A stretch of 64,000 nucleotides of DNA from Xiphias gladius. Taxonomy: Eukaryota; Chordata; Actinopteri; Istiophoriformes; Xiphiidae. The stretch covers positions 24,058,001 to 24,122,000 of the forward strand of contig NC_053422.1 in NCBI RefSeq assembly GCF_016859285.1, in the 5' to 3' direction. Positions within the stretch are counted from its first letter, which is position 1. Each line of letters begins with the position of its first letter. The notes below the pieces were generated by a model that saw only the letters and a program-made list of their open reading frames with translations, ran no database searches and was not told the DNA's origin. A program made the position numbers and the translations under genes. Of the stretch, positions 1 to 64,000 are shown one piece after another.

Positions 1-2030
1 TTGGTAAACATTTTGAAGCCTTTATCAGTTAAAGAGTCCGATACTTCCCTCATTTGGTGGAGCCCAAAACCAAGCTAAAAACAGTATGAATATGCTTACA
101 TTTTCTAGGTGTGAAGACACAAGGATCTAAATGAAAGCTAATGTTACTGATGGAAGTAGTTTCTTCTTAAGATGCGCTTTTTCTTGTTTCTAGAATATCA
201 ATATGTTACACAAGTTCATCACAAGTTAAAGTCTAAACAAGATGTTTAAAAAGTTTTTTCAACAAGTACATTTGTATTAGAAGATATGAAATTATCTGAT
301 CCAAGAGGCACAAAATTGTACGACTCCATGTTGCATGAAATGAATCAGAATATAGAAATGATCATTGGTTCTCTTTAATGGATGTCGTTTTTACCTAAGT
401 GAAATTATCTAAAAACAGCATTAACTTCGAATGTGCATTCAGTGACATTATAAATAAGATAAACTTGGTAAATATCCTGCCATGGTAAATATCCTGAAAG
501 TACAATGTAAAAAAAATATAAAAAAATGACCTTATTTTATGAAAGACGGGTAAAAGAGAACAGTTGTGAAACTGTGCAAATTTGTAAAACTAATAAATCA
601 CTTTCAGTAATTGCTTACGAAATGACCATTGTCATGACATCATGCGCCAAATGGACAGAAGTACGACTTGAAGTCCAATGTTGCTCTGTGTCTGCATGTG
701 AGTAAACAACTGTTTGCTAACATGTTAGCCATTAATTTATAAGGTGTTAATATGTCAAGCAGGAGAAAATCAAAAAATTTTGGTTAAGTCTCTCACACTT
801 TCAAAGAATGTGTTTTCAAAAACCTCCAAAATAACAAAGCTTCCTGTAAAGGGCAGTACCAATCGATTTAGTCATTCACTACTTCTGTTATTCAGTCCCA
901 TACAACTGTTATTCATTTGTTAAAATCACAACTATCCTCCAAAGCTTCAGACCTAAGTGTGCACAGAGCCAACTGAGTTTCACAATATGGCAGAATGCAT
1001 TATAAATAATATAATGTACCCTTATGTCTGGAATAACATCCTGACTTGTAAAATTAGACTGAACCAAAAGTCGAAAATCATGCTTTTTTTTATCTCTGCT
1101 GCCATAGCAACTACCTTCCTCCCTTTAGTATTATCATACTCAGATAAAATAATGGAATATTGATAGGAATGCAAATCACAAATCAAAAACCAAATGTAAC
1201 ATGTCCAGACAGGAGATTAAATCTAAAGGGGGAAATTGAGGTAACAGTATCATTCACATACCCACCAGCCTTCAGGGGAAGTTTTCAGACAAAACAGGAC
1301 TGAGAGTTTGACTTAATAAGCTTCCCTCCTCCAGAGAGGACCTACTGAGCACACAGCTCCTCTTCTTCACTGACGTTTTGCTTCACACTCACATGATTAC
1401 ACACATTCACAGCTGAAGCTGTCCACTGCAATCACAGTCTGCTAACGTTGGACCTTAAGCAGCTTAACAATCTCATTCACTCCTGTCAACATACAACAAC
1501 GTTTCAAAATGAATGCCCTGCCATTACTAAAAATACTACATTAATTTTTTGGACACTTGTGACATAAAAGGTGTTCATCACACCTAGCCTGGCTGACTGT
1601 AAAATTAAAAGATATGCCTACCTCCCAGATTGAGACCAGCACCTATTCGATTGGATCCAGCACCTCATTTGTTGCTATCAACATCAGTAAATAAATTTTT
1701 TGTAGTATTTAATGTTATCTGGCCGGACATTATTTTATTTCCTATTGAAGTTACTCCATGTTGCTTGTTTGCCTATTTTGGATGCATTTTAAATCTGATT
1801 AAAAAAAAGAGAGAGAGAGATGTCAATCACCCAGGTCACACAGTGACGCCTGAAGAGTGTGGAGTTTTGTGCACGTCACATGAGCTAATGTCACTACCAT
1901 TTGAACGTCAGCAACAAGGAGGAAACTGCTAAAATGTCAAAAAGACTAACTAACTATTGGATTCTTTCGAGGGAAATGAGGCATCTCTCTCATCTCTCTC
2001 AAAAACGCTCTCACATGTGACACTGAATCT
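1..2030. other. non-coding stretch, no gene seen
   Basis: AT-rich sequence with many stops in all frames. The two short open frames here (957-1163 and 1630-1932, plus strand) show no recognisable domain, no convincing splice context and low-complexity tails. I see no RNA gene or clear mobile element. It is probably intergenic or deep intronic DNA. Confidence 0.5.
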
Positions 2031-2034
2031 GTCA

Positions 2035-2640
2035 TGCTTGGGCGCAAGAGCAGATTGGCAGTCAGACTCCTTTGCCCAAACATCATGATATGGCACTGCT
2101 CCACACATCGGCTTGAACTTACAAAGTTGATGTGTTAACAGAAATGGGGGCTATGAATCATTTCATAGTGCTGTCGTGAAAGCTACAACAGCCTGGCCAA
2201 GCGCCTGCCACTTCATGCTTTTGTAAACAATTTAGGACTCATGTATGATGCACTACAAGAACTATCAGAACTGTCTCTCGAACTCCAAAAATAAGACTAC
2301 ACAATCATCACTGCACATAAAGCCATTTGTCAGGAGGTTAGGGTGTTAAAGGTCATGCCGAAACAGCTGGGTCGTCATAGCAAACTGAGCAAGAGGGGAA
2401 TTGAAGAGAACTCTTTTCAGTGTGTCCCCTTACATACAGGGCAATCCAGCGATGGAACCATTGACCAGAGGGCATTTTTCTCAAGCCAGGCAAGGAATCT
2501 GGAGAAACTAGCCATCACGAGGGAAAGCCATAACGGATACAATGAGGCAATCAATGATTTAAAAGTGCTATACCCACAAATATTGGCCACAGGACCCATC
2601 TGCACTGCCAACAGGTCATCTTTCCTTTCTTGCTACTCTT
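2035..2640 (+). pseudogene. hAT-transposon-derived (KIAA1586-like) relic
   Basis: Across shifting plus-strand frames this reads like the middle of the hAT-derived, KIAA1586/ZBED-like protein family common in fish. Near 2,085-2,120 it gives IMIWHCSTHRLEL, the conserved WxCxxHRLEL signature of hAT transposases. At about 2,240-2,280 comes a LMYDALQELSELSLELQ-like segment with changes. The open part at 2343-2717 contains NSFQCVPLHTGQ, TIDQRAFF, NLEKLAITRESH and INDLKVLYPQ. Stops and frame changes separate these blocks, so it is a dead relic. The family call rests on memory of the motif pattern; general hAT origin is surer than the exact relative. No terminal inverted repeats or target-site duplications were found. 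Confidence 0.55.
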
Positions 2641-2949
2641 TCTTTGCCTTGTTGGACCAGCACAACCCAGGTCAACCCCATTCCATATGTGAGGTCAGCG
2701 ATTACCAAAGGACATAGAACTGCCCGAGACCCTAGGAGTAAAGCAACAAGCAGGGAAAAGGAAGCCGAGGGCACTAAGGATGTTCTGTGGGCTGTTTTGG
2801 ACAAAGAAGCAGAAAGGTAAGCAGGCATTTTTTTATTACTATTCTCTGCTGTGTAGTGTTGATCATTGCTTAGGAGGGTGATAATGAGTATGATGATGAT
2901 AATGATTAATGCATCAGGCCAACGAATGGGGGAATGCGATCCCCACATA

Positions 2950-5900
2950 TAACCGTAGATGCATTGTATGCTGGCAAGTATTTTAATGCTTTTTGGTGTC
3001 TAAATCTTTTGGCAAATGATTACTCTGAGCCCCACAGCTAAGCAAGTGGGTATTTGTTCTGTGAAATGGTAAAAATTGTGAAAATGTGTAAGGTCCCATT
3101 GTTGTGGGCATGACATGTGCATGTGTTTTCTAGTCTGGGCTGGATTGTCACGTCAGATGCTTATAGTTTTTTGCCCCCTGTGTATAAGCTTTATGTATGT
3201 ATAGAAAAATAGCAAAAACAGAAACATTATTGGCCAAGATACGTGTGACTATTGCTTAGCTGCTGTTTCGGAACCAAGGAGAGCGCTTTTTGTGGCGTGT
3301 AGGTGCCACACTGTGATAGCGTGGAGCAGAGGAGATCGATAGACGGACAGAACGGTTCAGTCCCTTAGCCTGCTTGCTTTTCATGGGTGTAAATAGAAAC
3401 TTCGGCCCAAATTCCATTTTCACCCATTGTAGCAACCCACAGGGAGAAGAGAAACGACAGGGAAGTGAAGGGAGAGAGGGAGAGAGAGAGAGCTGCAGAC
3501 CATAAACAGCTGTTTCTATGCACCTGCCCCTGCTGACTTGAGTGATTATTGTGAATGCTCTGATTAATAAATGTAAATAGAAAATAAATGACACTTTGTT
3601 TGTGATGACAGTTTCGCCAATAATAATAATAATTATTATTATTATTATTCTTATAATAATAATGCCAATGGCTTTATATGAGGGTCAAACGCAGCAGAAC
3701 TCTGTGTTTGGATTTCTGATCTGAAATCACAATGCAAAGAAAACCCACATTTTTCTAGGAAGCCAAATTTGGAGGTAAGTATTTCTGGACAAACACAAAC
3801 ATCATGGATTGTATGTTCCAGAGAGTCTGGGGACTGTTTGTTCAGTACAAATTAACAAACAAGCAATGTCTAAATACAGTTCCCAGTTCTTCTGCCTGGT
3901 TTCTTTTGCAGACTCTCAGCACTACTCAACTCTTGCAGATCTTGTGCAGAGAAAATCGACACGCTTGAAAGAAATGGGATCTCTCGGACTCCTCTTGCCT
4001 CGTGGAACATCTAATTTATTGTACAGCAAGTCCAACAGGATAGCTCCATCCCAGCTTTGTCATACACTGTGCGCCGAGCACTGGTTAGCAACCCTGGGGG
4101 CAGAGAATACATTTTGATGACATCCTCCTTACACCTGGATCTGCGCTTAAAACAAACACAGTGGATCAAACCTTCATTATGGCTTCTAGGGTAGGACAAA
4201 GAGTACAGAGTGTCTTGTTCTCTCTGGCTCACTCAGCAAAGAAAAAAGTATAACTACAGACACAGAGGAAGACTGGTATGTGGTGGAGAAATGGAGGGAT
4301 GATAGAATGAAAGAAAAAGCTTAAGAGAGATGAAACAGGAAAGACAGTTTAAGAGATAGATAATCTTTGTTAAGTAGACTGGTGAAAGAGTGGGAGCAAA
4401 GTAAAGAAAGAAAGTGGGTTGATACAGAGGTATACAGAGAGACAGAGACGTAATTATCACATTGGAGACAGGAGGAGTTGAGATTTGCAGAGGCCAGCTG
4501 CATGCTGATTCACAATCTGTCTCATTTGCTTTAACTGTCACTTTCCTGACTTCTCCACTTTACTCCCTCTTTACTTCTCTCTTTCTTAGGAGCTATCCTC
4601 CTCTCTGTACTAGTACAGTCCATTTTCTTGTTTTTTTCCATATTTCATACTGTGAGTGTCCGAAAGACAGAGATAATTAGTTTGGAGAGGAGGAAGAGGG
4701 TAAAAGAGAGCGAAGGATATCACATTTTTCACTGACTTTAATGGGAGGGAAAATCATCACTCTGTGTTTGAACATTGTGTTTCAAATTGGGATAACCAAA
4801 AACGAAATTGAACTCTTTTTACAGACTCCAGTCTTTCACTATAAAAGAGGAAATCCATAAGATTTTCCATTTTGATTCTTTATGACTCCATTTTGCGTGT
4901 CAAGCAGTCGGTGCTGTGGTGCTTCCTCATCCATCAAACAGCCTGGCCAGTAGTGTGTTGTCACTTTCATTGGCTTTTCTGTTCAGGTTTGAGTTTGTGA
5001 TTCCAAACACGGCACTGTTAGAAACTTTAAAACCTTAACAATAGTGTTCTGTTCCTGCCCAACATCTGGCTTTCAGAACAACCTCCAGTTACTGGTTGAG
5101 GATTGAATCAACATTATGCATTATGTGAAACAGTAAAATGAATCAAGAGCAAAATTGACATTGTTTTTATGAAAATGTGACTAAGTATTACTTCACATTC
5201 CTGCAAGTGAGTTCAACAGAAATATCAGGTACTTCACAAGTTCAGTAAGGTTAAAGAGTAACATTAAATGCACTTTTCAGAGGAAGAATATGTTTGTAGT
5301 ATGTATTTTTTTATTATTATACTATCTATTAAGTCTAGTTCCAGTTTATATTGTGAATTGGAAAGGTAGTTCTATGCTTTTTACGAGAGAAAATCCAATT
5401 AGTCTGTCCTGTAGACACCAAAACAATGGCACCTAAAAGACACCAAAAATCTGTGACATTGACTGGGTATTCCACGCCCCTGAAGTACAAGGCAACGCCT
5501 CATCCACCTGAACAACAACACCAGCAACTACTACTACCAGCAGTAGTAGTAGTAATAGCTATAGTGTTAATGGCGATAGAGTGTTTGGGGCAAATCTACA
5601 CCCTCCCTACTCATTATTCAAATTTCCTATACTACCACTCTCTATTGTCTCTGCTACATCAGCTCTGTAAGCTAGAAGTTGGTAAAAAAGACACTCGGGT
5701 CACGCAAGGGAAATGCGAGCCGTCCCGCAGCCGTTATAGACATTAAATGAGAGTTACATATGTAACTACAGTTCTGTGACTTCTGGATGGTTGAGCAGAT
5801 GTGAGGCATTAACATGGCTGAAAAACATCTGGTGTTAAAAGTCAGCTGCACTGTAAAAAAATAAAAAGCTGAGAAAGTCCAAAATTTTGAATTAGGCTAC

Positions 5901-7150
5901 TTGACTTAGTTTCTTAACTTTCTGCTATGAGTTTATCCCACTTAAATCTTTACTTCTGTTAACTTATTAAATGTTAGCGTAACATATTACTTTACATGAT
6001 CATAACTCAGAATTTTTAGACTTTTGTTAATTTACTTGAAGTTATAGTAAGTCAAATCTGTATGCTGCAGCCACTTGTAATTTGCACATTTTCAGTTAAT
6101 AAATGAGCGCTGATTCCTTTTTTTTTTTTAAATCATTTTTTGCATGAAGTCTTGTCTTTATGGCTCATGACAGCTGTCGTTATACTGCTAGTAGTCACAA
6201 GAACAGGGACAATATATTCTTCAATATCACCCATATGACTCAAATGTTCAACAGAAGAGGGATGCAGGAAGTGTCTGAATAATGGGCCTATCTTCATCGT
6301 GGTTTGAATATTTTTGCTTTTAACCAGAGAGAAGACCATCTGACACCTCAGAGACAGAGTTCTAAAAAAATAACATAACAGCCTTCATCATGTAACTTTT
6401 TTCAAATTAGAGAAATGTATTTCTAATTTTAACCATAATGCAATGCATGCTGGGAAGTATATGCAAATAAGTTAACAATGTTTCTATAAAACTTAAATGG
6501 ATGAGGTAAGTAAACAATCCATCAGATACTCTGTCAACTGAAAGTGATAATTAAACTCTTTAAACTAGAATCCGACAAACACAAGTCAGCAGAACTTTCT
6601 CCTTTTGTAATGAATCAGAGATTAAGTTTCTAAATTATCAGTACTCCCTCACTTTTGTTGAAATAAGAGACTGGCTTCATTTGCTGGCACGATTTCAATT
6701 TATATTTTAAAATGTTGATATTTTATGTTTCTAAGGCCAAGCAACCAATAATTGTTATTTATGCCGAAAGAATATAAATTGTAGTTTTTACAGTGTGATG
6801 AGATAGAGGGACGCCAAAACTGTGATGTGTGTTCATAACTTACTAACATAACTGCAGGGGCAAGGGGTGGGTGCCTGTGTTTAAATGTATATTTTGAGAA
6901 CATGTCAAGTTGGCGTGTCAAGTTAGTCTTTAGGAATAGGCAATTAAAACACTTGGTTAAGGATAGAGAAAACCATGGTCTTGATAAATTGTTAAAAAGT
7001 CAAGATATTTCATTCACAACAAATGTTTGTTTATCACAAATACAGATGTAGTGGGTAATTCAGTGTTGGGATCAAATGGCCTCTTTTCCTTTACTTTAAA
7101 AGAAGTGTTCTGTGCAGCCGCACTGTCAATTTGGTGATGGAAGGGCACTC
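2950..7150. other. non-coding stretch with simple repeats
   Basis: No gene is recognised. It contains an imperfect palindromic AAT/ATT tract near 3,618-3,664, a purine-rich stretch at 3,460-3,495, and scattered short open frames without domain similarity. The 5426-5746 frame is partly driven by CAG/TAG-type triplet sequence and has no homology that I recognise. Confidence 0.4.
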
Positions 7151-7159
7151 TGTGTGCTT

Positions 7160-7480
7160 ATCCGGAATTTCTTTCTCCCAAGAAGAAAGTGATGTCCTTG
7201 TGCAGGAAGTGCAGAATCACCAACAGCCAATATATGGCACTGAAAACAAGGCCACAGGATGTTAAAGTAGCTTGGAATGACGTAACCAATTTGGTGAATA
7301 GTTGGTCTGGCCTCTCAAGAACTGTAGCCCAATGCAGAGAGAGATTTAATGATATAAGATGGAGAGGCAGCAATAAAATGAAGAGACAGTTCAGTGACAG
7401 GAGCAGGGGCATCCAGCAGCCAGAATCTCACTGAGGAAGATGCAGCTGCATCTACTAGATCCCATCACAGAGTATGGAAG
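7160..7480 (+). pseudogene. Myb/SANT-like domain relic (Harbinger / NAIF1-type)
   Basis: Two overlapping plus-strand frames together resemble the Myb/SANT-like DNA-binding domain found in PIF/Harbinger second proteins and in host proteins derived from them (NAIF1, TSNARE1 N-terminus). The first frame gives FSQEESDVLVQEVQNHQQ followed by IYGTENKA, then a frameshift at about 7,255. The second continues as VKVAWNDVTNLVNSWSG and RTVAQCRERFNDIRWR. The helix-turn-helix tryptophan and RxRFNDIR-type pattern are typical of this group. The frameshift and lack of any downstream nuclease mark it as a relic. A functional host gene is unlikely but cannot be fully excluded without the neighbouring exons. 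Confidence 0.55.
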
Positions 7481-8425
7481 CTTGGAGGGATGGAGGTTGG
7501 CAGTTTTCTTAAGAAAGTGCACAATGTAATGTAATCGTTTAAAACTGACATTCAACTCCAGAAAAACAGAAAATTATTTTGTAGAAACAAGACATTAGTT
7601 TCTACAGAAATAAGTCACGAGAGTAAAACAGTTTTGTGCTGCGTTTCAGTGTGCATTTAATCCCTCCATACTATTATTTTCCATATATCTGGGGGCTTGG
7701 GTCAACCAGCCGCAGTGTCCTGATACCAGCCTCACCTGCCTCATCCGTCACCATCAGCTAAACCTTCATTCATACAACTGAGATGTGCCCCTAAAAAGGC
7801 TTAAGATCTGGACCGTGAAATATTTTTTATTTTTTTTTACTTTTTTCTTGTAGACTGTCTACAGTTTTATAGAAACTTTTTAAGTTACCATTGCAATATT
7901 TGACAGAAATTACAAGGACAAACTGCAAATTAGTTTGTGTTAAAAATTCATTTTCTTTGATTTTGATGAGTGTAAATATGCCATGTATTTATGCACATTC
8001 AATATTGAAAAACAGCTGCTCCGCCACAAGGTCTCCGTTTCTTGGGCGTCAGTGCATCTCTGCCACATCGTTCACATGGTCTATACAGTTCTAACATTCT
8101 TCATCTTAAGTCTTTTTCTACAGTGAACAACAAATCATAGACATAGTTGTAGTAAGTGTAAATGCTGCTTAGTTTCCATTGAGGCTCAGATCAGGGTCAT
8201 TGCCTGGCTTCTTTTCTTATTTACTGCCTTCGTTCTACATCCAATTCACCTGTTATTTGTTGTAGTCAGAAACTGTCATCATTGTAACCAATAGTGATTT
8301 TGGGAACACAACAAAAAACGTAATTATCCGTCAATATCATCTGCAGTGTTATGTATTGTGCTGGTACCAAACAACACTGGTGGTGTACACTATGTAGAGG
8401 CAAAGACATTTTTAAGTATCATGCC

Positions 8426-8447
8426 AAAAAAAAAAAAAAAAAAAAAA
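8426..8447 (+). repeat. poly(A) run, 22 bases
   Basis: Uninterrupted run of A directly after ATGCC. It could be the tail of an old retroposed copy on the plus strand, but the sequence upstream (8,100-8,425) shows no family that I recognise. Confidence 0.8.
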
Positions 8448-9267
8448 GGCATTAAACACTACAAGTTAATATAACTTCTTTTCATTTTCATAGTGGTCCA
8501 CCAAGCCATGATAACAACTACAACTTCACTAAAATATTAATTACAATCACAGATCTTTTTTCCATTTCTTTCACAACATTTTTACGCCTTTTACTGTACC
8601 CATGCTGGTCTCTAGTACGCTCAAACACCTGTAAATAGTCTACTGCCTGGCCATTTAGGTATTTATATTCATGACTTACTATGCTAAATATTGAAACCTA
8701 TTACCTATGTTAAGCCCTTTTAATTACTTAAAATGTCCCATACTTAAGTGTTTGAATTTCTCCCAGGAAATAAGAACATTCTGTTAGAAAATAAGGAAAA
8801 TCTGGGTAAAAACATCCAGAATCCTCGATATTACAACCCTTAAAATCATCTCTCACATTGGGACAATTATAAGTAAGTAATAACCTGACAGATACAAACA
8901 TTGCAGTTAATATCTTTAATGTTAACTAGTAATGTGTTGCCATTGTCTAGTGTTGTTTCTTTGGGGTGTGTAATATTCATAAGAAATATATTCATACCAC
9001 AAAAGCATGTACTGAAAAAGCACCATCTCAATGTCTCATCTTCCTTGCTTCGTCTTATACTGTGTGTGCGTGTGCGCAGGTCCGTCCTGACCTGCTTTGT
9101 TCCTCAGAATTAGTTATGTTATGATTAGCGGACTTACGTCCCAGCATGATGAGTCGAGCTACATCTGTGGGCGAGTGTGCAAATGTGTGTGTTCTGACCT
9201 GTTTTGTTTCTCTGAATTAGATCACTGAATTAGTGATGACCAGTAGGATGACATCCTCAGCTACAGA

Positions 9268-9270
<3 letters not shown>

Positions 9271-9348
<78 letters not shown>
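9271..9348 (+). repeat. (GT)39 microsatellite
   Basis: Perfect dinucleotide array of 78 bases, followed by a degraded GT-rich region. Long arrays of this kind are typical of teleost genomes. Confidence 0.97.
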
Positions 9349-9350
<2 letters not shown>

Positions 9351-10599
9351 ATATGTTTTAACTTGGGTCTATGCATATGTGCTTTTGTCCACACTTGGGT
9401 GAATGTACAGTATACAGTAATTATTTGTGTCTGTGATGACATGACTTTTGTTAACACTTTTGAGTGAAAATTAGTGTGTGTACGGCCCTGAATGCATATG
9501 TGTGTGTGCATGTGTGTGTTTCATGTGGGCACATGTGAGCAAGAGAGCACATTTGTGTGCAAGCATGTCCGCTTGCAGGTGTTTGTGTCTTAATTCTGGG
9601 TGAGCGTGTGTGCATGCTATGGGTGATCACCCACATGCCTGTGTGTGGGTGAATGACATTGTCTATGTTTGTGTTTTGTTCTGCCATTGCAATAGCCATA
9701 ACAAAAAATTGACCTGAATTTGGAATAACATCTCTGTTTTTAGCATCATCACGTTCTTTTAGGAAATACATGTACATGCACAAGCCAATAATTACCTGAA
9801 AACATTTAAATGTACTAAATTTTAATGGATTTAACCGGTTTACTAGTTCAGAGTTTACCTAACCAAGCTAATAGCTTGTACTCACAGACTGATGAATTTA
9901 GCGTATCCATTTGTCTAATTTATTGATGGCAAACACTTGCTTTCCTTGTCTCGTTCCAGATACTTAAACTGCTATCTGCATCTTATTTTGCCAGTGATTC
10001 AAAAACATCTGCTCTCCTGAATGTCTGTTTCCCTCAGTTGGAGAAACAACTGTGCCAATCAGAATCTTACTGAATGTGACTTAAATTAGTTATAAATAAG
10101 TTATCAATTTGTTTAGATTTAATGCTTTACAACGTAACCACAGAAAACAGTTGTTTCTGATTGGCTAGATGTCTGTTAACAACATCGGATTCGGGAGGCC
10201 TGTGTCCACCTATTTCTTTCCGAAACTGACAATCCAACAGCCACGCCCACTCTACTCAGTGATTGGCTAGGTGTGCGGAAGTGAGAAGGTACTGAAGATA
10301 TCAACTTTTCCCTCAAACTTTCAAAAATACATCCATAAGCTTCTGTGCGTACAACCAAGACCAACACACGCATGCCTTCAAAGAGAGACTGAGAATGTGA
10401 GCCTTAATCCCTTTTGTAAGATTCATTAATAGCAGCTTAGCACGCTGCTATTCTTCTTCTAAACAATGGACACATGTTTATAATGTATGGTGGCTATCTA
10501 GCTATCTAGCAAAGTGACTAGCATACTCAAATTGAAACACACACACAAAAAAAAAGCTAGCTTGCTCCTCAGCCTGTAAGCTAACATGTAAACAATGAA

Positions 10600-12950
10600 C
10601 ATGTTTGGATTTTCTCATGTATTTACCGTTTGTAACATTTGTTTCACAGATGGACAATGCTGCCTTGTCAGATGGTCCAATGATGTCAAGTTCTACTCCA
10701 CAGCTCTCCAACCGCATGAGGAACAGCGACCAGCCCAGGTCTAGCCAGCACAGTGAGCCTTGGGGGGAACATCAACCGATGTTTCCGATGTTGAATTAAC
10801 TAGCAAAATTTGCATGCAAGGCTTTGGTTACGATGGCAATGGAGAATGTGGGCGACTGTGCCGATGCCTGTTCAAAAACACTGCAAATGTCAGTAAATCG
10901 CTTACAAATGGTCTTGTTTTCAGTCTTAACATATGCCAAATATATTGTCATTACTCTCAAGTCAGGTGATTTGAGAACTTTTCAGCCTACAAGTAAGGCA
11001 TGCTGTTTAAATGTATATTGGTAACACTCAGTTTATACACAGTTTGGAGATAGCAGCTGTGGTAAAGTGAACTAACTTGTGATACATCTGTATCTGCCAT
11101 AGGTTGTTTCATGTTAAAGGTTAGAGACATACACAGAATCTGTATATATATATATATGAATTGCTTCATAGTGTAGAATATTGTTGTGACGAGGGAGATA
11201 CAGTAACTATATATATATATATATATACACTGTATCTCCCTTGTCACAACAATATTCTACACTATGAAGCAATTCATCCAAATCCGACATTTACTGTCAA
11301 GTGTTATATAGGACCAGTGTTGACAATATGGGCAATAATTGGATAATATTATATGGTTGGTGAAAAGGTTATATAGGTTCTGTTAATTTGTCCCCACTTT
11401 GTGGATTTTGAGGAGATTGGACAGCGATGGAAGCTGACTTTCTGGGAATTAAACTTGAGGACAAAATTGCTGACCTAGTGTCAGAAAAAGATTTGACCCC
11501 ACACCTTCGAAATCCTCAGAAGGGCAATCCTCCTACAAGCAGGTCCTGGAACCCTGTGATGATGCAGGAAACTGTCAGTAAACTGACAAAAAGTACTACT
11601 TAAATAATGCTTTTAGGGAAAAACTGACACTGATATACTTACAATAATCAGAACTATATAGACTGAGAAGGGAAAGAACACACTCTGGTCAAGGATTGGG
11701 CCTTATAAAAATGTACTCCTGATAGAGAACATGATGGACTTGGCCCCAGGGAAGGAGTTGGAGAGTGAGGTACTTTATTTTTCTCCTAATGTGTTATTTT
11801 TCTTCTGATTTTATCTGTTGGATTGAAAAAAAAAGGATGACAAGTTCATCTTGTACTCGTGGATTGTACTTAATGAGAGAAATGGAAGAAAAATGAGTAC
11901 TGTCCTTTAAGACTTGTACAAAATTACTTCAATCTGGCAGGGATCAAAAGTTTTAAGAAAGGTGAGTAGGATATCAATTTTATATTTAACACAGGTTCTT
12001 TCATGGATTGGTGTTCAAGTGTTGAACACCAAGCCACAAAAAGTGTCCAGAAAATAGAAAATGGGCATGCTCAACAATTGCTCATCTATGACAGCAGAAC
12101 ACTACTACATGTAGTGTGTTTGTGTGCACGGTAACTACCTGACTATCTCTCTGTCCATCTGGCACTATAAAAGTCACTGTTATAATTATACTTATCACAA
12201 ACTTGTGAGCTTGCAGAACAAATCTGGCTCGGGAAAAATGCCGAGTTCCCTGCGCAGCGGACGGAGGGGGTAGCCAGGTTGAGGCTGGACATTGCAATGC
12301 CCTTTGCTGAACAACTCAAGTATAATACTCTAGTATATACTCTAACTACTCTACTCTAATAATAAAACTCTAGGAGGTAAACGAAATATGGAGTGTCTAT
12401 ATTTGGATTAAACTACCTTACATGCCTGTAATATTTTTACAGATGACTTATCCCTGCTGTGTTGGGCTTGTGCGCAGGACAGCTCAGTTGCTGAAATTCA
12501 TGACTGAGTAAGAAGGTTAATTTAACTCCAGACCAACATTATCCTGGGAGACTGGGAAGCACCTTGAATGAGTTAACCCAACACCACCCCTTGAGCCCTC
12601 ATATTCATACTGAAAATGTTACTAAAAACATATACTTAAATTCACCTAACTGGCATATATTTGCAGTCTCAGAGGACGATGAAGTACCTGAGGGGAACTT
12701 AATGAATACAAGAATATCTTAGCCGCATGTCCCCTCTCTATTTTGGAGGAATGCTGTGCTTCATGGGCTGAGAGACAATGAGATCACACGGGTGAGTTGC
12801 AGAACCCGAAGGCCATGCAAGAGGATAGATTTGCCCAGTGGTTCATGTTGATGAACACACCACAGATGCCTCTATTTGAATTAAACTGGCACGGCTTGTG
12901 TCTGAAACACAGCAACAAGTCCAGAATGGACAAGTGAAAAAATGTGCCCA
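10600..12950 (+). other. unrecognised region with decayed coding-like blocks
   Basis: Several short blocks look coding-like but sit in different frames: 10,650-10,790 (a Met-Asp-Asn-Ala start right after a TTTGTTTCACAG acceptor-like site, Ser/Gln-rich), 11,425-11,580, 11,690-11,770 and 11,835-11,960 (the last reading DDKFILYSWIVLNE, then RNGRKMST). A possible frame change lies in the G-run at 10,762-10,767. I do not recognise a family. It may be an old transposon-associated gene or a processed host pseudogene; there is no start-to-stop reading frame. Confidence 0.3.
11157..11275. repeat. 49-bp-arm inverted repeat around a (TA)n spacer
   Basis: The left arm (11157-11205) begins TGAATTGCTTCATAGTGTAG and the right arm (about 11227-11275) is its reverse complement, with one G/A difference in the middle and one at the inner end. 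The arms flank a short alternating TA tract, and another TA tract lies directly before the left arm. The RNA would fold into one long hairpin. It may be a small fold-back element or a template-switch product. Confidence 0.9.
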
Positions 12951-15770
12951 AAAAAATGCATCCTGATTTGTGTTTGTTTTAACGTTTTAAACTCTATCCT
13001 GTCTGTGTGTTGTTGCATGAAAACAATTCCAGAGAAATAAATTAGTATAAAAGCTTCAAAAGATTTATGTCACATACTCATATTTCACAATGTGCTGTGA
13101 AATGTCATTCAAATAATAGTTAGAATACAGTCCATTGTATTGATATACAGTACTTACTATACCTATGCTGTACAATTGATCCATCCCATATTGATATTTT
13201 TGTCTTTTTATGTCTGTGGAACTGTTGAGTGAAGGTCAACACGACACGGGCGTCAGTACAACACATCACCATAGCTCTCCCATTCTTCCCCTTCCCTTTG
13301 GAAGGGAAAACAGGGAAATAGATTAGAGACAAGACAAAGGAATCTAAATGGTAATGACTAATGTGAAACTAGTCATGCTTGTAGGAAAACTGGGTCATTA
13401 CAACAGCAGGGAACAGGTTGAAAACGTTGGAGATGCTGATAGTTTACCGTTAATAATAAAAGCAATACAAACTGAATCTCCTTCTCTTTTTCATTGTTTG
13501 ATGGCTGCAAAACTGTCGTTGAGTAATTTGTTCCACTTTCAGGGAAGTGCTCGAGTCTGTCATTAGAGGCTGATAGTGGGAAGTACCAGCATTAGATGAT
13601 TTAGTCCATGTCTTTGGTTTGTGGTGATCTTGGCAACCTCTCACAGTATTTGTGGCAAAGGATCAGTTTTTGCAAGTTTAATTAATGATTAAACGTACAA
13701 TGAAAAAACTAAAGATAGTGTGTCCTCACTGGCTAATAACAGGTTAGTGTGTTGTAGAATTAAGGAGTTTAACCATCAATGGCGAGCACAGCTTTCCCCA
13801 TACAGAGCAAGTGGGGGACTTGAAATGATTCTCATGTCATGTTTCATGCTATAGTGATAAGGAGTAAATTTTGTTGCTGACCACCTAGTACTACTTTATC
13901 TTAGAGAGAAATTACCAAATCATAAACCTTAGAATTAATGGTTATTGCTAGCTATATTTTTAGGGCACAGTCATTAACAGTTGGGACATGTAGGAACAGT
14001 GAGACACTTCACTACAACAATGCTAATGTCAAAGCAGCAGATGAAAATAAGCATTTTTTAACATATCTAGTTTGGTCACGAATAAATGGCTCAACAAAAT
14101 TGTGTAGCCTTATTTTTAAAAAGAATAATATTTTTTGTATTTGTAGATAAAAGTCATGTGTTGAGCAGCCTTAAAGTTTGTTTCTCTAGCAGCAATTTGC
14201 CCATTGACAGCTAAATCAGTGTTTAGACCAAGACTGAGAATTGATTATAACTGAAAGCAAGAGGGGTGTTTGTAGGACAAAGCGGAGGGTGAATATAGTA
14301 TAGTTGTGTTCAAAGGATCTGAATTTGCCATAAACCAAAGTGGTTATTTTCCCATATAAAAATAAAAGTTTGCTAATTCTGTTACAACCATCAAAGGCAT
14401 CTTTTTAGAAAGATGCTTAAATACATATTGTCAATTATCGCAGTGAAAACCTCCAAGTCCCTATGGGAATTTTACCAATAATTATAGTGAACCTAAAATA
14501 GTTAAGATAAAACTTCTTACACAAAATTCATCCCTATGAAATCATTGTATTGATAGAATGTTAATAGAAACTCCTTAAACAGACACTATGAATCCCTGTA
14601 GAATTATTATGATGTTTGTCATTGGATGTCTGAGGTTAAATCTGCACACACGGTAGTTTCTAAGTCGGTGCTCACAAATAGCCAATGTGTTTTCAACACA
14701 CTGTCCACATGCAAACTCTGACTTCGTTTTCCATCACAGACCTTTCTAAAAGCATAACAACACTGGGCAGATTATCCTCAGTATATATCCTCAGCACCAG
14801 GTGGCGAACAATCAACAATTAGTACAGCAGCTGGTCAATCAGCAATCAATATGAATTGTCACCATCCAGGAGGAAATGACACACACAAAGTTCAATCTAA
14901 ATCCATATACCAAAGAACTGTTACATGATTAAATTGCAAGCAACATCTGAAAGAAATGTTATAAAAACCTTTTCAATGTTGAAATGAGAGATTATTGAGC
15001 TTTTTAAAGTAATGATGATATGTCATTTGCGCAACCATATACATGTTTGTTAATATGAATATGTCCATTTTCATGATTGGCTGTCGCAGTGTAGAGAACT
15101 TACTCTCTCCAACTTCTAGAATCTCCATTGCAGAAGGACAGGTAAGGTTAGGTCAGTCTTTTCTTTTCTCATCAAGGTGATGGTCATCTTTTTCCATCAC
15201 CCCACCCCTAAATTAAGTCAAAAATAAGGCAAGGTAGCGAGTGCAGCTATTTGTTTCTCATTGGAATGCAAGCACTATTAATGGTACAAGCTACACCTGT
15301 GTTTGAAAAGTCAAACGGAATTTCAGTGAAACAAAATGCTGGTGGCATGGCTCTGTGGATGGCAATATCGGTCTGTCGATTAAGTCCACCACTTTGGTCT
15401 GAACAGATATTTGTAGTCCACACAGGATGAATCTTAATGACACTGGTGATCCGCTGACTTTTCCTTTAGCTTCATCAGGTTGACATTGCCAGAAAGGGTT
15501 GTACTGAATTGTGAGTTGTTTCTTTGTCTTTATTCCAAACATTGTTGGTTTGAAGTACCTGTCCTATTGTTGAGAGCTTGTTGTTGTAGTCATGTTGCAT
15601 GTTCAAACAATACGGAACTTACCATTCAATGGTGCCACTGAGTTTCTCAAGCAAGCCACCAAGGTTTGTCAGCAGTGTTTACACCGAAATTGTATACAAA
15701 ATTGAGAATAAAATTGGTGTCCTTATCAGCAGATTTCATTCTCAGAGTGTAGTCATCTGGCCACATGAAA
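12951..15770. other. non-coding stretch, no gene seen
   Basis: AT-rich sequence with frequent stops. The small frames at 13348-13566, 13938-14150 and 15291-15542 show no domain pattern. No RNA gene or mobile element is recognised. Confidence 0.45.
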
Positions 15771-15777
15771 TAATCAA

Positions 15778-15853
15778 CGATTATACAAATGTACTGGCAA
15801 AGTACATTTGTATAATCGTAAGACCCTCCCCACCCTAAGTTATGGGGAGGGTC
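15778..15853. repeat. two adjacent perfect palindromes
   Basis: The first hairpin has arms of 18 perfect base pairs (15778-15795 and 15801-15818) around GGCAA. Four bases later the second has arms of 11 perfect base pairs (15822-15832, GACCCTCCCCA, and 15843-15853) around a 10-base loop. The first is AT-rich and the second GC-rich. No function is known. Confidence 0.92.
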
Positions 15854-16837
15854 ATCACGTCCAATCACCAGTTCAGATGGATTGGACCCAAAAAAGACTG
15901 ACGCATACATGCAGCCTCTATATGTGCCTGTGCAGCAGATAGATAGAGAGAGACATGTGTGCTCCGACAGCCCTAACAGTAAAACATGCATGTAAAAAAT
16001 ATTGTATTGTATTCATACTGTCATTTCACTATAAATTAAACAAAAAAGCTCAGCCATTGCTAAGCTCCAAAAATCTTTCCTGTTTCCTGTACCTTTAAAA
16101 CCACCACCAGGAGCGTTGAGTTTGATTCAGGAAACAACAGCTTATAAATATCAGTTAGGCTGATGATGTAACTTGCCTACACCGTTTGTAATTTGGAATA
16201 TCAGCACATACAGTATCCACACTCAATGCTCTCATTTTAATGTAAACAGCATCCCTTGTTAACTGACCATTTGCAAGCTCATTAGCTCGGAGAGCTTTAT
16301 TCTCCTTCTTCAATAACTTTTTTATTATAAAATACCAGGGGGGAAGTAAACAGTAGAGAGAAAATGGAGAGAAGCTCTGGGAGCTATTGTCACTGAGCTA
16401 ACAGTTAGCTCTCCTGCAGTTCACCACTAGCCCATCGAGTTTTCACTGTCACTCAGCCTCTGGTCTCCACCTACTGTATTTTGCATGGATGTCACTTTGT
16501 CACTTTGTGGTGTGACTGTCGCACAAAGAGAGTACTAATCAAATGTGAAAACAACTGTGACTAAATCCATACTTTCTCTCTCTAAATTAGGGTCTATTTT
16601 GCTTTGTCACAGTTGTTCTACTTCCAACACTAACGCCTGGTCAACGTTTTATGGGCTTTCCACAAACATCCTCTATATATCAACCACTTACCTGCTGAAT
16701 AATGGCTCTGAAAAGTTTGTATAGTAGCTCGCTCGTTGTGTAGAAGTAGCTGGGGTTAGCTTGGATTCACAACAGCTACAATGGAATCCTACAGTGACAA
16801 ATATATTTTTTTAGCCTAACCAGCAGCATGATTCTAG

Positions 16838-17385
16838 GGATGGTGTTACACCATATTCTGTGACCAGTATAACGTGTAACCGTAGGGACACTGTTACATG
16901 GATGTTAGTTTGTAAAGTAGTTTTTGCTATTGGCATTAATCAGTCTTTAAAACGGGTGAAAGAAAGGTGAATTACCTGACAATATTTAGATTTTTGTTCA
17001 ATTTCCAGGTACAGAAGAGTCCCAATTTCTGATGACCTGTGTCAGAAATTGCCTTTATTCTGCTGTGCTTCTATTGAACTGTACCTGAAAATGGCAGCAA
17101 TCCTGGATCCAGGTTCTTGTCATTTCTCTCACCTCCATTAAAGACTACGCCAAAAAAATCTTATCCAGGGTCAACAGAAGGTCACAATTTCTGACACTGG
17201 TCTGACACAGGTCATCAGAAACTGTGATCATATTTTACCAAATAAGTATTGGCACGTACTTCTGCCTTTCTTTCACGCATTTTCAAAATCAAATAACGTT
17301 AATAGCAACCAAATGACAAATAACCGCATAAGGGTAACAACAATAACCAGTTACACAATTTTTAGATGAATTGCCATTACATAGC
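16838..17385. mobile_element. fold-back element with long inverted arms (probable non-autonomous DNA transposon)
   Basis: The left half (about 16,850-17,045) reappears, diverged and inverted, in the right half (about 17,180-17,370). Matching blocks are TTGCTATT, GTGAAAGAAAGG and TTTCTGATGACCTGTGTCAG at 17,025-17,046, the last inverted at about 17,193-17,220. There is no coding frame between the arms. The outermost GGGATGGTGTTACACC is reminiscent of hAT-type ends, but I could not define exact termini or a target-site duplication. Confidence 0.55.
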
Positions 17386-18285
17386 ATGAGACCTACTGTT
17401 TTTTCATCTAGTGTGTTTTCAGGTCACAATTTTGACTTATAATAAATTAAATTTAAAAAAGTAAATCTACTTACTACTTTTGTTTATGACCAAATACTTG
17501 CTAACTAATGGCTGGGGTTTAGTGCTAATAAGCAAATTTCAGCATAAGAGTTTAAAAGGTGGTAAGCATTATACTTGCTAAACATCAGCATTCTACTTAT
17601 GAAAAGTTGAGCATATTAGCAGCGATTACTGTATGCAACAACTCTATCACAACACCTTAACCAAATTCAAGTGAATGTCCCCAGTTAACTACCTGATCTG
17701 AAATACCAGTCCACTTCTGCAGTACAGATATTGACAGATGCTTTAATTTTGTTTGCTTTTTTTGTTGCAATAATATCTAATGTCTAATAAAGTAACAGGC
17801 ATTTTGTAACTCTCGCTTCATTCACAGTGAACATTTGCAGCTGTAACACCCAACCTTCAAATATATTTATTTTCCAGAGATAAAAAATATACATTCATGC
17901 CAATACAGTACCCAGATGTATGAGTCTAATTTTCATTATGTCTCAAACAATATTAGAACCCTACCAGTCAAAAAACTTAACTATGGTCAACATTAACGAA
18001 ATTCATTTGGAACATACAGCGTGGCCTGTCATGACTGTCCACCAGCAGAGGAGACAGTCAGTGCCATAATGAAGGTGAAATGCCAAGAAAATGTCATAAA
18101 GCTGATATATCACAGAGTTGAATTTTAGTTAATTATGAAAACAGTCAGGTGATCAAATATGGAGTATGATCTATCAGAGCAAAGGGAGCTATAGGTCCCA
18201 GGAGTGGGGCGAGAAACCTGCAGTTTATTAATGTGGGTGAGACTCATTCTCTCTATACTTCTAATTCAGTCCCATTTACAAACAC

Positions 18286-18288
<3 letters not shown>

Positions 18289-18342
<54 letters not shown>
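18289..18342 (+). repeat. (AC)n microsatellite, about 54 bases
   Basis: Perfect AC array followed by ACGCACGCAC. Confidence 0.95.
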
Positions 18343-18346
<4 letters not shown>

Positions 18347-20141
18347 GCACAAACATAAACAGGCTCTCTCATCTCTGTCAGTTCAGTTCCTTTCAAAGAT
18401 TATTTTCTTCCTTCTTCCTCTCTCTGTGTTTTCCCATGAGGAGTCTCAGAACAGCTGTACAACAGTTTATTATATCGACGATGAAGACATTAATATGCTC
18501 AAAGAGACAGAATGAGAAAGAGAGGAGGAGGAGGAGGGGCAAAAGACAGTGGGATTTGGTTAATTATTATCTCATTTATCATCTCTTCATCACCCCATAC
18601 TTTGTATTTTAAATCTTTGTACAATTATATAATTGTATAATAATTTCTTTCTTTTTTTTTAACTTCTTGTCTCCTTCGCTCTTCTTTTTTAGTTTGGTGG
18701 CATCAATAGAACAGCCACAAACACTGTGAGAGAAATAAAATAAAAGACACAAGTGACACTCATAACATTATCAATGGCACTGTTCTATTGAAGTGTTCCA
18801 ATGTGTCATGACAGTGTGACAGTGACATAATTAATCTTGTTATTTACACCTGTCCTTTTCCTACTGCAACATGTCGAATGGCCATTTGGGGGCAGTGGAA
18901 TAAACAGAACACTAGAATATCATCACCTATATAAAGTTGTTTTGGCAAACAGGTTAGCAAAAACTTGCCTATTTACACATCAACATATCATTTGGAGTGT
19001 TGTTTCGGTCCACCTGACAAAAGTAAGTCAAATATTCACTCGCTGGTTTGGTCTTCAACAGCTTCGGAGAAACAAAACTAAATCTGTATTCACATTACAG
19101 CAGTAAAAAAAGGGTCTTGCGCTATATGTTTCACATTGGTTGGTGCAGTATTTAACCCTCTAAAACTCCCAGGGGTGCTTTACTAAACAGTGCAACCTTA
19201 GCTACAATGCAAATGTTGCTGGCAGTAGATCACGACATTAGAGTCTCAGACCGTTATTGTACAGTTTAGGAAATTCAGGAACACAAGTAGGATAATTAAT
19301 TTTTCATCAGTTCAAGTAACGGTCAACATTGATTGGCTGCAGCCGCAAAGCTCAGTGCAGCTAGGGTCAAAGTTCAAAAATATGAACTTTAGGCGCACGC
19401 CCACTCCGCTCGGTTTTCCACAGACATTCACGACATAAGAATGCACCACATACAATAATGAGGAGGAAAGCACAAAAGCTGTTTTTCGCAATAATGAGAA
19501 TACGCCATAAGAATCTATAGCCATGCTTGCAGCTCTCTCTTTAGTCATAAACCAAAGTCATCCTTTGATTAATATGAATTTCTTTACAAATTTTCATGGC
19601 AATCCATTCAATAGTTTTTAAGTGTTGGACCAACAGATCGATTGTCATTGCCACCCGTTGTTTAAATATCTGGCTTTTTAACTACTTTTAACAAATTCTT
19701 CACTATGCTCACCTGCTAGTTTTTAACCTCGTCTTTCAACTCTGTCATTGTACGCTAGGCAGGCAGTGTGCTGTGGATTTATTAGAGCTTTTTCACTGAA
19801 AACAGCTGCCTGCTTTGACTGGAAACAAGCTTGATGACAAAACTGAAAATAATATGCTAAAGGAGGCTAAAAAGTGTCATAGAGCTTCATGGAGTTAGGA
19901 GCTTGGGTTGGGTTGGGTGATAATTCTTTGTGGGTTTGTTAAGCAACAACTTTGACATCACAAAAAGTTATTTGGTGCACTTTAGTCAGGCCTACACGTA
20001 GATAAAACTGAGAACTGTTTCAAATATTTTGTCCAACCCATTTATACCAATGACAGTAGGCTAAATATTAGTACCACCTCTCAGTAAATCTGCAAATGTA
20101 TTATTTTTATATTTAAAATTTTAGAACACAATTCGCTCACA

Positions 20142-20233
<92 letters not shown>

Positions 20234-20337
20234 CACACACAGAGCACATTTGAGGGAGACAAATCACCTCTCTCGCTCTTCACAGCAGGAGACAGCTCTT
20301 TGACACAAGAACAGAAATTGTCACACAACAGCACTCT

Positions 20338-20382
<45 letters not shown>
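20142..20382 (+). repeat. two (CA)n microsatellites 110 bases apart
   Basis: The first array runs 20142-20229 with a CAAACA interruption and the second 20339-20382. The unique spacer holds a TTGAGGGAGACAAATC segment. Confidence 0.93.
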
Positions 20383-20384
<2 letters not shown>

Positions 20385-21039
20385 ACACAGATACATATAC
20401 ACAGGCCCCTCACGAGATTCCTATGTAGGGAGACAGGCAACAAGCTGTCAGTGCGTGCGTGTGTGTCAGTGTGAGCGAAGCTGTTGTTAATTAGCAAGGT
20501 ACCCTGATGACAACAGACTACGGTCAAACTGTGCAGGAATGCACTGAGTGTGTGTGGGTGTTAAGGAGCATCATTTGATTTCTCTCCTTTATGACATGTC
20601 TGAGAGCTTAAAACACTTCCTAATCACTTCTGAGGCATACACTCCCACCACCACCACCAATCACCAGAAAATACACACACACACAAATACAGTTCATGAT
20701 GCATGTTGATGGATTGCATCCAGGCCAGGCAGAGTAACCATAAGGTTGTAGGCTGCTCAGGAGGCCATTTAGCTCTTTATACTGTGTTTAATGACATCAT
20801 TTTGTGCTTTCAGTGATGTGACTGTGGAACAGGTCAATTCAGTGAGTGGATCTTCTTGATAACGGACTACTGTAGCTGGGCTTCAGTCCAAGTACTTGAA
20901 TTATATGGGCTTGATGCATTGGGAAATTTTGATGAGATTTCTTTAAAGAGTAACTTAGCACCAGGCTGAAAAAATGTGTTTCACTGCCCTCTCCGGCTGA
21001 AAGTTACAGGTGTTTCATCTCTGGTTGGGTGTGGTCATA

Positions 21040-22590
21040 AGTGTGGGAGCATGTGGGGATATTCATGACCCCCCCACTGAGCGCCACTGTGTTGGAGGTC
21101 TCCCCGGAGAATGAGAGGGTCGCTTCAATACGACTACAAGTCGCTAAGCGGAAGGCTCTGACTGTTGTTTGTGCTTATGCACCTAACAGCCGTTTGGAGT
21201 ATCAGGCATTCTTGGAGTCTCTGGTGGGGTCCCGGAAAGGGCAGTACCTGGGGACTCTATAGTTCTTCTGGGGGACTTCAACCCAGAGGTGGGTGATTGG
21301 GAGAGATGGCCTCCCTGGTCTGAACCCAAGTGGTGTTTTGTCGTTGGAACTCTGTGCTGGCCATGGATTGGCCACAGCAAACACAATGTTCGAGGATAAG
21401 GTGGTGCATAAGTGTACTTGGTACAGAACCAGAACACCTTAGGCCTAAGATCAATGATCAACTTTGTGGTTGTATCATCTGATCTGAAGCAATATGTCTT
21501 GGACACTGAAGAGAGGAGCAGAGCTGTCAACTGATCACCACCTGGTGAACGTGGAACGTCTTGCTGAGACACCTGTCCCCTCCCCTGGGGGAGGCTGGGG
21601 ACATGGAATCTACGTGGTCCACGTTCACAGCCTCCATTGTTTACACAGCTGTCAGAAGTTGTGGTCGGAAGGTTGTTGTTGCCTGTCATGGCGGCAACCC
21701 AAGAACCCACCGGTGGACACCGTTGGTGAGGGAAGTGATCAAGCTGTAGAAGGAGGCCTTTCAGGCTTGGCTGGCCCAGGGGTCTCCTGAAAAAGCAGAC
21801 AGGTACGGGCAGCCCATAAGGACTGCAGCTGCAGAGGTCACAGATACAAAAACCCAGGTGGGGGAGAAGTTCGGGGAGGCCATGGAGAAGGAAGAGCTCA
21901 AGGAAGTTCTGGCAAACCATCCGACATCTCATGAAGGGAAAGCATGGCTTGGCCGAAGCTTTGCTCAGCCGGGGAGGAGAACTGCTGACTCTGACTGGGG
22001 ATATCATCAAGCGGTGGAAAGATCATTTTGAGGAACTACTGACTACTGACCAACATGCCCTGTGAGGAGGAGGCAGAGTTTGAAAAATTGGGGGGTGTCT
22101 CACTCATATCCCCCGCAGAGGTCTCTGAGGTAGTTAAGATGCTCCTCAGTGGTAAGGCAGCAGGAGTGGATGAGATTCGCCCTGAGAACCTGAAGGCTCT
22201 GGACATTGTTCGACTGTCTTGACTTACACGCCTCTTTAATGTCGGAGGTTGGGGACAGTGCTTCTGGACTGGTAGACGAGGGTGGTGGTTCCCATTTTTA
22301 AAAGGGGGATCAGAGAGTGTACTCAAATCATCTGGGTATCACACTGCTCAGCCTCCCAGGGAAAGCTCATGCCAGGGTGCTCGAAAGAAGGCTCCAGCCA
22401 ATCGTCGAACCTCTGATTCAGGAGGAGCAATACTGATTCTATTCTGGCCATGGAACAGTGGACCAACTCTTTAACCTTGCAAGGCTACTTGAGGGGTCAT
22501 AGGAGTTTGTCTACCCAGTCTAACATGTGCTTTGTGGATTTACAACTGGCTTGGAGAAGGCTTACAACTGTATCCATATTCTTGGAAGTC
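21040..22590 (+). mobile_element. decayed LINE (non-LTR retrotransposon) ORF2 fragment
   Basis: Reads on the plus strand through frame changes as the ORF2 of a teleost non-LTR retrotransposon. The apurinic endonuclease part is seen as VVCAYAPNSRLEYQAF (21,165-21,210), LLGDFNPEVGDW (21,265-21,300), INFVVVSSDLKQYVLD (21,455-21,505) and STDHHLV (21,528-21,548). A linker with GGNPRTHRWTP follows near 21,690. The reverse transcriptase begins with a KAAGVDEIRPENLKAL-type segment at 22,155-22,200 and reaches CFVDLQLAW at about 22,528, where similarity stops. Stops and frameshifts are frequent, so it is dead. I do not commit to a named clade. The region just upstream (20,940-21,040) may belong to the same or another dispersed repeat. 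Confidence 0.85.
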
Positions 22591-23479
22591 ATACACATTT
22601 CCAATGAGTATTTAGTAGTAATTAAATTTCACAATTTTTATTTAGGTATGCAGGTACTTTTGAGATTGAAATTATTTACTTTCTTTGTTTCCATATCACG
22701 GACTCTTTAGGTGTAAAAGGTTAGTTTGTAACACCTGTAAAGCAAAACCTCCAAAAAGTGGTACATTTACTGGTTCTCCATGTAAAGCCAAGGAATGAAA
22801 ACCAACTTGACCAATACTAATCAATTCTCAATAGACTTTTCCATTTTTTCTGTCAGATGTACCATATTCGAGGAAGTTTATTCATCTGCATTAAGCAAAT
22901 GGGTGGGAACAAACCTAATTCAGACACTTCAAAAGTTTGACAGCTGGACAGCTTAACAGCCGGGTGGAAACTCAGCTCGAGTGGTGTGGGCTGTCTTTCC
23001 TGCCAAAAACTGTATGCCTTTGTCTTTGAGTGTGCAGCACCCTGCTAGTACTGATGCCCCTTCTGCTATCATTATTTAGCTACTTAAAGCCATTAAGAGA
23101 TACAGAATAAAAAGAACAGGATGGGGCCATGAGGCTGCAGTAATGGGCTTGTAATGAACTATAAAACAGCAGTTAAATCCACACACTTTAGGCCACTCAC
23201 AAATGACACAAACACACACACGAAATGCATATCTATATCTGCCACAAACCCACCTTAGATTGTTATAGATCAAATGATGATGAGAAATAAACTGTTACAA
23301 ACGTGCAGCTGGACAATTAGAGTGCTATGTATTACAGAGTGAATCATTTTATAGCATCTGCCTTGTGTAAAATTAGTTTCAAAAGTGATTTCTCAGTCTA
23401 CAAGACAATGTCAATAACCATAATACAGGAAAGTAGAATGGAAGAATACAAATAGGAATATATGCTTAAGGAGACAACC

Positions 23480-23583
<104 letters not shown>

Positions 23584-23952
23584 GTTCTCCAGCTCTGATA
23601 AAAGTCTTTGAGGCTATAGCCTGGGGATTAGTTTTGAGGATCCCCTGGGTCATTTCTCCCTCTGTCCTACTCTGAATTGCCATCTCCACCACATTTATAC
23701 AGCAAAGTACACTGTGGCCATTGACATTTAAGTGGTCCTTGATACTTACTGTATTCAGTTTTCAAACTGAATTCAAAATATGTACAACATGTTATGATTT
23801 CATTTAATATCACAGACTCAGGGTTTTTGTAAATCCAAGTGTTAACATGCTGAAAGATTACATGATTCAAGGAAATTCTTGTAACAAGATAGTTTGTATT
23901 AAAAATAAGCTTTGTTTAGGTATGAATGAGAAAGTGGATAGAGCAAGTGAGT

Positions 23953-23987
23953 AATCTTGAATAAATGAGCAGCATTTATTCAAGATT
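23953..23987. repeat. perfect palindrome, 15-bp arms, 5-base loop
   Basis: AATCTTGAATAAATG and its exact reverse complement flank AGCAG. An isolated hairpin in otherwise unremarkable DNA. Confidence 0.92.
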
Positions 23988-26485
23988 TCCCACTTCTCGC
24001 ATTTTCTGAAAATCCAACCTGCTAATGAGTCTCTTCAGTGTAATGAGATGAATTTGGTTCCCTTTTTACCAGCCACAACAGCGGGGCTTGTATTGTTTTC
24101 ACTTTGTTTTCACAAATGTTGTCCTGGAGACACCTACTGTAGCAGGAACTACCACAGGGGCAGTTTTGAGTAATTTGGCTGATGTTTATGTCTGTCTCTC
24201 TGTGGACAGATTTTGTCACCACGATAGCGTCACAACCATGCAACATACACTCACGCAATTTGCCAGGTGTGTAGTTGAGATCCAAATGAGGGCCAACTTC
24301 AAAGATGGGTGTGGTCTGACCCTTGAATACTGAGTTCTCATGTAATAATGTGAGAGTAAGAAACACGTCCTCAGCCCCTGCTGTACTCTCTGTATACCAG
24401 CAACTGTGTGGCCACCAGAAGCTCTCAGTTTTCAGGAAAAAGATTCGGCATCCTGAGAACCAACACCTAAAATCTCAGGAGGAGCGTCTTCCCTTAGGCA
24501 GTCCAGGTGCTAAACAGGATATTTCTCAAGGGCTGCACCCGCGAATCACCTCAAACACCTGACAGACAAAAGCATTCTGTCCATATATCTTTATGCTTAT
24601 AGTTGTACAGTACATTACATCACACCACATTAGCTAACAAATACATAATAACATATACATAACACATATATAACACATAACCCACTTATTATATTTATAC
24701 GACTGTTTACATTACATTTATATTGTGTGCCTTACTACCTCTGGTACACTTTCTAAACTCTCTGCACTATATATATATATATAAAAACACTATTCGGCAC
24801 TATGTGTGTATACTCTTGCACAAATGGTTGAGTAGTACAGAGGGAAAACATTTCACTGCCATTGTCTTTACAATGGGTATGTGACAAATAAAAACTTGAA
24901 ATTAACTTGAAAAACCATGTTTTTACGTAACGAGTTGAAGCAAACACATAGCTTCTGTTATCTTGACCGTATGTAAGAATAAACCTGAATTGAACATTTT
25001 TGTTGAAATGAACCATCTTCTTAAACTGAGCTAGCAGAGGGGAATGGCATGAAAGTGGACTTTGAGTAAAAAGAACACTGAACATCAGTGCAACACTGGT
25101 CTTCTCTTTACCCACAGGAAAGAAAACCAAATAATCCTGAAAGCTGAACATACGAGAGGACGCAACCACTAATCAGGAGGGACAATGGGGTGTGATGTAA
25201 CAAATAGTTTAATGGCTCACAGCTCCCAGGAACCACAAACACACGAAATATTCAGGATTCCTGTTACCTCGTCACCTGTCTCTTGGCTACAGTCTCGGCA
25301 GACTAAAACGTGCCACATATCATCATGTCTCATGACGGTCCCATCAATCCCCTTCTAAATAATCTTAAAGCAACCCTAGGAGTGGAGTAGAGCGGCAACG
25401 AAATCTCTTTGGGGATTCAAGCCGCAGGCAAGACATCAGAAACTAGACACTTCATTTAAGTTTCCCAGTAATCTACGTGCTTCTACCTGTAATCTGTACA
25501 GTGAGACACCGGCTTGAACCTAAATCTCTCCCCTGTTTCTGGAGGGCAGAATTCAATTTGTACGCCTTGGCACAACAGACAGATGATGTGTGTGTGTGTG
25601 TGTGTGTGTGTGTTGTGTTTGAAGCTAATAAAGCTGATGGCACTTTGAGCTACTGGTTTGATTAAAGAGAGTTACTCTGTCTTCTTGCGCGTTTTTGCTC
25701 CCTCATTCTCATTCTGCATCCCGCTCTCATTGCCTCCTTCTCTCCATTATGAACACTCAGAAAGGATCAGAGAGGGAAGAAAGGAAAAGGAGGACGGGCA
25801 GAGAGAATGTGGGTGGTTGTTAACCTTTATACAGATGCCACTTTGTTGATTTTCCTCTGTGTTTCATCTTACACTTCAACTAATTAAAGCCATCAAACAC
25901 TCACACACTGAGCTATGGGCATTTCTTAGTCTGCTAATTAAAGCATCTGTTTTTACCTGATCTCTACTACTTTGGCCGTGACTGGTCTCCTCTTTAAATC
26001 TATTTTTCTATTGCCAGAGCCTTGTTTTGACATAAGCTTGTGTACATCTCGATCATTTACAAGTCTATGCTGCTTTTGCTACTTAGGTCATGGATGCAGA
26101 TTGGTTCAGGTTTGTAGATGCACTGATTTACTCCTTCATCTCTCTCTCTCAATATCTCTTCCTTCCTACACCTCTCCACTTCTTTCCCCACTGTCACTGC
26201 ACCTCCCCTCTCATCCTCCCTCCCTTCTCCCCCTGCTGGTGAAGAGGCTCAACCATCAGTAGTGACCCTGGCGCTCCCCTCATCACAGTTTATCACACAT
26301 TTTTGGAATTTCAGTCAAGTTTGGATTCCTCACTCCATCACACCAAAATTTCATTTTTGCAAGAAAGGTGAATCTGAGTTCAGCAGAACAGAAAACTCTC
26401 TGATTATCATCGGAAGCCTTTAAGTGGCATTTCTTATCTTAAAACAACTTTTATAACGAATCTCTAACAAGTGATAATCAAAATG

Positions 26486-27776
26486 TAGCTAGGTAGATAG
26501 GTATTTGGACAGTGACACAGTTTTCGTAATTTTGCCTCTGTACACCACCACAAAGGATTTAAAACAAGGCCATCAAGATGTGATTGAAGTGTAGACTCAG
26601 CTTTAATTCAAGGGGTTTATCAAAAAAATCAACCATTTAGGACTTACAGCCTTTTTTTTTTTCATGGGACTCTCAATATGCAGCCCAAAGAGCTGTTGAT
26701 GCAAATGAAGGTGGCCATCATTAGGCTGAAAACACAAAACAAATCTGTCAGACAGATAGCAGAAACTTTAGGGGTGGCCAAATCAACAATTTCGTACATT
26801 CTTAGAAAGAAGTAATGTACTGGAGGCCGGAAAGACCACAGGAGACAACTAAAGTAGCTGATCACATAATTATTTCTTTGGTGAAAAAAGCCCTTCACAA
26901 CATCTATCCAGACCAAGAACGCATTTGAGGAGGCAGGTGTCTCATTGTCAAAGTCTACAATTAAGGGACAACTTCATGTATGTAAATACAGAGGGTTTAC
27001 CACAAGGTGCAAACACTCAAGAACAGAAAAGGCCAAATTAGACTTTGCCAGAAAAGATCTATAAAAGCCTGCTCAGTTCTGGAACAAGGTTCTTTGGACA
27101 GAGGAAACCAAGATTAACTTGGACCAGAATGAAGGGAAGAGAAAAGTATGGAGAAGGAAAGGAACGGCTCATGATCCAAAGCATACCACATCATCTGTCA
27201 AACATGGTGGAGGCAATGTTATGGCATGGGCATGTATGGCTGCCATTGGAACTGGGTCACTGGTGTTTATTGATGATGTGACTGCTGATAGAAGAAGCAG
27301 GATGAATTCTGAAGTGTACAGGACACTACTATCTGCTCAGAGTCAGCCAAATGCTGCAAAACTGATAGGACAGTACAGATGGATGAGGACCCAAAACATA
27401 CTGGGATAGCAACCTATGAGCTTCTCAAGGCAAAGAAATTGAATATTCTTCAATGGCCAAGACAGTCACCTGACCTCATCCCAACTGAGCATGCTTTTCA
27501 CTTACTGAAGACAGAACTAAGGGCAGAAAGACAAACAAGCAGCAACTGAAGGCGGCTGCAGTAAAGGCCTGGCAAAATGTCTCAAGGGAGGAAACTCAGC
27601 ATTTGCTGATGCTAATTCCTAAACAGTTAATGCAGCATTTTTGTTAAACCCCTTGAATTAAAGCTGACATTCTACACTTCAATCACATCTCGATGGCTTT
27701 GTTTCAAATCCATTGTGGTGGTGTACAGAGGCAAATTTACAAAAATTGTGTCACTGTCCAGATACTTATGTAGCTA
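26486..27776 (+). mobile_element. Tc1-type DNA transposon, broken transposase
   Basis: Terminal inverted repeats of about 140 bases bound the element. The left end runs from TAGCTAGGTAGATAGGTATT to TTCAAGGGGTTTA near 26,620; the right end is its inverted counterpart ending in TATGTAGCTA. TA dinucleotides sit at both borders, as expected for Tc1/mariner insertion. The plus-strand transposase runs from about 26,680 to 27,640. An N-terminal helix-turn-helix region reads IRLKTQNKSVRQIAETLGV. The DDE domain reads LWTDETKINL (first Asp), KHGGGNVMAWACMAA, LVFIDD, then QMDEDPKHT (second Asp; the usual Asn is Glu) and SPDLIPTEHAF (the Glu). Frameshifts and stops near 26,815, 26,928 and 27,375-27,405 inactivate it. 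Confidence 0.93.
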
Positions 27777-28480
27777 ACTGTAAGTCAGGCATAGCTGCTG
27801 AATACACTTACCAGTAAAATTATGAGCAATAAAAGCAGGGGTTCCCCAGCATGCATTAAGGTGCCCTAGTAACTTGACGGCCAGCATTTAAAAAGTTTCT
27901 ACCAGGGTTAGGTTTTTTTTTTTAATTGTTGTTGTTGATGTTTTGCTTCTTTTTTGTTTTGTTTTTTTTTTTTGTTGTGGCTAGTCGAAGGAGCAATTTG
28001 ATGAAAGAAGTTGTCAAATTTTAATGCTGACATCCAGAAAAAAACTATAAATGTCTTCCTTCTTTTGAGCTCCACATGGGCAAAACAAGAGTTTGATCCT
28101 TATGTAGCTTTCAGTCTTTTGAAAGGGATCGCATACTGTCTTCTTTTTCGATTTTTTTTCTTTGAAGCAGCAGCTGAGAATGTATCAAATCAGCTGTTCC
28201 GGTGGCAAGTTTGAAAAAGAGAAAAAAAAGGGTAAACACGGGTTTGTAATGTCAAATTTGTACAAGTATAAAAGAAACAGCCACGTAGACTATCACCGGT
28301 AAAACAGAACACAAGGTTAACAGTCGGATTGCTACTGCATCAGTAATACAGAACCTGTACACGACTGTCGAGGAAGGACGGGGTTGAGATTCAAGGCAAA
28401 GCTTGTTATTTACACATTCCAACCCTCACCTATAGTCATGATTTACGGGTAGTGACTGAAACACTAAGATCACAGATACA
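27777..28480. other. non-coding stretch
   Basis: T-rich and simple sequence at 27,910-27,980; nothing recognised. The 28011-28214 frame has no family match that I know. Confidence 0.45.
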
Positions 28481-28489
28481 ACCGGACAA

Positions 28490-28860
28490 AATCAGTTTAT
28501 TTGGCAAGGTGGCTAGGGTCACCCTTAAAGATAGAGTTAGGATCTCAGGCATCCTGAAAGAGCTTGGTGTAGAACTGATGCTCCTTCCTGTCTAAAGGAG
28601 CCAGTTGGGTTGGCTCAGGCATGATGCCTGATTAGGATGCCTCCTGGATGCCTCCTTGTCCAGGCTTTTTGGGCACATCCAACTGGCAGAAGACCCCAGG
28701 GAAGATTCACAAAATAAGGGAGGGATTACGTACCCCATATGGCTTAAAGGCCTTGGTACCATCCGGGAAGAGCCTGAGGACATGGCTAGGGAGAAAACCA
28801 CCTGGGTTACCTTGCTTAGCTTGTTGCCACAACCCAGGCCCACACACAGATAAGGGTTGA
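28490..28860 (+). mobile_element. LINE 3' remnant
   Basis: Resembles the C-terminal end of a common fish non-LTR retrotransposon ORF2: a VTLKDRVRISGILKELGVE-like segment at 28,515-28,575, then an SQLGWLRH-like stretch, HPTGRRPQGRF near 28,675-28,710 and RDYVPHM at 28,722-28,742, with stops in between. The ending ACAACCCAGGCCCACACACAGATAAG fits the usual tail of this family (general recollection). Probably 5'-truncated on insertion. Confidence 0.65.
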
Positions 28861-30281
28861 GAAATGAGGTGATGGATGTTTGAAATCTTTCATAGTGTTT
28901 GTTACAGCACACAACAAGGTCAAGGTGTGTCCTAAAACCTGGACCGAAGAGGACCCGAACTCACATTCCATACCCACTCAAGGGTTTTTGTCACAGAGCT
29001 CAAAAATTAAAAAAAAACATATGTAGTCTGCACAGGGCTTAAAAGTGCTTGTATATGTTTACATGTCTTACGTTAAGCAGAGACCAGCCATTTAGCCTAA
29101 AAGACTGATACTACATAAAGGTCTAGCCTTTTGCTGATTTAATCTCTCTTATTCTTAGTTTTACCTTCTCCTCCTTTCCTTTCATGTGCTGTTTTTTTCT
29201 CCTTTCCTGTACCTCACCAGGAAAAATCCATATATGGAAAGTAACAGATTTCAACAGCACACACATTTGGTTTGAGCTTGGATATAAAGAAAATAACCTG
29301 CTTTTCATAGTTATGAGCAACATGATCGAAGCAAACTATCTTTTCTGTCAAAATCCATAACTCTGCAGGATGTTCACTTCAACCAATTAGAAAGCATGAA
29401 TCTTGCCGATGCTCCCCTCCATCTCCCTGTGTCCCTCAACGATTTTTTTTCCTCCAACAAACACATACACACACACTCACACATGCACACCCACCCTGCC
29501 GAGCAAAACACACAGGGTTGGCAGACGAGTAGCGCTGTCATTTGTCAGCTACATCCCAGAGGTAAGATAAGGGATAGGACGCACAAGTGTGTATCGGTGT
29601 GTGTGTTTGTGTGAGTATGTCAGCCAAATTGGGCACAGCAGTGATGTTGTATGGAATGATCAAAAAAATTGATCCAAAATTTAGTTTGATGCTTCGTGGC
29701 TTGAACTTGCGGAGGTGTGGAGGGAGGAGGGGGCGAGAAAAGGCATAGAGCAAGAGTGAGGAATATGAGACAGAGAGGGAAAGAGGGACTGGAGAGAAAA
29801 CAAAGAAGATGCGAGTTTTGGAAATTTTGAGCGTGATACACTGTGAGCAGAGTGTCTCAATCTGAGTACATTTAAATACATTCTTTCTATTCTTTTTAAT
29901 CATACTCACTGCGGCTACTGAAACGAGCCCAGTCGGGTTCATGTGTGTGAATATGTTATCTCACAGTCTGGGGTAAGGTTATTGAGAGACTTCTGAAATA
30001 GGAGCCCTCAAGTGCTCCTGTGTAATACACTACTGCCATCCTGTGGTGAGACAATGGCATTACTCATTTCCAATGGCCTTCTTGCAGTAGCTTAAAATAA
30101 AAAACTTCTCAATGACATAGAACATAATTAAAAGGACAGAGTATTTTTCTGTGCAGTTTCCTTGAACTTTGGACCTTCTCTGTGCCACATTAACATTGCT
30201 GTTCCCTCAAATACACACATATACAGTAGCTGCACAAAGACACTTAACACATTAAAAAGCTCTCAGAAACACAAACTAATT

Positions 30282-30328
<47 letters not shown>

Positions 30329-31415
30329 CATAGTGGGCAGCGCTGCCCTAATATCATCCATTATGCTGCGATCTCCACTAATAGGCCACTCCAGTGGTAG
30401 TCTAATTTAAGAGACTGATTAGCATAAGTGAGCTATGGCATACATTAGCCTGATTAGGGATTCATAACATGACCGAACTGAATGGGATCCTCTACACACT
30501 GTCAAAGACAAGCACTGAAGTCCTTTAAATAGGCTGTGTTTTTCTCTCTACTGATGCTGACACACACGCAAACACACCCAGATACAGTGCAGCGGTAAGA
30601 CTAATTTTGTGGTAATTTGAGGCAATGGAGGGTAATATTGACTTCAGTAGGTAAATGGAGAGTAAATTTATAAATTTATACACTAAAATAATGCTGATAA
30701 ACGACTCCTCTATGGACAGCTAAAGTATAAAATACAGTCAGCATAGTGGGCTGTTAAAAAACAAATGTCTGTCTCTTTCTGCTACCATGGTGGGAACAGA
30801 AAAAGGCGAAAAGAGACTATATTAGACATTTCAAGCATAGTACACCTTTAAGTAAAAATGGAGGAAAATAAACTTTCCATTTCCATTAGGACTGAGAAAC
30901 TGGTCCAGCAAACCCAAGATACCCTGACTTTTAGTCCCTGTGGGTCCAGCTCCAAAAACATAATGCGACTCAATTGTGTTTGTGTCTTTTTCTGGCTTTC
31001 AAAGTCAATTCCCCCCATTTCTAACACAGGCTCTCTCTTGTAAATTTGCAGTCTACAAGCTCCTCCAGAGCAACATAACAGATTATAGATCTGTTTTCAC
31101 AGGCTGAGTAATACTTTCCATGACTACTTAACTGACCTTGATGTTGAAAATCAGTTCCAATGGCCTGAAAAGTGTTCACTTAACGTGGCTGGCTCCAGGC
31201 TAGATGCTAGACGACCAGGAAGTGGAAGTCTGGTCTCCTCTTGCGTTTTGGGTTGGACTGCTGGAAAGTTAAAAACCATAAAATTAGTTTGGAGCAATAA
31301 ATTGTTTCAACCAGCTGAGGGGTTTTTGCCTGGACAATCAGTTTTTGGATGAAGTTGCTACCACGCTATGCTGCTGTGGCCTTCCTGAGTCAGTATAATG
31401 CTGAGTGTGATGCAA

Positions 31416-31459
<44 letters not shown>

Positions 31460-31653
31460 TATTGACACTGGGGTGTCTGGTTGAGTAATGGGGGCATAGC
31501 AGAGTTTAGAAGGCTTCTATCCTCCTTCGTATCCAGTACCAGAGAAGGTCATCACTCATACAGACAGAGAGGGAGAGAGAGGAGAGGGAGGAGAGGGAGG
31601 AGAGGGAGCGAGTGACAGTGCTCATCCAGGCAGGAAAGAGAGAGTGTGAACAA

Positions 31654-31743
<90 letters not shown>

Positions 31744-34030
31744 AATCGAGAGAGCATGAATGAGACAGAGAATGGAGCAATGGTACTAAGAGGGACAAAG
31801 ACCAATGGAGGGAGAATGAGAAACAACGAGGTAGACACAGAGAGATGGAAGACGTGTGTGTGTACTCAAGCATTCAAGAAAACCCTCTCTTTTGGGATAC
31901 TACAACCATGACCTCCAACCCTCTGTCATTATGCATTTCACATTTTACAATGCAATTTTAAAAAGCTGACCTGTTTCACGGTACAACGAAAAATGTTTTA
32001 TATGTGTGGACTGCTGTCAGCCACCTGGTCAACCAACTGCAAAGCTTTAAAGCCTCACTAAAGCACAACAAACACTCCGGTCTGTGCCATCAATGCATCA
32101 AATCCGGACTCAGTCGCTTGACCATATAGTAACGACACTTGTTTATTACTGTCTAAATACAGATTTTGTTTGAATTTGGTGGACAGATAATAATAGATTC
32201 TCTGTTTTGGGTGGTAATCCACATCTTGGATTTGTGTCATTACCCGTTGTGTGCTTTGCCCATTTGCTGCATTTGTGTGCTAGTGGTAGAAACCGACACT
32301 CCCAGGGCCTTTCGATAACATAGGGAGAAAAAGAAACTGACCCTAAAGTGCTTATCAGCTCTTCTTTCAATAAAGACGTTATTAAGGTTGTAATTTAAAG
32401 ACAAATCCTGGAGCTGCTCCACAGACAAAATAATGTACTGACTGCTGCCTAGAAACTAATTGCACAAGATTTCAGAACTTTTTCTGTTTATCTGGAACTT
32501 TTCGGGGGGACGCTCCAAAAACTGTAAAACTCAAGTGAATGAGATATCTTAAACATCAAGACTAAGAGCCCTTCAAGTGTTGTAGCGTTTGCTTAAAAGG
32601 CAGTGAAAGTTATACCACTGGAATAGCACAACATAAACTCAGTTTTAATCAGATTTCCTAAAGTGATGGAAGCTTTTTCCACTAGTGGTCTTAACACAAA
32701 TTCAACACAGTGAATGTAGACATTGCTAGGTTATACGGCATCTCACTGAACTTCATAGTACTCCAAGCATTCCAGGTCCTATGAGATCCCTGATAATGTT
32801 ATCTTTCGGCTATCATTATGTCCACTGTTGCTTTCAAGTTACAGGTTTGATTCAGTGACCAGAGCCTCATCTAAGTCCTGTGGTTGCCAGCTAACTCTCC
32901 TCTGCTCCTCTGCTTTAGTACATGCAGAAAACTACAATGGATGGCAAATTAACCCTCAATTAATTTATAGCCCAGAGCCTTGTTCTTTCATATGTTCAAA
33001 CCCATAAATGGGCTGGTGAGTTTAAATGTGTCTTCTAGAAAAGGGACATTTATTAAAAATACACTACTCAACTGAAATTAGCATTTACATACAGTCCAGT
33101 GATAGGTTCTTGTACTCAAACTTGAATAACATGAAAGCAAATTGTTTGTCACTTCAGCCTTTTCACAGATTATAGCTGTTTTACAGTTGTTTGGCATGTA
33201 GCCTGCAGAACATGATGCTGTGTGTTACTATGTATCGCTGACTCGTTCAATTCAGTTGTATAATGACTAGTATAACAATTCAGTACATAATAATTTCTGC
33301 TTTTTAAAAACATTTCAGAGTTCAGTTTTCCTCACGCAGATTTGATGAGGACCATAATTGTCTTGCAGTATATTGTGAAATCACCTGTATCTTGATTCCT
33401 TTATTCTGATTTTCAACATATGACAACAGTATTGTATCATGATTTACTCATCCATGTACAAGATATCCCAAAATGCTGTGAATATCTCACTAGGCCCAAG
33501 AATGCACCAGAAAATCTCTGAACCATTTCTACTAACCAGAAAATAAACCCTTTTAATTAAATAAGGATGTTGTTTTCGCACTTGTGTTTTTATTCCACTT
33601 TTTAGGCAATGTTGTAATTTGACCTGACTACGGCCGTGACTCAGGATGTTTCAGTAGCAGATAAAAATATTAGCTAGTTGGATTCCCACATTGTTAGTAG
33701 AGTACATTACTGATTACACTGTGTACCTAAATAGCCCGTCTGAATCTTTGTAAAATACTGGCTGTGTAAAATTTCTGTTAGATAACATGTATCCATATTC
33801 CATTTAGATGTGGAAAACTATCACAATGGGATTTATGCTTACAAGTCTGTGCTTGAAATAATAGTTTATCATTAAAAAAATAATTTTTAGCTCAGAGTTG
33901 GATGATAAAATCAGCACCTCTCTCGTAGCATAACTCGTAAAAAAACTGCCTTCCGGCACCCTTAAAGTTCATTGTTTAAAATCTTATATTTCTTTTGTTT
34001 ATTCCATACAAAATTTAATAATTAAAATGA
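28861..34030. other. non-coding stretch before the kinase array
   Basis: No gene recognised. Microsatellites lie at 30285-30325 (CA), 31420-31454 (GT) and 31657-31741 (GT), with GAGGGAG-type purine repeats at 31,565-31,612. Open frames are microsatellite or low-complexity translations. Confidence 0.5.
31657..31741 (+). repeat. (GT)n microsatellite, about 84 bases
   Basis: Perfect GT array preceded by GAACAAGTGAG; a second shorter GT array lies at 31420-31454. Confidence 0.95.
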
Positions 34031-34034
34031 AACT

Positions 34035-34310
34035 GCAGGTTTACAAGGGGCTATGACTATTTCAGGAGCTGGAGTATTTATGCCAAACTAAGATAGCCAT
34101 CTGCTGGCTGTAGTTTCATATTTAGGATACAGACATGAGATTGGTATTGATCCTCTAATCTCATTTTCCACAAGAAAGTGAATGAGCTAGTCCTTTAAAA
34201 TACAACTAAGTCAGTTTTAACTGCTGTCAGGGTGTTCGGTGCACATGTAAATGTCTTTATTTTTATTCAGACTAAATGTCTCACAAAACAATCTGCATGG
34301 TGCGGCTTGT
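34035..34310 (+). repeat. tail of a further array unit (unit 0), deleted
   Basis: 34,218-34,310 matches 40,789-40,881 of unit 1 with about two differences in 93 bases; further left (34,035-34,217) the match is weaker and has indels. At 34,311 the sequence jumps from the equivalent of 40,881 straight to the start of unit 1. Compared with unit 1 this lacks about 1.75 kb, including the phosphatase relic. Both break ends share TGG, so a micro-homology deletion is likely. The weaker left part may partly be an independent copy of a dispersed repeat. Confidence 0.7.
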
Positions 34311-35029
34311 GGCCTCTCTGTCATCAGTATGACTTGTTTTATGGATAGTCCTTCTGAGTTTATTCCCTTATTTTTTGCTTAATTTCCAAGTTTTTGTGTA
34401 AAAATTTAGCAAATTTGATTTTAAGTACTTTGTAAATACATTTTGGTAATATTATTATTTAAACAATTATTTGAAAAAAATATATAAAAATGAAAAATTA
34501 AGAAATTAGGAGAGCACAGGAGTGATCAAGAAACATGTCGGACACATTGCAGGGGAAAAGCAATACAAATTTACCAGCTTAAAATAAGAATGTAAGACAG
34601 CTTCAGTGCTTGGTAATCAAAACAAGATAAACATCGAGACGTGATTATGTCATGTCTTGTCAATGGGAAAATTTGACGTGATGTTGTTAATGAAAAGGTT
34701 TCATAGTTACTAAGAAATGCAGATTAGTCCTCTGCAGGGACATGAATTTCATAGCAAATTGAATGGAAATCAGGTAAGAGGTAGTAGTAGCCTGATGGTT
34801 AGACTGAAGTGTAATCTTTTAAGGTATCTCATCCTTCCAAAACACACAAACACATTTGAAAGTAACCATTTTAAGTTATTTCATGTAGAATTCTTTAAAG
34901 GATTAAAGAATTGTGTAGTTGTGATAATTTGCTGCAAATATTGAGTCGAAGTGTAAATGACTGAGTTTTTTTGAATCACATGAGGCCAAGTGTGAATGGT
35001 TGTTAAGAAGGGATCATAACAAAAGTAAT

Positions 35030-35225
35030 CTCAGGGCTCTTTTCATATGGAGCAGGTCTAACCCGTACCCTTTACAATATTATTCAGAGAGACCCAACAT
35101 TCCCCCATGAGCAAGCACTTGGCGACAGTGGCGAGGAAAAATTCCCTCATAACGGGAAGAAACCTTGAGCAGAACCAGACTCTGGGTGGCTGGCCATCTG
35201 CCTTGACCGGTTGGGTTGGAGAGAA
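35030..35225 (+). repeat. LINE-tail-like dispersed repeat (also at 43,349-43,544 and 54,653-54,849)
   Basis: Contains GAGACCCAACATTCCCCCAT, GAGCAAGCACTTGGCGACAG, AAACCTTGAGCAGAACCAGA and GACCGGTTGGGTTGG, a string I associate with the 3' part of a very common fish retroposon. It lies just downstream of the kinase gene's stop codon (minus strand) in every unit. Confidence 0.7.
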
Positions 35226-35361
35226 AGAGAGGAGGGGAAGAGAAAAAGAGAGAGAGAGAGAGGGATAATGCCATCCGTTCATCCCTTCCCAGGAGATTTA
35301 ACAACCATTCACACTTGGCCTCCTCCAAAAAGTATGACTGATATGAATATGACATCCAGCA

Positions 35362-35371
35362 TTTATTTATT
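35362..35371 (-). other. polyadenylation signal overlapping the kinase stop codon
   Basis: On the minus strand the end of the gene reads AATAAATAAA, so two overlapping AATAAA signals include the last codons and the TAA stop. The same is true at 43681-43690 and 54986-54995. If used, the 3' UTR would be only some tens of bases. Confidence 0.5.
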
Positions 35372-38299
35372 GACTTTTTTCAGTCGTAAAATGGTCCTTA
35401 TTGCCCTGCCAAAGAATTTTCGGACTCTCTTCAGCGGGCTCTTCTTGACTTTAGCAGGCAGACTTTCATCGGGTGACCCGCCACTGGCCGATGCATCCTC
35501 AGCTGGACTGGTTGCACCTTGGCTAACAGATGGTTCCTTTATAGCTGAGCCAGTAGTGTCTATTCCTGCAGCAGCTTCTGCTCCTTCAGAAGACTGAGGC
35601 ATGTTTTTAATGCCATCACAGGAGCCAGGAAGGACTGAGCCTGCGTCTGTATGATGAGGTATGGCCGAAGGCTCTTCCTCTTTGGGCTCTTCCTCAGCCG
35701 CAGAGTCAAGAAATAGGTCCATGTTGTCCATTGGTAAGATCCTCATTTTCTCTAAAGAATCTTCGAGACTGAATAAAACATGACAATAAATGAATGGATC
35801 ACTCAATCAAAAAAAAAATCTGTCCATTAATCCAATCATGTATCTATCCAACCCTACTGAAAACAAAACACAGGCACTCACTAAAAGCTGGTGTCTATTT
35901 CATCTTCCAGATGGACCATTGTTACAAAGGGGTGATCGAGAGCCTTCCCCGGAGTGATTCTCTTCTCTGGGTCTGTATCTAGAAGGCATGTCAGGAGGCT
36001 GACAAAGGCTCTCTGATCCTCCAGCTCAATGGATTCCCGTGTGTCTGGGTTGTGCTGATTGAAAACAAAGTAGGTGACAGTTCAGTTTTAACTGCTTCCT
36101 GTCTCTCAGTGACAGAGGATATTGGTATTAATTCATTGTGTAGTCATGAAATGGACCACTTACTGTTATCAGGTCATCCAGACTTCTGATTGTTGTGTCC
36201 CATGTTTTCGGCTCAATTCCAGTGTCAAGCTGGTATTCCCTTGGGGTCTACAGGAACAAAACATGCAGGTCAGATACTTCTTCCTGAATGTGTTAAATAT
36301 TATAAAAGAGTTGTTGCCTAACTGGGAGATGTAAAATTGTGAACTGCTGAGCAAGGTTAAAATACCTTCATCCACCATCTTGGGCTGTCCAAGTGCTTTT
36401 CCACCTTGAAAAAATTTTGTGTGCATTTCCCAGCACAGAGAAGGTGGTCAGCTGGCTGGCCCAGGACGTCTACAATGCCCCTCATCTGGAGAGAGAACAT
36501 AAAGAATCACATCAGCCAACATCCTACAACAAGCCCCCTCGGTTTGGACATGTATCTGGGGCACAATGTAACAGTCTTTGCATTTGAATCTAGATCGGTT
36601 TGGTTACTTACTGACTGGTACTCGCAGTCTATCGCAAACAGGTGTTTGCAGAGGTACAAGACCCCGAGCACACAGCCTAGACTCCAAGCGTCTATGGCCT
36701 CGGAGAAGGGGAGGCCCAGGGTGACTTCAGGTGCCCTGTGTGTATCGTACAAGAGTCACAAGAGCTATTAAGTACACTGTCAAATTCAGCATATGTACTG
36801 ACGACTGACACAGCCTCTGCTGGATCATTTACAGCATAAACACACAATTGCAAACATGTTAAAAGATGAGCTTTGCAGATTGAACCTACCTGTAACCCAG
36901 AGGCTGAATTGTCTTCCCAAATACCTCTTCTCGGACACCGAATGACACGCCAAAATCTATCAGTTTTATTCTGAAGGGCTCACTCAGATGGTTTGCCAGC
37001 ATTATATTGTCTGGCTTCAGGTCTGAGTGAACCACACCAATGCCCTTCAGAGCATCCAAGGCCATCAGCAACTGCAGAGACAAAGGACACAATGTAGACG
37101 GTTAAAGTTACCATTGACCAGGGTGCAGGCTTAAACAGATCAAGAAGAAATACAGTTATGTTACTTCAGTATGTAACTTCTTTCCCAGCTGGCTGAGTAT
37201 CTTGCCGTTACTTGTTGATAGATTGATCAAAGCCACAGTCTTTACCTGGTGGGTTATTGGCCGTATCTCATGGAGAGAGAGTGGCGTCCCTTGCTGTTCG
37301 CTGAGCAGTTGTAAAAGACTCCTGTCCAGCATTTCAAACACTAGACAGGTATGTCCTTTGTGTTGAAACTGCTCAAAGAAATGAACCACATTCTTCATGG
37401 CTGGGTCAAGAACGCTCACTGCTTCAAGCATTTTGATCTGTGGGGAAAATAGGAAAAATGACATAGGTACTTAGCATTCTAGATGAAGTTCATTTAATAA
37501 GCAAAACATAAGCAAGAAAACATGAAAAACCTAATTATCAAAACGCATTAAATAAATTACCTCTCTTTTAGCGGTCTTTTCGGTTTTCAGGATCTTGAGG
37601 GCCACGTCCTGTGCTGTGATTAAATTCACAGCTTTAGCAACTTTGCCAAAGCACCCTTCGCTGAATTCTTTAATGAGGTAGCGACTTGTGCTGCTGCACA
37701 GTGTGTCGCTTATTTGCACCTCAGAGCTCTCTGATTTCTTCTTCTCATCTGTTACCGCGGACAGAGAAGCAGTACATGAGGGAGAGGAGGAGAACATGCG
37801 AAGGTTACAACATGGAGTCGGCAGGGTCATTCAGTCAACAGAACATGCACAAATGTAGCTGAAGCATTCAGTATAGTCATGTAAATAACATTTGGTTGTC
37901 ATTCTACGACCAATTGAAGAAGAATATTACGTCCGATATACTGAAAATGGCCAATGACTTCTTCAGTGATATTCCCAAAGAATGAGAAGAGCAACATATA
38001 CCGAATGAGAAAGAACGTGATCAAATGCTACACTGATCTTCAGCATTCAGATCATTTTCTCAAGAAGAAGTTACTCTGCCGTGTAAAAATGCTCATTTAA
38101 GTTTGAAGTCTTGAATTGAAAATGTTACGTACTAGGTAGGTATTATCGGAAACATTTACTTAAAGTATAAAAAGTTAGAAATGTTTCAAACTCTTAACCT
38201 GCAAAGTGACCTCTAGCTTCAGAATGAAAATTAGATACTTATAGTACAAGCATCCTAAGCACTGTGCTTGAGTAAATGTATTTAGTTACTTCTCATCAC

Positions 38300-38330
<31 letters not shown>

Positions 38331-38393
38331 TGAGTCTTACTTACCAGTTTTATCTGCTGTCAAGCAGCTGGCTGAATCAGAACGTGAAGACAT
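35363..38393 (-). CDS. HIPK-like protein kinase, copy 1 (505 aa, nine exons)
   Basis: Minus-strand coding exons: 38345-38393, 37561-37748, 37246-37437, 36890-37071, 36612-36735, 36366-36485, 36164-36247, 35882-36054 and 35363-35768. All introns have GT/AG ends and all phases join, giving 505 residues. The start is an ATG opening MSSRSDSASCL; the N-terminus is very short for a HIPK. The kinase domain spans about 40-360: Gly loop SEGCFGKV (46-53), Lys68 in VALKILK, Glu in KREIKMLEAV, hinge near CLVFEML, HSDLKPDN (158-165), DFG (182-184), YRAPEVTLGLPF, DAWSLGC, and HPFVTMVHL near the domain end. HxDLKPxN with RAPExxLGLPFxEAIDxWSLGC marks the HIPK family of Ser/Thr kinases, usually nuclear regulators of transcription factors and stress responses. 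Oddities: a 3-base deletion removes the first Gly of the loop, and the activation-loop STY becomes GKT. The C-terminal tail (372-505) is acidic, then Ser/Ala-rich, then strongly basic (SPLKRVRKFFGRAIRTIL). It is the only copy that I read without a frameshift. Confidence 0.88.
38300..38326 (+). repeat. (GT)n microsatellite beside the exon 1 donor
   Basis: Lies in intron 1 of the kinase gene, about 20 bases past the donor site. Equivalent arrays differ in length: about 9 repeats near 46,623-46,641 and about 14 near 57,926-57,954. A (CA)n array follows upstream of the gene at 38,770-38,813, 47,090-47,124 and 58,400-58,438. Confidence 0.9.
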
Positions 38394-38762
38394 TTTGCTG
38401 CAACAAATGTTTTTCCAGATGTGCTACTTCTTCAGTGTAACTTCTTCAACTAACTCTGGTCTGTGTTCTCACCTGAAGGTAAACAGACCAGCTCTTGATG
38501 ACACCACAATAGAACAAGATTCTATTCTATTAGAGGAAGATTCCATTCTAATCCTTTATCTGAAGAATGAAGGACGATCACTTGGTTTACAGACAAATTG
38601 TTCATTTCTGATTTATGCAGTTTATCACTTTCTATCCAATGTGTATTTCAAGTATAAGCATTCTAATTATAAGTCTTTTAAAGCTATGGCTGTCGCCACG
38701 TTTAATGGTCTGTTTTAGCCATAGTTACCTTTGTTTACCTGTTTATAGCAGAATGCAGTAGT

Positions 38763-38816
<54 letters not shown>

Positions 38817-40119
38817 CATATGTACAGTAGGTCAGTCATTTCTTTTGTTCAGACTTTACACCTTTTGCTCCAGAGAATTCTGGCTTCATAAATTCAGCTC
38901 ACATGCTGTCATGAAGAAAGGCAAGAGAGGCTTCCACCCCCAGATAAGGAGCTGTCACCAAGCAAAGAATTGCTGAACACTGTTGTGGATGATCAATCAA
39001 ACTGCTTTACAATTGTGCAATTTAAGGTTTTGACGTTAAATAGTCCTCATAATTACACTGTGCATGAGTTTATGGAATACTGTTGGTGAACTACTGAATT
39101 GTGAAATATTTTATGCATAACATTTGAAATTCACTGCTTTTGAATTTTAAAGTCAGATATTTTGAAATTCAGTTGAATATCAGCTATCTTTTGTACAGAT
39201 TTCAAGATGTTTATGTAATATAATAATAAACAGAATTGCCATATTCGTAGTCATAATGTGTGCGTGCGTGTGCTTTTTTAGTGTATGTGTGTGTGTGTGT
39301 GTTAGTGGTTGAGACAACTCAAAAAGGGACAGGGTTCATTAGTTCATCAGAGTTAAGCCATTCCCATAGAAATGCATGGAAACTCATGGTCATCAAGCTA
39401 CATTTTTCATCTTTTTTCCCCAAAAGTGTATTGGAAAACTTTTTTTTCTCACTTCAGTCTATCTGGTCATTAAGTGTGTGTGTGTGTGTGTGTGTATTGA
39501 GCGTACGGGAGCAAGAGAGCTTCAACCCCTCAGCTCGTCCTGGTGCCAGCAGCCAGATTGTATTAATGGCATAAATGAATCGAGCCCAGGAACCTTCGAG
39601 GGCGTGTTAGTGTCAGCAATGTTTCCAGAGGAAGAATATTCCCTGAACCCCGGGTGACTTTGGAATAAATGACATAAGAGCCCTTTGTTTTCAATCATCA
39701 GCAATACAGTAGAGCCACCTGCATTCCAATGTTTCTAGCTACTGGCTGACGTTAATTGGCTGTCAAAATACGGTGTTGACTGTTGGACCTGGTTGTCACA
39801 AAGCAGTGTTTAATGTAATGTGCCATGCTGGAGGAAACTGAGTCAACTCAGATTTACATGAAGTGCAGGTTCAGTATCGACCTGCAGGACTACATTTTTC
39901 AAATGAGATATCATTGACCGGTAACTAAAAGTAAAAATTTACAGTTCTGGAAACTGGTTTGAACTGACATCAGAAAAAAAATATGTAATTTAAAGTTTCC
40001 ATTTTCTTGCTAAGAGTTAGTTGAGAAGATTAATACCACTCTTGTCTGTTCACTATGAAGCTACAGCTAGCAGCAGGTTAGCTTATTTGAGCTAACTTAG
40101 GGATGACAAGACTCTTGCA

Positions 40120-40400
40120 GGGCAAACCAGTGGAGACTCCAGGATGCCACCACTTCCTGTCGGGAAATAGGTCCAGCTGTAATCCTCCATAAATCCACAA
40201 ATTCAGGTTTTAACACTTTGGATTTTGAATAATTTAAACCAAAACAGATATAATGTCTTAATTAGTGAGCTTTAGTGGTGCTGGTAGGTGATTTTTTTAC
40301 CTTTGGAAAGAACCAGGGTAGCTGTTTCCACCTGTTTACACTAAGCTAGGCTAACCAGCTGCTGGTTCCAGCTTCATTTTGAACAGATGTGAGAGTCTCT
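40120..40400. repeat. dispersed-repeat-like segment (also in the other units)
   Basis: Contains GTGGAGACTCCAGGATGCCA, GTGAGCTTTAGTGGTGCTGG and TTTACACTAAGCTAGGCTAA, which I associate with an abundant interspersed repeat of perciform fishes; its class is uncertain. Copies lie at about 48,450-48,730, 51,690-51,985 and 59,780-60,070, and a diverged relative lies outside the array at 62,265-62,375. Confidence 0.5.
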
Positions 40401-41689
40401 AAGCAAGAAGGGCAATAAGTTTTTCCCAAAAATATCAAAATATTCCTTTTAACATTTGAAAGTCTGTGTAACTAGGGCACCAAAATGAAAGCTGAGCTAA
40501 AGCTTGTAGTCATAACTGCTACCTGCATCAATTTATGAAGTCTGGACATAAATATTATTTAGACCACAGTTTTACAAAGGGCTATGTGTTAGACTATTTT
40601 TGAGGAGGTGGTGCATTTATGCTCAGATAAGCCAGTCATCTGCTGGCTGTAACTTCATATTTAGCATACAGACATGAGATTGGTATTAATCTTCTCATCT
40701 CACTCTCAACGAGAACGTGAACAAGCTGATTTTCCCAGAAAGTTGAGCTCCTCCTTAAAATACAACAAAGTAGCTGACCTGAGTTTTAACTGCTGTCAGG
40801 GTGTTGGGTGCACATGTAAATGTCTTTATTTTTATTCAGACTAAATGTCTCGCAAAACAATCTGCATGGTGCGGCTTGTGGTGTTAAAATGGTGGTTATC
40901 TGTAAACTGTCAGTCTGGTTGTTATATGGCTGCCCAGCACCTCTCTCACCAGTTGTTCTTCTAACTTGCACCACTTGTGGCTTTGCATTGAAACTCTAGT
41001 CTGAAATGTTGATTGTTTTAACCAAAAAAGTATTTTGTAAGAACAAACTGGCCAACAGCTGCATTGCTACGACAAATGGGGGCTTACTATCGGGAATTAT
41101 CTCGGGGGATAGGTTGACCACTGACATATTAGCTTAAACTTTCCTCTAGAGTAGTAGTAGTAGTGTGTGCTTATGTTTAGAGCTGACAGACTTGTGCCCA
41201 ATTGTGAATGATTTTACTATGATTGGTCATAATCTCTCTCTCTCTGTTGAGAGGAAAAGAGATATAATCCAGTTGTTTCTTGGCAGAATCACAAGTCCAT
41301 ATTATGTCCCAAAAATATATTTTTATTGCGGGATAGGCAAAAAAAAATTCAGCCTTTTTGTAATCTAATTTTTTTAACAGTTCACAGCTCTCTTCATGAG
41401 TGAAATAAACACCACAATTAGTTTGAATATATTGAATCATTCATGCTGAAATTAGCATGATTTCAAGGTGTTTAATGACCTTATATATAAATAACTAAGT
41501 ATTATGTATTTAGGTAGGAATGGCTGTCCATAACAAAATCCACTGTCCTTCAAATGTTTCCTTGCTGAACCAATTAAGATGTCTATTGATTCCAAAATAA
41601 ATGCTTTTTGTACTTTGCAGCCTCAGATTTGTTGGATTTCTGAACTGCCTTCACTGTCACAGCTGCCTCAGTGATTTGATTGTGGGTAA

Positions 41690-41905
41690 TTCAATTCAAT
41701 TCAATTCAATTCAATTTTATTTCTATAGCGCCAAATCATAACAGAGATTATCTCAGGGCACTTTTCATATAGAGCAGGTCTAGACCGTACTCTTTATAGT
41801 TATATTTACAGAGACCCAACATTGCCCCATGAGCAAGCAATTGGCGACAGCAGCCAGTAAAAATTCCCTTTTAACAGGTAGAAACCTTGAACAGAACTAC
41901 TGTAC
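41690..41905 (+). repeat. (AATTC)n plus LINE-tail-like repeat
   Basis: AATTC repeats precede TTTTATTTCTATAGCGCCAA, GAGCAGGTCTAGACCGTACT, GAGCAAGCAATTGGCGACAG and AAACCTTGAACAGAAC. Same family as the repeat at 35,030-35,225 and in the same orientation, so each unit holds two direct copies about 6.7 kb apart. Other copies: 50,058-50,275, 52,986-53,200 and 61,379-61,590. Confidence 0.75.
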
Positions 41906-42321
41906 TAATACAATAATGTAAAAAGAATCCAGTTCAAAAAGTCTTGTATTCAACGTCCTTCAAAATAGTCACAAAAAATATACTTAAGTTAAAAATGTAA
42001 CAGTATATGTCATCCAAATCGTGACGAGATAAATTTTGAGATGATTAATGTGGTAGGAAAGAGGAAAAAATTATACATTCATTTGTCAAACTTTTATCCA
42101 ATCTGTGCTTTTTTTATTTTTATTTTTAAATTTGGTCTCTCTGGGCCTCAAAGACTGATTAAAATGAAACCACCTGAGACGTTTAGAAGGGAAATCTCTT
42201 TTGATGCAACTGCTAACAGCTCATAGACATCTGAAACTTGATAAGGGGTTCAGTGTTTTTTGAGGTGTCAAAAAGCAAGTGGGTTGGGAACCACTGGTTT
42301 AGTTTATTGTACTTTGTAAGC

Positions 42322-42639
42322 CTATCGTGTCATTTTTAATTTGATATCATCTGGCCTCTTCTTCAGATATGTCTGGTGTCTGCCCAGTGGAGGAGGAGAC
42401 CAGACAGAGTTGCATCCACAAAGCTCCATCTCATACCAGATGAACTGCTTCCATAAGACATTATTCGGCCTTACCAGGGGTCGACAGGTCTCCACCCACC
42501 TGTGGGCCTCCAGGAGAGTCACACCACGGTGCTCCATCAGATAGGCCATGCACAGGGTGCTGGAGCAGCTCGCACAGGCGCTGCAATTCACAAATGTGCA
42601 GCCTCTGTGCTGTATTTTATCTGTCATTGGCCTCTCTGT
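42322..42639 (-). pseudogene. DUSP14/18-like phosphatase relic, unit 1
   Basis: About 100 residues stay open to a TAG stop. The protein resembles the C-terminal half of the atypical dual-specificity phosphatases DUSP14/18/21: TDKIQHRGCTFV, then the active-site loop NCSACASCSSTLCMAYLM, LLEAHRWVETCRPLVRPN, WKQFIWYEMELCG, and a TYLKKRP-like tail. In the family the loop is HCxxGxSRS. Here the catalytic Cys is kept, but His is Asn, the Gly is Cys and the phosphate-binding Arg is Cys (CGC to TGC), so activity is not expected. The N-terminal half, which would carry the substrate-recognition region and general-acid Asp, is absent: similarity ends at the unit border (42,628/42,629). It is a truncated intronless relic. 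Confidence 0.7.
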
Positions 42640-43681
42640 CATCAGTATGACTTGTTTTATGGATAGTCCTTCTGAGTTTATTCCCTTATTTTTTGCTTAA
42701 TTTCCAAGTTTTTGTGTAAAAAATTTAGCAAATTTGATTTTAAGTACTTTGTAAATACATTTTGGTAATATTATTATTTAAACAATTATTTGAAAAAAAT
42801 ATATAAAAATGAAAAATTAAGAAATTAGGAGAGCACAGGAGTGATCAAGAAACATGTCGGACACATTGCAGGGGAAAAGCAATACAAATTTACCAGCTTA
42901 AAATAAGAATGTAAGACAGCTTCAGTGCTTGGTAATCAAAACAAGATAAACATCGAGACGTGATTATGTCATGTCTTGTCAATGGGAAAATTTGACGTGA
43001 TGTTGTTAAAGAAAAGGTTTCATAGTAACTAAGAAATGCAGATTAGTCCTCTGCAGGGACATGAATTTCATAGCAAATTGAATGGAACTTAGGTAAGAGG
43101 TAGTAGTAGCCTGATGGTTAGACCGAAGTGTAATCTTTTAAGGTATCTCATCCTTCCAAAACACACAAACACATTTGAAAGTAACCATTTTAAGTTATTT
43201 CATGTAGAATTCTTTAAAGGATTAAAGAATTGTGTAGTTGTGATAATTTGCTGCAAATATTGAGTCGAAGTGTAAATGACTGGGTTTTTTTGAATCACAT
43301 GAGGCCAAGTGTGAATGGTTGTTAAGAAGGGATCATAACAAAAGTAATCTCAGGGCTCTTTTCATATGGAGCAGGTCTAACCCGTACCCTTTACAATATT
43401 ATTCAGAGAGACCCAACATTCCCCCATGAGCAAGCACTTGGCGACAGTGGCGAGGAAAAATTCCCTCATAACGGGAAGAAACCTTGAGCAGAACCAGACT
43501 CTGGGTGGCTGGCCATCTGCCTTGACCGGTTGGGTTGGAGAGAAAGAGAGGAGGGGAAGAGAAAAAGAGAGAGAGAGAGAGGGATAATGCCATCCGTTCA
43601 TCCCTTCCCAGGAGATTTAACAACCATTCACACTTGGCCTCCTCCAAAAAGTATGACTGATATGAATATGACATCCAGCAT

Positions 43682-46600
43682 TTATTTATTGACTTTTTTC
43701 AGTCGTAAAATGGTCCTTATTGCCCTGCCAAAGAATTTTCGGACTCTCTTCAGCGGGCTCTTCTTGACTTTAGCAGGCAGACTTTCATCGGGTGACCCGC
43801 CACTGGCCGATGCATCCTCAGCTGGACCGGTTGCACCTTGGCTAACAGTTGGTTCCTTTATAGCCGAGCCAGTAGTGTCTATTCCTGCAGCAGCTTCTGC
43901 TCCTTCAGAAGACTGAGGCATGTTTTTAATGCCATCACAGGAGCCAGGAAGGACTGAGCCTGCGTCTGTATGATGAGGTATGGCCGAAGGCTCTTCCTCT
44001 TTGGGCTCTTCCTCAGCCGCACATTCAAGAAATAGGTCCATGTTGTCCATTGGTAAGATCCTCATTTTCGCTAAAGAATCTTCAACACTGAATAAAACAT
44101 GACAATAAATGAATGGATCACTCAATCAATAAACAAATCTGTCAATTAATCCAATCATGTATCTATCCAACCCTACTGAAAACAAAACACAGGCACTCAC
44201 TAAAAGCTGGTGTCTATTTCATCTTCCAGATGGACCATTGTTACAAAGGGGTGATCGAGAGCCTTCCCCGGAGTGATTCTCTTCTCTGGGTCTGTATCTA
44301 GAAGGCATGTCAGCAGGCTGACAAAGGCTCTCTGATCCTCCAGCTCAATGGAATCCCGTGTGTCTGGGTTGTGCTGATTGAAAACAAAGTAGGTGACAGT
44401 TCAGTTTTAACTGCTTCCTGTCTCTCAGTGACAGAGGATATTGGTATTAATTCATTGTGTAGTCATGAAATGGACCACTTACTGTTATCAGGTCATCCAG
44501 ACTTCTGATTGTTGTGTCCCATGTTTTCGCTCAATTCCAGTGTCAAGCTGGTATTCCCTTGGGGTCTACAGGAACAAAACATGCAGGTCAGATACTTCTT
44601 CCTGAATGTGTTAAATATTATAAAAGAGTTGTTGCCTAACTGGGAGATGTAAAATTGTGAACTGCTGAGCAAGGTTAAAATACCTTCATCCACCATCTTG
44701 GGCTGTCCAAGTGCTTTTCCACCTTGAAAAATTTTGTGTGCATTTCCCAGCACAGAGAAGGTGGTCAGCTGGCTGGCCCAGGACGTCTACAATGCCCCTC
44801 ATCTGGAGAGAGAACATAAAGAATCACATCAGCCAACATCCTACAACAAGCCCCTCTCGGTTTGGACATGTATCTGGGGCACAATGTAACAGTCTTTGCA
44901 TTTGAATCTAGATCGGTTTGGTTACTTACTGACTGGTACTCGCAGTCTATCGCAAACAGGTGTTTGCAGAGGTACAAGACCCCGAGCACACAGCCTAGAC
45001 TCCAAGCGTCTATGGCCTCGGAGAAGGGGAGGCCCAGGGTGACTTCAGGTGCCCTGTGTGTATCGTACAAGAGTCACAAGAGCTATTAAGTACACTGTCA
45101 AATTCAGCATATGTACTGACGACTGACACAGCCTCTGCTGGATCATTTACAGCATAAACACACAATTGCAAACATGTTAAAAGATGAGCTTTGCAAATTG
45201 AACCTACCTGTAACCCAGAGGCTGAATTGTCTTCCCAAATACCTCTTCTCGGACACCGAACGACACGCCAAAAATCTATTAGTTTTATTCTGAAGGGCTC
45301 ACTCAGATGGTTTGCCAGCATTATATTGTCTGGCTTCAGGTCTGAGTGAACCACACCAATGCCCTTCAGAGCATCCAAGGCCATCAGCAACTGCAGAGAC
45401 AAAGGACACAATGTAGACGGTTAAAGTTACCATTGACCAGGGTGCAGGCTTAAACAGATCAAGAAGAAATACAGTTATGTTACTTCAGTATGTAACTTCT
45501 TTCCCAGCTGGCTGAGTATCTTGCCGTTACTTGTTGATAGATTGATCAAAGCCACAGTCTTTACCTGGTGGGTTATTGGCCGTATCTCATGGAGAGAGAG
45601 TGTGGCCCCTTGCTGTTCGCTGAGCAGTTGTAAAAGACTCCTGTCCAGCATTTCAAACACTAGACAGGTATGTCCTTTGTGTTGAAACTGCTCAAAGAAA
45701 TGAACCACATTTTTCATGGCTGGGTCAAGCACGCTCACTGCTTCAAGCATTTTGATCTGTGGGGAAAATAGGAAAAATGACATAGGTACTTAGCATTCTA
45801 GATGAAGTTCATTTAATAAGCAAAACATAAGCAAGAAAACATGAAAAACCTAATTATCAAAACGCATTAAATAAATTACCTCTCTTTTAGCGGTCTTTTC
45901 GGTTTTCAGGATCTTGAGGGCCACGTCCTGTGCTGTGATTAAATTCACAGCTTTAGCAACTTTGCCAAAGCACCCTTCGCCGCTGAATTCTTTTAATGAG
46001 GTAGCGACTTGTGCTGCTGCACAGTGTGTCGCTTATTTGCACCTCAGAGCTCTCTGATTTCTTCTTCTCATCTGTTACCGCGGACAGAGAAGCAGTACAT
46101 GAGGGAGAGGAGGAGAACATGCGAAGGTTACAACATGGAGTCGGCAGGGGTCATTCAGTCAACAGAACATGCACAAATGTAGCTGAAGCCTTCAGTATAG
46201 TCATGTAAATAACATTTGGTTGTCATTCTACGACCAATTGAAGAAGAATATTACGTCCGATATACTGAAAATGGCCAATGACTTCTTCAGTGATATTCCC
46301 AAAGAATGAGAAGAGCAACATATACCGAATGAGAAAGAACGTGATCAAATGCTACACTGATCTTCAGCATTCAGATCATTTTCTCAAGAAGAAGTTACTC
46401 TGCCGTGTAAAAATGCTCATTTAAGTTTGAAGTCTTGAATTGAAAATGTTACGTACTAGGTAGGTATTATCGAAACATTTACTTAAAGTATAAAAAGTTA
46501 GAAATGTTTCAAACTCTTAACCTGCAAAGTGACCTCTAGCTTCAGAATGAAAATTAGATACTTATAGTACAAGCATCCTAAGCACTGTGCTTGAGTAAAT

Positions 46601-46710
46601 GTATTTAGTTACTTCTCATCACTGTGTGTGTGTGTGTGTGTATGTGTTGAGTCTTACTTACCAGTTTTATCTGCTGTCAAACAGCTGGCTGAATCAGAAC
46701 GTGAAGACAT
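43682..46710 (-). pseudogene. HIPK-like protein kinase, copy 2, frameshifted
   Basis: Same exon layout as copy 1: 46662-46710, 45880-46071, 45565-45756, 45208-45390, 44930-45053, 44684-44802, 44483-44565, 44201-44373 and 43682-44087, with splice sites kept. As written it has four one-base indels: an extra T in exon 2 (T-run 45,991-45,994), just before the Gly loop; an extra A in exon 4 (A-run near 45,270-45,274), right at DFG; a lost base in the A/T-run of exon 6 (44,727-44,735); and a lost base in exon 7 near 44,529. The Gly loop itself keeps GEGCFG, unlike copy 1. Exons 3, 5, 8 and 9 are intact. Most indels are in homopolymers, so sequencing error is possible, but the exon 7 loss is shared with copy 4 and is probably real. 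Confidence 0.85.
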
Positions 46711-47079
46711 TTTGCTGCAACAAATGTTTTTCCAGATGTGCTACTTCTTCAGTGTAACTTCTTCAACTAACTCTGGTCTGTGTTCTCACCTGAAGGTAAA
46801 CAGACCAGCTCTTGATGACACCACAATAGAACAAGATTCTATTCTATTAGAGGAAGATTCCATTCTAATCCTTTATCTGAAGAATGAAGGACAATCACTT
46901 GGTTTACAGACAAATTGTTCATTTCTGATTTATGCAGTTGATCACTTTCTATCCAATGTGTATTTCAAGTATAAGCATTCTAATTATAAGTCTTTTAAAG
47001 CTATGGCTGTCGCCACATTTAATGGTCTGTTTTAGCCATAGTTACCTTTGTTTACCTGTTTATAGCAGAATGCAGTAGT

Positions 47080-47124
<45 letters not shown>
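46623..47124 (+). repeat. unit 2 GT and CA microsatellites
   Basis: A (TG)9 array at 46623-46641 in kinase intron 1 and a (CA)n array at about 47090-47124 upstream of the gene start. Both are shorter than in units 1 and 4, as expected for slippage after duplication. Confidence 0.88.
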
Positions 47125-47127
<3 letters not shown>

Positions 47128-50100
47128 CATATGTACAGTAGGTCAGTCATCTTTTTGTTCAGACTTTACACCTTTTGCTCCAGAGAATTCTGGCTTCATA
47201 AATTCAGCTCACATGCTGTCATGAAGAAAGGCAAGAGAGGCTTCCACCCCAGATAAGGAGCTGTCACCAAGCAAAGAATTGCTGAACACTGTTGTGGATG
47301 ATCAATCAAACTGCTTTACAATTGTGCAATTTAAGGTTTTGACGTTAAATAGTCCTCATAATTACACTGTGCATGAGTTTATGGAATACTGTTGGTGAAC
47401 TACTGAATTGTGAAATATTTTATGCATAACATTTGAAATTCACTGCTTTTGAATTTTAAAGTCAGATATTTTGAAATTCAGTTGAATATCAGCTATCTTT
47501 TGTACAGATTTCAAGATGTTTATGTAATATAATAATAAACAGAATTGCCGTATTCGTAGTCATAATGTGTGCGTGCGTGTGCTTTTTTAGTGTATGTGTG
47601 TGTGTGTGTGTGTGTGTTGTTGAGACAACACAAAAAGGGACAGGGTTCATTCGTTCATCAGAGTTAAGCCATTCCCATAGAAATGCATGGAAACTCATGG
47701 TCATCGAGCTACATTTTTCATCTTTTTTCCCCAAAAGTGTATTGGAAAACTTTTTTTATAATTAATTCTCACTTCAGTCTATCTGGTCATTAAGTGTGTG
47801 TGTGTGTGTGTGTATTGAGCGTACGGGAGCAAGAGAGCTTCAACCCCTCAGCTCGTCCTGGTGCCAGCAGCCAGATTGTATTAATGGCATAAATGAATCG
47901 AGCCCAGGAACCTTCGAGGGCGTGTTAGTGGCAGCAATGTTTCCAGAGGGAAGAATATTCCCTGAACCCCGGGTGACTTTGGAATAAATAACACAAGAGC
48001 CCTTTGTTTTCAATCATCAGCAATACAGTAGAGCCACCTGCATTCCAATGTTTCTAGCTACTGGCTGACGTTAATTGGCTGTCAAAATACGGTGTTGACT
48101 GTTGGACCTGGTTGTCACAAAGCAGTGTTTAATGTAATGTGCCATGCTGGAGGAAACTGAGTCAACTCAGATTTACATGAAGTGCAGGTTCAGTATCGAC
48201 CTGCAGGACTACATTTTTCAAATGAGATATCATTGACCGGTAACTAAAAGTAGAAATTTACAGTTCTGGAAACTGGTTTGAACTGACATTAGAAAAAAAT
48301 ATGTAATTTAAAGTTTCCATTTTCTTGCTAAGAGTTAGTTGAGAAGATTAATACCATTCTTGTCTGTTCACTATGAAGCTACAGCTAGCAGCAGGTTAGC
48401 TTATTTGAGCTAACTTAGGGATGACAAGACTCTTGCAGGGCAAACCAGTGGAGACTCCAGGATGCCACCACTTCCTGTCGGGAAATAGGTCCAGCTGTAA
48501 TCCTCCATAAATCCACAAATTCAGGTTTTAACACTTTGGATTTTGAATAATTTAAACCAAAACAGATATAATGTCTTAATTAGTGAGCTTTAGTGGTGCT
48601 GGTAGGTGATTCTTTTTACCTTTGGAAAGAACCAGGGTAGCTGTTTCCACCTGTTTACACTAAGCTAGGCTAACCAGCTGCTGGTTCCAGCTTCATTTTG
48701 AACAGATGTGAGAGTCTCTAAGCAAGAAGGGCAATAAGCGTTTTTCCCAAAATATCAAAATATTCCTTTAAACATTTGAAAGTCTGTGTAACTAGGGCAC
48801 CAAAATGAAAGCTGAGCTAAAGCTTGTAGTCATAACTGCTACCTGCATCAATTTATGAAGTCTGGACATAAATATTATTTTAGACCACAGTTTTACAAAG
48901 GGCTATGTGTTAGACTATTTTTGAGGAGGTGGTGCATTTATGCTCAGATAAGCCAGTCATCTGCTGGCTGTAACTTCATATTTAGCATACAGACATGAGA
49001 TTGGTATTAATCTTCTCATCTCACTCTCAACGAGAACGTGAACAAGCTGATTTTCCCAGAAAGTTGAGCTCCTCCTTTAAAATACAACAAAGTAGCTGAC
49101 CTGAGTTTTAACTGCTGTCAGGGTGTTGGGTGCACATGTAAATGTCTTTATTTTTATTCAGACTAAATGTCTCGCAAAACAATCTGCATGGTGCGGCTTG
49201 TGGTGTTAAAATGGTGGTTATCTGTAAACTGTCAGTCTGGTTGTTATATGGCTGCCCAGCACCTCTCTCACCAGTTGTTCTTCTAACTTGCACCACTTGT
49301 GGCTTTGCATTGAAACTCTAGTCTGAAATGTTGATTGTTTTAACCAAAAAAGTATTTTGTAAGAACAAACTGGCCAACAGCTGCATTGCTACGACAAATG
49401 GGGGCTTACTATCGGGAATTATCTCGGGGGATAGGTTGACCACTGACATATTAGCTTAAACTTTCCTCTAGAGTAGTAGTAGTAGTGTGTGTTTATGTTT
49501 AGAGCTGACAGACTTGTGCCCAATTGTGAATGATTTTACTATGATTGGTCATAATCTATGGAAAGCTCTCTCTGTTGAGAGGAAAAGAGATATAATCCAG
49601 TTGTTTCTTGGCAGAATCACAAGTCCATATTATGTCCCAAAAATATATTTTTATTGCGGGATAGGCAAAAAAAATTCAGCCTTTTTGTAATCTAATTTTT
49701 TTAACAGTTCACAGCTCTCTTCATGAGTGAAATAAACACCACAATTAGTTTGAATATATTGAGTCATTCATGCTGAAATTAGCATGATTTCAAGGTGTTT
49801 AATGACCTTATAGATAAATAACTAAGTATTATGTATTTAGGTAGGAATGGCTGTCCATAACAAAATCCACTGTCCTTCAAATGTTTCCTTGCTGAACCAA
49901 TTAAGATGTCTATTGATTCCAAAATAAATGCTTTTTGTACTTTGCAGCCTCAGATTTGTTGGATTTCTGAACTGCCTTCACTGTCACAGCTGCCTCAGTG
50001 ATTTGACACCTGGATATAATCAGTGGTAGCAGGTGTTTTAAGATACTTAAGTAAGAGTAATTCAATTCAATTCAATTCAATTCAATTTTATTTATATAGC

Positions 50101-50461
50101 GCCAAATCATAACAGAGGTTATCTCAGGGAACTTTTCATATAGAGCAGGTCTAGACCGTACTCTTTATAGTTATATTTACAGAGACCCATCATTGCCCCA
50201 TGAGCAAGCAATTGGCGACAGCAGCCAGTAAAAACTCCCTTTTAACAGGTAGAAACCTTGAACAGAACTACTGTTCTAATACAATAATGTAAAAAGAATC
50301 CAGTTCAAAAAGTCTTGTATTCAACGTCCTTCAAAATAGTCACAAAAAATATACTTAAGTTAAAAATGTAACAGTATATGTCATCCAAATCGTCACGAGA
50401 TAAATTTTGAGATGATTAATGTGGTAGGAAAGAGGAAAAAATTATACATTCATTTTTCAAA

Positions 50462-50961
50462 NNNNNNNNNNNNNNNNNNNNNNNNNNNNNNNNNNNNNNN
50501 NNNNNNNNNNNNNNNNNNNNNNNNNNNNNNNNNNNNNNNNNNNNNNNNNNNNNNNNNNNNNNNNNNNNNNNNNNNNNNNNNNNNNNNNNNNNNNNNNNNN
50601 NNNNNNNNNNNNNNNNNNNNNNNNNNNNNNNNNNNNNNNNNNNNNNNNNNNNNNNNNNNNNNNNNNNNNNNNNNNNNNNNNNNNNNNNNNNNNNNNNNNN
50701 NNNNNNNNNNNNNNNNNNNNNNNNNNNNNNNNNNNNNNNNNNNNNNNNNNNNNNNNNNNNNNNNNNNNNNNNNNNNNNNNNNNNNNNNNNNNNNNNNNNN
50801 NNNNNNNNNNNNNNNNNNNNNNNNNNNNNNNNNNNNNNNNNNNNNNNNNNNNNNNNNNNNNNNNNNNNNNNNNNNNNNNNNNNNNNNNNNNNNNNNNNNN
50901 NNNNNNNNNNNNNNNNNNNNNNNNNNNNNNNNNNNNNNNNNNNNNNNNNNNNNNNNNNNNN
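50462..50961. other. assembly gap of exactly 500 N
   Basis: A round 500-N run is normally a placeholder for unknown length. The left flank ends at unit position equivalent to 42,090 and the right flank resumes at the equivalent of 39,336, so following the unit order about 5.6 kb is missing. That part would contain a phosphatase relic and an entire kinase copy. Confidence 0.9.
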
Positions 50962-53934
50962 TCATTCGTTCATCAGAGTTAAGCCATTCCCATAGAAATG
51001 CATGGAAACTCATGGTCATCGAGCTACATTTTTCATCTTTTTTCCCCAAAAGTGTATTGGAAAACTTTTTTTATAATTAATTCTCACTTCAGTCTATCTG
51101 GTCATTAAGTGTGTGTGTGTGTGTGTATTGAGCGTACGGGAGCAAGAGAGCTTCAACCCCTCAGCTCGTCCTGGTGCCAGCAGCCAGATTGTATTAATGG
51201 CATAAATGAATCGAGCCCAGGAACCTTCGAGGGCGTGTTAGTGGCAGCAATGTTTCCAGAGGGAAGAATATTCCCTGAACCCCGGGTGACTTTGGAATAA
51301 ATAACACAAGAGCCCTTTGCTCTCAATCATCAGCAACACAGTAGAGCCACCTGCATTACAATGTTTCTAGCTACTGGCTGACGTTAATTGGCTGTCAAAA
51401 TACGGTGTTGACTGTTGGACCTGGTTGTCACAAAGCAGTGTTTAATGTAATGTGCCATGCTGGAGGAAACTGAGTCAACTCAGATTTACATGAAGTGCAG
51501 GTTCAGTATCGACCTGCAGGACTACATTTTTCAAATGAGATATCATTGACCGGTAACTAAAAGTAAGAATTTACAGTTCTGGAAACTGGTTTGAACTGAC
51601 TGGTTTGTCTGTTCAGTATGAAGCTACAGCTAGCAGCAGGTTAGCTTATTTGAGCTAACTTAGGGATGACAAGACTCTTGCAGGGCAAACCAGTGGAGAC
51701 TCCAGGATGCCACCACTTCCTGTCGGGAAATAGGTCCAGCTGTAATCCTCCATAAATCCACAAATTCAGGTTTTAACACTTTGGATTTTGAATAATTTAA
51801 ACCAAAACAGATATAATGTCTTAATTAGTGAGCTTTAGTGGTGCTGGTAGGTGATTCTTTTTACCTTTGGAAAGAACCAGGGTAGCTTTTTCCACCTGTT
51901 TACACTAAGCTAGGCTAACCAGCTGCTGGTTCCAGCTTCATTTTGAACAGATGTGAGAGTCTCTAAGCAAGAAGGGTAATAAGCGTTCCCAGAAAGTTGA
52001 GCTCCTCCTTTAAAATACAACAAAGTAGCTGACCTGAGTTTTAACTGCTATCAGGGTGTTGGGTGCACATGTAAATGTCTTTATTTTTATTCAGACTAAA
52101 TGTCTCGCAAAACAATCTGCATGGTGCGGCTTGTGGTGTTAAAATGGTGGTTATCTGTAAACTGTCAGTCTGGTTGTTATATGGCTGCCCAGCACCTCTC
52201 TCACCAGTTGTTCTTCTAACTTGCACCACTTGTGGCTTTGCATTGAAACTCTAGTCTGAAATGTTGATTGTTTTAACCAAAAAAGTATTTTGTAAGAACA
52301 AACTGGCCAACAGCTGCATTGCTACGACAAATGGGGGCTTACTATCGGGAATTATCTCGGGGGATAGGTTGACCACTGACAGATTAGGTTAAACTTTCCT
52401 CTAAAGTAGTAGTAGTAGTGTGTGCTTATGTTTAGAGCTGACAGACTTGTGCCCAATTGTGAATGATTTTACTATGATTGGTCATAATCTCTCTCTCTCT
52501 GTTGAGAGGAAAAGAGATATAATCCAGTTGTTTCTTGGCAGAATCACAAGTCCATATTATGTCCCAAAAATATATTTTTATTGCGGGATAGGCAAAAAAA
52601 AATTCAGCCTTTTTGTAATCTAATTTTTTTAACAGTTCACGGCTCTCTTCATGAGTGAAATAAACACCACAATTAGTTTGAATATATTGAGTCATTCATG
52701 CTGAAATTAGCATGATTTCAAGGTGTTTAATGACCTTATAGATAAATAACTAAGTATTATGTATTTAGGTAGGAATGGCTGTCCATAACAAAATCCACTG
52801 TCCTTCAAATGTTTCCTTGCTGAACCAATTAAGATGTCTATTGATTCCAAAATAAATGCTTTTTGTACTTTGCAGCCTCAGATTTGTTGGATTTCTGAAC
52901 TGCCTTCACTGTCACAGCTGCCTCAGAGATTTGACACCTGGATATAATCAGTGGTAGCAGGTGTTTTAAGATACTTAAGTAAGAGTAATTCAATTCAATT
53001 CAATTCAATTCAATTTTATTTATATAGCGCCAAATCATAACAGAGGTTATCTCAGGGCACTTTTCATATAGAGCAGGTCTAGACCGTACTCTTTATAGTT
53101 ATATTTACAGAGACCCAACATTGCCCCATGAGCAAGCAATTGGCGACAGCAGCCAGTAAAAACTCGCTTTTAACAGGTAGAGACCTTGAACAGAACCCGG
53201 CTAACTGTACTAATACAATACTGTAAAAAGAATCCAGTACAAAAAGTCTTGCATTCAAAGTCCTTCAAAATAGTCACAAAAAATATACTTAAGTTAAAAA
53301 TGTAACAGTATATGTCATCCAAATCGTCACGAGATAAATTTTGAGATGATTAATGTGGTAGGAAAGAGGAAAAAATTATACATTCATTTGTCAAACTTTT
53401 ATCCAATCTGTGCTTTTTTTATTTTTATTTTTAAATTTGGTCTCTCTGGGCCTCAAAGACTGATTAAAATGAAACCACCTGAGACGTTTAGAAGGGAAAT
53501 CTCCTTTTGGTGCAACTGCTAACAGCTCATAGGCATCTGAAACTTGATAAGGGGTTGAATGTTTTTTGAGGTGTCAAAAAGCAAGTGGGTTGGGAACCAC
53601 TGGTTTATTTTATTGTACTTTGTAAGCCTATCGTGTCATTTTTAATTTGATATCATCTGGCCTCTTCTTCAGATATGTCTGGTGTCTGCCCAGTGGAGGA
53701 GGAGACCAGACAGAGTTGCATCCACAAAGCTCCATCTCATACCAGATGAACTGCTTCCATAAGACATTATTCGGCCTTACCAGGGGTCGACAGGTCTCCA
53801 CCCACCTGTGGGCCTCCAGGAGAGTCACACCACGGTGCTCCATCAGATAGGCCATGCACAGGGTGCTGGAGCAGCTCGCACAGGCGCTGCAATTCACAAA
53901 TGTGCAGCCTCTGTGCTGTATTTTATCTGTCGTT
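50962..53934. repeat. tandem array unit 3, right part only
   Basis: Matches unit 1 positions 39,336-42,628, ending at the next unit start at 53,935. Two internal deletions set it apart: about 100 bases at 51,597-51,602 and about 350 bases at about 51,985. It contains the dispersed repeat, the (AATTC)n LINE-tail repeat and a phosphatase relic, but no kinase exon. Confidence 0.9.
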
Positions 53935-53945
53935 GGCCTCTCTGT
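53628..53945 (-). pseudogene. DUSP14/18-like phosphatase relic, unit 3
   Basis: Same 100-residue frame as the unit 1 copy with a single residue difference (Thr for Met near the start), including the loop with Asn-Cys at its start and Cys in place of Arg. Again it stops at the unit border (53,934/53,935), so the truncation predates the duplication. Confidence 0.7.
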
Positions 53946-54986
53946 CATCAGTATGACTTGTTTTATGGATAGTCCTTCTGAGTTTATTCCCTTATATTTT
54001 GCTTAATTTCCAAGTTTTTGTGTAAAAATTTAGCAAATTTGATTTTAAGTACTTTGTAAATACATTTTGGTAATATTATTATTTAAACAATTATTTGAAA
54101 AAAATATATAAAAATGAAAAATTAAGAAATTAGGAGAGCACATGAGTGATCAAGAAACATGTCGGACACATTGCAGGGGAAAAGCAATACAAATTTACCA
54201 GCTTAAAATAAGAATGTAAGACAGCTTCAGTGCTTGGTAATCAAAACAAGATAAACATCGAGACGTGATTATGTCATGTCTTGTCAATGGGAAAATTTGA
54301 CGTGATGTTGTTAATGAAAAGGTTTCATAGTTACTAAGAAATGCAGATTAGTCCTCTGCAGGGACATGAATTTCATAGCAAATTGAATGGAAATCAGGTA
54401 AGAGGTAGTAGTAGCCTGATGGTTAGACTGAAGTGTAATCTTTTAAGGTATCTCATCCTTCCAAAACACACAAACACATTTGAAAGTAACCATTTTAAGT
54501 TATTTCATGTAGAATTCTTTAAAGGATTAAAGAATTGTGTAGTTGTGATAATTTGCTGCAAATATTGAGTCGAAGTGTAAATGACTGAGTTTTTTTGAAT
54601 CACATGAGGCCAAGTGTGAATGGTTGTTAAGAAGGGATCATAACAAAAGTAATCTCAGGGCTCTTTTCATATGGAGCAGGTCTAACCCGTACCCTTTACA
54701 ATATTATTCAGAGAGACCCAACATTCCCCCATGAGCAAGCACTTGGCGACAGTGGCGAGGAAAAATTCCCTCATAACGGGAAGAAACCTTGAGCAGAACC
54801 AGACTCTGGGTGGCTGGCCATCTGCCTTGACCGGTTGGGTTGGAGAGAAAGAGAGGAGGGGAAGAGAAAAAGAGAGAGAGAGAGAGGGATAATGCCATCC
54901 TTTCATCCCTTCCCAGGAGGTTTAACAACCATTCACACTTGGCCTCCTCCAAAAAGTATGACTGATATGAATATGACATCCAGCAT

Positions 54987-57923
54987 TTATTTATTGACTT
55001 TTTTCAGTCGTAAAATGGTCCTTATTGCCCTGCCAAAGAATTTTCGGACTCTCTTCAGCGGGCTCTTCTTGACTTTAGCAGGCAGACTTTCATCGGGTGA
55101 CCCGCCACTGGCCGATGCATCCTCAGCTGGACTGGTTGCACCTTGGCTAACAGTTGGTTCCTTTATAGCCGAGCCAGTAGTGTCTATTCCTGCAGCAGCT
55201 TCTGCTCCTTCAGAAGACTGAGGCATGTTTTTAATGCCATCACAGGAGCCAGGAAGGACTGAGCCTGCGTCTGTATGACGAGGTATGGCCGAAGGCTCTT
55301 CCTCTTGGGCTCTTCCTCAGCCGCACAGTCAAGAAATAGGTCCATGTTGTCCATTGGTAAGATCCTCATTTTAGCTAAAGAATCTTCAACACTGAATAAA
55401 ACATGACAATAAATGAATGGATCACTCAATCAATAAACAAATCTGTCAATTAATCCAATCATGTATCTATCCAACCCTACTGAAAACAAAACACAGGCAC
55501 TCACTAAAAGCTGGTGTCTATTTCATCTTCCAGATGGACCATTGTTACAAAGGGGTGATCGAGAGCCTTCCCCGGAGTGATTCTCTTCTCTGGGTCTGTA
55601 TCTAGAAGGCATGTCAGCAGGCTGACAAAGGCTCTCTGATCCTCCAGCTCAATGGATTCCCGTGTGTCTGGGTTGTGCTGATTGAAAACAAAGTAGGTGA
55701 CAGTTCAGTTTTAACTGCTTCCTGTCTCTCAGTGACAGAGGATATTGGTATTAATTCATTGTGTAGTCATGAAATGGACCACTTACTGTTATCAGGTCAT
55801 CCAGACTTCTGATTGTTGTGTCCCATGTTTTCGCTCAATTCCAGTGTCAAGCTGGTATTCCCTTGGGGTCTAGAGGAACGAAACATGCAGGTCAGATACT
55901 TCTTCCTGAATGTGTTAAATATTATAAAAGAGCTGTTGCCTAACTGGGAGATGTAAAATTGTGAACTGCTGAGCAAGGTTAAAATACCTTCATCCACCAT
56001 CTTGGGCTGTCCAAGTGCTTTTCCACCTTGAAAAAATTTGTGTGCATTTCCCAGCACAGAGAAGGTGGTCAGCTGGCTGGCCCAGGACGTCTACAATGCC
56101 CCTCATCTGGAGAGAGAACATAAAGAATCACATCAGCCAACATCCTACAACAAGCCCCCTCTCGGGTTTGGACATGTATCTGGGGCACAATGTAACAGTC
56201 TTTGCATTTGAATCTAGATCGGTTTGGTTACTTACTGACTGGTACTCGCAGTCTATCGCAAACAGGTGTTTGCAGAGGTACAAGACCCCGAGCACACAGC
56301 CTAGACTCCAAGCGTCTATGGCCTCGGAGAAGGGGAGGCCCAGGGTGACTTCAGGTGCCCTGTGTGTATCGTACAAGAGTCACAAGAGCTATTAAGTACA
56401 CTGTCAAATTCAGCATATGTACTGACGACTGACACAGCCTCTGCTGGATCATTTACAGCATAAACACACAATTGCAAACATGTTAAAAGATGAGCTTTGC
56501 AAATTGAACCTACCTGTAACCCAGAGGCTGAATTGTCTTCCCAAATACCTCTTCTCGGACACCGAATGACACGCCAAAATCTATCAGTTTTATTCTGAAG
56601 GGCTCACTCAGATGGTTTGCCAGCATTATATTGTCTGGCTTCAGGTCTGAGTGAACCACACCAATGCCCTTCAGAGCATCCAAGGCCATCAGCAACTGCA
56701 GAGACAAAGGACACAATGTAGACGGTTAAAGTTACCATTGACCAGGGTGCAGGCTTAAACAGATCAAGAAGAAATACAGTTATGTTACTTCAGTATGTAA
56801 CTTCTTTCCCAGCTGGCTGAGTATCTTGCCGTTACTTGTTGATAGATTGATCAAAGCCACAGTCTTTACCTGGTGGGTTATTGGCCGTATCTCATGGAGA
56901 GAGAGTGGCGTCCCTTGCTGTTCGCTGAGCAGTTGTAAAAGACTCCTGTCCAGCATTTCAAACACTAGACAGGTATGTCCTTTGTGTTGAAACTGCTCAA
57001 AGAAATGAACCACATTTTTCATGGCTGGGTCAAGCACGCTCACTGCTTCAAGCATTTTGATCTGTGGGGAAAATAGGAAAAATGACATAGGTACTTAGCA
57101 TTCTAGATGAAGTTCATTTAATAAGCAAAACATAAGCAAGAAAACATGAAAAACCTAATTATCAAAACGCATTAAATAAATTACCTCTCTTTTAGCGGTC
57201 TTTTCGGTTTTCAGGATCTTGAGGGCCACGTCCTGTGCTGTGATTAAATTCACACCTTTAGCAACTTTGCCAAAGCACCCTTCGCCGCTGAATTCTTTAA
57301 TGAGGTAGCGACTTGTGCTGCTGCACAGTGTGTCGCTTATTTGCACCTCAGAGCTCTCTGATTTCTTCTTCTCATCTGTTACCGCGGACAGAGAAGCAGT
57401 ACATGAGGGAGAGGAGGAGAACATGCGAAGGTTACAACATGGAGTCGGCAGGGGTCATTCAGTCAACAGAACATGCACAAATGTAGCTGAAGCATTCAGT
57501 ATAGTCATGTAAATAACATTTGGTTGTCATTCTACGACCAATTGAAGAAGAATATTACGTCCGATATACTGAAAATGGCCAATGACTTCTTCAGTGATAT
57601 TCCCAAAGAATGAGAAGAGCAACATATACCGAATGAGAAAGAACGTGATCAAATGCTACACTGATCTTCAGCATTCAGATCATTTTCTCAAGAAGAAGTT
57701 ACTCTGCCGTAAAAAATGCTCATTTAAGTTTGAAGTCTTGAATTGAAAATGTTACGCATTAGGTAGGTATTATCGAAACATTTACTTAAAGTATAAAAAG
57801 TTAGAAATGTTTCAAACTCTTAACCTGCAAAGTGACCTCTAGCTTCAGAATGAAAATTAGATACTTATAGTACAAGCATCCTAAGCACTGTGCTTGAGTA
57901 AATGTATTTAGTTACTTCTCATC

Positions 57924-57960
<37 letters not shown>

Positions 57961-58023
57961 TGAGTCTTACTTACCAGTTTTATCTGCTGTCAAACAGCTG
58001 GCTGAATCAGAACGTGAAGACAT
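54987..58023 (-). pseudogene. HIPK-like protein kinase, copy 4, frameshifted
   Basis: Exons 57975-58023, 57185-57375, 56870-57061, 56514-56695, 56236-56359, 55988-56106, 55787-55869, 55505-55677 and 54987-55391, with GT/AG borders. Exons 1-5 are open and keep the full Gly loop GEGCFGKV, VALKILK, HSDLKPDN, IDFG and YRAPEV, so the ATP-binding and catalytic core looks better than in copy 1. Exon 6 lacks one T (56,037-56,039), exon 7 lacks one base near 55,833 (shared with copy 2) and exon 9 lacks one T near 55,306. Together these would replace the lower C-lobe and tail. Real decay or consensus errors in homopolymers are both possible; the exon 7 change is not in a long run and is shared, which favours real loss. 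Confidence 0.85.
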
Positions 58024-58392
58024 TTTGCTGCAACAAATGTTTTTCCAGATGTGCTACTTCTTCAGTGTAACTTCTTCAACTAACTCTGGTCTGTGTTCTC
58101 ACCTGAAGGTAAACAGACCAGCTCTTGATGACACCACAATAGAACAAGATTCTATTCTATTAGAGGAAGATTCCATTCTAATCCTTTATCTGAAGAATGA
58201 AGGACAATCACTTGGTTTACAGACAAATTGTTCATTTCTGATTTATGCAGTTGATCACTTTCTATCCAATGTGTATTTCAAGTATAAGCATTCTAATTAT
58301 AAGTCTTTTAAAGCTATGGCTGTCGCCACGTTTAATGGTCTGTTTTAGCCATAGTTACCTTTGTTTACCTGTTTATAGCAGAATGCAGTAGT

Positions 58393-58438
<46 letters not shown>
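57926..58438 (+). repeat. unit 4 GT and CA microsatellites
   Basis: A (TG)14-type array at about 57926-57954 and a (CA)n array at 58400-58438, in the same places as in units 1 and 2. Confidence 0.88.
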
Positions 58439-58442
<4 letters not shown>

Positions 58443-58910
58443 CATATGTACAGTAGGTCAGTCATTTCTTTTGTTCAGACTTTACACCTTTTGCTCCAGA
58501 GAATTCTGGCTTCATAAATTCAGTTCACATGCTGTCATGAAGAAAGGCAAGAGAGGCTTCCACCCCCAGATAAGGAGCTGTCACCAAGCAAAGAATTGCT
58601 GAACACTGTTGTGGATGATCAATCAAACTGCTTTAAAATTGTGCAAGTTAAGGTTTTGACGTTAAATAGTCCTCATAATTACACTGTGCATGAGTTTATG
58701 GAATACTGTTGGTGAACTACTGAATTGTGAAATATTTTATGCATAACATTTGAAATTCACTGCTTTTGAATTTTAAAGTCAGATATTTTGAAATTCAGTT
58801 GAATATCAGCTATCTTTTGTACAGATTTCAAGATGTTTATGTAATATAATAATAAACAGAATTGCTGGCCGTATTCGTAGTCATAGTGTGTGCGTGCGTG
58901 TGCTTTTTTA

Positions 58911-58944
<34 letters not shown>

Positions 58945-61716
58945 TGTTGAGACAACACAAAAAGGGACAGGGTTCATTCGTTCATCAGAGTTAAGCCATT
59001 CCCATAGAAATGCATGGAAACTCATGGTCATCGAGCTACATTTTTCATCTTTTTTCCCCAAAAGTGTATTGGAAAACTTTTTTTATAATTAATTCTCACT
59101 TCAGTCTATCTGGTCATTAAGTGTGTGTGTGTGTGTGTGTATTGAGCGTACGGGAGCAAGAGAGCTTCAACCCCTCAGCTCGTCCTGGTGCCAGCAGCCA
59201 GATTGTATTAATGGCATAAATGAATCGAGCCCAGGAACCTTCGAGGGCGTGTTAGTGGCAGCAATGTTTCCAGAGGGAAGAATATTCCCTGAACCCCGGG
59301 TGACTTTGGAATAAATAACACAAGAGCCCTTTGTTTTCAATCATCAGCAATACAGTAGAGCCACCTGCATTACAATGTTTCTAGCTACTGGCTGACGTTA
59401 ATTGGCTGTCAAAATACGGTGTTGACTGTTGGACCTGGTTGTCACAAAGCAGTGTTTAATGTAATGTGCCATGCTGGAGGAAACTGAGTCAACTCAGATT
59501 TACATGAAGTGCAGGTTCAGTATCGACCTGCAGGACTACATTTTTCAAATGAGATATCATTGACCGGTAACTAAAAGTAAAAATTTACAGTTCTGGAAAC
59601 TGGTTTGAACTGACATCAGAAAAAAAATATGTAATTTAAAGTTTCCATTTTCTTGCTAAGAGTTAGTTGAGAAGATTAATACCACTCTTGTCTGTTCACT
59701 ATGAAGCTACAGCTAGCAGCAGGTTAGCTTATTTGAGCTAACTTAGGGATGACAAGACTCTTGCAGGGCAAACCAGTGGAGACTCCAGGATGCCACCACT
59801 TCCTGTCAAGAAATAGGTCCAGCTGTAATCCTCCATAAATCCACAAATTCAGGTTTTAACACTTTGGATTTTGAATAATTTAAACCAAAACAGATATAAT
59901 GTCTTAATTAGTGAGCTTTAGTGGTGCTGGTAGGTGATTTTTTTACCTTTGGAAAGAACCAGGGTAGCTGTTTCCACCTGTTTACACTAAGCTAGGCTAA
60001 CCAGCTGCTGGTTCCAGCTTCATTTTGAACAGATGTGAGAGTCTCTAAGCAAGAAGGGCAATAAGCGTTTTTCCCAAAATATCAAAATATTCCTTTTAAC
60101 ATTTGAAAGTCTGTGTAACTAGGGCACCAAAATGAAAGCTGAGCTAAAGCTTGTAGTCATAACTGCTACCTGCATCAATTTATGAAGTCTGGACATAAAT
60201 ATTATTTTAGACCACAGTTTTACAAAGGGCTATGTGTTAGACTATTTTTGAGGAGGTGGTGCATTTATGCTCAGATAAGCCAGTCATCTGCTGGCTGTAA
60301 CTTCATATTTAGCATACAGACATGAGATTGGTATTAATCTTCTCATCTCACTCTCAACGAGAACGTGAACAAGCTGATTTTCCCAGAAAGTTGAGCTCCT
60401 CCTTTAAAATACAACAAAGTAGCTGACCTGAGTTTTAACTGCTGTCAGGGTGTTGGGTGCACATGTAAATGTCTTTATTTTTATTCAGACTAAATGTCTC
60501 GCAAAACAATCTGCATGGTGCGGCTTGTGGTGTTAAAATGGTGGTTATCTGTAAACTGTCAGTCTGGTTGTTATATGGCTGCCCAGCACCTCTCTCTCAC
60601 CAGTTGTTCTTCTAACTTGCACCACTTGTGGCTTTGCATTGAAACTCTAGTCTGAAATGTTGATTGTTTTAACCAAAAAAGTATTTTGTAAGAACAAACT
60701 GGCCAACAGCTGCATTGCTACGACAAATGGGGGCTTACTATCGGGAATTATCTCGGGGGATAGGTTGACCACTGACAGATTAGCTTAAACTTTCCTCTAG
60801 AGTAGTAGTAGTAGTGTGTGCTTATGTTTAGAGCTGACAGACTTGTGCCCAATTGTGAATGATTTTACTATGATTGGTCATAATCTCTCTCTCTGTTGAG
60901 AGGAAAGAGATATAATCCAGTTGTTTCTTGGCAGAATCACAAGTCCATATTATGTCCCAAAAATATATTTTTATTGTGGGATAGGCAAAAAAAAATTCAG
61001 CCTTTTTGTAATCTAATTTTTTTAACAGTTCACAGCTCTCTTCATGAGTGAAATAAACACCACAATTAGTTTGAATATATTGAGTCATTCATGCTGAAAT
61101 TAGCATGATTTCAAGGTGTTTAATGACCTTATAGATAAATAACTAAGTATTATGTATTTAGGTAGGAATGGCTGTCCATAACAAAATCCACTGTCCTTCA
61201 AATGTTTCCTTGCTGAACCAATTAAGATGTCTATTGATTCCAAAATAAATGCTTTTTGTACTTTGCAGCCTCAGATTTGTTGGATTTCTGAACTGCCTTC
61301 ACTGTCACAGCTGCCTCAGTGATTTGACACCTGGATATAATCAGTGGTAGCAGGTGTTTTAAGATACTGAAGTCAGGGTAATTCAATGCAATTCAATTCA
61401 AATCAATTTTGTTTATATAGCGCCAAATCATAACAGAGGTTATCTCAGGGCACTTTTCATATAGAGCAGGTCTAGACCGTACTCTTTATAGTTATATTTA
61501 CAGAGACCCGACATTGCCCCATGAGCAAGCAATTGGCGACAGCAGCCAGTAAAAACTCCCTTTTAACAGGTAGAAACCTTGAACAGAACTACTGTACTAA
61601 TACAATAATGTAAAAAGAATCCAGTTCAAAAAGTCTTGTATTCAACGTCCTTCAAAGTAGTCACAAAAAATATACTTAAGTTAAAAATGTAACAGTATAT
61701 GTCATCCAAATCGTCA

Positions 61717-61743
61717 CGGGATAAATTGGTAAAATTTATCCCG
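61717..61743. repeat. palindrome at the right array junction
   Basis: CGGGATAAATT and its exact reverse complement flank GGTAA (11-bp arms). The left arm is unit 4 sequence (CGAGATAAATT in the other units) and the right arm leads into the orphan exon, so the inverted copy was made at the junction. Confidence 0.92.
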
Positions 61744-61869
61744 CATTAAATAAATTACCTCTCTTTTAGCGGTTTCTTCGGTTTTCAAGATCTTGAGGGC
61801 CACGTCCTGTGCTGTGATTAAATTCACACCTTTCGCAACCTTCCCCCAGCACCCTTCGCCGCTGAATTC
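61743..61869 (-). pseudogene. orphan HIPK-like exon 2 fragment
   Basis: 61759-61869 encodes 37 residues matching the 3' part of kinase exon 2: EFSGEGCWGKVAKGVN, then DVALKILKTEETAKRE, followed by the donor GT and the first bases of intron 2 (GTAATTTATTTAATGC). The Gly loop and catalytic Lys are intact; Phe is Trp and Lys is Glu compared with copies 1-4, and there are several more base changes. It therefore comes from an older or different family member. Similarity stops at GAATTC (61,864-61,869). No other kinase exon follows, so it cannot make a kinase. Confidence 0.88.
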
Positions 61870-62640
61870 GCGAAAATTCAGAGAACCTACCGAGAGAAAA
61901 TCTAATTTGTCTACCAATTAAGGCATGATAAACGTGTGTTGTCGAAAATGTTGATTTTGCCATGTGTAGCAAAATGTCGACAGTTTCCACAGCAAATTCT
62001 GTGTCTCCACCTCTTACGGAAAATTCATTAATTAAAATCAAATCAATGGGGCTTCTCCTCAACATACTAAATATAATTTTTAGTCATTAATGAGTTAGAG
62101 GAATAGTTGGACATTTTGGAAAATATACAATTTACTATATCTTGACAGGAAGTCACTGTGTCTAGCGAAGAAACAGTCCAGCACATAGTCACCAACCACA
62201 GCCTGACATTTGTGTATGGACTAAAACAAAAGTGACATAAACATGTAAAACAGTGATGACATGTAAATTAGTCGGCTTTAGAGGTGCTGGTAGGCTGATT
62301 TTGTTACCTTTGAAAGAGACAGGCTAACAGTCCCTCCCCAATTTCCAGTCTAAGCTAAGCTAAGCTAATTTGGCTGCTGACCAGAAAGATATTGCAGAGA
62401 TCATCAAACTATGTATGATCTTAAATATTATAAAAGTAATGTGTTGGAAAACATCCCGTTAAACTTTTGTAGAGTTGAGGCTGTGATGGCTTGTCAAAGG
62501 ATGCAAAGTATCACCCTACAGTTTATAATCATACATTTATTTAAAACATAATTTAGTCATTGGTCAAATAAAAGTACATAACAGGTATCATTTGTCATTC
62601 ATACTTGCATCCATTTGTCACAAAAGCAACGAGTTAAAAC
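61870..62640. other. non-coding stretch right of the array
   Basis: No gene recognised. Segment 62,265-62,375 (GAGGTGCTGGTAGGCTGATT, then TAAGCTAAGCTAAGCTAA) is a diverged relative of the dispersed repeat inside the array units. A minus-strand AATAAA lies at about 62,535-62,541. Confidence 0.5.
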
Positions 62641-62651
62641 CCGTCCTAGTC

Positions 62652-62817
62652 TCATAATTCAAAGACAGGGAAGTCTGTGGTACAACTGACTTCCAAAAGT
62701 ACGAGGAACCTCTCAGGTTTGAGCAACAGGGTCGGTCCTATGTTGCCAACCACTCCCTCCTTGATGGACGGTCCAAACATTTGTGTGTGTCCGATGTTCC
62801 TGGCCGCATCCAGGGAT
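62652..62817 (-). CDS. possible last coding exon of a neighbouring gene
   Basis: After an acceptor-like CTGTCGCCACAG on the minus strand, a 54-codon frame runs to a TGA: SLDAARNIGHTQMFGPSIKE, then GVVGNIGPTLLLKPERFLVL, LEVSCTTDFPVFEL. Its composition looks protein-like and an AATAAA follows about 110 bases downstream, so it could be a terminal exon of a gene reaching in from beyond 64,000. An alternative minus frame (62738-62941) is also open, after another acceptor-like TCCTGTTCTTCAG at about 62,914. I do not recognise the family, and no upstream exon was found in the remaining 1.2 kb. Confidence 0.35.
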
Positions 62818-62949
62818 CTGTGGCGACAGTTTCTACTGAGCTCGGATGGTTAAGATTGTGGAGAGAAAATTGAGGAGGGAAGGAGTCGTCATCAGACCGA
62901 TCCACTGGTCCTGAAGAACAGGAGCAAGGAGTCAGAGTCAAACACTAAT

Positions 62950-63225
62950 AGTATTACATCTTAAAACCAAGCCTTTCATTAGAGCATCACCCTGCATGGA
63001 CTACTGCAGAACTCAGTGTTTGGTATGTACATAAATATTTGTTGCGTAAAAATGGTGACTAATTCTTTATCCAACTAGAATAAACCGTTTCCATGGTTAT
63101 TTGAATACTGGCTGAATATAATGACTTTTGGGCTTTTGAAACCCATTAAAGCTCTAATGTAGACATTTAATCAGACATCTATGAAAAACACTCCTGATAT
63201 TTCTTTTAATACAACAAAACTGAAA
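62950..63225. other. non-coding stretch
   Basis: AT-rich sequence between the possible exon and the Tc1-like element; no feature recognised. Confidence 0.4.
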
Positions 63226-63227
63226 CA

Positions 63228-63669
63228 CCTTGCATTCAGAAAGTACTCATACCCCTTCACTATCTTCACATTTTATCAATCTCCACTCAATACCCCATAA
63301 TGACAAAGTGAAAACAGAATTTTTGAAATGTCTGCAAATTTATTAAAAAAGTCAAAATGGAAAAATAAACACTGAAATAAGTACTCAGACCCTTTGCTAT
63401 GCCACTTGAAATTTAGCTCAGTTGCCTCCCATTTCTCTTGATCATGTTTCTACACCTTGATTGGAGTCCACCTGTGGTAAAGTCAATTGACTGGACGTGA
63501 TTTGGAAAGAACCACGCCTGTCTATATAAGGCCTCACAGCTGACAACGTACATCAGAGCAAACCAAACCATGCGGATGAAGAAACTGTCTGCAGAGCTCC
63601 GAGACAGGATTGTTTTGAGGCACAGCTGAATGGCTACCCAAATAAATAAATAAATAAATACATAAATAA

Positions 63670-63711
<42 letters not shown>

Positions 63712-63912
63712 TCTGCTGCATCGAAAAGGTTACCAAGAGCAGAGTGGCCTCCATAATTCTTCAATAAAAGACGTTTGGAACAACCAGGACTCTTCCTGTC
63801 ACTATGGGGTACTGAGTGTAGATTGATGAGGGACGATTTTAGCATAAGGATGCAACATATAACAAAATGTGAAGGAAGTGAAAGAGTCTGAATACTTTAG
63901 GAATGCACTATA
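63228..63912 (+). mobile_element. internally deleted Tc1-like element
   Basis: The left end, TGCATTCAGAAAGTACTCAT, and the inverted right end near 63,885-63,910 (reading TGAATACTTTAGGAATGCAC) are terminal repeats of a well-known fish Tc1-type family; a second inverted pair is ACTCAATACCCCATAATG with CACTATGGGGTACTGAGT. Inside, the transposase start is visible (CTGTCTGCAGAGCTCCGAGA, then CAGGATTGTTTTGAGGCACA) and stops at about 63,628. An (AAAT)n/(AAT)n tract follows, then a scrap of downstream transposase sequence (AGAGTGGCCTCCATAATTCT). Most of the transposase is gone. Confidence 0.85.
63636..63710 (+). repeat. (AAAT)n/(AAT)n simple repeat inside the Tc1-like element
   Basis: AAAT units run from about 63,641 to 63,669, followed by AAT units to about 63,711. 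On the minus strand it translates to poly-Tyr or poly-Leu, which is meaningless. Confidence 0.93.
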
Positions 63913-64000
63913 TGTATACAAAACATAAGGACCAACAGAAATTAGTCTTTCAAGTCGCACCGGCAGTGTATCCACGCATTTACTGAGAGCCATCAGACGA

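Follow-up and report, generated by a model that had tools for sequence, protein, structure and literature searches.

A macrosatellite-like tandem array of HIPK-related kinase genes at a scaffold gap of the swordfish genome

Introduction

Protein-coding macrosatellites are exemplified by the human RS447 array, whose 4.7-kb units each encode the deubiquitinating enzyme USP17 and which was reported to comprise 20-103 units in 37 Japanese individuals (PMC3599962). The swordfish locus described here shares with RS447-like arrays, as presented in the cited passages, the kilobase-scale head-to-tail units, a protein gene per unit, the high identity and the large number of units, but it differs in that its gene is an intron-bearing kinase gene and its 8-9 kb units come in two types plus hybrids. 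Expansion of the HIPK family in fish, which an earlier note on this DNA had mentioned, is already known and is in print for the yellow goosefish (PMC7729161), while Hipk1 is among the gene families listed as species-unique in marine medaka (PMC7493909). These cases concern the same gene family and vertebrate group; what the cited passages report is family expansion or membership and not tandem array structure. A parallel for the assembly situation is the Y centromere of the threespine stickleback, where repeat sequence beside a gap had been removed as Hi-C 3D-DNA 'debris' (PMC7368989). There, too, repeat units beside a scaffold gap were recovered in removed contig pieces; the passages cited describe a centromeric satellite with a 187-bp core repeat, whereas the swordfish units bear genes.

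Units of the array in the window

The window is the whole stretch analysed, 64,000 nucleotides of Xiphias gladius (NC_053422.1, positions 24,058,001 to 24,122,000, forward strand), which lies on the chromosome-scale contig C23; the contigs searched belong to the same genome. In a self-comparison, positions 34310-41679 align with 42628-50006 at 98.6% with indels (7401 columns) and with 53934-61327 at 98.6% (7409 columns), and 41686-50406 align with 52985-61727, again at 98.6% (8758 columns), matches that cannot have arisen by chance. The three near-identical tandem units and the fourth, gap-cut unit of the earlier note are borne out, and the three starts given there (34,311, 42,629 and 53,935) are real, though each is one base off. 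On the plus strand, the complete type A unit U1 (34310..42627), whose left end cuts through a DUSP-like reading frame, is followed, at a start-to-start spacing of 8318 bp, by U2 (42628..50461), also type A, whose right end is cut by a scaffold gap of 500 N (50462..50961). Beyond the gap lie the right-hand part of U3 (50962..53933), retained from unit position 5027 to the end, and type A unit U4 (53934..61727). Pairwise substitutions among the 8.3-kb units U1, U2 and U4 amount to 0.79-0.89%. Relative to these, U3 lacks 312, 49 and 20 bp, and units on loose contigs also show loss at the sites of its two small gaps.

Remnants had been proposed at both ends. The left one (34036..34309, plus strand) is an older, diverged unit fragment with 78% identity to unit positions 6258-6569, but with the right one a type B unit begins (61728..64000, plus strand), in which a piece 91-94% like kinase exon 1 (61742-61869) is followed by 5.4 kb of other DNA without exons 2-8. 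Since this unit carries the array past the window end, to window coordinate 67289, the interval first assigned to the array ended too early. Types A and B have about 3.3 kb in common. Type A combines an eight-exon HIPK-like kinase gene with a DUSP fragment, lacking the catalytic arginine, just downstream; type B holds the exon-1 piece and the 5.4 kb of other DNA, mostly without a kinase gene. Kinase exons 2-8 follow 4 of 16 type B markers, all four in A/B hybrids (C1147b, C1157, C572c and C576a).

Extent of the array and the scaffold gap

A marker from the part common to A and B units (40732..41679, plus strand) was used for genome-wide unit counting. At least 48 matches were listed and 40 of the 48 candidates were scored, giving at least 28 shared-marker units with an identity of 89% or above, of which 22 are full-length with at least 97%. 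Of the 28, 16 either sit on C23 or join it, and 12 further units, possibly alleles, lie on loose contigs; diverged copies of the non-kinase part occur elsewhere in the genome at 77-79%. The array on C23 consequently comprises at least 16 head-to-tail units of 8-9 kb over at least 141 kb (14 in one base-joined run, to which scaffold order adds 2 on the other side of the gap), a size that had been badly underestimated: it extends at least ten units beyond the three near-identical copies of the window. With many highly similar kilobase-scale units in head-to-tail order, the locus looks like a protein-coding macrosatellite.

Six loose contigs (C324, C325, C572, C576, C1147 and C1157) are built of the same units. 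By marker coordinates, the last base of C325 (83,539 bp) falls on marker position 1094 and the first base of C324 (25,000 bp) on 1095, while C324 ends at 566 and window position 50962 starts at 567, so that both joins are base-exact. In a direct join test, clean alignments made up 27 of 30 spanning the junction of C324 with 50962, 28 of 30 for C576 with C1147, 9 of 10 for C1157 with C576 and 22 of 22 for C328 with C327; five control pairings of contig ends gave 0 spanning alignments each. Because C325 and C324 abut base-to-base onto 50962, the gap stands in place of at least 108.5 kb of array (108,539 bp directly left of 50962), and the kinase half of U3 corresponds to C324:21031-23507. Most of the array seems to have ended up on loose contigs, displaced from a small gap that the assembly marks. 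That U3 is the other allele of U2, through allelic overlap of two contigs at the gap, was rejected in view of the same abutment.

The additional units could in part be inflated by haplotypes. C325 is colinear with the chain C1157+C576+C1147 over 43.8 kb (97.8%, 0.75% mismatches), and C572 with the same chain over 16.0 kb (98.7%, 0.49% mismatches); some of the extra copies may therefore represent the other haplotype. These divergences are, however, no lower than that between blocks of one contig chain, where C324 and C325 match over 17 kb at 98.7% with 0.55% mismatches. The chances that the chain and C572 are the other allele rather than extra units appear evenly balanced; the 16 units counted on C23 are independent of these loose contigs.

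The HIPK-related kinase gene

The kinase gene of U1 (35363..37797, minus strand) has an open frame of 505 aa, exactly the length of the product rebuilt in the earlier note, in eight coding exons rather than the nine proposed, with GT/AG at all junctions: E1 to E4 at 37561-37797, 37246-37437, 36890-37071 and 36612-36735, and E5 to E8 at 36366-36485, 36164-36247, 35882-36054 and 35363-35768. An ATG 33 nt further up yields a 516-aa version, and exon 8 has its own stop. Three kinase units had been put forward for the window; only U1 is open as assembled, whereas the frame is broken in E1, E3, E5 and E6 of U2 (43682..46154, minus strand) and in E5, E6 and E8 of U4 (54987..57458, minus strand), whose P-loop is intact.

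Judged from its sequence, the kinase is HIPK-related, as had been suspected. Among solved structures, its best relatives over the whole kinase domain are HIPK2 (261.7 bits, E 1e-76) and HIPK3 (244.1 bits, 2e-71), ahead of DYRK1A (150.8 bits, 4e-43), placing the domain closest to HIPK among the CMGC kinases; the best Pfam match is PF00069 (residues 58-368 of the 516-aa version). Alignment to 6p5s indicates that the catalytic Lys, HxD Asp, DFG Asp and APE are all kept. Unlike HIPK2 and HIPK3, the array kinase carries HSD instead of HAD and its activation-loop tyrosine, which we take to be Y361 of HIPK2, is replaced ('cstylqsryyrape' in HIPK2, 'gktiqplgyrape' here). The C-terminal part of HIPK proteins is long and holds homeobox-interaction, PEST and SUMO-interaction regions; this long region is absent from the 505-aa product, and Pfam matches are of kinase type only. 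Across the exon-1 alignment, the codon for the first glycine of the GxGxxG loop is missing from U1 and C328b, and the remaining rows have it.

Coding potential and constraint

Only 3 of 23 kinase copies are fully open as assembled, with 505-aa frames in U1, in a copy at 17.68 Mb on C23 and in C328c, so the array could consist mostly of pseudogenes. The 20 others include the four hybrids, which lack a start, and C327, which is cut by a contig end; in C328a, shifts that compensate each other leave a frame of 501 aa. A satellite-like repeat holding kinase exons by chance, with a few working copies, would also account for the scarcity of exons 2-8 behind type B markers, where they occur only in the hybrids. 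Against such a mostly dead array, the splice dinucleotides are GT/AG at every junction in 23 of 23 copies, and 61 of 70 short exonic indels fall at homopolymers or CpG (18 of 23 copies, leaving aside the four hybrids and the error-rich C325a), some of them recurrently (five copies each at 36623 and 36662), a pattern that would fit an unpolished long-read consensus. Context alone is indecisive, because 18 of 24 short intronic indels lie in the same contexts. Given these contexts, a pseudogene count from frameshifts was dropped as unreliable.

Substitutions point both ways. Comparisons between subtypes give kinase-domain dN/dS of 0.50, 0.35 and 0.26, and those between window units 0.14-0.16; when CpG sites are excluded the values stay below 1 (0.36, 0.30 and 0.22 between subtypes, 0.18-0.28 between window units). 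The silent-change excess has one-sided p of 0.041 to 2.7e-5 in five mutually non-independent comparisons. The dN/dS counts used 13 copies of the A group, without the hybrids and C325a, and C328a, b and c plus C327 for the C328 group. Values of 0.26-0.50 are suggestive of constraint on the kinase domain. With introns as the neutral yardstick, little or no constraint is apparent: between subtypes, kinase-domain dN (0.028-0.032) is near intron divergence (0.023-0.036), and the divergence of silent sites exceeds that of introns 2-4 times. Within the window type exons vary no less than introns do, and between subtypes they are not clearly less variable either (same 13 A copies; C327 omitted from the C328 group). 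Weighing these observations, a mostly dead array is a serious contender, at somewhat less than even probability. For the tail, dN/dS between subtypes is 1.05-2.02, resting on 2-4 silent changes, and p against the kinase domain is 0.057, 0.37 and 0.050; positive selection was rejected on these too few changes and p values of 0.050-0.37, and only the lack of visible constraint is claimed.

The DUSP-like fragment

A DUSP14/18/21-like reading frame on the minus strand crosses the U1/U2 border (42325..42696), where PF00782 scores 40.0 bits over C23:24100430-24100627 (window 42430-42627), and recurs at the U3/U4 border (53631..54002; PF00782 E 3.9e-10; DUSP21 8i7o E 3.5e-21). Instead of a complete dual-specificity phosphatase domain with HCx5R, only the second half is present (profile positions 68-131 of 133), and NCSACASCS stands in place of HCAAGVSRS, so the arginine of HCx5R is lost. 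Lying on the same strand about 1 kb downstream of the kinase, the half-domain might be read as a 3' exon of a kinase-phosphatase fusion. The same order recurs at C23:24.797-24.800 Mb, where kinase exon 8 (diverged to 69%, with two internal stops), the DUSP half-domain and a shared-marker copy follow one another, and the first half of the domain is not among the matches listed there. Such a fusion is nevertheless very unlikely: exon 8 ends in its own stop, no pyrimidine tract accompanies the AG in front of the DUSP domain start, and the catalytic arginine is gone. Special constraint on the DUSP segment within the array was unsupported in a comparison of matches with at least 96% identity and 200 bases, leaving aside C328, C327 and the 17.68 Mb copy. 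For the C328 and 17.68 Mb subtypes the segment shows 96.8% identity, adjoining stretches being 88.7 to 96.2% alike.

Discussion

That a single unit was written several times by the assembler, the outcome that the earlier note named as its own refutation, is suggested by the scaffold gap within the locus and by its spread over loose contigs, but can be practically dismissed, as the units differ in substitutions, deletions and type, C325 alone holds nine shared-part units in a row, and the joins are base-exact.

We consider it likely that the window captures the edge of a kinase-gene macrosatellite, homogenised by unequal crossing-over, in which some intact copies make a functional kinase. Unequal crossing-over would grow and shrink the array while holding its units about 99% alike. 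Intact copies may produce a Ser/Thr kinase, about 505 residues long, whose catalytic domain is conserved and whose acidic/basic tail changes freely; this product is predicted to be a catalytically competent, kinase-domain-only relative of HIPK that would not be switched on by HIPK-type tyrosine autophosphorylation in the activation loop. Counting against a functional product, U1, the open copy of the window, is without one P-loop glycine.

The very recent duplication proposed earlier agrees with the window units, which are about 0.8% apart, but not with subtypes that differ by 3.4-4.4% over exons 2-8 or with the 77-79% copies elsewhere. Subgroups are homogenised as well: C328/C327 units are 0.35-0.45% apart among themselves and 3.8-4.4% from the window type (group means, C325a apart). 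Units within one array have probably been made alike by ongoing exchange, in which case the 0.8% would date the last homogenisation.

For the assembly, a short scaffold gap here takes the place of over 100 kb of gene-bearing sequence. Counts of this gene family taken from the reference, and association or expression studies mapped to it, are therefore likely to be wrong, and base-exact joins can recover gene-bearing arrays from loose contigs. The analysis covers one genome; copy-number variation between individuals is plausible, and kinase dose would depend on how many copies are intact. A bolder and rather improbable extension is a variable-number fish kinase macrosatellite with constrained catalytic domain and unconstrained tails, acting as a dosage-tuned, diversifying family, possibly in germline or host-parasite conflict. 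If copy number does vary, the swordfish would offer a natural dosage series of a signalling kinase.

Tandem units and the encoded kinase

Self-comparison of the window confirmed the three repeated, same-strand units of ~8.3 kb proposed in an earlier note, with starts at 34310, 42628 and 53934, the starts given there being one base off. Over 7.7 kb, these units (U1, U2 and U4) show substitution differences of 0.89% (U1-U2), 0.87% (U1-U4) and 0.79% (U2-U4), while U3, a unit cut by the 500-N gap at 50462-50961, differs from the others by 1.24-1.55%. Each unit of this type (type A) carries a kinase gene with eight coding exons, not the nine counted earlier, on the minus strand and with GT/AG ends. 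The open frame of U1 encodes 505 aa from the second ATG and 516 aa from the first, and its Pfam matches are exclusively kinase-type (top match PF00069, E 1.8e-41). The closest solved structures are HIPK2 (1e-76) and HIPK3 (2e-71), followed by DYRK1A (4e-43). The catalytic lysine, the HSD aspartate, DFG and APE are kept, and the HIPK activation-loop tyrosine is absent in an alignment to a solved HIPK relative. The first P-loop glycine is lost in U1 alone among the three window copies and, among all rows aligned, also in C328b, a copy on a loose contig. A DUSP14/18/21-like domain, represented by its second half alone and missing the catalytic arginine, is found downstream of the kinase and straddles the unit border. 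The unit also contains a 163-bp direct repeat, perhaps a short interspersed element, whose two occurrences (window 35013-35176, unit positions 704-867, and window 41735-41897, unit positions 7426-7588) are ~84% identical. Elsewhere, window 26588-27546 matches the helix-turn-helix family PF13936 (E 7e-8) and may represent the remains of a Tc1-like transposon, the Tc1 label being our reading.

Extent of the array beyond the gap

The kinase-gene array claimed in the earlier note is real, and its extent was underestimated. The genome (690.8 Mb, 1298 contigs), in which the window is C23:24058001-24122000, was searched with one unit, which matched the loose contigs C324, C1147 and C576; a protein search added C325, C572, C328, C327 and C1157, together with a further copy on C23 at 17.68 Mb. 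Over the sequence read (C325 up to base 82000 of 83539), C324, C325, C572, C576, C1147 and C1157 are built from the units seen in the window. Marker position 1094 ends C325 and 1095 opens C324, a join resting on marker coordinates; other joins were covered by a direct joined-end test. Likewise, marker position 566 ends C324 and 567 opens the window at 50962, the base right of the gap, and this join was spanned by 30 alignments, clean in 27. C576 to C1147 was spanned by 30 (28 clean), C1157 to C576 by 10 (nine clean) and C328 to C327 by 22 (all clean), and in the same test five other end pairings, including direct closure of the gap (50461 to 50962), had no spanning alignment. The two joins involving C324 thus place 83,539 + 25,000 = 108,539 bp directly left of 50962. 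Adding the 16,152 bp on the left side of the gap and the 16,328 bp on its right side gives an array of at least 141,019 bp on C23. Its right end lies at window coordinate 67289, and the next 16.7 kb hold no array match of 300 bases or more. A unit fragment (98% identical) occurs ~0.8 Mb further right, at C23:24921081-24921379. Four array contigs have whole-thousand lengths (25,000, 39,000, 34,000 and 5,000), as expected of pieces cut out by Hi-C misjoin correction that works on a 1-kb grid. Loss of gap-flanking repeats in this way is reported for the stickleback Y centromere (PMC7368989), and the present genome may have been assembled with the tool that makes such cuts.

Genome-wide, at least 48 sites match the shared marker, taken from unit positions 6423-7370 (40 of 48 candidates scored). 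At least 16 units lie on C23 or are joined to it (U1-U4, nine on C325 and three on C324); 14 of these are base-joined, and scaffold order puts U1 and U2 on the other side of the gap. At least 12 are found on loose contigs: seven on C576, C1147 and C1157, one of them split over a join, four on C572 and one on C654 (89%). Among the matches listed, subtype units number four on C328 and at least one at C23:17.68 Mb. Among the matches listed for a second marker are also fragments on C843 (89%) and C853 (93%). Across ten fetched stretches, including 94 kb around the window, the exon-8 and exon-2 kinase markers each occur 23 times, the shared marker 32, the DUSP marker 20 and the type B marker 16 times. 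In type B, unit position 7726 is joined to exon 1, of which ~128 bp are retained; the 5.4 kb that follow, as far as unit position 4461, are other DNA. In four hybrids, exons 2-8 follow an upstream region of type B.

Divergence and older relatives

Group means for exons 2-8 are 0.4-1.6% substitution differences among window-type copies (C325a, a copy on C325, apart), 0.35-0.45% among C328/C327 copies and 3.4-4.4% between groups; low differences within groups against higher ones between them indicate that each array has been homogenised separately. C328, C327 and C23:17678001-17688000 are subtypes of the array unit in which 0.6-0.7 kb are inserted close to unit position 633. From diverged copies on C23, the unit itself seems to predate the present array: at 24.797-24.800 Mb, a kinase exon 8 (69%, interrupted by two stops) is followed by the DUSP half-domain and a shared-marker copy (79%) in array order, and at 26.84 Mb a shared-marker copy (77%) accompanies a DUSP fragment under the family cut-off. 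More distantly, the loose contig C773 (276-49423) bears a second HIPK-like tandem array of 12 copies, 43-48% identical to the window kinase and mostly spaced ~4.0 kb (one interval 8.0 kb), and a HIPK-like cluster at C15:23.13-23.67 Mb and on C440, C828 and C647 is 52-67% identical to parts of it.

Reading frames and selection

Fully open kinase frames are found in three of 23 copies (U1, 17.68 Mb and C328c). The frame is broken in exons 1, 3, 5 and 6 of U2 and in exons 5, 6 and 8 of U4; C328a is readable over 501 aa via compensating shifts, and the C327 copy is open up to the contig end, its exon 8 sitting on C328. Of 70 short exonic indels in 18 copies, 61 coincide with a homopolymer or a CpG, and some are found at identical positions more than once; 18 of 24 short intronic indels have such contexts too. 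We infer that many exonic indels are errors of an unpolished consensus. The contig ends C325:1-16000 and C572:1-6400 are indel-rich, ~84-95% identical and probably poor consensus; the C325a kinase gene has 28-32 indels per kb against window-type copies, and, despite the indel-rich end, C325 contains a 276-bp DUSP piece with 100% identity to U1.

Kinase-domain dN/dS (in brackets with CpG sites left out) is 0.50 (0.36) for the window-type consensus against C328, 0.35 (0.30) against 17.68 Mb, 0.26 (0.22) for C328 against 17.68 Mb, 0.14 (0.18) for U1-U4 and 0.16 (0.28) for U1-U2, and the silent-change excess has one-sided p from 0.041 to 2.7e-5. For the tail, dN/dS between subtypes is 1.26, 2.02 and 1.05. 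Kinase dN between subtypes (0.032, 0.029, 0.028) set against intron difference (0.035, 0.023, 0.036) counts against constraint, and so does exon variability, which is not clearly below that of introns either within or between types. A further point against constraint is that, between subtypes, silent sites are 2-4 times more diverged than introns, whether or not CpG sites are counted. We tentatively prefer silent against replacement changes as the yardstick, since the two classes of site have the exon base composition in common.

In excerpts of published reports, HIPK family expansion is noted in yellow goosefish (PMC7729161), Hipk1 is named for marine medaka as one of its species-specific gene families (PMC7493909), and in yellowfin seabream the ovotestis exceeds the testis by 9 log2 units in the level of a transcript called 'HIPK1-like' (PMC7378800). 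Judged by abstract openings, no description of a tandem HIPK array in fish was recognised among the open-licence publications searched. Our best reading of the array is a coding macrosatellite; the HIPK-like kinase that it carries is probably functional in some copies.
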